From Moritella sp. PE36 (GTDB lineage Bacteria > Pseudomonadota > Gammaproteobacteria > Enterobacterales > Moritellaceae): a DNA stretch of 48,190 nt. Each line of letters begins with the position of its first letter. The stretch's first letter is position 1. Positions 1-48,190 of this stretch are shown here, in pieces. Under the pieces are notes generated by a model. The model had not been told where the DNA came from, did no database searches, and saw nothing but the letters and a program-made list of their open reading frames with translations. The stretch is taken from contig NZ_ABCQ01000037.1 in NCBI RefSeq assembly GCF_000170855.1, forward strand, positions 1 through 48,190. Reading direction: 5' to 3'. Made by a program: the position numbers and the translations under genes.

Positions 1-152
1 ATTATTTGCTTTTCCTGAAATTCAATCACGCTTTGTCGATCTTGGACGCACACTTTCTCTTGTGGTAAGTATAATTGTTCTTTAAACTCAGCAAGATAAG
101 AGTTTCGGTACGGAAATAACCGGAACACAAACTCGATATAACAGGCGCGCAC
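1..152 (-). CDS. possible partial ORF running off the left edge
   Basis: On the minus strand a frame is open from a GTG at 150-152 to the window edge. It encodes about 50 residues, including RLFPYRNSYLAEFKEQLYLP. I do not recognise the family. A stop lies just upstream of the GTG, so if this is a gene it starts here and continues left. It could equally be a chance frame or a fragment. Confidence 0.25.
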   Translation of the reverse strand, partial: MRACYIEFVFRLFPYRNSYLAEFKEQLYLPQEKVCVQDRQSVIEFQEKQI

Positions 153-239
153 GCTTTCTCAAATTGGTTTATTTACACATTTGAAATAAAGTATTATTAT
201 TCAATGCCTTAATTACATTTAGACACACTAGTCTAATGA

Positions 240-290
240 GGTAAACGAGCGCGCCTATTATACAAACCTTATGTGTCAGTTCAATTCTAA
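240..290 (+). other. possible attC right-half remnant or cassette junction
   Basis: The stretch around 250-275, with CCTATTATACAAACCTTATG, resembles stretches before two other cassette-like genes (about 22003-22030 and 31528-31555). In those places a TATAA/TATAC block is followed by TTATG or TTATAC about 10 bases later. It may be the right half of an eroded attC site. No full hairpin partner is visible. Positions 153-304 hold no gene that I can see. Confidence 0.25.
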
Positions 291-304
291 ATGTAGAGGC
301 AAGT

Positions 305-847
305 GTGCTAAAAAAAATCGAGATAAACATTGATTTATTGATGGGAAAGTACGAACAACTGGATATTTTTTTCCGCTCTGCAATAGAAGAACTATTTGCT
401 GAACAGAACGATATTAGTGTATCGGAACTGATTAAGGATGATGGTGATAATGACTTGACATTGATTGACTGTTTAAAGGATAAAGTCGGGGTGTATTTGT
501 TTATCGGTGTAGATAATGAAATTAAGTATATTGGTAAAGGGGGAACATCTCGTCAAAATAAGAAAGGTACTAAAGGCTTACGTTATCGTATTTCGCAAGA
601 ATTATGTGAATATAAAAAAAATCCTCAAAACACATTATCAAAAAATATCATAGATATTGATTCCATTTTATTAAACAAAACGGTTACGAGTAACGAGAGT
701 ATTGAATCGATCAAGAAAATGAAATTAAGAGTCTTTTGTGCCGGTGAGCGAGTGAAAAATGATGAAGTAAATATTAGTTTAATTGAAAAGGTTGAGTCTT
801 TAGAAATGATATTAATTTCACTTTTACCTTCTAAATATAATAAATAG
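305..847 (+). CDS. GIY-YIG-like nuclease domain protein
   Basis: This 180-residue protein starts at GTG 305, preceded by a GAGG-type ribosome site. Residues 62-66 (GVYLF) and 74-79 (KYIGKG), followed by an arginine near residue 93, match the GIY...YIG...R order of the GIY-YIG nuclease fold. The N-terminal 60 residues are acidic and unassigned, and the C-terminal half is not recognised. Proteins of this fold cut DNA in repair, restriction and homing. Here the gene stands first in a row of small cassette-like genes, which suggests an accessory or defence role, but that is inference. I did not identify a complete set of catalytic residues, so activity is uncertain. Confidence 0.55.
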   Translation: MLKKIEINIDLLMGKYEQLDIFFRSAIEELFAEQNDISVSELIKDDGDNDLTLIDCLKDKVGVYLFIGVDNEIKYIGKGGTSRQNKKGTKGLRYRISQELCEYKKNPQNTLSKNIIDIDSILLNKTVTSNESIESIKKMKLRVFCAGERVKNDEVNISLIEKVESLEMILISLLPSKYNK

Positions 848-885
848 ACACATAAAAAGCTGTTATGAGGTAAAGGGGGAGTATC

Positions 886-1416
886 TTGCCTGAGAATATT
901 GAAGTGTCAGCAATTGGGGTAAGTGATTGGATTGCATTGGTTTCTGTTTCTATTGCATTATTAGCGTTTGCATTAACCATTTGGCAAGGTTTTTTAACTC
1001 GGAAACATAATCGTCTTTCAGTTAAACCTTTTTTAGATTTTTCGTGGGTAAATAAGCCCGGTGAAGGTCTTCGATGTGAAGTCCTAAATTTGGGAACTGG
1101 ACCAGCCTTTCTGAATGAAATTAAGTTTTTTGTTGGTGATGATGTCTTCCGTATTACTCATCGTGAAGATTATAAAGCTATGTTTGAAACGCTAAATCTA
1201 AATGAAGTTATTAGAAAAATTGAGGTGTTCCATGTTAACCCTAATTCTGCATTTTCTGTCGGTCACTTAGAGAGCTTACTTGTCTTTTGTGACGCCACTG
1301 AATCAGAAGATAATCATAAATTAATAGCAAGTAAATTAGATCGTTTTTTTGTACAAGTAGAATATAAATGTATTTATGGTATCAGCTATCAATCTCAGAA
1401 GGCTAGTTTGCTGTAA
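886..1416 (+). CDS. hypothetical single-pass membrane protein
   Basis: This 176-residue protein has a likely TTG start at 886, with GGGGGA about 9 bases upstream. One hydrophobic segment at about residues 13-35 is followed by a positively charged stretch (TRKHNR), giving a bitopic topology with the bulk in the cytoplasm. The rest looks like a compact alpha/beta domain without recognisable motifs. The gene ends directly at an attC site, so it is a mobile cassette gene. No function can be assigned from the sequence. Confidence 0.65.
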   Translation: MPENIEVSAIGVSDWIALVSVSIALLAFALTIWQGFLTRKHNRLSVKPFLDFSWVNKPGEGLRCEVLNLGTGPAFLNEIKFFVGDDVFRITHREDYKAMFETLNLNEVIRKIEVFHVNPNSAFSVGHLESLLVFCDATESEDNHKLIASKLDRFFVQVEYKCIYGISYQSQKASLL

Positions 1417-1518
1417 AGCCTCATAACAAGGCATTGAAAACGGAACTAAAACAGTTGGCTATGTTTCGTACCTCAACAAGTTTGGCCAACAATTTTAGTC
1501 CGCTTAATGCGGCGTATG
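1417..1518 (+). repeat. attC site (Vibrio-type)
   Basis: CATAACAAGGC immediately follows the stop codon and pairs with GCGGCGTATG at the far end. The inner arms CGGAACTAAAACAGTTGGC and GCCAACAATTTTAGTCCG are imperfect inverted repeats with unpaired bases, the asymmetry expected of a folded attC. The terminal GCGTATGC lacks one T relative to the canonical GTTRRRY core. Confidence 0.75.
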
Positions 1519-1536
1519 CATCAATAGGGATCGTTC

Positions 1537-2034
1537 ATGAGCCAGTTTGAAACCATTACAGTTCTTATTTCCCTTGCCGTATTAGTTGTTAGTGTGTGGC
1601 ATTTCAAGAGAATATCTGACTTAGATAGGAAGGAAGAATATAAGAGTAAAGGTTCTCTATTTCACGATGCATATTCGGAAACAATGTCATTGATTGAGAA
1701 GACTGAAAATAGAACAAATTTCGTTAACGAAAAAAGGCTATCTCTATCCTCAATAAAATCACCTTATGTGAGTTCCTTTGGATGCTCTCAAGGGCACAGT
1801 GCAATTCTGGTAGAAATCAGGAAAACTAACCCAATTAAAGAAAAGTTAGTAAATCTTTGCTCTGAACTCGAAGGGATAACTAAAAAAGAAGACAAGGAAG
1901 CCTTTGATCGCTGCATGGAAATCAAGGTAGAAGTAAAAAACATAAGTTTGGAGCTTAATAAAATTCTAAGCAAAGCTGAGTTTACTATCAATGATATGCA
2001 TAGTATGGCTCATGCACAAAAAGAACATGCATAA
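1537..2034 (+). CDS. hypothetical cassette membrane protein
   Basis: This 165-residue protein starts at ATG 1537, close after the preceding attC. An N-terminal hydrophobic helix (about residues 5-22) is followed by a charged, helix-rich region, probably a single membrane anchor with a cytosolic coiled tail. No family motif is recognised. The gene is bracketed by attC sites at both ends, the normal layout of an integron cassette. A long reverse-strand frame across 1788-1991 is a shadow. Confidence 0.6.
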   Translation: MSQFETITVLISLAVLVVSVWHFKRISDLDRKEEYKSKGSLFHDAYSETMSLIEKTENRTNFVNEKRLSLSSIKSPYVSSFGCSQGHSAILVEIRKTNPIKEKLVNLCSELEGITKKEDKEAFDRCMEIKVEVKNISLELNKILSKAEFTINDMHSMAHAQKEHA

Positions 2035-2103
2035 CAAGGCAAAGCAGCATCAGTCGCGCTGCTCCTTGGACAGACTTGTCGTCGCTGTTTGCGGCGTTAA
2101 TCT
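2030..2103 (+). repeat. attC site
   Basis: GCATAACAAGGCAAAGCAGC at the left pairs loosely with GCTGTTTGCGGCGTTAATC at the right. GCGTTAAT holds the crossover core. The dispersed intergenic repeat starts exactly at this GTTAATC. Confidence 0.65.
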
Positions 2104-2350
2104 CAATTTTAGTATAGTTTCTGTAATGCGAGCTATACCATTTAAAGTTTCAACTCTAAGCCATTCCTGTCCAGCTCTGGCTTAGTGCTATAACGCTAAG
2201 CCATATAACGCTAAGCCATGTGAATCACGCTAAGCCAAATTTGCCCCAAAGTGTGTTAGAGCAGTTACTCACTCACAGTATGTTCATGTCGATTTTCCAT
2301 ACATTTTCTCATGTGAGGAATGGGAGTTATTTGTCATATCACAGCTGATC
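2093..2350 (+). repeat. dispersed intergenic repeat, copy 1
   Basis: It begins at the attC crossover with GTTAATCTCAATTTTAGTAT, continues with several CTAAGCC units, including two repeats of ATAACGCTAAGCC, and ends with a block containing CATGTCGATTTTCCATACAT and TCATGTGAGGAATGGGAG. The same blocks recur at a dozen other sites in the window. No convincing ORF spans it. Together with the following element it fills the gene-free stretch 2104-2661. Confidence 0.75.
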
Positions 2351-2404
2351 ACGCGAACCCTATTACGAACGCAATTAGGATCCCGTCTAAACTAGGTTAG
2401 GTAT

Positions 2405-2505
2405 AATGCTAAGGCGCTTTCGCCCCCATCGCGCCTCAGCATCATTAATCTAAAACTGCACCAAACACCATCAGTTTTACAATCACTCTAACTCTGCCCC
2501 ATTCC
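2405..2505 (+). repeat. second dispersed repeat, copy a
   Basis: A block starting AAGGCGCTTTCGCCCC and running through GCGCCTCAGCATCATTAATC to CTCTGCCCC is closely matched at about 31082-31175. The left part can fold as GGCGC...GCGCC. Non-coding, function unknown. Confidence 0.6.
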
Positions 2506-2661
2506 ATTTATTGGCTATCGGGGTTCGCCAATATTCGCCAGTGTATGAGTGTTAGTGAGACTTAACACTTCATAAGTTTAAGCATTTTGTTTGTGTTAAA
2601 AAGAGTTCATAATGCACCTAAGCCGATAGATTGTATGGATATTGATTATATTGGGTAAAGT

Positions 2662-3495
2662 ATGGCTAAGTCTAAGAAACGAAAATTTAAAAACAATAAA
2701 CAACCTGTTTCACCATCGCGTGAATTACAAATATTAATCGATGAACAAAAAACACTCCAAAAATTAGCAGAAAATATAGAAATGGGGAATTGTTCACATA
2801 TACAACCTGCAATCTTTTCAAAGTTAAGAGCTCTTGTGTGCACTGGTTCTTGGACTATGAATCCATTGTTACAGAGGGTATTGAGCAGCCAAGGGGTTAA
2901 ACCTAAGTTTTTTACAAGCATCCGCTCTAATTCTGTGGAAACTCTAGATAAAGTTATTCTTTCTAAGCTATGGATATCTAAACAAACTGATAGCTGTCAG
3001 CATGAGGTTGATTTGGATGATTATCTTCAGCAGTCCATATATTACAATCAGTACGAAGATCGTTTCTTAACTAGAAATGACTTAATTCGTCTTATTGCTG
3101 ATACTGAAGGCTCTCATTTTGATGTTGAAGAAGATCTTTATGCCGCATCATTATCTAATAATAAAGTAACACTTGGAGAGTTAGTTCTTTCTTATAAAGA
3201 ATTATTCATGTGGGATATGTATATGCTTATTGATTGGCACATAAATTTGATATTTTTAAATATTCGATTTAATGAAGAAGTGAAAAAACATGGGCTCATT
3301 CCTAGACTGATTTCAGCTATGCAATCAGAAGTTGAAAAAGTGAATAGTCATTACGATCCTCTGTTGAGAAGTACGTTGTTATCATTTTCAATGCAAGGTG
3401 TAAGATTATGTTCCAGTTGTAAGGAAGGAGAATATGTAAAACTTGATGACTATACATTCAAGTGTCAATTCTGTGACCACTTGTACGAACTTTAA
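2662..3495 (+). CDS. hypothetical protein with C-terminal zinc ribbon
   Basis: This 277-residue protein starts at ATG 2662, after GGGTAAAGT. The N-terminus is strongly basic (MAKSKKRKFKNNKQ). The middle is helical and not recognised. The last 30 residues contain CSSC and CQFC about 20 residues apart, a four-cysteine zinc ribbon. The basic tail and zinc ribbon suggest nucleic-acid binding, which is inference. No membrane segment or signal peptide is present. It is a stand-alone gene with dispersed repeats on both sides. Confidence 0.65.
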   Translation: MAKSKKRKFKNNKQPVSPSRELQILIDEQKTLQKLAENIEMGNCSHIQPAIFSKLRALVCTGSWTMNPLLQRVLSSQGVKPKFFTSIRSNSVETLDKVILSKLWISKQTDSCQHEVDLDDYLQQSIYYNQYEDRFLTRNDLIRLIADTEGSHFDVEEDLYAASLSNNKVTLGELVLSYKELFMWDMYMLIDWHINLIFLNIRFNEEVKKHGLIPRLISAMQSEVEKVNSHYDPLLRSTLLSFSMQGVRLCSSCKEGEYVKLDDYTFKCQFCDHLYEL

Positions 3496-3544
3496 GTTTT
3501 AAACTATATTAATTTAACTGCATTAAGGTGGTTAAATCATCATA

Positions 3545-3690
3545 CATTAAAGCTAGTACTCTAAGGCATAATGTGCCCAAACGTGGCTTAGAGCAGTTAC
3601 TCACTCATAATACGTTCATGTCGATTTACCATACATGTTCTCATGTGAGGGATTGGAGTGATTTGTCATATTACAACTGCACACGCGATT
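3545..3690 (+). repeat. dispersed intergenic repeat, copy 2
   Basis: It contains CTAAGGCATAATGTGCCC, GGCTTAGAGCAGTTACTCAC and TCATGTGAGGGATTGGAGTG, the common order of the family. A 66-codon frame at 3528-3728 lies inside it and is considered fortuitous. Confidence 0.7.
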
Positions 3691-3874
3691 CCCCAGAACA
3701 TTGCAAAATTATTTATCCGAAATGCTAGGTTTAAATCGGTTTTAAAGGGTCAAAACAAACATTAGAGAGGATATTTTGTCTAAGTGGTGAAATGACTGTT
3801 AAGGCAAGTTTAAAATGTCACATCGGTTATTTATTTAGAAATGTCACATTGTTGATATCTTTAATCCCAAGATC

Positions 3875-3897
3875 AAAAAAACCTCCAACGAGGAGGC
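3875..3897 (-). terminator. rho-independent terminator for the small minus-strand gene
   Basis: CCTCC AACGA GGAGG is preceded on the plus strand by a run of seven A. Read on the minus strand it is a GC stem followed by seven T. It lies about 45 bases beyond the stop of the gene at 3940-4161. Confidence 0.75.
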
Positions 3898-3939
3898 TAA
3901 ATTTACTATATCGCGATAATTAAGCATAAGACTCGTCAA

Positions 3940-4161
3940 TCAAATAGAGTTAATTCCGTGGTCATCATACACATTAGAGGACTTAGTCTCATTCCAAGCT
4001 TTCTCTAAGTCAGTAACACAATAAGTACCATCATCAAAAAGAGATACTCCCTCGAGCTGTCTTATAAAACGATCGGTTCTCTTATTATAATACGAAGTAC
4101 CTGAAAGTTTTTTGTTCTGAATTTCTATAAAATCAGCAATGAGCATATTATTATCCCGCAT
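3940..4161 (-). CDS. small hypothetical protein, 73 residues
   Basis: The start ATG at 4161 is preceded on the minus strand by AAGGGGGTTAT, a strong ribosome site, and the gene has its own terminator, so it is probably real. The acidic product has no membrane segment. Residues 18-50 contain SYYNKRTDRFIRQLEGVSLF. I do not recognise the family. It is isolated and reads against its neighbours. Confidence 0.6.
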   Translation of the reverse strand: MRDNNMLIADFIEIQNKKLSGTSYYNKRTDRFIRQLEGVSLFDDGTYCVTDLEKAWNETKSSNVYDDHGINSI

Positions 4162-4240
4162 ATAACCCCCTTAAAACTAAAATAATATATATCACGTGGC
4201 TATGTAATATGGTATTTTTTTTGTTTGCTTGGGCTTACTG

Positions 4241-5188
4241 ATGTTAAAAAAGATTATTGAAAAACAAGAATTTTCATCCCAACTGTTATTTGAGGTTTGC
4301 TCTAAGCAATTAGAGAGCACTCCAGACTGTCACTATACACACTACTTACTAGGTCGTCATTTTCAAGATTTGGAGGAATGGCGAGGTGCCATTAAACATT
4401 TTAAGCAATCTTTATTACTAGACCATTCAGAACTAGGGGTATGGCAAGGATTACATAACTCATTAATTTCGTATGGCGGTGTTGCTAAAGGGCTCGAAGA
4501 ATTTTCAAGCTTTATTAATCGAGAGTTGTACAGCAAACTTGATATAGAAGAGCTTGATGGTGATATGCTCCTTTTCCGTGTTGTGGAAACTAAGCATGTC
4601 GAAAGTTTTACAGTCGAAGAACAAGGTAGATTTAGTCCGACTAAAAATTATAGAAAACCCAAAGAAGATGGACCTTGGTGTGATTTACATGAAAATAGAC
4701 CTCACCAAGCAGTAAAAGTTGAGAATGTAAAACTGTCAGGCTTAGATCTAAAGCTAATGGAACTATCGATTGGAGGTTTGTACCACGTTCTATGTTTTAC
4801 GCGCGTTAGTAAAGCTAACGTCGAGAGTTTTAGGAAGTTATATAACATCAATAAATTCCAAGAAGATAGCTCCAAAGAATATAGTGTAATTGTTATTAAT
4901 GACTCAAAGGAATTCCTTCGTCGTGTTGTAGGGCTTCACCCTCGTATGGAGTTTGGAGGCGTTTGGTATTTACCAACTGATGTAGTTGAACGTTCTAACG
5001 GAGTTTTATTCCCGTTTATTAAAGGCAAAAAGTATGCAAAAGAGTTCGAGTTTCGGCTTGCAACACAACATGTTAAAAGTCTTACATTAGGTGAATCGGT
5101 ATATTTAAATATGGGTCGGCTGGACGATATCTCTGAAGTAGTTAAGCCTTCAGAGATACTTGAGTATGTTGAAAATCGATTTAAGTAG
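4241..5188 (+). CDS. TPR-containing hypothetical protein
   Basis: About 315 residues from ATG 4241; a TTG at 4229 in the same frame is an alternative. Residues 30-80 (HYLLGRHFQDLEEWRGAIKH and the following helix) fit one to two tetratricopeptide repeats, which mediate protein-protein contacts. The C-terminal two thirds are unassigned and show no membrane segment. A dif-like site lies 15 bases after the stop, so this gene may belong to, or border, a Xer-mobile module. Function unknown. Confidence 0.6.
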   Translation: MLKKIIEKQEFSSQLLFEVCSKQLESTPDCHYTHYLLGRHFQDLEEWRGAIKHFKQSLLLDHSELGVWQGLHNSLISYGGVAKGLEEFSSFINRELYSKLDIEELDGDMLLFRVVETKHVESFTVEEQGRFSPTKNYRKPKEDGPWCDLHENRPHQAVKVENVKLSGLDLKLMELSIGGLYHVLCFTRVSKANVESFRKLYNINKFQEDSSKEYSVIVINDSKEFLRRVVGLHPRMEFGGVWYLPTDVVERSNGVLFPFIKGKKYAKEFEFRLATQHVKSLTLGESVYLNMGRLDDISEVVKPSEILEYVENRFK

Positions 5189-5202
5189 CGTAAAGTTGTT
5201 GG

Positions 5203-5230
5203 CAAGCGCATAACGCATGTTATGTAAGAT
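5203..5230 (+). other. dif-like XerC/XerD site (pdif 1)
   Basis: XerC arm CAAGCGCATAA, 6-bp spacer CGCATG, XerD arm TTATGTAAGAT. The E. coli dif arms are GGTGCGCATAA and TTATGTTAAAT. Spacer and XerD arm are identical to those at 6538-6565. Confidence 0.7.
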
Positions 5231-5397
5231 CAGAATCTAGTTATGGTTCACTACGTTAAATCTAGCGAACTAACTCCCACCAAAAATCATTTCAGGCTCG
5301 TAGCTGCAATACTTGATTTAGTTATCCACCGTTTTTGTGAGTAACCGGTGCACAAAAAATATGCTCGATATATTCTGTTTTAATAGCAACATTTCGT

Positions 5398-5430
5398 TCT
5401 GCGCATAATAGAGATGTGATTATGTTAAAC
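5398..5430 (+). other. dif-like half sites with an 11-bp spacer
   Basis: TCTGCGCATAA and TTATGTTAAAC are the best-matching XerC and XerD arms in the window, but they are separated by 11 bp instead of the usual 6-8. It may be an inactive site, a fused remnant of two sites, or chance. Confidence 0.35.
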
Positions 5431-5454
5431 ATTTACCTGTCTGCGATACTGGAA

Positions 5455-5480
5455 CAGGCAGGCAGGCAGGCAGGCAGGCC
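5455..5480 (+). repeat. GGCA tetranucleotide microsatellite
   Basis: About six tandem GGCA units lie between two dif-like sites in the gene-free stretch 5189-5525. Tracts of this kind change length by slippage. No ORF crosses it. Confidence 0.8.
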
Positions 5481-5491
5481 ACAACGTGGTA

Positions 5492-5519
5492 TTTACACAT
5501 AATCCGCATTATGCGAAGT
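5492..5519 (-). other. dif-like XerC/XerD site, inverted (pdif 2)
   Basis: On the minus strand: XerC arm ACTTCGCATAA, 6-bp spacer TGCGGA, XerD arm TTATGTGTAAA. It lies just after the stop of the minus-strand gene 5526-6311. With pdif 3 it brackets that gene in opposite orientation. Confidence 0.7.
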
Positions 5520-5525
5520 AACACG

Positions 5526-6311
5526 CTATTTATTTTTAATCGCACTGCCGATTTGACCAAATGATACATTTACATAGCTCAAACTAGTATTCATTGGAAT
5601 TATCACGCCGTTTATTTTATTATTTCTAGTATCAATGTGAGAGATAATATTATCACCTATGATAGTCGATTCAGAACCATCAAAAGCTCCTCTGATAGTT
5701 GTTATAAACTCTGTGTCAAATGTACGAACAGCTAATACTTTTAACTTCCAATCTTTAAAATGGCGATGGAAATCAAACTCTTCCCCATATTCTTTGAAGT
5801 ATATAGTATACATTACAGCAATTTCGTTAAACAATAAATCAGCCTCTGTATCATCGACATCTGGATTGTGTTTAATATAATTATTTATTGTGAATGAGTT
5901 ATTATCGTTGAAACAAGCTTCATGTAGATCCACTGTATTTTGAGCTGATTTTCGACAATTACTTATTATTTTAGAGTTGACCAAATTTATCTTTTTGGAG
6001 AATTCCATTAGCCTTTCTAAGTCTTCTTTACGTTGATGATATTCAAAATCTACGCTACCACTTCCAATCGCTTTTACTTTTTCTAAATCTAATATTTCAT
6101 CTAGCCGTTCCATTTGAACGTCAAATTTAGCCAAAGCTAATTTTTTTTCAATTTCTTCTAACTTGTCTAGCTTTTCTAATTTAGCATCAATGGTCCCATA
6201 TGTTCTAAATTTCCATTTCCAATAAAATGAATAAATAGTAAGTATTGCTATGGCAACAACCATAACCTCGGGCATTAATATAAAATTAATTATCAACATT
6301 AAATATTCCAA
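5526..6311 (-). CDS. hypothetical membrane-anchored coiled-coil protein (pdif module)
   Basis: This 261-residue protein probably starts at TTG 6311, because AGGA sits about 7 bases upstream; an ATG lies four codons inside. Residues 4-30 form a hydrophobic helix followed by WKWKFR, a membrane anchor with a cytosolic body. Residues 38-75 are rich in Lys/Glu/Leu heptads (KLEKLDKLEEIEKKLALAKF), a probable coiled coil. The C-terminal domain is not recognised. The gene is bracketed by oppositely oriented dif-like sites, so it is likely a Xer-mobilised single-gene module. Such modules often carry defence, toxin or resistance genes, but nothing here identifies one. Confidence 0.6.
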   Translation of the reverse strand: MEYLMLIINFILMPEVMVVAIAILTIYSFYWKWKFRTYGTIDAKLEKLDKLEEIEKKLALAKFDVQMERLDEILDLEKVKAIGSGSVDFEYHQRKEDLERLMEFSKKINLVNSKIISNCRKSAQNTVDLHEACFNDNNSFTINNYIKHNPDVDDTEADLLFNEIAVMYTIYFKEYGEEFDFHRHFKDWKLKVLAVRTFDTEFITTIRGAFDGSESTIIGDNIISHIDTRNNKINGVIIPMNTSLSYVNVSFGQIGSAIKNK

Positions 6312-6537
6312 TTTATCGTCCTTTCAAATATAGGTATTTGTATCAAGAGCACACTATCTTTAATAGTGTACTCTTGTCTAATATTTAGAATTTATACAGT
6401 TTTTCATGTTTTTATACAGGAATATCAAAAGCCTGTATTTACCCATCAAATTTAATTTGGTTTATTTATAACATGTTTTTCGAATGACATTTCTAACGGT
6501 GACAAACCTGACATCTCTATCGGGGACCTACAATAGC

Positions 6538-6565
6538 ACTGCGCATAACGCATGTTATGTAAGAT
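6538..6565 (+). other. dif-like XerC/XerD site (pdif 3)
   Basis: XerC arm ACTGCGCATAA, spacer CGCATG, XerD arm TTATGTAAGAT. Nine of eleven XerC-arm positions match E. coli dif. It separates the membrane-protein gene from the zincin gene. The rest of 6312-6734 holds no gene that I can see. Confidence 0.75.
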
Positions 6566-6734
6566 AACATCTGATGATTGTTCGCCAAGAAAAATCATCA
6601 TTTGCTATTTCGGGGTTGCAGCACCCTCTGCCCCTAGCGGGGAAAGGGAAAAACAATCAATACATTAACTGACAGAAAAAGAAAAGTGATGGCGACAAGA
6701 TGGCGACACACATTCTTATTTATAGTTGTAACTA

Positions 6735-7322
6735 TTAACGAACAAAGCGGGTAAGTAAGCAATCGATTGTATCTTGAGGCAAGTTCAAACCAGCCAAATT
6801 AAAAGTTGCTGCTGTCATTTCTTTAAAAGAAGGTTCTATATTTCGTAGCTTTTTAATAGCATCAGTATCAATACTAATTAACTCTCGCACTTTTTGTGCA
6901 GCATCAATGTAGGACAGCCTGCCAGTTAAGTTAGTCGTATTGAATTCACGTTGTACAAAATCTTCGGAATAAACCGTAGCTAAACCCTCCTCAATAACTG
7001 GAGCTCCGTTTTGCCCATCAGGAGCAAGCAAATGAATAGCTTCATGTGCAAGTTGATAGCAAGCTATCGTATCATCATTAAGAGCATTCAGATTTAATTG
7101 AATAATTACATTCTTGCAATTTCTTGGAAACCAATTTTGAGGACCATTTGATGAGAATTCAACACCAATAAATGTGTATTCTTTATCTCTTTGTCCATAT
7201 AACGATTCAATTTCTATAAGCATTCTTCCCAAACGTGTCGCGAGAGTCAAAGAATAGCTACAACTATTTTCATCTGCACACGGCAAAGGTTGAGCAATAT
7301 AATGTGTTTGTAAGATCATCAT
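6735..7322 (-). CDS. HExxH zinc-metallopeptidase-like protein (pdif module)
   Basis: This 195-residue protein starts at ATG 7322 with GGAATAA upstream. Residues 93-97 are HEAIH, the zinc-binding HExxH helix. About 14 residues later comes EEGLA (111-115), which could supply the third zinc ligand as in gluzincins. No signal peptide is visible, so it should be cytosolic. Its partner or substrate is unknown. The short size and lone position between two dif-like sites resemble mobile toxin or defence-associated metalloproteases, but that is speculative. Confidence 0.65.
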   Translation of the reverse strand: MMILQTHYIAQPLPCADENSCSYSLTLATRLGRMLIEIESLYGQRDKEYTFIGVEFSSNGPQNWFPRNCKNVIIQLNLNALNDDTIACYQLAHEAIHLLAPDGQNGAPVIEEGLATVYSEDFVQREFNTTNLTGRLSYIDAAQKVRELISIDTDAIKKLRNIEPSFKEMTAATFNLAGLNLPQDTIDCLLTRFVR

Positions 7323-7683
7323 TTATTCCATACGTTATAGTATTTTAATAGTAGGGCGACTAGTGCCTTCCAATTTATTCACCCTAGCCAATTATGACTA
7401 ATCAAATGATAAAATAAGATTAAACACCAAGTGCCGCTAATTATTAACAAGTAAAGATATTCGACTGATTTTATTACTATTTTCATTCACAGCAAGAAGA
7501 ATAGATCGCAGTCTGACGATTTATCACAAAATTGAGAATAATCAAAGATTCAGGTTAAAAAAACGGCGACAGAATGGCGGCTGTGTTTCGGGATAATAGG
7601 TAGGTAATTAGTTAAGAATGTACAAAATAAAAATAACAACTGTATATAACAAAAGCACCTAACCGCGTTTCAACTCCCCCCGA

Positions 7684-7719
7684 CCCAATTGCGCATAACG
7701 CATGTTATGCACAATTGGG
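7684..7719 (+). other. palindromic dif-like site (pdif 4)
   Basis: XerC arm ATTGCGCATAA, spacer CGCATG, XerD arm TTATGCACAAT (7688-7715). It sits in a longer near-perfect palindrome whose outer arms are CCCAATTG and CAATTGGG, unlike the other sites. It could therefore also act as a hairpin. With pdif 3 it brackets the zincin gene. Confidence 0.6.
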
Positions 7720-7734
7720 TGAGGGTGTCAGCTA

Positions 7735-7872
7735 GATTCCTTCACTACCCCTACAAAATCTAATGTGTATTACTATCGGCTAGAACAATAACTCTATCAA
7801 GGTTTTGTCCAGCTACTGCTTAGGGCAATAACGCTAAGTCGTTTTTCTCCAAAGTGTGTTAGGTCCAGAAGG
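7735..7872 (+). repeat. dispersed intergenic repeat, copy 3 (shortened)
   Basis: It starts with CCCTACAAAATCTAATGTGT, the alternative left module also found at about 18190, 27000 and 29775, then ACGCTAAGTCG and CCAAAGTGTGTTAG. The right-hand CATGTGAGGGATTGG block is missing. With pdif 4 it accounts for most of gene-free 7323-7940. Confidence 0.7.
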
Positions 7873-7940
7873 CTCGATCTAGAAAATAAACGTCGAAGTA
7901 TGAATATTAGGGTTGCCAAATAATTATCACCGACTAGATT

Positions 7941-7957
7941 ACTAAGTATTACTTAGT
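7941..7957. promoter_or_regulatory. candidate operator upstream of tniQ
   Basis: ACTAAGTATTACTTAGT is a perfect 17-bp palindrome (8-bp arms around one T) ending 14 bases before the tniQ start. I-F3 CASTs are known to be controlled by small Xre-type repressors. No such gene is seen in the window, so the link is inference. Confidence 0.5.
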
Positions 7958-7971
7958 TTTGTTGGGGGTTT

Positions 7972-9207
7972 ATGAAATTACTTGAACCGATTACACCATA
8001 TAATGATGAATCATTAGAAAGTTACCTGTTACGGATAGCTGAAGAAAACGGTTATCAAGGCTTTCGTGAGCTTGGGCATATACTTTGGTGTGTATTATAC
8101 GAGAACGATAATGAAGCCGCAGGTGCATTTCCAAAGTCGCTAGATCAACTTAATATTTATCATACGAACACAAATTCAAGTTTTAGAGTGAGGGCAATAC
8201 AGTTTATTGAAGAACTCACTGTAACAGGACGCCTTCCTTTACTGAATTTATCAATAATGAACAATGATACAACCTTTTTAAAAGGGCTAAAATCGGTCAG
8301 TTATCAAGGGGTATTAATCCCGCGATGCTTTATAAAGCATGATGGTATTCCAATATGCTCCGATTGCTTAAGAGAAAGCCCTTATATCCGCCAGTACTGG
8401 CAATTAGTCCCATACTTAGCCTGTCATATTCATCAATGCGAAATGCTCTCCAAGTGCCCTGAGTGCGATGAAGTTATTAATTACCAGCTTACCGAAAGTA
8501 TTACGTATTGTTGCTGCGGTTATGACTTACGAACTTATCGTGCATTGAAATCTGATCCGATAAACGTTGAATTGTCTAAACTTGTAACTAATGCAAAGGC
8601 TGATAAAAATAATGACTCGATACTTTATCAAGTCGACTTGTCGCATAGATACGGAGCACTACTTTGGTTTTACCTACAGCATAATGACGATACTAGCAAT
8701 TTACAATCAAGCTACGTCTCGTTCGGGCGGGCTATTTCATACTTTTCAGACTGGCCAAATGATTTGTATTCCACATTTGAAGCTATGGTAAATAAAGCTG
8801 AAATAACTCAGGTTGTTGCATTTAATAAAATGCCATTTTCAGATGTGTTCGGTTCTCTATTGCTAGATGCGAGCAAACTGCCGTCTAGGAATGTTACACA
8901 TAATTTTATCTTGCGTGATATCACCAGTTATCTTATTAATTTAGTTAGAACGCATGCTAAATCTAAGCATCCCAACATCGCAGATACCTTGTTAACAATA
9001 CTTGAAGTAGCTGCACTGCTATCGACATCACATGAGCAAATCTACCGCCTATATGAAACGGGGCATTTAATCATTGCTGTGAGATTAAAACAGTTTCATC
9101 GATTATCAGTAAATATTCCGGCATTTCATTTACGCCATGTGATTGAATTACGAAACTCACGTATCCCAATAAGCTCAGATTACTCAACATACTTGCCAGC
9201 ATGGTGA
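7972..9207 (+). CDS. tniQ: TniQ, target-site adaptor of the I-F3 CAST
   Basis: This 411-residue protein starts at ATG 7972 with GGGGG 5 bases upstream. TniQ joins the Cascade complex and links RNA-guided target recognition to the TnsC/TnsAB transposase. The N-terminal domain (PYNDESLESYLLRIAEENGY) is typical of TniQ. Zinc-finger cysteines and histidines follow: C129, C132, C151, H152/H154, C156, C162, C165 and a CCC cluster near 179-181. The last 70 residues contain a helix-turn-helix-like segment (TSHEQIYRLYETG). It is first in the tniQ-cas8-cas7-cas6 operon and overlaps cas8 slightly, the I-F3 arrangement. The tnsABC partners are not in the window. Confidence 0.9.
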   Translation: MKLLEPITPYNDESLESYLLRIAEENGYQGFRELGHILWCVLYENDNEAAGAFPKSLDQLNIYHTNTNSSFRVRAIQFIEELTVTGRLPLLNLSIMNNDTTFLKGLKSVSYQGVLIPRCFIKHDGIPICSDCLRESPYIRQYWQLVPYLACHIHQCEMLSKCPECDEVINYQLTESITYCCCGYDLRTYRALKSDPINVELSKLVTNAKADKNNDSILYQVDLSHRYGALLWFYLQHNDDTSNLQSSYVSFGRAISYFSDWPNDLYSTFEAMVNKAEITQVVAFNKMPFSDVFGSLLLDASKLPSRNVTHNFILRDITSYLINLVRTHAKSKHPNIADTLLTILEVAALLSTSHEQIYRLYETGHLIIAVRLKQFHRLSVNIPAFHLRHVIELRNSRIPISSDYSTYLPAW

Positions 9208-11312
9208 TTCAACTGATGACCTTTAAAGAGTTACTTAAAATAGAAGACCGGGATGAACGACAAAGGTCAATAAAACGTGCGTTTGCAAGTTATTCTGAGT
9301 ATATAGAAATATATGACTCTGAGCTTAAAGCGTTAATTGTGTTATTGAATTTGACGTACGTAGCAAAAGAGAACGTGTATCTATTAAGCCGAGTTTCAGC
9401 TAGACATATATTGCAAAAATACAACAAGGCACATACTAAAACATTATTGAATCTTAGAACTGATGAAGTATCTTGGTTACATACTCATAATTTGAAATAT
9501 CCAAATTCGCAGGTATCAAAGCAAAATGTATATGCACCTCAGATAGATAAAGTAAGTTCAGCGTTAAACAGTGCTAATTTACCACTTATGACTGGTTGGT
9601 CCCACAATGGCCCTGATGTAAATAAAGCGAAACTCTTTTGTTCAAATTTTTTATACCAAGGCCGCATAACAAATTTGGCATTTGAATTAAGAGATCATCC
9701 CGAAAATTGGCAAGTATTTTTTATTGAATTAGGCTTAACTAAAACACGATTTCTTGATATGTGTAATCAAGTTGAACAAATATTCAGTGATAAAGCGTTA
9801 CCGACTAATGTTGATATCCATAGTAAGCAAGTTCGCTTTCCATATAAAGAATCATATTGCTCAATCACGCCTGTTGTATCACACGCAGTGCAATATCAAA
9901 TTCAACAATATACAAATATAAAAAGTATAAGAACCAAAGACGTGATGCATTCAAAATCATATAACGTGGGCAGTTTAGCTTCATCACTTGGAGGGCATGT
10001 TAGTGCTTTATTTTATCCACCACCTGTTTGGCGTAAACCGGTTAAATTTTTACAAACCATAAAGAATAGTAATTATGGCTATTTTAATATTAATGCTTTA
10101 GCTGATAAGGACTTTATTAAATCACTTGATATTGTGATGAAACGTACAGGCACAACAAATAAACTGCGACGTAAGTTAAAGGTAGGGGCTTTACGTAAGA
10201 TCAGGGAATGCTTAGTTAATTGGATTTTACCAATCATGGATATCAGAGATGGTTTAGATGAGTTAAGTCTGGAATATATTGAGCCGGGGTCAATTTTTGA
10301 TGCTCTTGTCAATTTACCTATCGATGAGCTTAACTCTTTGATAACCCCGTTAAGCAATGAATTGAATACTCAATTGCAGCTATCAAGAAAACTATCTGCT
10401 TATTCTTTCCATCCTGCACTACTTGAGCCACTACGTTCCCAGTTAAAGTGGATGTTATCTTATTTAGCAAGTGATCAACATGATGTTCAAGATAGCTGTG
10501 ATTATTGTTACATTTATTTGAACTCAATTAGAGTTGAAAGTGCTCAAGCATTATCTTGTCCTTATCTTATCGGCACACCATCGTTAACCGCTCTTGGTGG
10601 CTTCTCACATAAACTTCAACGTAATTTACAAGAAAGATTATCAGCCGACGTCGAAGTTGAATGTAGTGCATGGTTTATCCGTCAATATGAATTATCTAAG
10701 TACAAACCATCACCACAGATTAACCGTTTTGATAGGAAGAAAGAGGTGTTAATACGTGATGGTATTATCGATGATTACTTGTGTAACATGACGATGGATA
10801 TCGTTATTAAGCTAAATATGAAAAAAGATAAGTTTAAAGATATCCATGGACCTAATTTTATCAATAAGTTAAAAGGCATAATACCAAAGCGCTTTGCTGG
10901 CGGCTCTATATACCAGCCCTTTTACGACACTAAAATTAATTGGCTACAAGTATATTCAAGTGAATCAGCATTGTTTTCCGTTTTATCTCGATTACCTAAA
11001 TCTGGTTGTTGGGTTGCACCTTCATCGGAACCATTAACATCTTTTAACGATATGTTTGAAAAGATAAAAATAAATTCAAAATTGAAACCTGTATTGATTG
11101 GATATCAGGCCGTGGAGGAACCTTCCTCAAGACTATATTCGCTAGAAAAATATCACTGCTACGCTGAATCTTTAATCGGTGTCGCACAGTTTTTAAATCC
11201 AATTACAGTTAGGTTGAATGGACAAAAGCGTTTATTTGAAGACATATTTTGGCAGCATTATTTTGAAAGTAAAACTATGCTAATGGTTAAATATCAACGA
11301 AAGGATGATTAA
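9201..11312 (+). CDS. cas8f: Cas8f-Cas5f fusion, large Cascade subunit of CAST-1
   Basis: This 703-residue protein starts at ATG 9201, overlapping the tniQ stop; ATG 9216 is an alternative. In I-F3 systems one fused Cas8/Cas5 protein recognises the PAM and caps the 5' end of the guide RNA. The assignment rests on size, position between tniQ and cas7, and overall character. I did not pick out PAM-contact residues by eye. A basic central stretch (TTNKLRRKLKVGALRKIREC, about residue 315) could contact nucleic acid. The gene overlaps cas7 by 8 bases, implying translational coupling. No cas3, cas1 or cas2 is present, as expected for a transposition-dedicated system. Confidence 0.85.
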   Translation: MVIQLMTFKELLKIEDRDERQRSIKRAFASYSEYIEIYDSELKALIVLLNLTYVAKENVYLLSRVSARHILQKYNKAHTKTLLNLRTDEVSWLHTHNLKYPNSQVSKQNVYAPQIDKVSSALNSANLPLMTGWSHNGPDVNKAKLFCSNFLYQGRITNLAFELRDHPENWQVFFIELGLTKTRFLDMCNQVEQIFSDKALPTNVDIHSKQVRFPYKESYCSITPVVSHAVQYQIQQYTNIKSIRTKDVMHSKSYNVGSLASSLGGHVSALFYPPPVWRKPVKFLQTIKNSNYGYFNINALADKDFIKSLDIVMKRTGTTNKLRRKLKVGALRKIRECLVNWILPIMDIRDGLDELSLEYIEPGSIFDALVNLPIDELNSLITPLSNELNTQLQLSRKLSAYSFHPALLEPLRSQLKWMLSYLASDQHDVQDSCDYCYIYLNSIRVESAQALSCPYLIGTPSLTALGGFSHKLQRNLQERLSADVEVECSAWFIRQYELSKYKPSPQINRFDRKKEVLIRDGIIDDYLCNMTMDIVIKLNMKKDKFKDIHGPNFINKLKGIIPKRFAGGSIYQPFYDTKINWLQVYSSESALFSVLSRLPKSGCWVAPSSEPLTSFNDMFEKIKINSKLKPVLIGYQAVEEPSSRLYSLEKYHCYAESLIGVAQFLNPITVRLNGQKRLFEDIFWQHYFESKTMLMVKYQRKDD

Positions 11313-12342
11313 AGTGATTCCATATAGTCAGTTAAGCTATTCTCGAACGTTATCACCTAGCCAAGGTGTTTTTTATTATGAATCAGAAGATAATGAATTC
11401 AATGCTTTAATTATTGAGAGTCATAAGACAACACCGAGTAAGTCAGGGTTTGGCGATGCTTATAATACCGATGGTTCAATTAAAAATATTACACCACAAA
11501 GTCTTGTTTATGCCAATATTCATGAACTTGAAATGTGCTATGTTCCAATAGGTGTTAAGGAAGTCAAATGCCGATTTTCTCTTGGGATTGAAGCTAATTC
11601 ACTTTCACCAACTGTTTGTGATAATCCCCAAATATTAACCTTATTGGAAGAACTTGCCGAAGAATATAAAGCAAGAGGTGGTTATTTAGAGCTCGCAACT
11701 CGTATCTGCAAGAACATATTTGAAGGTAATTGGCTATGGCGAAATCAAAATGCTGGTCCAACGTCTATTTCGTTTATCACTGAAAATGGTAGCCAATTCA
11801 TAATTGGAAATACGCGAGATTTAGCAAATAAATTACCTGAGGAGTGGCCTGATGAAGATCAAGGCATGTTAGAAGGAATTGCTAAAGAGCTTGCTAATGC
11901 TATGTCAGATAAGAGTATATTTTGGTCCGCGGAAATAACTGCAACGTTAAAAGCAAGATCGACACTGGATATACATCCTAGCCAATTATTTACAGACCAA
12001 AAATCAAGCCGTACACTCTTGAAAACTCAATTACCAAACGGTGATAAAACAACGAGTTTTAGCGGATTTAAAATTGGAGCTGCATTACAGTCAATTGATA
12101 ACTGGTGGTCTGAAAATGCTGATTATTACATTCGAGTTAATGAGTATGGTGCGGATAGAAAGCGTATCATTTCATTAAGAAATCCTACAAATAAAAATGA
12201 TTTTTATACTTACCTGAATCAAAAACTGGAAACGTATAAATCTGACTTAGAAGACAAATCGAAACCAATCAAACCAGAGATACACTATTTTATGTCTGTT
12301 TTGCTTAAAGGTGGGCTATTTCAACCAACTAAGGAGCACTAA
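11305..12342 (+). CDS. cas7f: Cas7f (Csy3-type) backbone protein of CAST-1
   Basis: This 345-residue protein starts at ATG 11305 within the end of cas8. Cas7f forms the six-subunit filament that holds the guide spacer. Diagnostic stretches include VYANIHELEMCYVPIGVKEV (about residue 72), GNWLWRNQNAGP (about 144) and the C-terminal HYFMSVLLKGGLFQPT, also seen in the second, truncated Cas7 at 33.5-34.5 kb. The N-terminal SQGVFYYESEDN (residues 19-30) matches the peptide encoded by spacer 6 of the adjacent array. It is followed two bases later by cas6f. It appears intact. Confidence 0.9.
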   Translation: MIKVIPYSQLSYSRTLSPSQGVFYYESEDNEFNALIIESHKTTPSKSGFGDAYNTDGSIKNITPQSLVYANIHELEMCYVPIGVKEVKCRFSLGIEANSLSPTVCDNPQILTLLEELAEEYKARGGYLELATRICKNIFEGNWLWRNQNAGPTSISFITENGSQFIIGNTRDLANKLPEEWPDEDQGMLEGIAKELANAMSDKSIFWSAEITATLKARSTLDIHPSQLFTDQKSSRTLLKTQLPNGDKTTSFSGFKIGAALQSIDNWWSENADYYIRVNEYGADRKRIISLRNPTNKNDFYTYLNQKLETYKSDLEDKSKPIKPEIHYFMSVLLKGGLFQPTKEH

Positions 12343-12344
12343 TC

Positions 12345-12968
12345 GTGAATCAGCGTTATTATTTTTCAATTAGATACAATCATCAACATATGGATGTTTT
12401 CCTATTATCTGGCCGTTGTGCTAAGGCATTGCATAATTTTGAATTCAAAAAACGAAAGCATAATATTGGTATTGCTTTACCTTGTTGGTCTGAAAATAGC
12501 GTAGGGGATATGATTGCTTTCGTATCTGAAGATAAAAATCAATTATTAAAATTTCATCAAGATAGTTATTTCCAAATGATGGCAAGTGATGAAATATTTA
12601 TCATTAGCGATATCACTGCTGTGAATTCAGAGTTACCTGAAGTTCAATTTTGTCGTAATAATACTATCTCTAAAATGTTTATAAAAGATACTCAGAAACG
12701 GCTTAGACGAACTCAAAAAAGAGCTGAAGCGCGTGGTGACGCATTTAAACCTGCCTTACATGAAAATAGTAAAAAAAGAGTATTTGAAAACTTTCATAGT
12801 TTACCTATTGATAGTTATGGCACGGAGGAAGATTTCATGTTGCATATTCAGAAGCACAATGATGTAGCTTTAAGTGATTGCTATACGTCTTATGGTTTTG
12901 CAACGAATAATGATAACCGAGGAACAGTACCTGATATGTCGATTTTATTTAATCAAATGACCAAGTAA
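12345..12968 (+). CDS. cas6f: Cas6f (Csy4-type) guide-RNA processing endoribonuclease of CAST-1
   Basis: This 207-residue protein starts at GTG 12345 with AAGGAG about 8 bases upstream. Cas6f cuts the array transcript at the base of each repeat hairpin and stays bound to the guide. The histidine in RCAKALHNF (about residue 27) is in the position of the catalytic His of other I-F3 Cas6 proteins. The arginine-rich helix TQKRLRRTQKRAEARG (about 120-135) should bind the repeat stem. The C-terminal YGFATNNDNRGTVP matches the family ending (compare YGFATNEQHRGTVP in the second Cas6). It is last in the operon, 120 bases before the array. Confidence 0.9.
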   Translation: MNQRYYFSIRYNHQHMDVFLLSGRCAKALHNFEFKKRKHNIGIALPCWSENSVGDMIAFVSEDKNQLLKFHQDSYFQMMASDEIFIISDITAVNSELPEVQFCRNNTISKMFIKDTQKRLRRTQKRAEARGDAFKPALHENSKKRVFENFHSLPIDSYGTEEDFMLHIQKHNDVALSDCYTSYGFATNNDNRGTVPDMSILFNQMTK

Positions 12969-13090
12969 TTCAACGTGTATTTTAAATGATTAACTATCAA
13001 TCTGTTACGGTAAGGCTGTTTTTCATTGGTTATTTTTTAATACGAGTATTAATTAGTTGTCTTATAAGGTAATTGTTTACTATATTTATA
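12969..13090 (+). promoter_or_regulatory. CRISPR leader of CAST-1
   Basis: An AT-rich non-coding stretch between cas6f and the first repeat. It ends in TATATTTATAGTGA across the leader-repeat junction, and the same junction is present before the CAST-2 array at 35287. No adaptation genes are present, so conservation may reflect transcription or array processing. Confidence 0.6.
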
Positions 13091-13538
13091 GTGAACAGCC
13101 AGATAGGCAGCTAAGTAAAGCTTCCATAATCTTCGTATGGCCTTCTTCGCATGAACAGCCGGATAGGCAGCTAAGTAAATTTCCGTTATTCTAATAGCAC
13201 GATCAATTTTGTGAACAGCCGGATAGGCAGCTAAGTAAATTTCAAGCAGGATGAGAGGCTTGGCGTCGGCGTGAACAGCCGGATAGGCAGCTAAGTAAAC
13301 CACCTACAGTTAGAGCCAAAAACAGTCGGTGTGAACAGCCGGATAGGCAGCTAAGTAAAGCACAAAATCAAACAGGTTAACCCCATTATCGTGAACAGCC
13401 GGATAGGCAGCTAAGTAAATCAAAGGCGGTATTTTATTATGAAACCGAAGATGACCGCCGAGCAGGCAGTTGAGTTCAGGACTGGCAGTGAGCAATCACA
13501 TCAGATTACGTGTAACAGCCGAAAAGGCAGAGTAATTA
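13091..13538 (+). CRISPR. I-F3 CRISPR array of CAST-1: 8 repeats, 7 spacers
   Basis: Six typical 28-nt repeats start at 13091, 13151, 13211, 13271, 13331 and 13391 (GTGAACAGCCGGATAGGCAG plus CTAAGTAA; the first has one change and the second begins ATGAAC), with 32-nt spacers. Two atypical repeats follow at about 13450-13478 (ATGACCGCCGAGCAGGCAGT core) and 13511-13538 (TGTAACAGCCGAAAAGGCAG core). The spacer between them (13478-13510) is the probable homing spacer. Spacer 6 (13419-13450) reads in sense as part of a cas7 gene. Transcription should follow the cas operon direction. All eight stems have a mismatch opposite the GGCAG arm. Confidence 0.95.
13450..13538 (+). CRISPR. atypical repeat pair and homing-type spacer of CAST-1
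   Basis: The last two repeats keep only the GCCG...AGGCAG core. The enclosed 32-nt spacer starts AGGACTGGCAGTGAGC and shares 23 of 32 positions with the last spacer of the CAST-2 array. In I-F3 elements, spacers between diverged terminal repeats guide insertion into a fixed chromosomal attachment gene. The target gene is not in this window and I could not name it. Confidence 0.75.
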
Positions 13539-13565
13539 AAGTGTTATCCTTTTGGATTTTTAGGG

Positions 13566-13589
13566 CATAAAGTGAACTTTATGTTTTAA
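13566..13589 (+). terminator. possible hairpin terminator after the CAST-1 array
   Basis: CATAAAG TGAA CTTTATG is a 7-bp perfect stem followed by TTTT, 28 bases past the last repeat. The low GC content makes it weak. The same bases also resemble widely spaced Xer arms, which I judge less likely. Confidence 0.4.
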
Positions 13590-14012
13590 GTAAATGTGAA
13601 ATCCTTCAAGGGTACATTTTAAGTATAAATCAGGTGGCTATAAAAAGCACTTTTACGCGGTTTGAATAGTGTAGCTGCTTACCATCAATATGGCATGTAT
13701 CGAATATAAACATATAGATGGTGAGCAACACTGAGCATAGGATGCTGGATATGTTAAATGTCCTATTCGTTATAAATCTGTTAGCTACGGGATTAGATCT
13801 CAAGCGTGTTTGGTCTTCTTTACTCACTTCACAAGTTACCTCATCGTTCTGTCCAATTTCAATATGTTCAGAGTTTAGATAATTGCAGCTATTTACACGC
13901 TATTAAACATAAATACTATAATGCGCAGCGCCAAAAACCAACTCGATTAAAATGCCCCGCTAACAGCCTATTTCTCACAGACTAACCCTTCTAATAAGCC
14001 AAATATAGGTAA

Positions 14013-14056
14013 GATGATTTTGCACCATTTTGGTGAAGTTAGGTTTCAGGCTAAAT
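14013..14056 (+). repeat. motif shared, inverted, with the CAST-2 array flank
   Basis: GATGATTTTGCACCAT here is present as its exact reverse complement at 35589-35604. Similarity continues for about 27 more bases (CAGGCTAAAT here against CAGCTAAAA on the other strand). One copy lies downstream of each CRISPR array. Its function is unknown. Confidence 0.65.
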
Positions 14057-14108
14057 GTAACGTGAATATCCATTTTTATATGAAATACGATTAAGTTAAT
14101 AAGGTATT

Positions 14109-14137
14109 ACCTAAATTGCTAGCGCTTAGGTTTTTTT
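14109..14137 (+). terminator. rho-independent terminator
   Basis: ACCTAA...TTAGGT closes a stem over the loop ATTGCTAGCGC and is followed by seven T (14131-14137). It lies 80 bases before the TOTE gene and probably insulates it from the CRISPR transcript. Confidence 0.65.
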
Positions 14138-14216
14138 ATAGCTAAAGCCAAGCGGGCGACTACAGACTTTATTTATTATCTTAGACTTAGGTTATGATTT
14201 TATTGAGGTACTTCAT

Positions 14217-16568
14217 TTGTCAGTTATCACGGTTCAAGCTCATCTGTTGACTGAGTTAAAAGCTATAGATACTCGTCTTCAACAAATTGAAGTTGAAAAA
14301 CAGAAACTTTTAGCCAATAGAACAATATTACTAACGCAACAGAATCAGTCATCACCCCATAGCTCAATAACTACTGAACAAAAGGTTGAAATATTTTCAG
14401 GCCTATTTAAAGGGCGAAATGATATTTATGCCACAAGATGGGAAAACGCAAAGGGTAGAAATGGTTACGGTTTAGCTTGTGATAACGAATGGAAGAGTGG
14501 GGTATGCGCAAAGCCCAAAGTTAAATGTGGTGAATGCCCAAATCAACAATTTAAACCGCTCACTAAGCAAACCATTTATGACCATCTTTCAGGTAAAATA
14601 GTCGTCGGGCTTTACCCACTCTGTAAAGATAGTAGCTCCCATCTGCTTGCTATCGATTTTGATAAATCGGATTGGCGAGAATCGATTCAAGCTATATCCA
14701 AAGCATGTTCGGTTCATGATATTCCGCACGCAATTGAAATTTCACGCTCAGGCAATGGCGCGCATTTATGGGTGTTTTTTTCTGAGTCTATATCAGCCAA
14801 AATTATCCGGCAGCTTGGTTTTTTCATATTGGATAAAGCCATGGACATTCAACCCTCACTTTCTTTTGAGTCTTACGACCGATTGTTTCCCAACCAAGAT
14901 ACGATGCCTAATGGCGGATTCGGCAATCTGATTGCGCTCCCTCTACAACTGAAATCAAGAAATAACGGTTTTAGCTTATTTGTGGATGAACAATTAATGC
15001 CATATCCCGACCAATGGAACTTCTTGGCGAATATAAAACGTTTCTCACTAAATCAAGTACTCAAACTTATTGGTTCTTACCAACCAGCAACTACAAAAGA
15101 AGCATTTGAACTCACAGACCCGTGGGATACAACAAGTAAACCAAACCCCAATAGTGTAATACCTCAATGTCCTGCGGCCATAGAGTTAACATTAGCGAAC
15201 CATATTTATATACCAATTGAGTCATTGCCAAGTGCTTTGCTGACCAATTTAAAACGTATTGCTAGCTTTTCCAATCCCATATTTTTTAAAACCCAGGCGA
15301 TGCGCTTTTCTACGCATGGGATCCCACGGTATATTAGCTGTGCACATATTGAAAATGGCTATTTATCCCTTCCAAGAGGTTGCCTTGATGATGTAGTCTC
15401 ACTTTTAACGAATCAAAAAATTAGCGTCACTTTCTGTGAAAAAAGAACCAATGGAAAACCGTTAAATCAAATCAAATTCCTTGGTATATTGAGAGCTGAA
15501 CAGCAGAATGCTGTCGATGTTATGGCTGCACATGATACGGGTATTTTGCACGCGCCAACTGCTTTTGGAAAAACAGTTGCTGCTATAGGCTTAATCGCCA
15601 AGCGAAAAGTGAATACACTTATCTTAACTCACAGCAGACAATTGTTAGACCAGTGGAAAGAGCGGATCCTGTCATTTACTTCAGGTATTGATGTTGGTGT
15701 GTATGGTGGTGGGAAGAAAAATCCGACAGGGCAGGTAGACATCGCAACTTATCAAAGTCTCATTGATAAACGCGACAACTCAATATCAGAATTAACCCGA
15801 GAATATGGCCAAGTTATTATTGATGAATGCCACCATATTTCAGCACCTAGATATGAGATGGTGATCAATGAAATAAACGCTAAATATGTGCATGGACTAA
15901 CAGCTACACCAGATCGACAAGACGGACATCAAAAAATAATGTTCATGATAGCTGGCCCTGTAAGGCATAAAGTAATTTCAGACCATGGCAAAAACTTTAC
16001 TCAGACGGTCCATATAAAACAAGTAGACAGTCTGCCACCGCCAGAGCTTACTGACACAGATAAAAAACCGCATATCGCTTCTGTCTATCAATGGATCATG
16101 GGAAATGATGAAAGAAACCAACAAATTATTAGTGACGTAATCGACGCGGTTAATACTGGTCGTAATCCGCTCTTATTGACGGAAAGAAGGGAGCATGCCC
16201 AGATATTATTTAATACATTGGAAGCCAATAAACTGAGTGCTGTTATTCTTCGAGGTGCTATGAGGGTACAAGAGCGGGATGATGCGAATGAAAAATTAAA
16301 ACACGCTCAAGTGATAGTTGCGACAGGTAAGTACATTGGTGAAGGTTTTGATCTGCCTCGCCTAGATACATTATTTCTCACAATGCCGATATCTTGGAAG
16401 GGCTCACTTACACAATATGCTGGGCGTATACATCGACAATCGGAAGGTAAATTTGACACCATCATCTATGACTATGTTGATACTGAGCTACCAATGTTAA
16501 AACGGATGTTCAATAAAAGAAGCAAAAGCTATAAAATTATGGGATATGAGATTTTTATTTCTAAATAA
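14217..16568 (+). CDS. TOTE-type primase-helicase (AEP primase + SF2 helicase)
   Basis: This 783-residue protein has a probable TTG start at 14217, with GAGG about 10 bases upstream. Residues 1-45 form a coiled coil. Cysteines near 95-110 (GVCAKPKVKCGECP) form a small zinc site. The archaeo-eukaryotic primase domain carries DFD at about 146-148 and SRSGNGAHLWVFF at about 176-188. The SF2 helicase has Walker A PTAFGKT (about 446-452), DECH (about 536-539) and a C-terminal lobe with YIGEGFDLPRLD and QYAGRIHRQ. This fused architecture is that of the TOTE conflict systems, which also carry a separate nuclease. None is adjacent here, so it may act in anti-phage defence alone or in element maintenance. 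No frameshift is seen. Confidence 0.8.
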   Translation: MSVITVQAHLLTELKAIDTRLQQIEVEKQKLLANRTILLTQQNQSSPHSSITTEQKVEIFSGLFKGRNDIYATRWENAKGRNGYGLACDNEWKSGVCAKPKVKCGECPNQQFKPLTKQTIYDHLSGKIVVGLYPLCKDSSSHLLAIDFDKSDWRESIQAISKACSVHDIPHAIEISRSGNGAHLWVFFSESISAKIIRQLGFFILDKAMDIQPSLSFESYDRLFPNQDTMPNGGFGNLIALPLQLKSRNNGFSLFVDEQLMPYPDQWNFLANIKRFSLNQVLKLIGSYQPATTKEAFELTDPWDTTSKPNPNSVIPQCPAAIELTLANHIYIPIESLPSALLTNLKRIASFSNPIFFKTQAMRFSTHGIPRYISCAHIENGYLSLPRGCLDDVVSLLTNQKISVTFCEKRTNGKPLNQIKFLGILRAEQQNAVDVMAAHDTGILHAPTAFGKTVAAIGLIAKRKVNTLILTHSRQLLDQWKERILSFTSGIDVGVYGGGKKNPTGQVDIATYQSLIDKRDNSISELTREYGQVIIDECHHISAPRYEMVINEINAKYVHGLTATPDRQDGHQKIMFMIAGPVRHKVISDHGKNFTQTVHIKQVDSLPPPELTDTDKKPHIASVYQWIMGNDERNQQIISDVIDAVNTGRNPLLLTERREHAQILFNTLEANKLSAVILRGAMRVQERDDANEKLKHAQVIVATGKYIGEGFDLPRLDTLFLTMPISWKGSLTQYAGRIHRQSEGKFDTIIYDYVDTELPMLKRMFNKRSKSYKIMGYEIFISK

Positions 16569-16644
16569 CTAGCATTCACGCTAGTCACTTATATTCAGGA
16601 TATTAACAACAGGTCTGATACCGGGGGGCATCGTTGCAATGATG

Positions 16645-16795
16645 GTTTAGTACAATAGCACTAAGCCGTTTTTGCCCCCATTCTGGCTTAGAGTCCTTAC
16701 TCTGTCATAATATGTGCATATTGATTTGCCATACATTTTCTCATGTGAGGGATTGGAGCGATTTGTCATATCACAACTGCACCCGCTATTTGGCC
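16645..16795 (+). repeat. dispersed intergenic repeat, copy 4
   Basis: It contains GCACTAAGCCGTTTTTGCCC, GGCTTAGAGTCCTTACTCTG and TCATGTGAGGGATTGGAGCG. It is closest to copy 8 at 24716. A 67-codon frame at 16712-16915 runs through it and is not called. It lies in gene-free 16569-17014. Confidence 0.75.
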
Positions 16796-17014
16796 CCTGT
16801 AGCGAATTGTATCCCATATTACAAAAGCATTAGAAACAAGCTTTTCAATCAAAATAACGTGAAAGTTAGATTCACCATAATAGTACAAAATGATCCATCC
16901 AGAATTACGGGTTAAAATTGGTTTTTAAATGGTATGATGTTGTTAACTAAAGAGCTTCTATAACAGCTCGCCATTAATTTTAACTATTGATATAGATGAT
17001 AAGGAATTCACATA

Positions 17015-18007
17015 ATGATGAATCTAAAGAAGTTAAGTGTTGTATTGACCTTGGGGGCTACAGTGGCTCTTTCTGGTTGTGCAGGGCCTCGCTCTGTGAT
17101 GTCGATTACTCAAGATAAGATGGACTCGTTTGAGGATTACGACTTATCTATGGGAAAAGAAAATAACCACAGTGTTGCAATGCAATATATGCATTTAATC
17201 AGCAAAAAAAGAGTACACAAAGCTAATGACTTAGACGCGAACATGGACGGTTACACGAATGTCAGCGTGCGTACAACGCAGGCAGTGGCTGCCGTAGGTG
17301 TATTGGCTTCATCACTTAATCCTTTTCAAGCAATAGGCACTATTTTTGGTCAGCAAAGTAACTTGTCTAAGTTGCATTATATATATAAGCAAAATTTTAT
17401 TTTTACGATAAGTGCAGTTGCAACGTTATCAGATGCGGGAATACAAAAATCCTTAGATGAAAATCTAAACGTCATGACGGCTATTATCAGTGATGCCTAC
17501 AAAAAAGATGGTTCTGAAGTTATTGTAATGAAGAGAGGTATTAATTATGTTGTAATACCAACCAATAATGAGGGGAATATCGAACATTGTTTTTACCCTG
17601 AAGCAATAAATGACATTGCTTTAGTTAACCCTAAAGGAACTGAACGAGGGCGTGGTAATGATAATCGTGTCCACGGTTGCTACTCTAAAGTTTCTAAATA
17701 TGGGCTCCCGTATGCTTCAACTGGGGACAATGGCTTTGGATTGCCGCGTGGTAATTTCATGATTCAGTTAGCATACATCCCTGCCGCGTTTCCAATAGAT
17801 AAGCTTTCATCACCGCAATCTGGAGTCTATTTATATCAAACTTCACCGCGTTTTTTGAAAGATAAAAATTTACAGAATTATATCAAAAATAATAAACTGG
17901 ATGATATCGCCCCATATATTGTGGAACGATCAGCTTTTGTGAAAGTGCCAGTAATGACTGACTTGAATAGTGGCAAAAAACTTCAATTTGGAACGATTGA
18001 TAATTAA
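17015..18007 (+). CDS. hypothetical lipoprotein
   Basis: This 330-residue protein starts at ATG 17015 after AAGGAATTC. A signal peptide with lipobox ends at LSGC, so Cys22 should be lipidated and the protein anchored in the inner or outer membrane facing the periplasm. A small hydrophobic patch (AVAAVGVLASSLNPFQAIGT, about residues 90-110) may be an amphipathic or buried helix. No family is recognised. The gene stands alone with over 400 non-coding bases on each side. Confidence 0.75.
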   Translation: MMNLKKLSVVLTLGATVALSGCAGPRSVMSITQDKMDSFEDYDLSMGKENNHSVAMQYMHLISKKRVHKANDLDANMDGYTNVSVRTTQAVAAVGVLASSLNPFQAIGTIFGQQSNLSKLHYIYKQNFIFTISAVATLSDAGIQKSLDENLNVMTAIISDAYKKDGSEVIVMKRGINYVVIPTNNEGNIEHCFYPEAINDIALVNPKGTERGRGNDNRVHGCYSKVSKYGLPYASTGDNGFGLPRGNFMIQLAYIPAAFPIDKLSSPQSGVYLYQTSPRFLKDKNLQNYIKNNKLDDIAPYIVERSAFVKVPVMTDLNSGKKLQFGTIDN

Positions 18008-18127
18008 ATTGCAGATAAGCTAAATAATCAGTGCTTAAATGGTTTAGTTAAAGTTATTCGTGAGTTCATTAATCAAATATAGGGTTGTTTATCTGCAATC
18101 ATTAATCATGGATGAATGGCCGAGACC

Positions 18128-18262
18128 ACTGCGGATGACGCATTGTTGTGGTTAATGGGGGGTGAGGGCATCAGTTGGAATCCGTCACTTTTCCTATAAA
18201 ATATAATGAGTATTACTAGCGGCTAGAATAATAGCACTAAGCCAGTTTTGTCCATGAATGAG
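18128..18262 (+). repeat. dispersed intergenic repeat, copy 5 (partial), with a degenerate dif-like left edge
   Basis: ACTGCGGATGACGCAT at 18128 resembles a decayed XerC arm and spacer. It precedes the same left module (CCTATAAAATATAATGAGTA) that follows pdif 4 and pdif 5. It then runs to CACTAAGCCAGTTTTGTCCA and breaks off. No gene is seen in 18008-18524. Confidence 0.5.
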
Positions 18263-18524
18263 CAGCTAGTCAGCCTAACTCGAAACTGCCCCTTTATGTG
18301 CTAGAAAAAACTCATTTACTATCTATTAATGTGCGCTTTCCCTATCAAATTTAATCCGATTCAATTAATTGATAAATTATACTTCACTTAGCAGTCTATT
18401 CTATCAACATCCTTACTAAGAAATTGATTATAAATTGAAATGATAAATCAAAGGAGGCATGATGAGAGGATTGAAAGCGGCAGATAGCCGTCTAAGTAGC
18501 ATGAAATTTATTCTGGAGAGTTGA

Positions 18525-19376
18525 GTGTCTGAAATTATATATCACTATACCGATATTGGTGCATGTCAGAGTATGCTGACTTACAACAAGTTTTGGTTGA
18601 GCGCACATTCATTCCTAAATGATGAAAAAGAATACTATGAAGGTTTAAACATCCTTGAGGAAAAATTAAACTCTTACATTGGTAGTGTTGGAACATATTC
18701 TCAAGAAACGACACAAGAACTGCTATCGCACATCAAGGATGTAATGATCTATTCAACATCTTTTTCTCGTGAAGGTGATTTGCTATCTCAATGGCGTAGT
18801 TACTGCCCTAAAGAGGGCGGCGTTGCTATTGGTTTTGATAAAGCAATTTTAGAGCAACATCTTTGCGGTAGAAGAGAAGGAGTTAACTTTAGATACCTCC
18901 AAGACTGTTGCTATGATACGAAACATACAGATTGGGTTGCGGATACTATAGCCGAAGGGACTGTCAAGAATTTTGATAGAATGGGGTTATCAGCACACGC
19001 TCATTTCTCTCAAGAAAATACGTTCTTGGAAATGCTTACATTCTTAGCTCGAACCAAAAATTCTGCGTTTTCAGAAGAGGCAGAGGTACGCCTGTTTTCA
19101 TATGGGCATCGAGACTTAGACGTAATAAATACTCAAGAGATTAATAAATATCCTTCAATAAAACTTGTGAATCCAGAAGAAGTTTCGTTTAGACCAAAGC
19201 ACAACTTTCTAATACCGTTTCTCGCTATTGATTTCCCTCTAGAGGCAATAAAGGAAATCAAAGTCGGACCATCCAATTACCAAAGAGAAGCAATTGAAGG
19301 TTTACGAATGTTTTTAAAATCCAAGGGGATAGACATTTTAGTTTCTAGCTCCGATATTCCATATCGAGTGATTTAA
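18525..19376 (+). CDS. DUF2971 family protein
   Basis: This 283-residue protein starts at GTG 18525 with GGAGAG upstream. The N-terminal IIYHYTDIGACQSMLTYNKF and the following WLSAHSFLNDEKEYYEG match the start of DUF2971 proteins. YSTSFSREGDLLSQWRSY (about residues 84-101) and GVAIGF are further hallmarks. The biochemical role of the family is unknown; members occur often in genomic islands and next to defence genes. No membrane segment. It is a single gene. Confidence 0.75.
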   Translation: MSEIIYHYTDIGACQSMLTYNKFWLSAHSFLNDEKEYYEGLNILEEKLNSYIGSVGTYSQETTQELLSHIKDVMIYSTSFSREGDLLSQWRSYCPKEGGVAIGFDKAILEQHLCGRREGVNFRYLQDCCYDTKHTDWVADTIAEGTVKNFDRMGLSAHAHFSQENTFLEMLTFLARTKNSAFSEEAEVRLFSYGHRDLDVINTQEINKYPSIKLVNPEEVSFRPKHNFLIPFLAIDFPLEAIKEIKVGPSNYQREAIEGLRMFLKSKGIDILVSSSDIPYRVI

Positions 19377-19429
19377 ATTTAACAAACGCTTAAGGCTTCA
19401 AGATACCTTTTTAATCTGGTAGAAACGGT

Positions 19430-19560
19430 TTAGAGCTATATATCTAACTCGTTTTTGTCCAGTTCTAAGCTCTGTACCTGTTCCATTCTATGTGTTCCAT
19501 TCTATGTCGCTAAGCAGATTTTGTGATATTTTCAGTTAGCGCAATGAATCATTCGCAACC
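19430..19560 (+). repeat. dispersed intergenic repeat, copy 6 (diverged)
   Basis: TCTAACTCGTTTTTGTCCAG, TTCTAAGCTCTGTACC and GTCGCTAAGCAGATTTTGTG follow the family order loosely. The rest of 19377-19974 holds short open stretches without a start or family resemblance, possibly an eroded gene around 19590-19750. Confidence 0.45.
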
Positions 19561-19974
19561 TGTTCATGGTGCTTGCCCTGCCAAAAGTTATACGAATATT
19601 CGTAAGATGATGTGGCGAAAGGCTCTATGGTATCTCAATGGGTTACTATCAAAGATTAAACTGGTAGCATAGGTAAGCGATATGTGCGACTGAGTGTACC
19701 CGTTTGGTTCTTAGATATGCTCAAAGTTATAGAGTCCATAAGTGCAAATTAGCCCTACTGGGTATTGCCCGATCATGATTTGACCACCGTCATATGGGTA
19801 TACCTAATAGGTACAGTTGATATAAGTAGGGGATTCATGAGCTAAGCTCATAATGTTAACAGGAGTACTTTTGTACCCCTAGGCGCTTGACTCAAAACGG
19901 TAGGTTCATAAATGAATTGTTTTGAGCCAGTAGCAGCGCATCAGACAAGCGTGTTCCCAAAATAAACATCACAC

Positions 19975-21123
19975 TTACTGAGCATGCTCCTTGATGCAGA
20001 TAATTATTTGCTGTGCTTGCTTCTGCGCATCTTCTGAATATTCTTCTCCTTTAATGATATCTCTTAACTGCCTATTAACTTGGTTTAGATAATCCTTAAC
20101 CCTGCTCTTATCATCAATTCCCTTTAGTAGAGCTTTATCCCCACGCGGGGAAAGTGACATACGGAAGAATAAAACAAAGGGATGTCCACTAGGAAGTAGA
20201 CTGACAAGACAATCTAGTTCGAAAAGAATAGCTACAATGTTGTAGTGACCGTGAATAATATTGTTATATTTAGGCACATCTTCTCTACTGAAATAACTAA
20301 ATAGCTCAAATCCTAAATTCATAGGTGTATAGATGCCCATACTTTCACGTGGTGATTCTATACCACAAAACTCACTTAATGACTCAAAAATGTCTGCTGA
20401 GTGACTTCTCATAACCATTGGATCAATGACGTTTGCAAACACTTCGTCGTCATGAATTAAATCCCCAGTTCTTGGCGCTCTTATACACTTTAACCATAGA
20501 CACCCTGCGGTATTGAGAATCGTGAGTTCCACCTGATGAATAGGTGTTGGATTTGGTTGCTCTTTAAAACGGTATCCATCACCGTATTTAATTACCCTCC
20601 CACCGTGATAATCCCTTAAGATAGTGTCTATTTTATCAATATGTTTCCACGCTGAATTTAATGGGTGCGCTTCTGTCAGGTCGGATTGATTTAGCCTGTA
20701 TTTGTAATCTAAAAAGTCATTACAGAGAGAGTTACACGGGAATAATGACAAATACAATTTAATCCGATCTCCGAAAACATAAAAGTCTTTATGCTTATCT
20801 TCTAGAGTATCAAGTAACTGTTCAAACTGCGCTTTATGGTCTCTATAACGAGCAAAGTCTAAAGACTCTTCCTGCTTCTTCCAGACTCTTTCCTGATGTA
20901 TTACATTCTGTTTGTGCTGACGGTTTAGCATTATGAGAGAGCCTATCGTACCAATAGCTGCACCAAAAGTACTTACCGCAGCCAACCAAGTTCCAGCATC
21001 GCCTATCTCTAAGCTCCCCGCAAGCAACGAGTCCAGTATATAACCCAAGAGAATACCTCCAAATAGTATTCCAAATAGAGCTCCAACTACACTTGTTACA
21101 AAACATGTCACTATGTGTCTCAC
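19975..21123 (-). CDS. hypothetical membrane protein with a large cytosolic domain
   Basis: This 382-residue protein has a probable GTG start at 21123. Two N-terminal hydrophobic helices (about residues 8-34 and 47-66) are followed by a basic, heptad-rich linker (RQHKQNVIHQERVWKKQEES) and a helical domain of about 280 residues. This layout is common in putative phage-abortive-infection membrane proteins found in islands, but I see no catalytic motif, so that is only a suggestion. The gene reads against its neighbours and has long non-coding flanks. Confidence 0.6.
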   Translation of the reverse strand: MRHIVTCFVTSVVGALFGILFGGILLGYILDSLLAGSLEIGDAGTWLAAVSTFGAAIGTIGSLIMLNRQHKQNVIHQERVWKKQEESLDFARYRDHKAQFEQLLDTLEDKHKDFYVFGDRIKLYLSLFPCNSLCNDFLDYKYRLNQSDLTEAHPLNSAWKHIDKIDTILRDYHGGRVIKYGDGYRFKEQPNPTPIHQVELTILNTAGCLWLKCIRAPRTGDLIHDDEVFANVIDPMVMRSHSADIFESLSEFCGIESPRESMGIYTPMNLGFELFSYFSREDVPKYNNIIHGHYNIVAILFELDCLVSLLPSGHPFVLFFRMSLSPRGDKALLKGIDDKSRVKDYLNQVNRQLRDIIKGEEYSEDAQKQAQQIIICIKEHAQ

Positions 21124-21252
21124 TCGCGCCTAATCCATTGTTATTTTAAGTAAAACAATATATTACATGAGACAGGTTAAGTTATCTCTATATATTCAAA
21201 CGCATAAAGATTAATGAATGGTAAAAGCCAATGGATCTGGACTAAGGGCAAT

Positions 21253-21434
21253 ATTCTTAACAAGCGTGCTCCCTCTCGAAGGAGTCCCCTGAAAATGCAC
21301 TCATAAATTTCTACGATGATCTACTTATGAAATTCAGTTCTGAACAAGCCAAAATGTCGAATTGGACAATAACAGAACGTATACGTAAATTAAAACCCAA
21401 ACCACGTTATTGTGAAAGTTGTATAACAAGTTAA
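21253..21434 (+). pseudogene. short coding remnant ending at a cassette-like junction
   Basis: A frame open from about 21253 to the stop at 21432-21434 reads NFYDDLLMKFSSEQAKMSNW and then KLKPKPRYCESC, with a coding-like composition. Its only ATG leaves 35 codons. It ends in TATAACAAG, the usual left edge of an attC, followed at once by the dispersed repeat. It is probably a truncated cassette gene; family unknown. Nothing else is recognised in 21124-22094 apart from copy 7 and a possible attC half at 22003-22030. Confidence 0.35.
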
Positions 21435-21615
21435 TTTTAATCTACCCATACATTCTATAATGCGAATTGCATTTTTAAAGCATATGCACTAAGCCATTCC
21501 TGTCCATCAATGGCTTAGGGTGATCGCTCTAAGCCGAAATTGCCCCATTATCTATTTAGAGTAGTTACTTACTCAAAATATATTCATATCGGTTTGCCAT
21601 ACATTTGTTGATGTA
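21431..21615 (+). repeat. dispersed intergenic repeat, copy 7
   Basis: It starts at GTTAATTTTAATCTACCC directly after TATAACAA, has a 10-bp perfect hairpin (CTAAGCCATT / AATGGCTTAG) near 21488-21518, and continues through TTTAGAGTAGTTACTTACTC to ATCGGTTTGCCATACATTTG. Confidence 0.75.
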
Positions 21616-22094
21616 TTATTACTGTAGTGAAGTGAAAAAGAACTTAGTGTTGGCTAGCTAAAACAACATGTCCGTTGTTCGATAGATACGTGAGGACGTT
21701 TTCCTTAAGTCAAACTGAATTTGCATACGGGCATAATTAAATCGAATCGTTTTTTGCTAAAAATGGGCTACTTATATTGCCAAACAGTCTCAGTTTCACT
21801 TTTTGTAAAAGCTTATAGATTGAAATATAAAGCTTCTGTTCTTTATCAAATCTACTTATAGAGGTCCCTATAAATAAAAGTCTCAATTTCGTGGAATAAA
21901 GTGGTCAAGTTATGATTAAATAAAATTATGTAATGCATTGATTTATAAGTTAGTTTAAGATGGCATTTGAATTTTTACAATCGTCGGGAAAAAGACTTAT
22001 GAAGACGTCTGTATAATGCACCGTTATGCATATCTTTGACGGATATAAAAAACCTATAAATATTATTATTAAATTATAAGTTGCCCTATATATT

Positions 22095-22829
22095 ATGAAA
22101 AAAGAAAAGTTAAATCTCACAATTATTATTGTGGTATGTGTAACGTCGTTTGTTGCGTTGGGAGCTTGCTTAATAAATAAATTCGCACCGAAAGAAAAGA
22201 CAGCTGCAGGTTTCGCTCCTCTTTCTGCCCAATATGCTAAAGCATGTTCAAATGATGGGTTATGTTTAGAAAAAGTGGTTTTACTTCAAGGGCAGTTTGT
22301 CTTGGAATCAGAGAATGTGTTAAAAGCATTTGTTGCAGAGAACTCAGTTAATGGTGACATAGAGTATTTTTGCTTTGATTCACCAGGGGGCGATAATGAT
22401 TTTGGTAAATTTCTTGGCAATTACATTTCTAAAAATAAGCTTTCAACCTGTGTTGCAGATAAGTATTTTTCTTTAGATACAGGGAAAGAAATAGAGACAA
22501 TACAATCAGAAACTCAGTGTGTTTCGATGTGTCCATATACTTATATGGCGGGGAATGAAAGAGTGATGCTTGGTAAAACAGCTTCTTTTCTGTACCACTC
22601 GTCATCAGATAAATTTTCTGCTTGTGGTGTATGTCTCTGGAGTAGTAAAAATGAATCAGAGGCTGAGGAGTTTAATAAGTTACTCAATACATATATTGAA
22701 AATGGTAGTCTACCTGTCAATGAAATAGAAGTAATGATAACTAAAACATTTAAAATCCCCCCAGAAACCACCAAAAGAATGAGCATTGAACAATTAAAAC
22801 ATTACAACGTAGTAACTGAATTTAAATAA
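22095..22829 (+). CDS. ClpP/crotonase-like periplasmic protein
   Basis: This 244-residue protein starts at ATG 22095. An N-terminal hydrophobic helix (residues 9-27) directs it to the membrane or periplasm. DSPGGD (95-100), CVSMC (142-146) and MAGNERV (151-157) follow the order of the ClpP-fold predicted periplasmic proteins, where the small residue or serine between the cysteines is the likely nucleophile (Ser144) and His168 is a candidate partner. Several cysteines could form disulphides. The substrate is unknown. First gene of a three-cassette cluster, ending about 20 bases before an attC. Confidence 0.6.
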   Translation: MKKEKLNLTIIIVVCVTSFVALGACLINKFAPKEKTAAGFAPLSAQYAKACSNDGLCLEKVVLLQGQFVLESENVLKAFVAENSVNGDIEYFCFDSPGGDNDFGKFLGNYISKNKLSTCVADKYFSLDTGKEIETIQSETQCVSMCPYTYMAGNERVMLGKTASFLYHSSSDKFSACGVCLWSSKNESEAEEFNKLLNTYIENGSLPVNEIEVMITKTFKIPPETTKRMSIEQLKHYNVVTEFK

Positions 22830-22847
22830 TTAAATTGTACGTTTTAA

Positions 22848-22947
22848 ATGCATGGTAAGGCGCTTAAACGCAACTAAAACAGCTGGTTAGGTTTCGATTC
22901 GCTCAACATTACAACTAACAAATTTTGTCCGCTTAAGCGGCGTTAGT
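22848..22947 (+). repeat. attC site
   Basis: CGCTTAAACGCAACTAAAAC and AGCTGGTTAG pair imperfectly with CTAACAAATTTTGTCCGC and TTAAGCGGCG, followed by the canonical core GTTAGTT. It separates the ClpP-like and lipase genes. Confidence 0.8.
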
Positions 22948-22971
22948 TGTTTCAAAATTCCGGAATCATAG

Positions 22972-23889
22972 ATGAAAATAGAAGAAAGTTTACTGCATGT
23001 TTGTGGGTATGTGAGTAGCGAGGATTGGGAAAGTGCAAATTGGACTACAGAAAAAGCTTTTGTATGCTCAGTAATGTCAAATCTAGCATATACCCAGATT
23101 TCGCAGAGTGAATTAGCAGACCATGATAACGTGAAGATGTTACCGTCCAGTACGTACCATGAACTATTAAGTTCGAAGAGTACTGAATTTAGAAAATATT
23201 TCAACCTGTTAGACACTGATGAACGATTGGTTATCGAGAGACCTGGCGTTGTAGTCGTTGGTACTAAAATAAATGATGTCGTTTTCATCTCAATGCGCGG
23301 CACTCGTTTACTAAGTATAAAAGACTGGCGTATCAATTTAAATGCTAGAAAAGTATCTCCGTTTCCAGCTAAAAGAATCAAAATACATAAAGGGTTTTAC
23401 TTTGAAGTTCAGTCATTTTATGAAGAGCTCATGGGTGAATTAATTAAACGAAAGTGGCATGAGTCTCCCGTATATTTTGTCGGCCATTCTCTTGGTGGTG
23501 CCCTATCCGCAATTACATACGCTATGTGCGATCATTATGGGTTATATTTTAGCAAACAAAGAAGATTTTTATTGGGATATAGTGCCTGCTATACGTTTGG
23601 CATGCCTCGATGGGGAAATAGTGATGCAATGGCTATTCTTGAATCTCCCAAACATTTTTTCGTTGAAAATGATCTAGTTCCAAAGATACCACTAGAATCT
23701 TTGGGGTATAGCAATTGCACAAATAACATTTCAATTGATTCAACCACATTCAGTTATGTCAAATATAAAGGGGTAGTAAGCTATTTTACCGACTATCTCA
23801 ATCTTATTGTCGGCAATAAGTTTAAAGACCATAGTATTGAGACATATGTGGAGCGATTGTTTCAGAAACTATGTAGCTCAAACAACTAG
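22972..23889 (+). CDS. class 3 lipase-like alpha/beta hydrolase
   Basis: This 305-residue protein starts at ATG 22972, 25 bases after the attC core. VYFVGHSLGGALSAITYA contains the nucleophile elbow GHSLG with Ser173. FGMPRWGNSDAM and FFVENDLVPKIP (the Asp being a likely acid) follow in the usual class 3 order, and HSIETYVERL near the C-terminus supplies a plausible catalytic His. The oxyanion strand region FISMRGT (about residue 105) is also present. No signal peptide is visible, so it is intracellular or exported by another route. It would cleave acyl esters or phospholipids. It is a cassette gene between two attC sites. Confidence 0.75.
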   Translation: MKIEESLLHVCGYVSSEDWESANWTTEKAFVCSVMSNLAYTQISQSELADHDNVKMLPSSTYHELLSSKSTEFRKYFNLLDTDERLVIERPGVVVVGTKINDVVFISMRGTRLLSIKDWRINLNARKVSPFPAKRIKIHKGFYFEVQSFYEELMGELIKRKWHESPVYFVGHSLGGALSAITYAMCDHYGLYFSKQRRFLLGYSACYTFGMPRWGNSDAMAILESPKHFFVENDLVPKIPLESLGYSNCTNNISIDSTTFSYVKYKGVVSYFTDYLNLIVGNKFKDHSIETYVERLFQKLCSSNN

Positions 23890-23976
23890 CAAGCACTTTA
23901 AACGGAACAAAAACAGTTGGCTAAGTTTCACTTCAACGTTTAGCCAACAATTTTTGTTCCGTTTAAGTGGGGTTGG
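23882..23976 (+). repeat. attC site
   Basis: AACTAGCAAGCACTTTAAAC, then ACGGAACAAAAACAGTTGGC and GCCAACAATTTTTGTTCCGT form long paired arms, ending in TTTAAGTGGGGTTGG. The outer core is less canonical (GTTGGTA). Confidence 0.75.
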
Positions 23977-23998
23977 TAACCACTGATAAGGAGTCATA

Positions 23999-24649
23999 GT
24001 GAGCTCATGTAGCCGATGTGGTAACCCTGTAGAGTTTCGTTATGTCAATGGAAGATGCATTCCCTTACATCTATATGGTGGATGTATTGGCGAAGGCAAC
24101 TCAGCAGCCAATGATTACTCTGGCTATAACGTCAGCCACGAGAGTAAGTGTTTTTGCACCAACTGCCCAGACTGTGGAGAAGAGGTCTTTTTCATACGAC
24201 ATAATGGCGGAAGTGTATGGATTGACCCTCCGCTGGGGCCGCCTTGGTATAAGCACGGTTGTTTTGACAAACCGGCAGAGGGTACCCCGAAGAGTAGTCT
24301 GGCTACGACTTATAATCTTTCTCTACAAGCCAAAATAAAGGGAAAGCCAAACTTATTTATCGGCGTAGTTAAATCTACCAACGTGCACTGGTCTAAAGAT
24401 TACACTGATATTGTTATAGAGACAGGGAAGAATGGATCAAAAGAGATTCGTATAAAAAACAATGCTGGATTTCTTCTCGGTAAACTGTGTATTTATGATA
24501 CTTCTGAAAATGAGATGTGGCCTGTCGAAGAGCCATCTTACAAATTTACTGCTTACAATAATGGCCTTGTGAAGTGCCCCGAATGCAGAGTAATATTAAA
24601 CCCAAAAAATATGACTAAGCATTTACGTAAGCAGCATGGTCACAGCTAA
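23999..24649 (+). CDS. hypothetical protein with N-terminal zinc motifs and a C-terminal zinc finger
   Basis: This 216-residue protein starts at GTG 23999 with AAGGAG about 9 bases upstream. The N-terminal half has CSRCGNP, then CFCTNCPDCGEEV, a cysteine-rich nucleic-acid-binding look. The C-terminal CPECRVILNPKNMTKHLRKQ with a final HGH fits a C2H2-like finger. The centre may hold an OB- or SH3-like fold. It is probably a DNA- or RNA-binding protein (inference). It is the third cassette in the cluster and ends on an attC. Confidence 0.65.
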   Translation: MSSCSRCGNPVEFRYVNGRCIPLHLYGGCIGEGNSAANDYSGYNVSHESKCFCTNCPDCGEEVFFIRHNGGSVWIDPPLGPPWYKHGCFDKPAEGTPKSSLATTYNLSLQAKIKGKPNLFIGVVKSTNVHWSKDYTDIVIETGKNGSKEIRIKNNAGFLLGKLCIYDTSENEMWPVEEPSYKFTAYNNGLVKCPECRVILNPKNMTKHLRKQHGHS

Positions 24650-24722
24650 CAAGGCCAGCCAGAGGGACACAAAAACCGCCGCTTCGCTCTGGTTTTCTTG
24701 CCATACTGGCGGCGTTAATCTC
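24645..24722 (+). repeat. attC site
   Basis: AGCTAACAAGGCCAGCCAGA and GCCATACTGGCGGCGTTAAT form the ends, with inner arms ACCGCCGCTTCGC/CTGGTTTTC. The dispersed repeat begins at its GTTAATC core. Confidence 0.75.
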
Positions 24723-24905
24723 AATTTCATTATACTTTATGTACTGCGAACCATAACCTTTGAAGCTTAAGCTTAAGCTCTAAGCCGTTTCTGCCCCTTT
24801 TCTGCTTAGAGTCCTTACTCTGTCATAATATGTGCATATCGATTTGCCATATATTTTCTCATGTGAGGGATTGGAATTATTTGTCATATCACAACTGCAC
24901 ACGCG
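24716..24905 (+). repeat. dispersed intergenic repeat, copy 8
   Basis: A full-length copy: GTTAATCTCAATTTCATTAT at the attC core, then GCTCTAAGCCGTTTCTGCCC, GCTTAGAGTCCTTACTCTGT and TCATGTGAGGGATTGGAATT, ending in CATATCACAACTGCACACGC. Confidence 0.8.
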
Positions 24906-25073
24906 CCTTTGCCCCTTGACCACAACACTGTAGTGACTTGTCGTCTCATATGACAAAAACAACAGAAACAGAAACAAGCATTAGAGAGGATATTTTGTCT
25001 AAGTTGTGAAATAACTGCGTATTATCACCTCTATGTTCAATAGACCGCACATGGACTATTTCACCTTGAAATG

Positions 25074-25088
25074 CCCCCCCCCCCCCCC
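25074..25088 (+). repeat. C15 homopolymer tract
   Basis: Fifteen consecutive C lie about 70 bases before the start of the outer-membrane protein gene. Such tracts slip during replication and often phase-vary surface proteins by changing promoter spacing. No ORF crosses it here. Confidence 0.85.
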
Positions 25089-25117
25089 AATTCGGGGGAT
25101 TGTAAATACACAGTGCC

Positions 25118-25148
25118 AATGACAAAATGTTCACTTTATTTTGTCATT
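25118..25148. promoter_or_regulatory. perfect inverted repeat before the outer-membrane protein gene
   Basis: AATGACAAAAT and ATTTTGTCATT are perfect 11-bp arms around a 9-base loop. It lies between the C tract and the gene start. It could be an operator or a 5'-leader hairpin. The lack of GC pairs argues against a terminator. Confidence 0.55.
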
Positions 25149-25156
25149 ATTAAATT

Positions 25157-26791
25157 TTGGATAATTTCGTGATTAACAATATCGGTTCGTATTTTTTTGT
25201 TTTAACTAAAGCTCGAAATATAATGTTATTTATATTATTACAAATCATAACAACTAATGCTTGGGCGTTTGAGGTATTAAATAACGGAAAGCTTCGCTTC
25301 GGTACTGGAGCTGAAGATTCGGTCAATACACTGGGTAACTTACAGCAACCCTTTTATTATGATGAAAACTTGGGTATTTGGCAGCAATTAACTATTGATA
25401 CTAACCCTTTAGATAATGCTGTAGGTTTAAGTGGTGATGGTACTAGCGAGTGGAATATAAACGGTATTGTTGAGGTAAATTCCGTCTTAACGGGTCAAAA
25501 TATTGATACCTCTGGTTTTGTCATTAGCGCAGGTAGTGATGGGTACGGTGTCATTATTTCTTCTGGAACAATTACGATTAATGGGAGTGATTTAGGAGTT
25601 AAGAATACATATGAATTATTAGAAGGCAGTGCTCATATCAAAATTATCACTGAAATTACGAATAATAGCGCGAGTATCGCAACTAATTTACGTGTGTGGG
25701 TGGGAACCCAAGATGATTATGTTGGAACGGATGATAATCCAACTAAGCTAAGAGGGAATTTGGTTGATGGAATTTTTACAGCTTTAGCGACGCAAACTGA
25801 AAAAGCGACGGCATTAAAAATAACATCAGCGAATACTGGTGTGCTATTGTTAACGACTTCAACTAAAGCGACGACATCAATAGCAGACTGTTGTGAATTT
25901 TCGAATGTTACTGAGCAAGACCCTGCTGCTGCTGTTATCACAATAACAGACGATAACTCTTATGGTTTTTATGTTCGTATGGATGATCTAGCTAACGGTG
26001 AAAGTGAAGCGTTTGAATGGTATTACGCAGCTGGATCATTATCTGAATTAGATGGAATCGTCACCTCTGTATCAGACGCAGTAGACTCGTCGAATATAGA
26101 TGGTGGATACACCATCGACAACAAAGCCAGCGGAGGTAGTTTTAATCTATTTGGCTTGATACTACTTTCTCTACTCACGTTATTTCGAATTAATTATGCA
26201 CAAGCGAAAGAAAGCTCTTTTTATATCGACTTAGGTATCGGGAGCGCTCTATCGGCCAATAGCAATAGTTATTTACAGCAAAAAGTAGAAGCTATCTCAT
26301 CAAGTGCTACGATTACTGACCGTGATAAAAATACCTTTGCCTATCGGGCACAATTAGGATATCAAGCCAATAAATGGGTTGCATTAGAAGTTGGATATAC
26401 AAATTTAGGCGAGCAAACATTAACAATAACAGATACGGCTTTACCGGTTGACGTTGATTCCGTTGTTGAGAAAATGGCTAATGTACAACTGAATTCAGCG
26501 AGTGGAGCAACATTTGGAGGTAAGCTTAGTTACCCTATTAGTAACTGGATTTCCATATATACTCGCATTGGTGGTTTTATTTGGCACGGTGATTACGACT
26601 CTAATTCTTCTGTCAATGAAACTTTATACTCAAGTATAAAAGTGAGCGATCATGGTACTGACTTGTATTATGGACTGGGAGTGCAACTACCGCTTTATGA
26701 AAATTTTTCATTCGCCTTAGATTGGCAACGATACGAACTAACTAAATATAAAACAGATTTAATAACAGGAGCTATCATTTACAAATTTTAA
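25157..26791 (+). CDS. fused surface protein: signal peptide, GlyGly-CTERM-like segment and OmpA-like barrel
   Basis: About 544 residues; candidate starts are TTG 25157, GTG 25169 and ATG 25223, the first two keeping the positive KAR before the signal helix. A signal peptide probably ends after AWA (residue 37). Residues 38-320 form a beta-rich extracellular or periplasmic domain. Residues 325-344 (SGGSFNLFGLILLSLLTLFR) look like a GlyGly-CTERM sorting segment, normally the C-terminus of rhombosortase substrates. Here the protein continues through NYAQA into a domain of about 190 residues starting KESSFYIDLGIGSALSANSN that resembles an eight-strand OmpA-type barrel ending in YKF. An upstream C15 tract suggests phase-variable expression. 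Confidence 0.65.
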   Translation: MDNFVINNIGSYFFVLTKARNIMLFILLQIITTNAWAFEVLNNGKLRFGTGAEDSVNTLGNLQQPFYYDENLGIWQQLTIDTNPLDNAVGLSGDGTSEWNINGIVEVNSVLTGQNIDTSGFVISAGSDGYGVIISSGTITINGSDLGVKNTYELLEGSAHIKIITEITNNSASIATNLRVWVGTQDDYVGTDDNPTKLRGNLVDGIFTALATQTEKATALKITSANTGVLLLTTSTKATTSIADCCEFSNVTEQDPAAAVITITDDNSYGFYVRMDDLANGESEAFEWYYAAGSLSELDGIVTSVSDAVDSSNIDGGYTIDNKASGGSFNLFGLILLSLLTLFRINYAQAKESSFYIDLGIGSALSANSNSYLQQKVEAISSSATITDRDKNTFAYRAQLGYQANKWVALEVGYTNLGEQTLTITDTALPVDVDSVVEKMANVQLNSASGATFGGKLSYPISNWISIYTRIGGFIWHGDYDSNSSVNETLYSSIKVSDHGTDLYYGLGVQLPLYENFSFALDWQRYELTKYKTDLITGAIIYKF

Positions 26792-26955
26792 AAAACTAGA
26801 GGTAATAGGAACAATTTTAACTCTTATACTTTTGTCCGCTATAGAGTAAGAAGATTTAATGTTTATTTCTTTTATTATCGGTTCAAAAAATTTATCCTAA
26901 TGACTTACCTGAAGTCGGAAGATGATTTTGCCATAGATAAAGATATTATAACCTA

Positions 26956-26983
26956 ACTGCGTATAACGCATATTATGTTTCGT
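26956..26983 (+). other. dif-like XerC/XerD site (pdif 5)
   Basis: XerC arm ACTGCGTATAA, spacer CGCATA, XerD arm TTATGTTTCGT. As at pdif 4, the dispersed repeat's CCTACAAAATCTAATGTGT module follows within about 30 bases. Confidence 0.55.
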
Positions 26984-26994
26984 GGGAGTGAATG

Positions 26995-27135
26995 GAATCA
27001 CGCCCCCTACAAAATCTAATGTGTATTATCTCGGTTAGTACAATAGCTCTAAGCCACTTTTGTCCATCAATGGCTTAGAGCAGTTACTCATACTCAATAT
27101 CCTCACATTAATTTGCCATATATTTTGTTATAGAT
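26995..27135 (+). repeat. dispersed intergenic repeat, copy 9
   Basis: CCCCCTACAAAATCTAATGT leads to the best hairpin of the family: CTCTAAGCCA (27047-27056) and TGGCTTAGAG (27071-27080), perfect 10-bp arms. CAGTTACTCATACTCAATAT and TTAATTTGCCATATATTTTG follow. The remainder of 26792-27498 is AT-rich with no gene seen. Confidence 0.8.
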
Positions 27136-27498
27136 AATTCTGCTGATTAATCACAACTACTGTGAGTACATTTAGGCATGACTTGGATTTACAAAGATAG
27201 CAAAAATATATTATTTAACATGCCAAAACATCTAGTTTATCAATTGTTTATAACTACTAAGTAATTGATATTTAATCGTTATCTTTGTATTGGCAATGTT
27301 TACATGGGTCTCTATAAATACTGTTCTTGTTTTTATCCGTGTTTTATTTGATTTTGAATTACTATTCATCAATATCTATTTGTAATTTATAGTAAATTTG
27401 ATATTGTTGATAATTATTAAATTGAAATGGAATTCGCCTTATACAGAATTCGGTATAGTAAACTATTATGTTTTTAAATTTAGTCCCAAGGAACGGAA

Positions 27499-28125
27499 AT
27501 GAAAGTCGATTTAAAGTGGTGTGATTTAAAAAAAATTGGTGACACTAAGTTTGTAAATTCAATGTATATGTGGACCTTCGCTGTGCCATTGTTAGTAAAA
27601 GCTTTTGAATATGTCGAAGATGAAAAACTTATATTTCAAATTTTTCAGCAACAACTTCCAATAAGTACTTCATTGCCTTTTTCATGGAGCATGTTTTATT
27701 TCAGCGCTTTGTTCTTGGCCTTAGGTAATTTAATCTATTTGCTTAAATGTCCCAAAATAATTAAAGAACATCCCACTTATCAAAGTTATGTTAATGAAGG
27801 TAAAAAACTGAAACAGTTAGGTCCATATTGTGATGATATTTCATTCAATTGGGGGAAGTTAGCTGAAGAAATAGAACATAAAAATGAAAAAATAAAACTG
27901 GCAAAAAGGAGTATAAAAACAATTGGCTCTGTAGTAAATGAACCTGAAATCGATGTAGAAGATCCTATACACTATTTTTGGCCAATGCATGAATTTGGTG
28001 ATGTAAAATTTCCATTTTATAGACGTACATGCACAACACTTTTTATTGTTGGATTCACTTTATTTGGAATTGTTGCACTTCAAAATTTATGGGCTGTTGT
28101 TTCATTTTTAATAGCCAAAACATAA
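27499..28125 (+). CDS. hypothetical membrane protein, 208 residues
   Basis: ATG 27499 follows AAGGAACGGAA, a good ribosome site. Three hydrophobic segments lie at about residues 18-32, 65-84 and 181-206, and the middle is charged and probably cytosolic. No family motif is recognised. It ends directly at an attC site and is therefore a cassette gene. Confidence 0.65.
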   Translation: MKVDLKWCDLKKIGDTKFVNSMYMWTFAVPLLVKAFEYVEDEKLIFQIFQQQLPISTSLPFSWSMFYFSALFLALGNLIYLLKCPKIIKEHPTYQSYVNEGKKLKQLGPYCDDISFNWGKLAEEIEHKNEKIKLAKRSIKTIGSVVNEPEIDVEDPIHYFWPMHEFGDVKFPFYRRTCTTLFIVGFTLFGIVALQNLWAVVSFLIAKT

Positions 28126-28210
28126 CAAGTTGCTTAAACGGAACTAAAACAGTTGGTCATCGCTTCGCTATTTTAACCAACAATTTTAGCCCGCTTAGCA
28201 AGGCGTATAC
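28123..28210 (+). repeat. attC site
   Basis: ACATAACAAGTTGCTTAAAC, then CGGAACTAAAACAGTTGGTC paired with ACCAACAATTTTAGCCCG, ending AGCAAGGCGTATAC. It is closely related to the site at 1417-1518, and its core also lacks one T. Confidence 0.75.
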
Positions 28211-28221
28211 GCTTTTAGAGT

Positions 28222-29058
28222 ATGGAGACTTCATTGGCCAGATTAACCCCAAAACTTGAAACGATAAGAGCACTATTTGCACGCTCTGGAAATCAATGCG
28301 CATTTCCTGGTTGTGTCCATTCTCTGGTGAATGATAAGCAAAAGTTTATTGGTCAAGTTTGTCATATTGAAGCGGCAATGCCTGATGGAGAAAGGTTCAA
28401 CCCGCAACAAACCGATGAAGATCGCCGCTCTTATAAAAACTTACTTATTTTATGTTACCAACATCATATAGAGACTGATGAAGTTGAAGAATTCCCTGTT
28501 GAATTGATGATTAATATAAAACAGGAACATGAGGCTAATTTTCTTAAATCAGACTTCAAAATAGATGAAGCTGCATTACATAAATTAATGCGTGATGTTG
28601 AAACGTACTGGGATAAAATTGAAGTATTGAATACAGTTGAACATACTATGGAAGATTTAGCCTTTAGGGTTACAACTAAAGGTGGTTATATTCAGCTCTT
28701 TGATGATGCACGAGAAACCGTTGTCAGAATTGAAGAATTATTAGAAAGACTCAGTAAAAGTAACGATAAACTCCAAGATGAATTTATTAATTTTATAGAA
28801 GCTCATGGTGTAGATAGTACTATTTTCAAAGAACTCCCTTATTCAATCAGCCCTTTTAATATAAGGAACTGGGAGGACTTTTCTCTTAGCAGGCCAAATT
28901 GTTTGATACAAATAAGAATTGATTTGTTAACCGTCGAAATTAAATACTTAGAGGAATTTCTTAAAACAAATAGCCAAGATCAGCAGGCAATTGAATATTT
29001 AGACAATGCAAAAAAACAGTTAGCTGACATGGCTCAAAATGCTGTCATGTATGATTGA
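28222..29058 (+). CDS. HNH endonuclease domain protein
   Basis: This 278-residue protein starts at ATG 28222, 12 bases after an attC. Residues 16-85 form an HNH module: C26 and C31 (CAFPGC), CHIEAA with H48 as the likely general base, N73 in YKNLLILC, and C78/H81/H82 for metal binding. The C-terminal 190 residues are helical, with several coiled-coil stretches (VVRIEELLERLSKSNDKLQD). HNH proteins with helical tails are frequent in restriction and phage-defence loci, and a DNA-cutting role is likely. The target is unknown. A cassette gene. Confidence 0.75.
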   Translation: METSLARLTPKLETIRALFARSGNQCAFPGCVHSLVNDKQKFIGQVCHIEAAMPDGERFNPQQTDEDRRSYKNLLILCYQHHIETDEVEEFPVELMINIKQEHEANFLKSDFKIDEAALHKLMRDVETYWDKIEVLNTVEHTMEDLAFRVTTKGGYIQLFDDARETVVRIEELLERLSKSNDKLQDEFINFIEAHGVDSTIFKELPYSISPFNIRNWEDFSLSRPNCLIQIRIDLLTVEIKYLEEFLKTNSQDQQAIEYLDNAKKQLADMAQNAVMYD

Positions 29059-29061
29059 ATA

Positions 29062-29092
29062 AGCGTATAACAAACGGCTGCATCGGACAAAG
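29062..29092 (+). repeat. truncated attC left half
   Basis: GCGTATAACAAACGGCTGCA and TCGGACAAAG look like the left end of a Vibrio attC, but no matching right arm follows. The next gene's ribosome site begins instead, so a cassette junction was probably lost by deletion. Confidence 0.5.
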
Positions 29093-29105
29093 AAGGAGAT
29101 AACAC

Positions 29106-29651
29106 GTGCCAATCGTAAGAGACAACCGAGATGAACTATTTTTATTTGTTTTCTCTCCTGAAGGTATAAGCATTTCCAATCAGAATACACGTTTAATGGC
29201 AACACGTGCTGAAGTTGAAAAACTCAAATCAGTCTGTGAGCAGTACCTGCAAGAACTAACGGACGGTGACATAGCAGAATCCCACCAACAACAAAAAGAA
29301 GCATGGCGTCTAGAATGTGAGGAGCAAGAAGAGGAAATTAGGCAACTTAGATCCACTCTTACTGAACCAAAAAAGGGAAATGTTTATGTTATGCTCAATG
29401 CAAAAAACGGGCATTACAAAATTGGCTTTACAACTAAAGGGCCAAAATTCAGAGAACAAACATTGCAGTCACAAGAGCCTGAAGTACAATTGATAAAAGC
29501 ATGGATAGGTACAGACCAAGATGAAATAGAGCTTCATGAAATATTCAGAGCAAAAAGAATTAGAGGTGAGTGGTTCAGCTTACGGAAAAATGATCTAACA
29601 AAGATTGAAAACTACTTCAAATCTAATGCCCTAGAGACAAAAAATGCTTAA
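29106..29651 (+). CDS. T5orf172 (GIY-YIG superfamily) domain protein
   Basis: This 181-residue protein starts at GTG 29106 with AAGGAGATAA upstream. Residues 35-88 form an acidic coiled coil. Residues 91-175 match the T5orf172/MUG113 version of the GIY-YIG fold: GNVYVM (91-96), YKIGFT (104-109), a conserved arginine near 116, HEIFRAKRIRGEWF (144-157) with the acidic residue before WF. Nuclease activity is plausible. The gene abuts the HNH gene, separated only by a truncated attC. Confidence 0.7.
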   Translation: MPIVRDNRDELFLFVFSPEGISISNQNTRLMATRAEVEKLKSVCEQYLQELTDGDIAESHQQQKEAWRLECEEQEEEIRQLRSTLTEPKKGNVYVMLNAKNGHYKIGFTTKGPKFREQTLQSQEPEVQLIKAWIGTDQDEIELHEIFRAKRIRGEWFSLRKNDLTKIENYFKSNALETKNA

Positions 29652-29769
29652 CATCACCATTCGTATTACTTGAAGATGGGGTTAGGTCATTATCTAGAAT
29701 TCCTGCATCAAGCTACAATGTTTTGTTTGGTCAACATTCAGTTCGATATGGTAGTTTGAGAGGGAGGCC

Positions 29770-29965
29770 TTCACTTACCCTACAAAATCTAATGTATATG
29801 GCTATCGACTAGATTAATAGCACTAAGCTATTCCTGTCCATCAATGGCTTAGGCTGATCGCTCTAAGCCGTGTGCTCTAAGCCGAAACTGCCCCAAAGTG
29901 TATATGGAGCAGTAATTCAAATCACAATATGATCATCTCGGTTTGCCATATATTTTATCATGCGT
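29770..29965 (+). repeat. dispersed intergenic repeat, copy 10
   Basis: ACCCTACAAAATCTAATGTA, then GCACTAAGCTATTCCTGTCC, ATCAATGGCTTAGGCTGATC, two further CTAAGCCG units and ATCTCGGTTTGCCATATATT. Internal duplication of the CTAAGCC unit resembles copy 1. The rest of 29652-30250 has no gene. Confidence 0.8.
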
Positions 29966-30250
29966 TGAGATGTATCTGTATTATACAATTAAGAAGACAA
30001 TCTTTAATGGATATGATGTAAAACATTTAGGACATAACTTGCTAAAGATAGTATCAAGCCAATGATTAATTTGATTTTTTTACTTCCATAAGTTATCTTA
30101 TACATCGGCTTTATGGGAGCCCGCTCACCTCAACTGGCGAATTCTTTCGAGAACCACATACCGCTCAATGTAATTAATCTTATTACTGTTACGAGAATAG
30201 AAAAAATTAGAGGTGGATTTTATCGTATTTTCGAATAAGGAAATAAGACA

Positions 30251-30967
30251 ATGCCTGATATCACCACTAAAACATTTCTTTCTAACGTTAAGAAATCCGC
30301 TAAAGCCATCAAAAAAAACGACAATATCTGCCATGCACAAGCTCTAGACCGAGCTGCAAGAACACATGGGTTTGACTCGTATCACGCACTGAAATCTCGT
30401 ATTGACAATATCAACAATGAGTCCAATATCGTAAATTCCAATTTGGGTTCAGACGGTGTGAACGATCAGTATGCCAAAGCACAGGGCAACAGAGGAAAGC
30501 AGCTTAACCCAAATCAAAAAAGCTCACTATTAGTTGTATTCAATGATGATCTAATGCTTTATAGATGTAACTCTGAAAATGGTGAACTAATAACTGTCAG
30601 GGGAAATTTTCAAACGGAATACCTTGATAAGGGTTTTGCAGAGGATATTGGTGCAAGACAAGTGAGCCTCAACGAACTGAAGCATCGTTCTCTACAAGCT
30701 CCTGGTGGAAAACTTGGTGAAGACTTCCTACATAATTGGGGTTACACCTGTATTGAGTTCCTAAGAAACAAAGATAATCCATGGTCTATCGAAGATGCTA
30801 ATCAACTGGTAATAGAAAGAGTTAAATCAAAAATTGGCCAAGAATATCGTGAGTTTTTCTATCTTGATGGTGAGAAAGTAGATAACCATATTGGGGATGA
30901 AATGTCTCGATATCTGGACTTGATGGATGCTGAACCTGAATATCATCCAGCGATTGACGGCTATTAA
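30251..30967 (+). CDS. glyoxalase-related N-terminal domain protein, function unknown
   Basis: This 238-residue protein starts at ATG 30251 after AAGGAAATAAGACA. The first 55 residues (FLSNVKKSAKAIKKNDNICH followed by QALDRAARTHGFDSYHALKS) match a small helical domain that recurs at the N-terminus of plasmid and island proteins and is labelled glyoxalase-related in domain collections. The remainder is acidic and unassigned. No membrane segment. A stand-alone gene. Confidence 0.55.
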   Translation: MPDITTKTFLSNVKKSAKAIKKNDNICHAQALDRAARTHGFDSYHALKSRIDNINNESNIVNSNLGSDGVNDQYAKAQGNRGKQLNPNQKSSLLVVFNDDLMLYRCNSENGELITVRGNFQTEYLDKGFAEDIGARQVSLNELKHRSLQAPGGKLGEDFLHNWGYTCIEFLRNKDNPWSIEDANQLVIERVKSKIGQEYREFFYLDGEKVDNHIGDEMSRYLDLMDAEPEYHPAIDGY

Positions 30968-31081
30968 AATCAATTGATTTATATCGTTTATTTTTAGTCT
31001 TTTATAGGATTCAAGGTAAGTTAAGGAGGCGGAGTCAATGGCTCTGTTTCTACGTTTGACTAAATGCGAATCACTGTAATA

Positions 31082-31245
31082 GAAGGCGCTTTGTGCCACA
31101 AGCGCCTCAGCATCATCAATCCAAAACTACACCAATCACTATCGGCTTTATAATTGCTCCAACTCGATTCTGCCCCTAAATGGCTTAGAGTAGTTAATCA
31201 CATACAATATATTCATATCGGTTTGCCATACATTTATTATGCATA
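31082..31245 (+). repeat. second dispersed repeat copy b joined to dispersed repeat copy 11
   Basis: AAGGCGCTTTGTGCCACAAG and GCGCCTCAGCATCATCAATC match 2405-2505; the left part forms a GGCGCTT...AAGCGCC hairpin. It runs straight into the TGGCTTAGAGTAGTTAATCA and ATATCGGTTTGCCATACATT block of the main family. The following GTGAACGCAGTCTCGGTTTG recurs after copy 13 at 48110. Confidence 0.7.
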
Positions 31246-31519
31246 TTGAAAACTGTTCGACGAGATGATTTTATACCGTGTTATTGATATTTTGGTGAAC
31301 GCAGTCTCGGTTTGTCAAAAAACAGTCAGGTTTATCTTGTGACTGAAAAATAATATCAATATACTCAGATACATAGATAGTTTTGCATGTAACTTACAAG
31401 ACTAAATCAATAATTTGCAGGACGACTCGTTCTCCCAGAAATTTATAATCAATTAATTTTAAGTATAGCTTTATTTTTCAATTGATTAGTTACCTTTTGT
31501 AGTGATGAATGAATTTGGC

Positions 31520-31560
31520 AAATCGAGACGTCCTACTATACAAATGTTATACATCATCTC
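31520..31560 (+). other. possible cassette junction (attC right half)
   Basis: GACGTCCTACTATACAAATG followed by TTATACATC resembles stretches before the genes at 305 and 22095. It ends in a GTTATAC core-like sequence 13 bases before the next start codon. No left arm is visible. Confidence 0.35.
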
Positions 31561-31572
31561 GAGGATCGAATT

Positions 31573-32130
31573 ATGGATGATTTAGAAGTTTTCAGTAAAA
31601 AGTTGTCAAATGTTGCTTTCGAAATAACTCTTTATTCACAGCTCTACGGTACAAATGAAAGTGTTACAAAGTTAAACAATTTCAACCCACTAGTTTTTGG
31701 CGTTTTTCAAAAGAATATGTATGTGAGTATTTGTTTAGAACTTGCAAAGCTTTTAGATAAAGCTGGTGAAAAAAGTAATAAAAATCTGTCGATAGACAGA
31801 TTGGTTATTCATATGAATCTATCTGATGATAATGAAATAAAGAAGTTAATATACACAGCCATAGCTCTATATAAATCATCTATTAAAAAATTCAGAAATG
31901 AAGTAATTGCCCACAATGACTATGGAATGGCAATGAAGCGTAAAATCCTTCCTTCCAATGGAAACATAGATGATCTAGAAGAATTATGTAATTTGATCTA
32001 CGGAGTATATAGCGCGATTCGCTTTAAAACGGGCAAAGATTCCGTTCAAGTATCTCGTAGAGTTAGCACTGTGTTACCAAGAGAATTGGATGGCTACTCA
32101 TTTCTCCGTAAACTGGAAGAAAATGTATAA
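31573..32130 (+). CDS. AbiU2-like HEPN domain protein
   Basis: This 185-residue all-helical protein starts at ATG 31573 with GAGGA upstream. KKFRNEVIAHND (106-117) carries the HEPN-type RN...H motif (R108, N109, H114), the catalytic signature of HEPN ribonucleases. The overall layout resembles the AbiU2 family, associated with abortive infection. It would cleave RNA on phage attack, alone or with a partner (inference). No antitoxin-type partner is adjacent. It is a cassette gene ending in an attC. Confidence 0.65.
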   Translation: MDDLEVFSKKLSNVAFEITLYSQLYGTNESVTKLNNFNPLVFGVFQKNMYVSICLELAKLLDKAGEKSNKNLSIDRLVIHMNLSDDNEIKKLIYTAIALYKSSIKKFRNEVIAHNDYGMAMKRKILPSNGNIDDLEELCNLIYGVYSAIRFKTGKDSVQVSRRVSTVLPRELDGYSFLRKLEENV

Positions 32131-32186
32131 CAAGAAAATGAATGCGACGCTGAAGAGCGCGCCCATTATTTAAGCGTTAGTTTTAC
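32127..32186 (+). repeat. short attC site
   Basis: GTATAACAAGAAAATGAATG and GCGACGCTGAAGAGCGCGCC form a short hairpin, and TTTAAGCGTTAGTTTT carries the core GTTAGTT. It separates the HEPN and DUF4238 genes. Confidence 0.65.
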
Positions 32187-32201
32187 AATTGGCTTAGTTG
32201 G

Positions 32202-33191
32202 ATGAAAAACAGAAAAATAAAGAAAAATCAGCATTATGTACCAAAGTCTCACTTGAAGCGCTTCACTATTGATGGAGAGAAATCTTTGATTTGGGCATTT
32301 GATAAGATTAAAGGTGAGTATGAACGCCTAACCTCATCCATCAACAAAATCTGTGCTGAAGATTATTACTATTATCAGATAGATCCTAACGGAGACGTAG
32401 ATCATACACTGTTAGAGGATGTTCTTTCCGAAATTGAAATGGTTGGAAATAACCTAATTGATAAAATACTGGGTTCAAGATCTTTGCATTATGTCCCAAT
32501 AAATGGAGCTCAAAAAGGTGAACTAGCATTTTACATAGCACTTCTTATGTTCCGTGGACCAAGCTTTAGAGATGGAATCGCTGAAATATATGGACAAATT
32601 GCTAGGCAGACTCTTAATAAAGTTTGGGATAACGCGAAGGTTCCTAAACCTCTACAGGAGTTGGTTGAAAAAGAAGGCCTATCGAATGTTATTGATTTAC
32701 AAATAAACTCGACGGTTAGCTTGGAGCATATGGCAAAATCAGCTCAAGCGGCTGCTTTAGAGTTTCTTAAAAAGGAGTGGGTGTTAATTAATGCACCAGA
32801 AGGTTCAAATTTCGTAACTGGCGATGTTCCTGTTGTTTTTTCCCCATATCACCAAAGTGTAGGAGATGTCGGTCCTGCTCATCCATTAGCAGAAATTCTA
32901 TATCCAATATCAAAAGATACTGCTTTGATACTTACACCTTCAAATGATCCAAAAGAGTACATACTCGTGGGTGAGTATAATGATGCACTACTACATGAAA
33001 TCAATACAAAAATTAGCGGTGCAGCCACTAAGTATGTATATAGTTCTGAAAAATTTAATTGGCTCGTATCCTCATCGAGAACTCTGGGAAACGGTCAGCG
33101 TTTAGTTTCAAATGTCGCATCTCAAGGTATTAGTATTGTTAAGAACCCTTGGAAACGTAAAACTAACAAGCAAAAGCAGGTAGACGCATAA
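32202..33191 (+). CDS. DUF4238 family protein
   Basis: This 329-residue protein starts at ATG 32202. The N-terminal KKNQHYVPKSHLKRFTIDGE followed by WAFDK is the hallmark of DUF4238 proteins. VTGDVPVVF (about residue 206) and PISKDTALILTP (about 245) are further family-like stretches. The QHYVP-type N-terminus suggests a metal- or nucleic-acid-binding site, but the family's reaction is unknown. Members are common in islands and cassettes. It ends at a truncated attC. Confidence 0.7.
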   Translation: MKNRKIKKNQHYVPKSHLKRFTIDGEKSLIWAFDKIKGEYERLTSSINKICAEDYYYYQIDPNGDVDHTLLEDVLSEIEMVGNNLIDKILGSRSLHYVPINGAQKGELAFYIALLMFRGPSFRDGIAEIYGQIARQTLNKVWDNAKVPKPLQELVEKEGLSNVIDLQINSTVSLEHMAKSAQAAALEFLKKEWVLINAPEGSNFVTGDVPVVFSPYHQSVGDVGPAHPLAEILYPISKDTALILTPSNDPKEYILVGEYNDALLHEINTKISGAATKYVYSSEKFNWLVSSSRTLGNGQRLVSNVASQGISIVKNPWKRKTNKQKQVDA

Positions 33192-33305
33192 ATGCGCCAC
33201 TGTTTTTCGCGTTAATCTCAATTTCATCATACTTTATATAATGTGAAGCGTTCTCTTTGAAGCATAAGCACTAAGCCGTTTATGTCCAATTTCGTGTTTG
33301 GAGGT
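33186..33305 (+). repeat. truncated attC joined to dispersed repeat copy 12
   Basis: ACGCATAAATGCGCCACTG and TTTTTCGCGTTAATC make a small attC remnant. The repeat starts at GTTAATCTCAATTTCATCAT and reaches GCACTAAGCCGTTTATGTCC before breaking off, shortly before the transposon-end sequences. Confidence 0.65.
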
Positions 33306-33381
33306 ATGCATTTACCTTTTGGGCCACTACAGTTGTCGTAAATTATAACAGCCTAAAGTTAGTAAGTTTACTACATGAAAT

Positions 33382-33523
33382 GAAGCATAAGCTGTCTACA
33401 AATTTTATTGTGACAATTTATGCTTCATTTTAGTGACAGCTTATGGATGTAGATAATTTATATGTTATTGAATAGGGGGACTATGGAGAGGTATTCTTTG
33501 GACAACTTATGCTTCAAACTACA
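33382..33523 (+). mobile_element. Tn7-like transposon end with TnsB-type sites (end of CAST-1)
   Basis: Four copies of a 15-bp motif occur: GACAATTTATGCTTC (33412), GACAGCTTATGGATG (33435), GACAACTTATGCTTC (33501) and one inverted, GAAGCATAAGCTGTC (33382). The last direct copy is followed by AAACTACA ending at 33523, so the inward-reading terminus is TGTAGTTT, with the TGT of Tn7-like ends. The homology to cas7 begins right after it. GTCAG (33524-33528) is the predicted 5-bp target duplication. The matching left end is not in the window. Confidence 0.7.
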
Positions 33524-34521
33524 GTCAGCAATCGGGTTACACGGATGGTTATAATAAAGATTTCACAATTAAAAAATTGGATGAACATGCATTGGCTCAG
33601 GCAAGTATTCATCGTGTTGAATCTTGCTTCGTACCGATATCAATTCAAGAAGTTTATTGCCGCTTTTCATTACGAGTTAATGCGCATTCATTATCTCCCG
33701 AGGTATGTAATTCAGATATAAATCGACAAGAATTATCACAGCTAGCTGAGCTTTATAAAGATAAAGGTGGCTATAAAGTCTTAGCCCTAAAAATAGCCAT
33801 TAATATCCTGCGTTGTAATTGGTTGTGGCGTAATAAGAATACGTGTCCTACATCGCTTAGAATTAGAACAACTAACGATAACATATATCATATTTTAGAT
33901 TGCCTGGATTTATTAACGTTAAAAGTGAGTGATTGGGAAAGTGATGCTCAGGTAGTCTTAGATCAATTCAGTGATGAGATAGCTCATGCTTTATCACATG
34001 ATGGTAAGTATTGGTCGGCTGATATTAAAGCTAAGCTATTACCAACATTTTCCCACGAGATTTTTCCAAGTCAGAAATTCATTGAGAATAAGGGTAATAG
34101 TAAAGAGCAGGGGAAGAAAAGCCGAATATTAGCGACGACGTTAACACCTAGTGGATATGAGACTGTCTGTATGACTGGGTATAAAGTTGGGGCAGCGCTT
34201 CAGTTTATTGATACTTGGTGGGATGATAATGCCGATTATGCAGTGAGGGTTAATGAGTATGGCATTGATCAAAAAAAGGTTATTCCATTACGCACACCTG
34301 CCAAGGGAAATGACTTTTACACCTACTTTAATCATCAGGTACCTAACTTCATTGAAGAGTTTATGCAAGTAGGTGACGCAGATACAATACCACCTTCAAT
34401 TCATTATTTCATGTCAGTATTAGTGAGGGGGGGGATGTTTCAAACTAAGAGCGAGAAGGTTGAGAAGAAAAAACTAAGTGCTTCGAAAACTAAAAAAGTA
34501 TCAGCCAAGGAGGCAAAGTAA
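33524..34521 (+). pseudogene. cas7f: cas7f of CAST-2, 5' end removed by transposon insertion
   Basis: From the transposon end the frame reads SQQSGYTDGYNKDF, aligning with SKSGFGDAYNTDG of the intact Cas7 (residues 45-57), and continues co-linearly to the stop, including VESCFVPISIQEVYCRFSLR, CNWLWRNKNTCPTS and HYFMSVLVRGGMFQ. About 45 N-terminal codons are missing and should lie beyond the other end of CAST-1. The first in-frame ATG is 33577. The C-terminus has an extra lysine-rich tail (KVEKKKLSASKTKKVSAKEA) absent from CAST-1 Cas7. It is adjacent to an intact cas6f. A shortened Cas7 would lack its N-terminal strand and is unlikely to build a filament. Confidence 0.85.
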
Positions 34522-35136
34522 ATGCTTAATCGATTCTATTTCTATATCAAATTCATTCCACAGCATACTGACAACGCTTTTCTTATTGGGCGATGTATCA
34601 AGGTCTCACACGCCTTTTTTGCAAAGCATAGCATTACAGGTGTCGGTGTCTCATTTCCTTGTTGGAGTGAGCAAGATATAGGTAATGCTTTAGCATTCGT
34701 GAGTACAGATATGGAAGCGCTTGAACAACTAAAAGCACAACCGCTATTTAGTGTAATGGCGGACGAACTGATATTTGAAATCAGTGATGTACTGAGTATC
34801 CCTGATAAACTAGAAGAAGAACGTTTCACACTGAATTATGCAATACGTAAGTCCTTTGCAGGTGATAAGAAACGACGACTGAAACGAGCGAAAAAACGGG
34901 CTGAAGCAAGGGGTGAAACTTATAAGCCTGTCTTGCATATTAATACAGAGAAAAGAGTATTTAATCACTACCATACGATACCGATGAACAGTAAAGAAAA
35001 GCCTGATGGCTTCACTCTCCATGTTCAAAAGAATCCCTGTGTTGAACAGTATGCTGCAGACTTTTTGGATTATGGTTTCGCAACGAATGAACAGCATCGA
35101 GGAACAGTACCCAAACTGTCGTCATTGATGAAATAA
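34522..35136 (+). CDS. cas6f: Cas6f (Csy4-type) endoribonuclease of CAST-2
   Basis: This 204-residue protein starts at ATG 34522, directly after the cas7 stop, with AAGGAGG 10 bases upstream. The catalytic-type histidine lies in RCIKVSHAFF (about residue 30). The basic helix KKRRLKRAKKRAEARG and the ending YGFATNEQHRGTVP parallel Cas6 of CAST-1. It appears intact although its operon is cut. Its repeats differ from those of CAST-1 in the stem (CAGCC/GGCTG), so the two Cas6 enzymes may be specific for their own arrays. If transcribed from the transposon end it could still process guides. Confidence 0.85.
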   Translation: MLNRFYFYIKFIPQHTDNAFLIGRCIKVSHAFFAKHSITGVGVSFPCWSEQDIGNALAFVSTDMEALEQLKAQPLFSVMADELIFEISDVLSIPDKLEEERFTLNYAIRKSFAGDKKRRLKRAKKRAEARGETYKPVLHINTEKRVFNHYHTIPMNSKEKPDGFTLHVQKNPCVEQYAADFLDYGFATNEQHRGTVPKLSSLMK

Positions 35137-35286
35137 CCAATGAAATTGACGTATAAATATTTTAACGAAAAATCAGTCACTTAACAGTTCTTAATTTTAG
35201 AATGGGTAAACGTCACATTTATTGGTATTTATTGGTATTTATTGGTAATTGTTTGTATTGCTTAGTGATTGTGTCATATATTTATA
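35137..35286 (+). promoter_or_regulatory. CRISPR leader of CAST-2
   Basis: An AT-rich stretch with three tandem copies of TTATTGGTAT/A at 35219-35249. It ends in CATATATTTATAGTGA across the first repeat, the same junction as at the CAST-1 array. Confidence 0.55.
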
Positions 35287-35434
35287 GTGACCAGCCGAAT
35301 AGGCTGCTGAGAAAAGAAAAACCGATCGCGTGGCTATCTACTAATCGTGACCAGCCGAATAGGCTGCTGAGAAAAGGACTGGATGTCAGCATCCACATCA
35401 AGCAACAAGCACAGCCGAAAAGGCTGAATGAAAT
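35287..35434 (+). CRISPR. I-F3 CRISPR array of CAST-2: 3 repeats, 2 spacers
   Basis: Two identical repeats at 35287-35314 and 35347-35374 (GTGACCAGCCGAATAGGCTG plus CTGAGAAA) and an atypical one at 35407-35434 (core CACAGCCGAAAAGGCTGAAT), all spaced at 60 bases with 32-nt spacers. Spacer 2 (AGGACTGGATGTCAGC...) precedes the atypical repeat and matches the homing spacer of CAST-1 at 23 of 32 positions. Spacer 1 matches nothing I see in the window. Confidence 0.9.
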
Positions 35435-35438
35435 AAAC

Positions 35439-35467
35439 AAAGTCCCTGTGAGAGCTGGGACTTTTTT
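35439..35467 (+). terminator. rho-independent terminator of the CAST-2 array
   Basis: AAAGTCCC and GGGACTTT form an 8-bp stem, continuing into a run of six T, starting 5 bases past the last repeat. Confidence 0.8.
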
Positions 35468-35561
35468 GTATCTAATTTTTGCTGAACTCAGTTTGATAGG
35501 GTTAAACCTGGCTAATACGATACTTATCGCATTAGTTGATAAAATAGGTGCTTCAGGCTGA

Positions 35562-35604
35562 TTTTAGCTGAAATACTGATTCCCCAATATGGTGCAAAAT
35601 CATC
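35562..35604 (-). repeat. motif shared, inverted, with the CAST-1 array flank
   Basis: On the minus strand this reads GATGATTTTGCACCAT and continues ATTGGGGAATCAGTATTTCA, matching 14013-14056. The interval 35605-36028 is AT-rich, with CTTTA/CTTTT repeats near 35930-35955, and has no gene. Confidence 0.65.
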
Positions 35605-36028
35605 TCTCCGTTTTAGCTCATAATCCCCTAATTAATATGTATAAATACGCATTTATAGCGTTGTTTTACTTGAGTGCGTGTTGGCTTCTGCGTGTTAGAT
35701 ACAGTATGTTAAATAAATCGTTAATTGGTGAGTTTTAGATTTTTATACTCTAAATTCCTAGCTCAATACTCAAACTTCCCCTATCACTACAATCGACTTC
35801 TTCGAAAGCAAAGCATCAACTTAATAGTCCTTAACGTTTATGTTTAGTAAGTAAGACTAAATATGTTGAAGGCAATGTATATAAATACTTATAAAGATAT
35901 ATAAATTATTGACACTTACTTTACTTTGCTTTACTTTACTTTTCTTTTCTTTTCTTGTTTTTCAGTGGCTTATGCGTTTTTACGTATAAACTGGGAAGTA
36001 ATTCGGAATTATATTTAGTAAGGCTAAT

Positions 36029-36841
36029 ATGACTCGTTTACGCTTATCGATCTTCATTACATTGTGTCGCGAATGGCTCACTGTAATTTATCCACACTAT
36101 TTTAGTTTTAAATTACCTATTTTATTTTTTTTGATTTATCCAATTTCTTGCCTATCTCAACCCACTATTGCCTGCCCTCAAGAGTTGCCTAACCATATAA
36201 AAACGAAAAGTTTAATAAAAAATATATTGACATTAATCCCGATGCCTGAGGTTGTAATTAAAGCGGAAGGTGATGCAACTTATCAATTTATTTTAGCTGA
36301 GGCATATGAACATGGCGTAGAAGTAAAACAAGACTTTAGCAGAGCCTATTATTGGAATATTAAAGCTGGCAATAGCGGTATTGCAGCAGCACAGCATCAA
36401 TTAGGTCTATATAACCTCTTCTGTACTGAAGACCTTAATAAATCAATAGAATGGTTTCTAGCAGCAATAGATAACGGAGACAATCCAGAAAGTATTTTTT
36501 ATCTCGCATATATTGCAGTTCATTTTGCTGACGAAGAAAGCATAAGAATTGAAGGTGTAAATAAAATAAAATCAATGGCAGTTCAAGGGTTTCCGTTGGC
36601 TATGCTGGAATTTGCCAACCTACTTAAACAAGGACAGTATCTAAGTCAAGATAACAAAGCTGCATTTTTATTATACCAAGATGTTGTTAATCGTGGTTAT
36701 AAACCTGGATTGTTTGAACTTTCATTATGCTATTTAGATGGCATTGGTGTGGTTAAAAATAGAAAGATGTATTTAGATATATTGATGAAATCAGCAAATG
36801 CTGGAGATAAAAGAGCCAAGAGACAACTGAAATATAACTAG
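36029..36841 (+). CDS. Sel1-repeat protein
   Basis: This 270-residue protein starts at ATG 36029. A hydrophobic stretch at residues 25-45 (SFKLPILFFLIYPISCLSQP) acts as a signal peptide or anchor, possibly with lipid attachment at Cys. Residues 80-265 contain about five Sel1-like (SLR) repeats, such as FILAEAYEHGVEVKQDFSRA and LSLCYLDGIGVVKNRKMYLD. Such solenoids scaffold protein interactions in the periplasm. It stands 11 bases before the RTX gene, so it is probably co-transcribed and may assist the RTX protein or its export. Confidence 0.75.
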   Translation: MTRLRLSIFITLCREWLTVIYPHYFSFKLPILFFLIYPISCLSQPTIACPQELPNHIKTKSLIKNILTLIPMPEVVIKAEGDATYQFILAEAYEHGVEVKQDFSRAYYWNIKAGNSGIAAAQHQLGLYNLFCTEDLNKSIEWFLAAIDNGDNPESIFYLAYIAVHFADEESIRIEGVNKIKSMAVQGFPLAMLEFANLLKQGQYLSQDNKAAFLLYQDVVNRGYKPGLFELSLCYLDGIGVVKNRKMYLDILMKSANAGDKRAKRQLKYN

Positions 36842-36852
36842 AAGGATTTAGA

Positions 36853-39800
36853 ATGAAGTTTACGATAAAGAATGCTGAAACAGTATGGGGATATAAGAAC
36901 ACAGTTGAAGGTCTTAGTGCTGTGGATAAATCAGCTAGAGCTGTCGAAAAAGCAGCCGAACTAGCGGTAAATAATCCGACAGGTGAAAATTGGAATAAAC
37001 TGACCGATGCGATGAGAGAGAATGGTCGTCAGATAGCTGCATCTGCTGGGGGGAGTTTATTGTCACCGATTTTCAGTAAAGTATTAGGAGATGCTGTTAA
37101 CAAGTATGGTGATCGTCTTCAGAATAATGCCGGGGGCGACCAGTCACTTGCTGATATAATGAATCAATATTATAAAGCTATAGGTAAAGATTTTTCTAAT
37201 GAAATAAGAGATATTCTTGGGCAAAGAGCATACGATGCACTTTTGGACGATGCGAATAAAAAAGGCGGAGGCACAGGAGGCACGGGAGGCACAGGAGGCA
37301 CAGGAGGCACGGGAGGCACAGGAGGCACAGGAGGCACGGGAGGCACAGGAGGCACAGGAGGCACAGGAGGCGCAGGAGGCGCAGGAGGCACCGGAGGCAC
37401 CGGAGGCACCGGAGGCACCGGAGGCACCGGAGGAAAATTTTTGCCTCGCCCACCAAAACGCCCAACTCCGCCTAGAAGAGATCCATTAGCATTTGATTTA
37501 GATGGCAATGGAGTAACAACGTTAGGAATTGACTCTGGTGCTCATTTTGATCTTGATAATAATGGCTTTGCAGAAAAAACTGCTTGGATAAGTCCAGATG
37601 ATGCTTTTCTAGCGTTAGATCGGAATGCAGATGGTATCGTTGGCGGTGGTGGAGAGCTCTTTGGAACAGAGACCACACTTGCCAATGGAAAGCTCGCAGC
37701 CGATGGTTATCAAGCACTTGCTGAGCTTGATAGCAATCATGACGGTGTAATCAATGCTGATGACAATATGTTTAATGAATTACGTTTATGGCAAGATTCG
37801 AATAGTGATGGTATCAGTAACGCAGACGAATTAAAAACACTTGCTGATTTAGGCATCAAAGAAATTTCATTAAAAACAGGCTCAGGTAGTGGTACGGATA
37901 AAAACAACGTAGACCACCGTAAATCGGGGTACTTTGTTCGTGAGGATGGCTCTACAGGTATAACTGAAACCTTATGGCTTGATACAGATAAGCGTTATAC
38001 CGTTCCTGTCGATATTCATACGAGTAAGGATCTGAATCTACCGGATGATATTCAGGCTCTTCCAGATGCTATCGGTTTTGGTAATACATATTCATTACGT
38101 CAGGCAATGCTTAATGATAAAAGCGGTAATCTTAAAAAATTAGTTACTCAGTTTGCTAATGAAACAGACCCATCGACTCGTAAAGCACTTGTTTCAGAAA
38201 TACTTATAACTTGGACTGGTCAGCAAGATATTGCGATAGATTCTCGTGGGCCATCAATAAATGCACAACACCTAGGAGCATTAGAGAAGCTTTGGGGCCA
38301 GGATGCATTGCAACAAAATCCGAATGGTGCATATGCTTCATTGCTAAACGAATTGTATCAAAACGTAGAAAAAACTGTTAACGCACAATTAATGGCAGGT
38401 TCTCACCTTAAAGAGTATTTTGGTTTGATTACGATTGATAAATCCGATGATCAAGGAATACCCACGCTAAATTTTGAAAAAGTAATTATCAGAATTGTTG
38501 CTGAGATAGAGCTCGGTGTTAGTTTGAGAGCTGATTTGTGGGGAGAGTTCTCTAGAATGATAGAGGGCTATGACCCGTATGAACAGAATTATACAAAGCA
38601 GTTAAATGAACAACTCAGACCTATACTCTCTTCTTTTATGGGGTTAGATGATCACTCTGTTTTGGATGCCGTACAAAGTTTCATATTGGCTTCAAGTGGT
38701 AATGATAATTTGTCAGGTTCTAATGCTGCTGATCTTATTTTAGGGCTTGGTGGTGACGACCTTTTACACGGCGATGACGGTAATGATAGTTTGCAGGGTG
38801 GCGAAGGCGATGACCTGCTGACGGTGAGCGGGCGAGGCAATAATACCCTAGATGGTGGTGTGGGTGATGATACGCTGAAAGTTAATCGTAGCGCGGATTA
38901 TTATTATCAACGCGATGTGGCTCGTAATGCGACGAATACACTGCAAGGCGGTAAAGGTAATGACCGTTTAGAAGGCAGTGCGGGTGCAGAAACATACCGC
39001 TTCAATCGCGGCGATGGTCAGGATGCTATTAATGACTTCGATCACAATGCTAGGAGCAGCAGTGGTTGGGGTAAGGTAGATAGGATTGTGCTTGGTGATG
39101 GTATAACGAAAGATGAGTTAAGCCTTCGTCGTGATGGTAACCACATGGTGATTTTGATTGGCGGTCCGGATTCTGGCGATAGCATTACCATAGAGAATGC
39201 GTATACGGATGGGCGTTATCGCATAGAAGCAGTCGTGTTGGCGGACGGCAGTACGTTTGCGCCGCAAGATATCCCGCTGTATGTTTCGATAGGTGACAAC
39301 ATCATTCAAGGTGGTGAATTTGCCGAGGTAATAGCCACTGGTGAAGGTAACGATATCATTCATGCAGAAGGCGGTGACGACATTCTCGATGGCGGCACAG
39401 GTAACGACGAGATCAATGCTGGCAGCGGCAATGATGTTATTGATGGCGGTGAAGGTAACGATGAAGTCAATGCTGGTAGTGGTGATGATGTCATTGATGG
39501 TGGCTTAGGCGATGACCTTTTACACGGCGATGACGGTAATGATAGTTTGCAGGGTGGCGAAGGCGATGACCTGCTGACGGTGAGCGGGCGAGGCAATAAT
39601 ACCCTAGATGGTGGTGTGGGTGATGATACGCTGAAAGTTAATCGTAGCGCGGATTATTATTATCAACGCGATGTGGCTCGTAATGCGACGAATACACTGC
39701 AAGGCGGTAAAGGTAATGACCGTTTAGAAGGCAGTGCGGGTGCAGAAACATACCGCTTCAATCGCGGCGATGGTCAGGATGCTATTAATGACTTCGATCA

Positions 39801-41700
39801 CAATGCTAGGAGCAGCAGTGGTTGGGGTAAGGTAGATAGGATTGTGCTTGGTGATGGTATAACGAAAGATGAGTTAAGCCTTCGTCGTGATGGTAACCAC
39901 ATGGTGATTTTGATTGGCGGTCCGGATTCTGGCGATAGCATTACCATAGAAAATGCGTATGCGGATGGACGTTATCGCATAGAAGCAGTCGTGTTGGCGG
40001 ACGGCAGTACGTTTGCGCCGCAAGATATCCCGCTGTATGTTTCGATAGGTGACAACATCATTCAAGGTGGTGAATTTGCCGAGGTAATAGCCACTGGTGA
40101 AGGTAACGATATCATTCATGCAGAAGGCGGTGACGACATTCTCGATGGCGGCACAGGTAACGACGAGATCAATGCTGGCAGCGGCAATGATGTTATTGAT
40201 GGCGGTGAAGGTAACGATGAAGTCAATGCTGGTAGTGGTGATGATGTCATTGATGGTGGCTTAGGCGATGACCTTTTACACGGCGATGACGGTAATGATA
40301 GTTTGCAGGGAGGCGAAGGCGATGACCTGCTGACGGTGAGCGGGCGAGGCAATAATACCCTAGATGGTGGTGTGGGTGATGATACGCTGAAAGTTAATCG
40401 TAGCGCGGATTATTATTATCAACGCGATGTGGCTCGTAATGCGACGAATACACTGCAAGGCGGTAAAGGTAATGACCGTTTAGAAGGCAGTGCGGGTGCA
40501 GAAACATACCGCTTCAATCGCGGCGATGGTCAGGATGCTATTAATGACTTCGATCACAATGCTAGGAGCAGCAGTGGTTGGGGTAAGGTAGATAGGATTG
40601 TGCTTGGTGATGGTATAACGAAAGATGAGTTAAGCCTTCGTCGTGATGGTAACCACATGGTGATTTTGATTGGCGGTCCGGATTCTGGCGATAGCATTAC
40701 CATAGAGAATGCGTATACGGATGGGCGTTATCGCATAGAAGCAGTCGTGTTGGCGGACGGCAGTACGTTTGCGCCGCAAGATATCCCGCTGTATGTTTCG
40801 ATAGGTGACAACATCATTCAAGGTGGTGAATTTGCCGAGGTAATAGCCACTGGTGAAGGTAACGATATCATTCATGCAGAAGGCGGTGACGACATTCTCG
40901 ATGGCGGCACAGGTAACGACGAGATCAATGCTGGCAGCGGCAATGATGTTATTGATGGCGGTGAAGGTAACGATGAAGTCAATGCTGGTAGTGGTGATGA
41001 TGTCATTGATGGTGGCTTAGGCGATGACCTTTTACACGGCGATGACGGTAATGATAGTTTGCAGGGAGGCGAAGGCGATGACCTGCTGACGGTGAGCGGG
41101 CGAGGCAATAATATCCTAGATGGTGGTGTGGGTGATGATACGCTGAAAGTTAATCGTAGCGCGGATTATTATTATCAACGCGATGTGGCTCGTAATGCGA
41201 CGAATACACTGCAAGGCGGTAAAGGTAATGACCGTTTAGAAGGCAGTGCGGGTGCAGAAACATACCGCTTCAATCGCGGCGATGGTCAGGATGCTATTAA
41301 TGACTTCGATCACAATGCTAGGAGCAGCAGTGGTTGGGGTAAGGTAGATAGGATTGTGCTTGGTGATGGTATAACGAAAGATGAGTTAAGCCTTCGTCGT
41401 GATGGTAACCACATGGTGATTTTGATTGGCGGTCCGGATTCTGGCGATAGCATTACCATAGAAAATGCGTATGCGGATGGACGTTATCGTATTGAAGAAA
41501 TTGTTCTGGCGGATGGTAGTACGTTTGCGCCTGACACGCTTCCAGAATATCAACCACCTGCTGTTGAACCTGATGGCGTGGCGCTTATTCAAGCTATGAG
41601 TGCTTTTGCGCCACAAGAATCTGTTATGGGTGGCATTGATTCTCCTATAATAAGACAAAATGATGCCTTCATCATGGTCGGAGATCCCTTAGTTAAGTAG
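36853..41700 (+). CDS. RTX-type secreted protein with EF-hand-like region and large tandem repeats
   Basis: This 1615-residue protein starts at ATG 36853 after AAGGATT. Residues 1-135 form a helical N-terminus without signal peptide. Residues 137-195 are GGT triplets. Residues 213-330 hold calcium-binding EF-hand-like loops (AFDLDGNGV, LDRNADGIV, LDSNHDGVINADDN). From residue 616, RTX nonapeptides (GGxGxDxL) occur in units of 252 residues: three complete (about 636-1391) and a partial fourth. The C-terminus (about 1560-1615) is unique, as expected for a type I secretion signal. It should be exported by the downstream ABC/HlyD system and fold on binding extracellular calcium. No toxin, protease or lipase domain is visible, so an adhesin or matrix role is as likely as toxicity. 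Confidence 0.85.
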   Translation: MKFTIKNAETVWGYKNTVEGLSAVDKSARAVEKAAELAVNNPTGENWNKLTDAMRENGRQIAASAGGSLLSPIFSKVLGDAVNKYGDRLQNNAGGDQSLADIMNQYYKAIGKDFSNEIRDILGQRAYDALLDDANKKGGGTGGTGGTGGTGGTGGTGGTGGTGGTGGTGGTGGAGGAGGTGGTGGTGGTGGTGGKFLPRPPKRPTPPRRDPLAFDLDGNGVTTLGIDSGAHFDLDNNGFAEKTAWISPDDAFLALDRNADGIVGGGGELFGTETTLANGKLAADGYQALAELDSNHDGVINADDNMFNELRLWQDSNSDGISNADELKTLADLGIKEISLKTGSGSGTDKNNVDHRKSGYFVREDGSTGITETLWLDTDKRYTVPVDIHTSKDLNLPDDIQALPDAIGFGNTYSLRQAMLNDKSGNLKKLVTQFANETDPSTRKALVSEILITWTGQQDIAIDSRGPSINAQHLGALEKLWGQDALQQNPNGAYASLLNELYQNVEKTVNAQLMAGSHLKEYFGLITIDKSDDQGIPTLNFEKVIIRIVAEIELGVSLRADLWGEFSRMIEGYDPYEQNYTKQLNEQLRPILSSFMGLDDHSVLDAVQSFILASSGNDNLSGSNAADLILGLGGDDLLHGDDGNDSLQGGEGDDLLTVSGRGNNTLDGGVGDDTLKVNRSADYYYQRDVARNATNTLQGGKGNDRLEGSAGAETYRFNRGDGQDAINDFDHNARSSSGWGKVDRIVLGDGITKDELSLRRDGNHMVILIGGPDSGDSITIENAYTDGRYRIEAVVLADGSTFAPQDIPLYVSIGDNIIQGGEFAEVIATGEGNDIIHAEGGDDILDGGTGNDEINAGSGNDVIDGGEGNDEVNAGSGDDVIDGGLGDDLLHGDDGNDSLQGGEGDDLLTVSGRGNNTLDGGVGDDTLKVNRSADYYYQRDVARNATNTLQGGKGNDRLEGSAGAETYRFNRGDGQDAINDFDHNARSSSGWGKVDRIVLGDGITKDELSLRRDGNHMVILIGGPDSGDSITIENAYADGRYRIEAVVLADGSTFAPQDIPLYVSIGDNIIQGGEFAEVIATGEGNDIIHAEGGDDILDGGTGNDEINAGSGNDVIDGGEGNDEVNAGSGDDVIDGGLGDDLLHGDDGNDSLQGGEGDDLLTVSGRGNNTLDGGVGDDTLKVNRSADYYYQRDVARNATNTLQGGKGNDRLEGSAGAETYRFNRGDGQDAINDFDHNARSSSGWGKVDRIVLGDGITKDELSLRRDGNHMVILIGGPDSGDSITIENAYTDGRYRIEAVVLADGSTFAPQDIPLYVSIGDNIIQGGEFAEVIATGEGNDIIHAEGGDDILDGGTGNDEINAGSGNDVIDGGEGNDEVNAGSGDDVIDGGLGDDLLHGDDGNDSLQGGEGDDLLTVSGRGNNILDGGVGDDTLKVNRSADYYYQRDVARNATNTLQGGKGNDRLEGSAGAETYRFNRGDGQDAINDFDHNARSSSGWGKVDRIVLGDGITKDELSLRRDGNHMVILIGGPDSGDSITIENAYADGRYRIEEIVLADGSTFAPDTLPEYQPPAVEPDGVALIQAMSAFAPQESVMGGIDSPIIRQNDAFIMVGDPLVK
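37261..37432 (+). repeat. 9-bp tandem repeat encoding GGT triplets
   Basis: About eighteen GGAGGCACA-type units, with a few GCA or ACC/ACG variants. Each gain or loss keeps the frame, so the linker length can vary. Confidence 0.9.
38760..41500 (+). repeat. 756-bp near-identical tandem repeats inside the RTX gene
   Basis: Units at 38760-39515, 39516-40271 and 40272-41027, plus about 470 bp of a fourth, differ by only a handful of bases (for example ACGGATGGG against GCGGATGGA, and one ACC/ATC codon change in unit 4). This indicates recent duplication or gene conversion. Copy number cannot be trusted in a short-read assembly. Confidence 0.95.
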
Positions 41701-41713
41701 TACTTTTATTATA

Positions 41714-41746
41714 TGGCCGCAACCAGAAATAGTTGCGGCCTTTTTT
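41714..41746 (+). terminator. rho-independent terminator after the RTX gene
   Basis: GGCCGCAAC and GTTGCGGCC form a 9-bp GC-rich stem followed by six T, 15 bases after the stop. It probably attenuates expression of the transporter genes relative to the RTX gene. Confidence 0.9.
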
Positions 41747-41790
41747 CTTGTGTACTCTTATTATTCTCCATCAAGGTTATTTTATTTTCT

Positions 41791-43887
41791 ATGACAACTC
41801 AAGAACACTCGGCTATAGCCTGTATCCATTTACTTTTGAAAGTATTAGGTGAAAACATCACAGTAAAGGCTAAACAGGAATATGAAACACGCGATTTTAA
41901 ACGTGTTCGTTCCGATATTAAAAAAGAATTTGGCGTGACCATAAAAGTCAAAAAGTTAAAAAAGGAGAAAATGAACACTTCAGAATTACCCTGTATATTC
42001 AAGACTTGTGATGGTCAATATTATATCTTAGCTAACTCAAAAGTGGACCAACATCTAATCCAATCTCCTCTTAGCCAGACTCCTGAAATATGGTCTGATG
42101 ATAAGTTATGTAATTTATGGGCTGGAGAGGTGATCTTATTGTCGAAAAAGTCCATGAAATTTGATATTAGCTGGTTCATTCCTGCATTTTTAGAGCATAA
42201 AAAAATACTATCAGAAATTCTATTATTTTCCTTTATCTTACAAATATTGGCCTTGATTTCCCCTCTGTTTTTTCAAGTCGTGATGGATAAGGTGTTAGTT
42301 CATCAGGCATGGACAACCTTAGATGTATTGGTTTTTGGGCTGGTTGTAACTGGAATTTTTGAAGTTTTGTTACGAGGGCTGAGGGAATATTTATATGCCC
42401 ATACCGCGAATCGGATTGATATCCATCTTGGCATTAAATTAGTGCAGCACTTATTTGGATTACCTTTGCTGTATTTTAAAAATAGGCAAGTGGGTACAAT
42501 CGTGATGAGAGTTAGAGAGTTAGATACCATTAGAGAGTTTTTAACAGGTAGCATGTTTACTCTATTGGTCGATGCTCTTTTTATGGGGGTGTTTATATTT
42601 GTAATGCATTTACTCTCACCGACATTAACACTTATCTTCGTCGCCTCGATACCTTGCTATATTGTATTGGCGATCTGGTTAACCCCGCGCATGCAACAAC
42701 GCGTAGAAGTTCAATACACACATGCTGCCGCAAATACTTCATTTTTAACCGAGACGATTTCAGGTGCAGAAACGATAAAAAGTCTCGCCGTTGAACCTCG
42801 ATTACAACAACGCTGGGATAAGCAAACTACCGACATGGTGGCGTCAGGCTATCAAACTCAACTTCTATCTAACAAGTCTAATCATTTTGTTCAGCTTTTT
42901 CAAAAAGTAACAAGTGTCTGTATTTTATGGGTTGGTGCAACCCATGTTCTGGATCTCAAAATGACGATCGGCCAACTTATCGCATTCAACATGATGGCCA
43001 ACCATATTGCGCAGCCACTTTCTCGGTTGGTTGAACTTTGGGGACAATTTATCCAAGCACGAGTTGGTATCGAAAAGCTAGGTGAAATGCTTAATCTTCC
43101 TTTTGAGCAGTCGAGTGGAAGCCAGACGCCGATCCTTAATGGTGATATTGTTTTCCGCGATGTCACCTTTCGTTATCAACCTGATGAACCTCCAATCATT
43201 AACGCGTTTAATTTGGTCATACCTGCGGGACAAACATTAGGCGTTGTTGGCTCTTCTGGCTCGGGTAAGAGTACGTTAGCTCGGTTGTTGTTAAGACTCT
43301 ACCTCCCTGAACGAGGCCTGATTAGTGTAGGGCAATATGGTTTGAATGATGTTGATGTTACTTGTTTACGTCAGCAAATAGGTGTAGTGCAGCAAGAAAA
43401 CTTTCTGTTTAACAAGACCGTTAGGGAGAATATTGCTCAATCGCTCCCAAGTGCATCCTTAGATGAGGTTGTTGAAGCGGCGAAACTGTCCGGAGCGCAT
43501 GAATTTATTTTAAAGCTTCCGATGGGCTATGACACTGTTATTGCTGAAGGTGGTTCATCGTTATCGGGTGGGCAGCGTCAACGTTTAGCTATTGCTCGAA
43601 CCCTATTGAGCGATCCCAAAATTCTTATTTTAGACGAAGCAACCAGTGCACTTGATGATGAATCTCAGACTTATATACAAGCTAATATGGCAAAGGTAGC
43701 GAAAGGACGAACTGTTATTACCATCGCTCATCGTTTATCTACAGTGCGGCAATGTGATCAACTGATTGTATTAAATGAAGGTGAAATTGTTGAAAAAGGT
43801 TCACACGAAGAGTTACTGCGTATCGGTCACTATTACAAGCAACTTTGGCTATTACAGCAAGAATTAAAACAAGAGAAGTCGCAATGA
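41791..43887 (+). CDS. type I secretion ABC transporter (HlyB/RtxB type)
   Basis: About 698 residues from ATG 41791. An upstream ATG at 41713 lies in the terminator stem and is rejected. The N-terminal C39-like domain has the catalytic Cys position occupied by Ser (HSAIACI), so it binds rather than cuts substrate, as in HlyB. A six-helix membrane domain follows, containing the HlyB-like stretch ISPLFFQVVMDKVLVHQAWT. The ATPase has Walker A GSSGSGKST, signature LSGGQRQR, Walker B ILILDEA and a switch His in AHRLST. It sits in the inner membrane and energises export of the RTX protein with the adaptor encoded next (ATGA overlap). Confidence 0.9.
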   Translation: MTTQEHSAIACIHLLLKVLGENITVKAKQEYETRDFKRVRSDIKKEFGVTIKVKKLKKEKMNTSELPCIFKTCDGQYYILANSKVDQHLIQSPLSQTPEIWSDDKLCNLWAGEVILLSKKSMKFDISWFIPAFLEHKKILSEILLFSFILQILALISPLFFQVVMDKVLVHQAWTTLDVLVFGLVVTGIFEVLLRGLREYLYAHTANRIDIHLGIKLVQHLFGLPLLYFKNRQVGTIVMRVRELDTIREFLTGSMFTLLVDALFMGVFIFVMHLLSPTLTLIFVASIPCYIVLAIWLTPRMQQRVEVQYTHAAANTSFLTETISGAETIKSLAVEPRLQQRWDKQTTDMVASGYQTQLLSNKSNHFVQLFQKVTSVCILWVGATHVLDLKMTIGQLIAFNMMANHIAQPLSRLVELWGQFIQARVGIEKLGEMLNLPFEQSSGSQTPILNGDIVFRDVTFRYQPDEPPIINAFNLVIPAGQTLGVVGSSGSGKSTLARLLLRLYLPERGLISVGQYGLNDVDVTCLRQQIGVVQQENFLFNKTVRENIAQSLPSASLDEVVEAAKLSGAHEFILKLPMGYDTVIAEGGSSLSGGQRQRLAIARTLLSDPKILILDEATSALDDESQTYIQANMAKVAKGRTVITIAHRLSTVRQCDQLIVLNEGEIVEKGSHEELLRIGHYYKQLWLLQQELKQEKSQ

Positions 43888-45263
43888 GCAATATTCAAGA
43901 TAAGGCAATAACTACGGAAAGTACGGCTAATATTTTTACACCGAAAGGAAAACAAGCTGACCAATTTGATTTTTCCCCAGCGCACCTTACATTATCGGAG
44001 AAACCACCATCTTCTTTTGCCCGTATTACAGCGATGAGTCTGAGTATTGGCGTGTTATTAACATTGTTATGGGCCTGTTTTGGAGAGTTGGATATTAATG
44101 CAACAACAACAGGAAAGCTTATTGTATCGAGTCGAACTCAGACCGTTCAGGCTTACGAGCAAGGTCGAGTTGTTAAGGTAAATGTACGTGATGGGCAAGT
44201 CGTTAAAGCGGGAGATTCATTAATAGAGCTCGATACAGTGGGGCTCGATCAAGAGATGCAGATGTATGATGCAGAATATCAGTATCAATTAAGGGAGCAA
44301 ATACGTTTTCGAGCTTTACTTACTGACGACCCAATGGCGTCAGTACAGTTTCCTGATAATATGTCAGCGTCACAAAGAGAGCTAGTTCGTATTCATATTA
44401 ATAGTATTTTGGCTGAATATCGTTTCTACATTCGCAATATTAAAAATGAAATGGATGTGAATAAAACTAACCAAGAGGTTATTGAAATAGATATTGCTGA
44501 GTTTGGGAAAATGATTGCTAATATTAACCAAAGAGTAGAAGCCAGAGAAACGTTATATAAGTCGAATATGATAGGTAATGTAGAATTGTTGGAACAAAAA
44601 AAGGAGTTGCTCACAGCAGTTAGGGAAAAGACATTGCGTCATGCAGAATTGAAGGTGTTAGGGAGTCAGTACCACTCGCTCGAAGAGCAGTTAATGATGT
44701 ATGAAGCACAGCGACGCAGAGAGTGGCACGATAAACTAAGTGAAGTAAGGGTTAATTTAGCAAGTACAGAACAAAAGCTTAAACAATCACAAGAACGGCA
44801 TCGGTTGGAAACGATTTATGCCCCACTTGATGGAACCGTTCAGCAGTTAGCTGTACATACTATTGGTGGTGTTGTGCAACCTGCTCAAGTGCTACTTTTG
44901 ATAGTCCCTCATGATGGTATTCAATTGGCAGAGATAAAAGTTAAAAATAAAGATGCAGGTTTTATTACCCCAGGTCAACCGGTTACTGTGAAAGTGGATT
45001 CTTATCCTTATACTCGCTACGGCACCATTGATGCTGTAGTAAAGCATATTTCCCAAGACTCGATGGAAGATGAACAGTTAGGTATGGTATTTCTTGCGTA
45101 TATTGAACTGAAAGAAAATCATATTGTCGTTGACGGAAAACCCGTCAGATTATCATCTGGTATGTCTGTGGTGGCTGAAATTAAAACAGGTAAACGTCTT
45201 GTTATTGATTATATTCTTAGCCCAATTCGGGAATACAAAGCGGAGGCTATGCGAGAGAAATGA
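43884..45263 (+). CDS. type I secretion membrane-fusion protein (HlyD type)
   Basis: About 459 residues from ATG 43884, overlapping the ABC stop (ATGA). An upstream in-frame ATG at 43845 lies inside the ABC gene and is less likely. One N-terminal membrane helix (ITAMSLSIGVLLTLLWACFG) is followed by a lipoyl-like half motif (VKVNVRDGQVVKAGDSLIEL), a long coiled-coil hairpin (about residues 110-300) and the second half (IYAPLDGTVQQLAVHTIGGV), then a beta barrel ending in LSPIREYKAEAMREK. It bridges the ABC exporter and a TolC-type outer-membrane channel, which is not encoded here. Confidence 0.9.
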   Translation: MSNIQDKAITTESTANIFTPKGKQADQFDFSPAHLTLSEKPPSSFARITAMSLSIGVLLTLLWACFGELDINATTTGKLIVSSRTQTVQAYEQGRVVKVNVRDGQVVKAGDSLIELDTVGLDQEMQMYDAEYQYQLREQIRFRALLTDDPMASVQFPDNMSASQRELVRIHINSILAEYRFYIRNIKNEMDVNKTNQEVIEIDIAEFGKMIANINQRVEARETLYKSNMIGNVELLEQKKELLTAVREKTLRHAELKVLGSQYHSLEEQLMMYEAQRRREWHDKLSEVRVNLASTEQKLKQSQERHRLETIYAPLDGTVQQLAVHTIGGVVQPAQVLLLIVPHDGIQLAEIKVKNKDAGFITPGQPVTVKVDSYPYTRYGTIDAVVKHISQDSMEDEQLGMVFLAYIELKENHIVVDGKPVRLSSGMSVVAEIKTGKRLVIDYILSPIREYKAEAMREK

Positions 45264-47451
45264 TGCATTCATCAAACGTCGCTGTCGAACGTGAGTTATC
45301 GGACGAGCATGAAGTAAATCAACCGCTACAACAGGCTGTGGTGGATTCTGAAAAAACTAATAATTATGCGTTAGCTGCACTTACTCATGCTGCGAAACAA
45401 TTTAATCAAACCAGTAGTGAAGCATTACTAAAACACCAATTAGGTATTGATAGTTATCAACTGAATGCGTTGCAAATCAGGCAGGCGGCTAAATTATTAA
45501 GTCTTCGGGCGCTGCACCGCTTAGGGCCTGGTGGTGAGCTCGAACACGTACCATTACCTGCCTTGGTTGAAATTGGTAGTCAATGGTATGTATTGGAATC
45601 AGTAAATGAAAACACATGGACGTTATTCGATCCTAATTTATTAGAGAGTACTACGCAGAATAGACGACCTTATACAGAGTTGAATAAAATGCCGTTTATT
45701 TTTTTGGCTGAGTCAGTATTGATGCCAAAAGAGGTTAAGTTTGGACTTCGTTGGTTTGCTCCGTCTGTTCTTAAGCATAAGCGTCAGCTTCGAGATGTCT
45801 TTCTGATTGCAATAATGCTTCAGGTTATTGCGCTGGTTACACCTATGCTATTTTCCAGTCTTATTGATAAAGTATTGGTCAGTCGTGGTCTATCTAGCCT
45901 CCATGTGTTAGCACTTGCGATGTTTGGCTTAGCCTTTGCGGAACCCTTCTATGGCTACCTTCGAAGTTGTGCCTATGGGCACTTGTCGAGTAAGTAAATG
46001 CAGAGCTTTCGTCAAGGCTATATCAGCATCTTACATCTTTACCATTACAATATTTTCAAAAAAGGCAGACTGGACAAATCATTGCCAGAGTTAAAGAGAT
46101 GGCTCAGATAAGGCAATTTTTAACTGGCTCAGCAATAATGTTGCTTTTGGATCTGATTTTTATAGTGGTATTTCTGGCCGTGATGTTTTACTACGCGATA
46201 ACACTTACATGGATTGTGATTGGTTCGTTAGTTATCTACTTTGTATTTTGGCTATTGGTGGGACCTATTATTCGAGCCAGAGTTGTCACGCAATATGAAG
46301 CAGATGCTGATGCAACTAGCTTTTTAACCGAAGCGGTAACTGGTATTGAAACCATTAAAACAACGGCAACAGAACAACAGTTTGTAAGGCATTGGCAGCG
46401 TATACTCGCATCTCAAATTATGCGTTCTTTTAGTGCTGCTAAAGTTGGACTTATTGCTGGCCAGGGGATTGGTTTGGTGCAGAAATTGACCTCGGCTGTT
46501 CTTTTATGGTGGGGCGTCCATGCGGTGTTAAATGGTGAACTCAGTACTGGCGGCTTGGTTGCTTTTAATATGTTATCTGGTCATGTTACCCAACCCATTC
46601 TAAGACTTGCACAAGTTTGGCAGGATTTCCAACATACCTTGATAGCACTTAAGCGTGTTGGGGACATTCTTGATGAGCCGTCAGAACATGGCGCTGAAGG
46701 TTTGGCATCCGTTCCTACGCTGGAAGGAAGTATTGAATTTAGGCATGTCCGTTTTCGTTATTCGCCAGATACCCCCGAAGTATTAGCCGATTTGAGTTTT
46801 AAGGCTGAAGCCGGTCAGTTTATCGGTATCACGGGGCCGTCGGGTTCAGGAAAGAGTACAATAACGCGTTTATTGCAAAGACTCTATACGCCACAGCATG
46901 GGCAGGTATTAGTGGATGGTATGGATTTAGCAATTGCTGACCCTGTTACTTTAAGGCAAAACATGAGTGTAGTACTACAAGAAAATGTACTTTTTTCAGG
47001 AACAATCAAAGATAATATTAAACTGTCTAAGCCCGACGCGAGTGAAAGGGAAGTTCTGGAAGCGGCAAAGCTTGCGGGTGCTTACGACTTTATTCAGAAA
47101 AGACCGAAAGGGTTTGATAGTCAAGTGGGTGAAAAAGGGGCTGGACTTTCAGGCGGGCAGAGGCAACGTATTGCTTTAGCAAGAGCGCTGATCGTGAACC
47201 CGCGTATTTTGATCTTAGATGAAGCAACTTCGGCATTAGATTATAATTCAGAAGCGTCTATCATGGCTAATTTTGATAAAATTCGTGAAGGAAGAACCGT
47301 GATTAGTGTCGCGCATCGTCTTAATACGATAAAAAAAGCAGACAAAATATTGGTTATTGAGGATGGTAATGTTAAAGAGATTGGGAGTCATTCAGAACTA
47401 TTGGCACAAGCAAGTACTTATGCAAATTTGTGGGCTTTGCAAACTCAATGA
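45260..47451 (+). pseudogene. second type I ABC transporter (RtxE-like), one-base frameshift
   Basis: Frame 1 (45260-45997, 245 residues) covers the C39-like domain, with Tyr in place of the catalytic Cys, and the first membrane helices, ending HLSSK-stop. The sequence continues in another frame from 45994 (VNAELSSRLYQHLTSLPLQY), joins 46099-47451 and holds GPSGSGKST, LSGGQRQR and ILILDEA. The join SSK-VNAELS is exactly that of HlyB-family proteins, so one base is missing near 45992-45994. The full length would be about 730 residues. Gene order ABC-HlyD-ABC is that of MARTX-type secretion operons (rtxB-rtxD-rtxE), where two ABC proteins pair. It may be a true mutation, a sequencing error or reversible slippage. 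Confidence 0.8.
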
Positions 47452-47551
47452 TAAAATTTGTAAACTATTCAAGATAGGGAATAGTTTTAAAAGACTATAT
47501 TGAATGGCACGCAGTTATTCGTTTACACCTTTTTAATAATCCCAGGCCACC

Positions 47552-47586
47552 AGAACTTAAAGGTTTTAAAAAAGCCTTTAAGTTCT
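47552..47586. terminator. bidirectional hairpin after the secretion operon
   Basis: AGAACTTAAAGG and CCTTTAAGTTCT are perfect 12-bp arms around an 11-base loop, 100 bases past the last stop. A poor T-run makes termination uncertain. The rest of 47452-47934 shows no gene. Confidence 0.5.
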
Positions 47587-47934
47587 AACTATGCTGTCTG
47601 ATTGAGAATGTATATGAAGAGAACTTTGTTGGAAGTTTACAACACCTTTAGAGTCGGTGTATTTAAATAACTCATATTTATGCCAACCTTGGGTTCATTT
47701 CTATGCCAAAACGAGTTCATTTTAGTTTCTAAGTGCATGTAACCCAAAGAGGCCTTATGCCAACCTTGAGTTCATTGGACACTTTTCGCGTTTCTGACGT
47801 TCTACTTTTCAAATCAATCTCTTATAGACCAATCTTCGTTTTATTTTATTCTCTCTTAGTTATAGTTCTGTATTACCTATTAAGCAAATGTCGTAAAGCT
47901 TTTACTGGATGATTTCTTACCAAGATACTTGTTA

Positions 47935-48130
47935 GCCTAACAAGGTTTTGCCCCAAAGTGGCTTAGAGCAATTACTCTCTCACAATATGTTCATGTCGAT
48001 TTGCCATACATTTTATCATGCAAAATTTACCAACTAAGTTAATCCTACTTATGTGTAATGAAAAAGACTAGATAGGCTGATTTTATACAGTGTTATTGGT
48101 ATTACGGTGAACGCAGTCTCAATTTGTCAA
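47935..48130 (+). repeat. dispersed intergenic repeat, copy 13
   Basis: TTGCCCCAAAGTGGCTTAGA, GCAATTACTCTCTCACAATA and CATGTCGATTTGCCATACAT, then TGATTTTATACAGTGTTATT and GGTGAACGCAGTCTCAATTT as after copy 11. This copy lies beyond the CAST-1 end, so the family is not confined to CAST-1. Confidence 0.75.
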
Positions 48131-48190
48131 AAGGCAGTCAAAAAACCAACCACAAGAGTCAGCATGAAACTTAGTATTATTTGTAAACGC

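Follow-up and report, generated by a model that had tools for sequence, protein, structure and literature searches.

CASTs of type I-F3b with ffs as their homing site have been described (PMC11406308, PMC12774636). Such elements encode TniQ-Cas8/5-Cas7-Cas6, a TnsA-TnsB fusion, TnsC and an Xre-like gene, and their arrays hold ordinary spacers and a last ffs spacer with diverged repeats. The element studied here, CAST-1, is like them in these features. It is unlike them in that one of its ordinary spacers is aimed at the cas7 of another CAST and in that it is fused to a CAST whose end sequences differ from its own.

A natural insertion beside a site targeted by the element's own array was found in the CAST of the Aeromonas salmonicida plasmid pS44-1 (NZ_CP022176), known as Tn6900. 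A spacer of its array matches 32/32, and the tnsA-side end starts 48 nt on. The present case is similar, but in pS44-1 a gene of the plasmid serves as the target, with the protospacer kept, whereas here the target would be a gene of a rival CAST and the protospacer is lost. CRISPR between mobile elements is represented by type IV systems of plasmids and mini-arrays of viruses (PMC11656645). As with CAST-1, the guide of a mobile element is there aimed at a competitor; these systems silence or cleave, whereas here the outcome would be an attacker inserted into the effector gene of its rival. No report of CAST-on-CAST targeting was found in the literature searched, which mostly did not extend to subscription journals.

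In this study, we analyzed a stretch of 48,190 nt from Moritella sp. PE36, hereafter the window (GCF_000170855.1, contig NZ_ABCQ01000037.1, positions 1-48,190 of the forward strand). The junction of two fused CASTs in it looks like the scar of one disabling another, since it lies where the own guide of CAST-1 predicts, inside a key gene of CAST-2.

Organization of the Two CASTs

CAST-1 is a type I-F3b CAST. Its tniQ (7972..9207, +; Pfam TniQ PF06527, 55 bits) is followed by a cas8/cas5-type gene (9201..11312, +; Pfam Cas_Csy2 at residues 438-583; 24-38% against I-F3 cas8 regions of other loci), an intact cas7 (csy3; 11305..12342, +; Pfam Cas_Csy3), cas6 (csy4; 12345..12968, +; Pfam Cas_Csy4) and then a short array, which is the layout of this type. 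The CRISPR array (13091..13539, +) has six alike repeats and two diverged repeats flanking the last spacer. Spacer 1 (13119..13150, +) is 30/32 identical to a hypothetical gene of five Aeromonas plasmids (E 3e-3). Spacer 6, the anti-cas7 guide, lies at 13419..13450 (+) for a 28-nt repeat and is shifted by one base for a 29-nt repeat. The last spacer (13478..13510, +) sits between the diverged repeats and is directed at ffs, where the element is located; its identity to ffs of 22/32 was reached by 0/2000 shuffles. The cargo (14217..33191) includes TOTE primase-helicase, DUF2971, lipase, OmpA-like, HEPN_AbiU2, DUF4238 and unnamed genes. The array-side end (33380..33523) has TnsB-like sites at 33380, 33412 and 33501 and the outer terminus ...CTACA at 33523. 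An end of CAST-1 directly after its array was rejected, as no TnsB-like site was present there within 3 mismatches.

On another contig, C75, an 828-aa ORF with TnsA- and TnsB-like parts (a TnsA-TnsB fusion, the only copy of its type found in the genome) adjoins a 336-aa TnsC-like ORF. The contigs have no join, and these genes were assigned to CAST-1 because the end sequence is shared. No Pfam family for Cas1 or Cas2-Cas3 was found in the 30 of 46 listed window ORFs scanned; the remainder of CAST-1 lies in an assembly gap.

CAST-2 starts in the window with the 3' part of a cas7 whose N-terminus is missing (33524..34521, +; aligned to Pfam Cas_Csy3 from profile position 62). It is followed by cas6 (34522..35136, +; Pfam Cas_Csy4; 43% against CAST-1 cas6) and an array of two spacers (35287..35434, +), the last of which (35375-35406, +) is directed at ffs (21/32, reached by 0/2000 shuffles). 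The cargo (36029..47451, +) holds a Sel1 protein, a long repeat protein and two ABC transporter genes. The array-side end (47680..47781) has repeats ATGCCAACCTTG[AG]GTTCATT and the outer terminus ...GGACA.

The closest relative found of the CAST-2 cas7 was that of CAST-1, at 46%. The best values were 43% in 394 genomes of the order and 42% against plasmids; 11 genomes of the genus gave distant matches only, besides the window's own, and a protein search of the genome contig collection found nothing. The CAST-1 cas7 had no relative in the viral contig collection.

Spacer 6 of CAST-1 Encodes a Cas7 Motif

The preliminary description had proposed that spacer 6 encodes, in sense, a motif of the Cas7 N-terminus, and this was borne out. 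Translated in sense, it gives SKAVFYYETE, which is the N-terminal motif of Cas7 in type I-F3, and the intact Cas7 of CAST-1 has SQGVFYYESEDN at residues 19-30, also as described. Against a Cas7 profile built without the cas7 of the window itself, L214 (truncated) and L152 (an outlier), spacer 6 scored 27.6 bits; shuffling its bases 2000 times gave at most 17.9 and shuffling its codon order 2000 times at most 18.7, so that 0/2000 of either kind scored as high. When 202 distinct CAST spacers were compared with six CAST core proteins, spacer 6 was the sole one above the null (27.7 against a null maximum of 21.7 in 606). No further CAST-directed spacer exceeded it among the 202, the runner-up reaching 18.6.

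The match to cas7 is weaker at the DNA level than at the protein level. The best identity to any fetched cas7, after a wider profile search that gave 64 I-F3 loci, was 24/32, against 22/32 for shuffled spacers (40 shuffles). The best DNA match of spacer 6 fell at the homologous cas7 site in 45/70 genes, against at most 29/70 for the 40 shuffled spacers. In the intact cas7 of CAST-1 this site is at 11358-11389 (21/32 identical, CC upstream). A search of the assembly for the protospacer, with up to 3 mismatches, returned spacer 6 itself only. Phages and plasmids gave chance-level matches only in that part of the array and no perfect protospacer, and a degenerate spacer-6 pattern had 0 matches in the viral contig collection.

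The Junction in cas7 of CAST-2

The Tn7-like end ...CTTCAAACTACA finishes at 33523 and the cas7 frame of CAST-2 resumes directly after it, as first described, with (GT)CAG CAA TCG GGT aligned to SKSGF of the intact CAST-1 Cas7. The same ...CTTCAAACTACA adjoins the ffs flank in a relative (G004), which places the junction at a true transposon terminus. GTCAG (33524..33528) is a presumed target duplication; it is present on the surviving side only, and the opposite side, with the partner copy, is absent from the assembly.

The intact cas7 had been used as a ruler, giving 45 bp from the spacer-6 site to the junction, or 50 bp with the duplication. The wider comparison upheld this value: among 70 distinct I-F3 cas7 ORFs the distance was 45 nt in 66 and 42 in 3, and the remaining ORF is truncated and yields no value. 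With the 5-bp duplication the insertion distance is 50 bp (66/70) or 47 bp (3/70), inside the range of 46-52 bp from the protospacer given for CASTs in PMC10201428. A CC PAM stands immediately before the site in 46/70 of these ORFs. The orientation also fits as claimed: the tnsA-side end points towards the protospacer, as in pS44-1 and at ffs. The protospacer and PAM beside 33523/33524 were not found in the assembly; the segment in which they are expected is missing.

We considered that CAST-1 reached cas7 of CAST-2 without a guide or with a different one, the likeness of spacer 6 being unrelated, for example gained against a third CAST. Neither a perfect protospacer nor a source of spacer 6 was found, which this account would accommodate, but spacer 6 is consistent with the distance, the PAM side, the strand and the orientation, and we regard the account as very improbable. 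These results suggest, with a probability of roughly 0.8, that CAST-1 inserted into cas7 of CAST-2 guided by spacer 6.

The ffs Site and the Outer Ends

The preliminary description predicted a cas7 5' fragment and a GTCAG copy at the far end of CAST-1. Neither was found there, an outcome that it had named as refuting; the tnsA-side end adjoins ffs on C75. It has 20 identical nt in common with the end at 33523. The array-side end of CAST-2 stops at 47781 and is followed by CTTTT (47782..47786). This is the right copy of the ffs target duplication, whose left copy is on C75 (L022:10309-10313). The ffs flank is uninterrupted at the corresponding place in 9/10 congeners, which sets the CTTTT duplication on either side of the composite. 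C75 and C95 have no physical join, and their ends match no other fetched contig. As controls for the geometry, an ffs match was found in 7/12 genomes. Within the expected stretch, the first TGT lay 47 nt (G174) and 51 nt (G068) after the ffs protospacer; G088 had no clear end (a TGT at ~40 nt by eye) and was unmatched by the stricter pattern, and G306 and G072 had no match to the pattern at all.

Since the tnsA-side end of CAST-1 is at the ffs homing site and not in cas7, the locus as it stands is a composite that has undergone rearrangement, and a second event has to be postulated. A simple nested insertion is absent from it. The proposed insertion of CAST-1 into a rival's cas7 by its own spacer holds in part. 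The identity of the guide, the context of the PAM, the distance, the orientation and the end of the transposon speak for it; the other end at ffs with its letters CTTCG, the GTCAG that lacks a partner, the unjoined contigs and the DNA-level match of at most 24/32 speak against it.

CAST-1 may instead have homed only to ffs, before a resident CAST-2, with a later deletion that took the left part of CAST-2 and had its right breakpoint in cas7 by chance. The position of the tnsA-side end, the 22/32 of the last spacer to ffs and an assembly with no intact nested copy agree with this. Against it, one edge of the deletion would have to coincide with the last base of the CAST-1 array-side end, and the other would have to fall within the few positions predicted by a guide of the same array; by a rough estimate, this second coincidence alone has a chance of a few in ten thousand. 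We consider this account unlikely, if less so than the unguided one.

The second event could also have been recombination between two copies of CAST-1, one homed to ffs and one in cas7 via spacer 6, with loss of the intervening stretch; here the guided insertion is retained and the second step alone differs. Both insertions would have the same orientation, and recombination is easy across tens of kb of identity. The end at ffs, however, does not have the TGT that a fresh insertion should show: it is CTTCG, whereas other ends are TGTCG or TGTAG. Its outer letters agree with the end of the other family that lies at ffs in G009 (CTTTT?TTCGTTTGAA). The missing TGT and the agreement with G009 favour a hybrid end produced in a single deletion, and the two-copy account is possible but doubtful. 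That two copies persist and were merged during assembly is disfavoured, as the joints at ffs and 33523 are unbroken in single contigs.

Several parts of CAST-2 were not found in the assembly: its tnsA-side end, its tns genes, tniQ and cas8, and the 5' part of cas7 that would hold the protospacer. No second cas7 5' part, second cas8 or second TnsB was found there, including the 40 smallest contigs (115,227 bases). The only other TniQ found, on C110, was rejected as that of CAST-2, being part of an unrelated Tn7-like element. Since the protospacer is lost, the match of spacer 6 to the own cas7 of CAST-2 is unproven. The idea that target, guide and product are kept in one locus was therefore narrowed: the guide and one product junction survive today, not the target.

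Discussion

In the history that we favour, two type I-F3b CASTs would have shared one chromosome. CAST-2 would have come first and homed to ffs by its ffs spacer; both its array-side end and the CTTTT duplication lie there. CAST-1, carrying a guide derived from an I-F3-type cas7, would then have inserted with its tnsA-side end leading, ~50 bp downstream of the spacer-6 site of the CAST-2 cas7. Judging from the junction 33523/33524, this would have disabled CAST-2. Later, the stretch from the tnsA-side end of CAST-2 through to that of CAST-1 would have been lost, probably by deletion between the two tnsA-side ends sharing TTCGTTTGAA next to ffs. The outcome would be the transposition genes of CAST-1 at ffs with CAST-2 as a tail. 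The wider reading is a guide-RNA war between CASTs, in which CAST-1 aims a guide at a conserved stretch of a rival's cas7 that bears a PAM, knocks out this effector by insertion and then takes over the rival's homing site ffs, while the cargo, array and outer end of the rival stay on as a tail; we hold it with about equal belief and doubt.

The main use of ordinary CAST spacers is considered to be jumping onto plasmids (PMC11406308). If the present reading is true, a spacer against the effector gene of another CAST, together with a junction where it is predicted, would show that guides also disable rivals for the same few homing sites. It would also explain how CASTs with different end sequences can escape mutual target immunity and fuse.

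Arrangement of the Two CAST Elements

The assembly comprises 131 contigs (5,223,088 bases), and the window is one entire contig, C95. CAST-1, a Tn7-like RNA-guided element of type I-F3b, carries tniQ, cas8/5, cas7 and cas6 at 7972-12968 and its CRISPR array at 13091-13539, followed by about 20 kb of cargo up to a Tn7-like end terminating at 33523. Directly behind this terminus lie the 3' part of cas7, cas6 and a two-spacer array of a second element, CAST-2 (33524-35434). The products of CAST-1 and CAST-2 are 46% identical for cas7 over the common part and 43% for cas6. All these components are usual for I-F3b CASTs, whose described sites include ffs and rsmJ (PMC11406308).

The CAST-1 cargo includes a TOTE-type primase-helicase conflict gene (14217-16568) and HEPN_AbiU2 (31573), which are defence cargo. 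In the CAST-2 cargo, four 756-bp tandem repeat units (38752-41319; 99% identity over the 300-bp parts compared) lie within a 1615-aa ORF next to two ABC transporter genes. An inverted repeat (76%) behind each array (14012-14056 and 35561-35605) has relatives elsewhere in the genus and is a dispersed element. A 74-bp repeat, integron-like or MITE-like, has eight window copies across both cargo regions and the flank (2240, 3572, 16672, 21540, 24790, 27059, 31169 and 47947) and many more in the genus. Paired inverted stretches, TTAAACGGAAC...TTAGCCAAC, at 1431-1517, 23893-23975 and 28129-28208 resemble cassette recombination sites of the attC-like kind.

A CAST-1 Spacer Encodes a Cas7 Motif

Spacer 6 of the CAST-1 array (13419-13450, with the repeat taken as 28 nt) reads A TCA AAG GCG GTA TTT TAT TAT GAA ACC GAA G. 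Its six frames were compared with a Cas7 profile built from 67 I-F3 proteins, none of them from the window. Read as SKAVFYYETE, it matched the N-terminus of this profile with a score of 27.6 bits. Shuffled controls reached at most 17.9 (2000 base shuffles) and 18.7 (2000 codon-order shuffles), confirming the preliminary description that this spacer encodes the Cas7 N-terminal motif. The DNA-level match was less striking, since shuffles attained 22; the source gene was not found among the cas7 genes compared, the best of which matched at 24/32.

Arrays were detected in 70 of 73 loci, some of which are duplicates of one genome. They yielded 202 different spacers with lengths of 30-34 nt, each compared with profiles for tnsAB, tnsC, tniQ, cas8, cas7 and cas6. 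Spacer 6 ranked top at 27.7, against 18.6 for the runner-up and a maximum of 21.7 for 606 shuffled spacers. Thus, this element does carry a guide directed at a core gene of CASTs, and such guides are rare among the scored spacers. CAST spacers have been described as directed mostly at mobile plasmids (PMC11406308), and a Shewanella survey added prophages and Mu as targets (PMC12452197). Among the openly licensed papers searched, none was seen to describe a CAST directed at another CAST.

Insertion Distance and PAM

From the end of the spacer 6 site to the point where CAST-2 cas7 resumes, the span was 45 nt in 66 of 70 distinct cas7 ORFs and 42 nt in three; the last ORF was truncated and not measurable. 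Counting a 5-bp duplication, the CAST-1 insertion point is 50 bp from the protospacer position, as previously estimated, and lies inside the published preferred range of 46-52 bp (PMC10201428). The orientation also agrees with guided insertion. A PAM-bearing site is present in relatives: the dinucleotide directly 5' of the site was CC in 46 of the 70 ORFs, because the preceding codon is a conserved proline in many cas7 genes, and otherwise GC (19), TC (3), AA (1) or AC (1).

As a yardstick, an array spacer of the A. salmonicida plasmid pS44-1 matched a plasmid gene at 32/32 with CC before the protospacer, and the tnsA-side end started 48 nt past it. At the chromosomal homing site ffs, protospacer-to-end distances were 51-52 here, 47 in genome G174 and 51 in G068.

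The Composite Occupies ffs

On the CAST-2 side, the boundary of the composite is at 47781 (...TTCATTGGACA|CTTTTCGCG). The ffs flank GTGCTTTTC[GT]CGTTT is unbroken at this place in nine of ten congeners; therefore CTTTT is duplicated on both sides, and the entire composite, from the end on contig C75 to 47781, sits in ffs. The repeats of this end (TGTCCAATGAACTCAAGGTTGGCATAAGG) differ from those of CAST-1, and the same family occurs at ffs in G009 (TTTGAACTAGATGTTGGCATAAGG), there followed by a truncated tnsA. We therefore read 47781 as the array-side end of CAST-2 and conclude that this element settled ffs first. The last spacer of each array matches ffs (22/32 for CAST-1, 21/32 for CAST-2), and none of 2000 shuffles reached either value.

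The junction at 33523 lies at the transposon terminus, since the same terminus adjoins an ffs flank in G004. In that genome an array-side end of the CAST-1 type survives as an isolated remnant (L102:237-307, reverse strand; 71 bp, 96% to the window's) beside a second ffs-flank copy, roughly 1.2 kb away from ffs itself.

Contig C75 holds the genome's sole CAST-type tnsAB. There the tnsA-side end begins directly behind ffs (GTGCTTTT|CTTCGTTTGAAGCATAAGTTGTCC) and has 20 nt in common with the end at 33523; the contig terminates within an xre-like gene. A second tnsAB match (27%) belongs to another Tn7-like element (C110:20466-23889; L024, L067), which has TnsB-, TnsC- and TniQ-like genes and is unrelated to the CASTs. 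On contig C129 (169523-169569; L013), two TnsB sites like those of CAST-1 form a single inverted pair; the genes on either side are unrelated, and no transposon genes were seen in the vicinity.

Both tnsA-side ends located at ffs in this genus, those of C75 (L022:10309-10325) and G009 (L134), read CTTCG and TTTCG in place of TGTCG and so are without the TG of the customary terminal TGT. A hybrid end may account for this, or selection acting on the terminator of ffs.

Origin of the Composite

The reconstructed order is ffs, CAST-1 tnsA-side end, tnsABC, gap, CAST-1, CAST-1 array-side end, CAST-2 remnant (cas7 3' part, cas6, array, cargo and end) and ffs flank. The sequences show the guide, the junction at a transposon terminus, the distance, the PAM-bearing site of relatives, the orientation and the position of CAST-2 at ffs. 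From these it is inferred that, after CAST-2 had settled ffs, CAST-1 most likely inserted into its cas7, directed by spacer 6, and that DNA from the CAST-2 tnsA-side end to that of CAST-1 was later lost. The outer letters of the end at ffs, CTTTT?TTCGTTTGAA, differ at just one of 16 positions from the G009 end of the other family, and the inner letters agree with CAST-1. This end supports one deletion, with the two ends as if spliced at a short common stretch. Recombination between two CAST-1 copies would give the identical product but would not account for the unusual CTTCG.

A second cas8, CAST-type tniQ, tnsAB or cas7 5' part was not found in the assembly, and the 40 smallest contigs held no missing CAST-2 piece. 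The cas7 5' fragment had been predicted at the far end of CAST-1, together with CAST-2 cas8 and tniQ; instead, the CAST-1 tnsA-side end was found at ffs. Since this fragment is missing, the spacer 6 protospacer beside the junction is absent from the assembly, GTCAG (33524-33528) has no partner copy, and C75 and C95 are unjoined, we rate guided insertion of CAST-1 into CAST-2 cas7 as likely, at about 0.8 but not higher. That CAST-1 thereby disabled a rival by its guide and then took over ffs may be the case, at even odds in our judgement.
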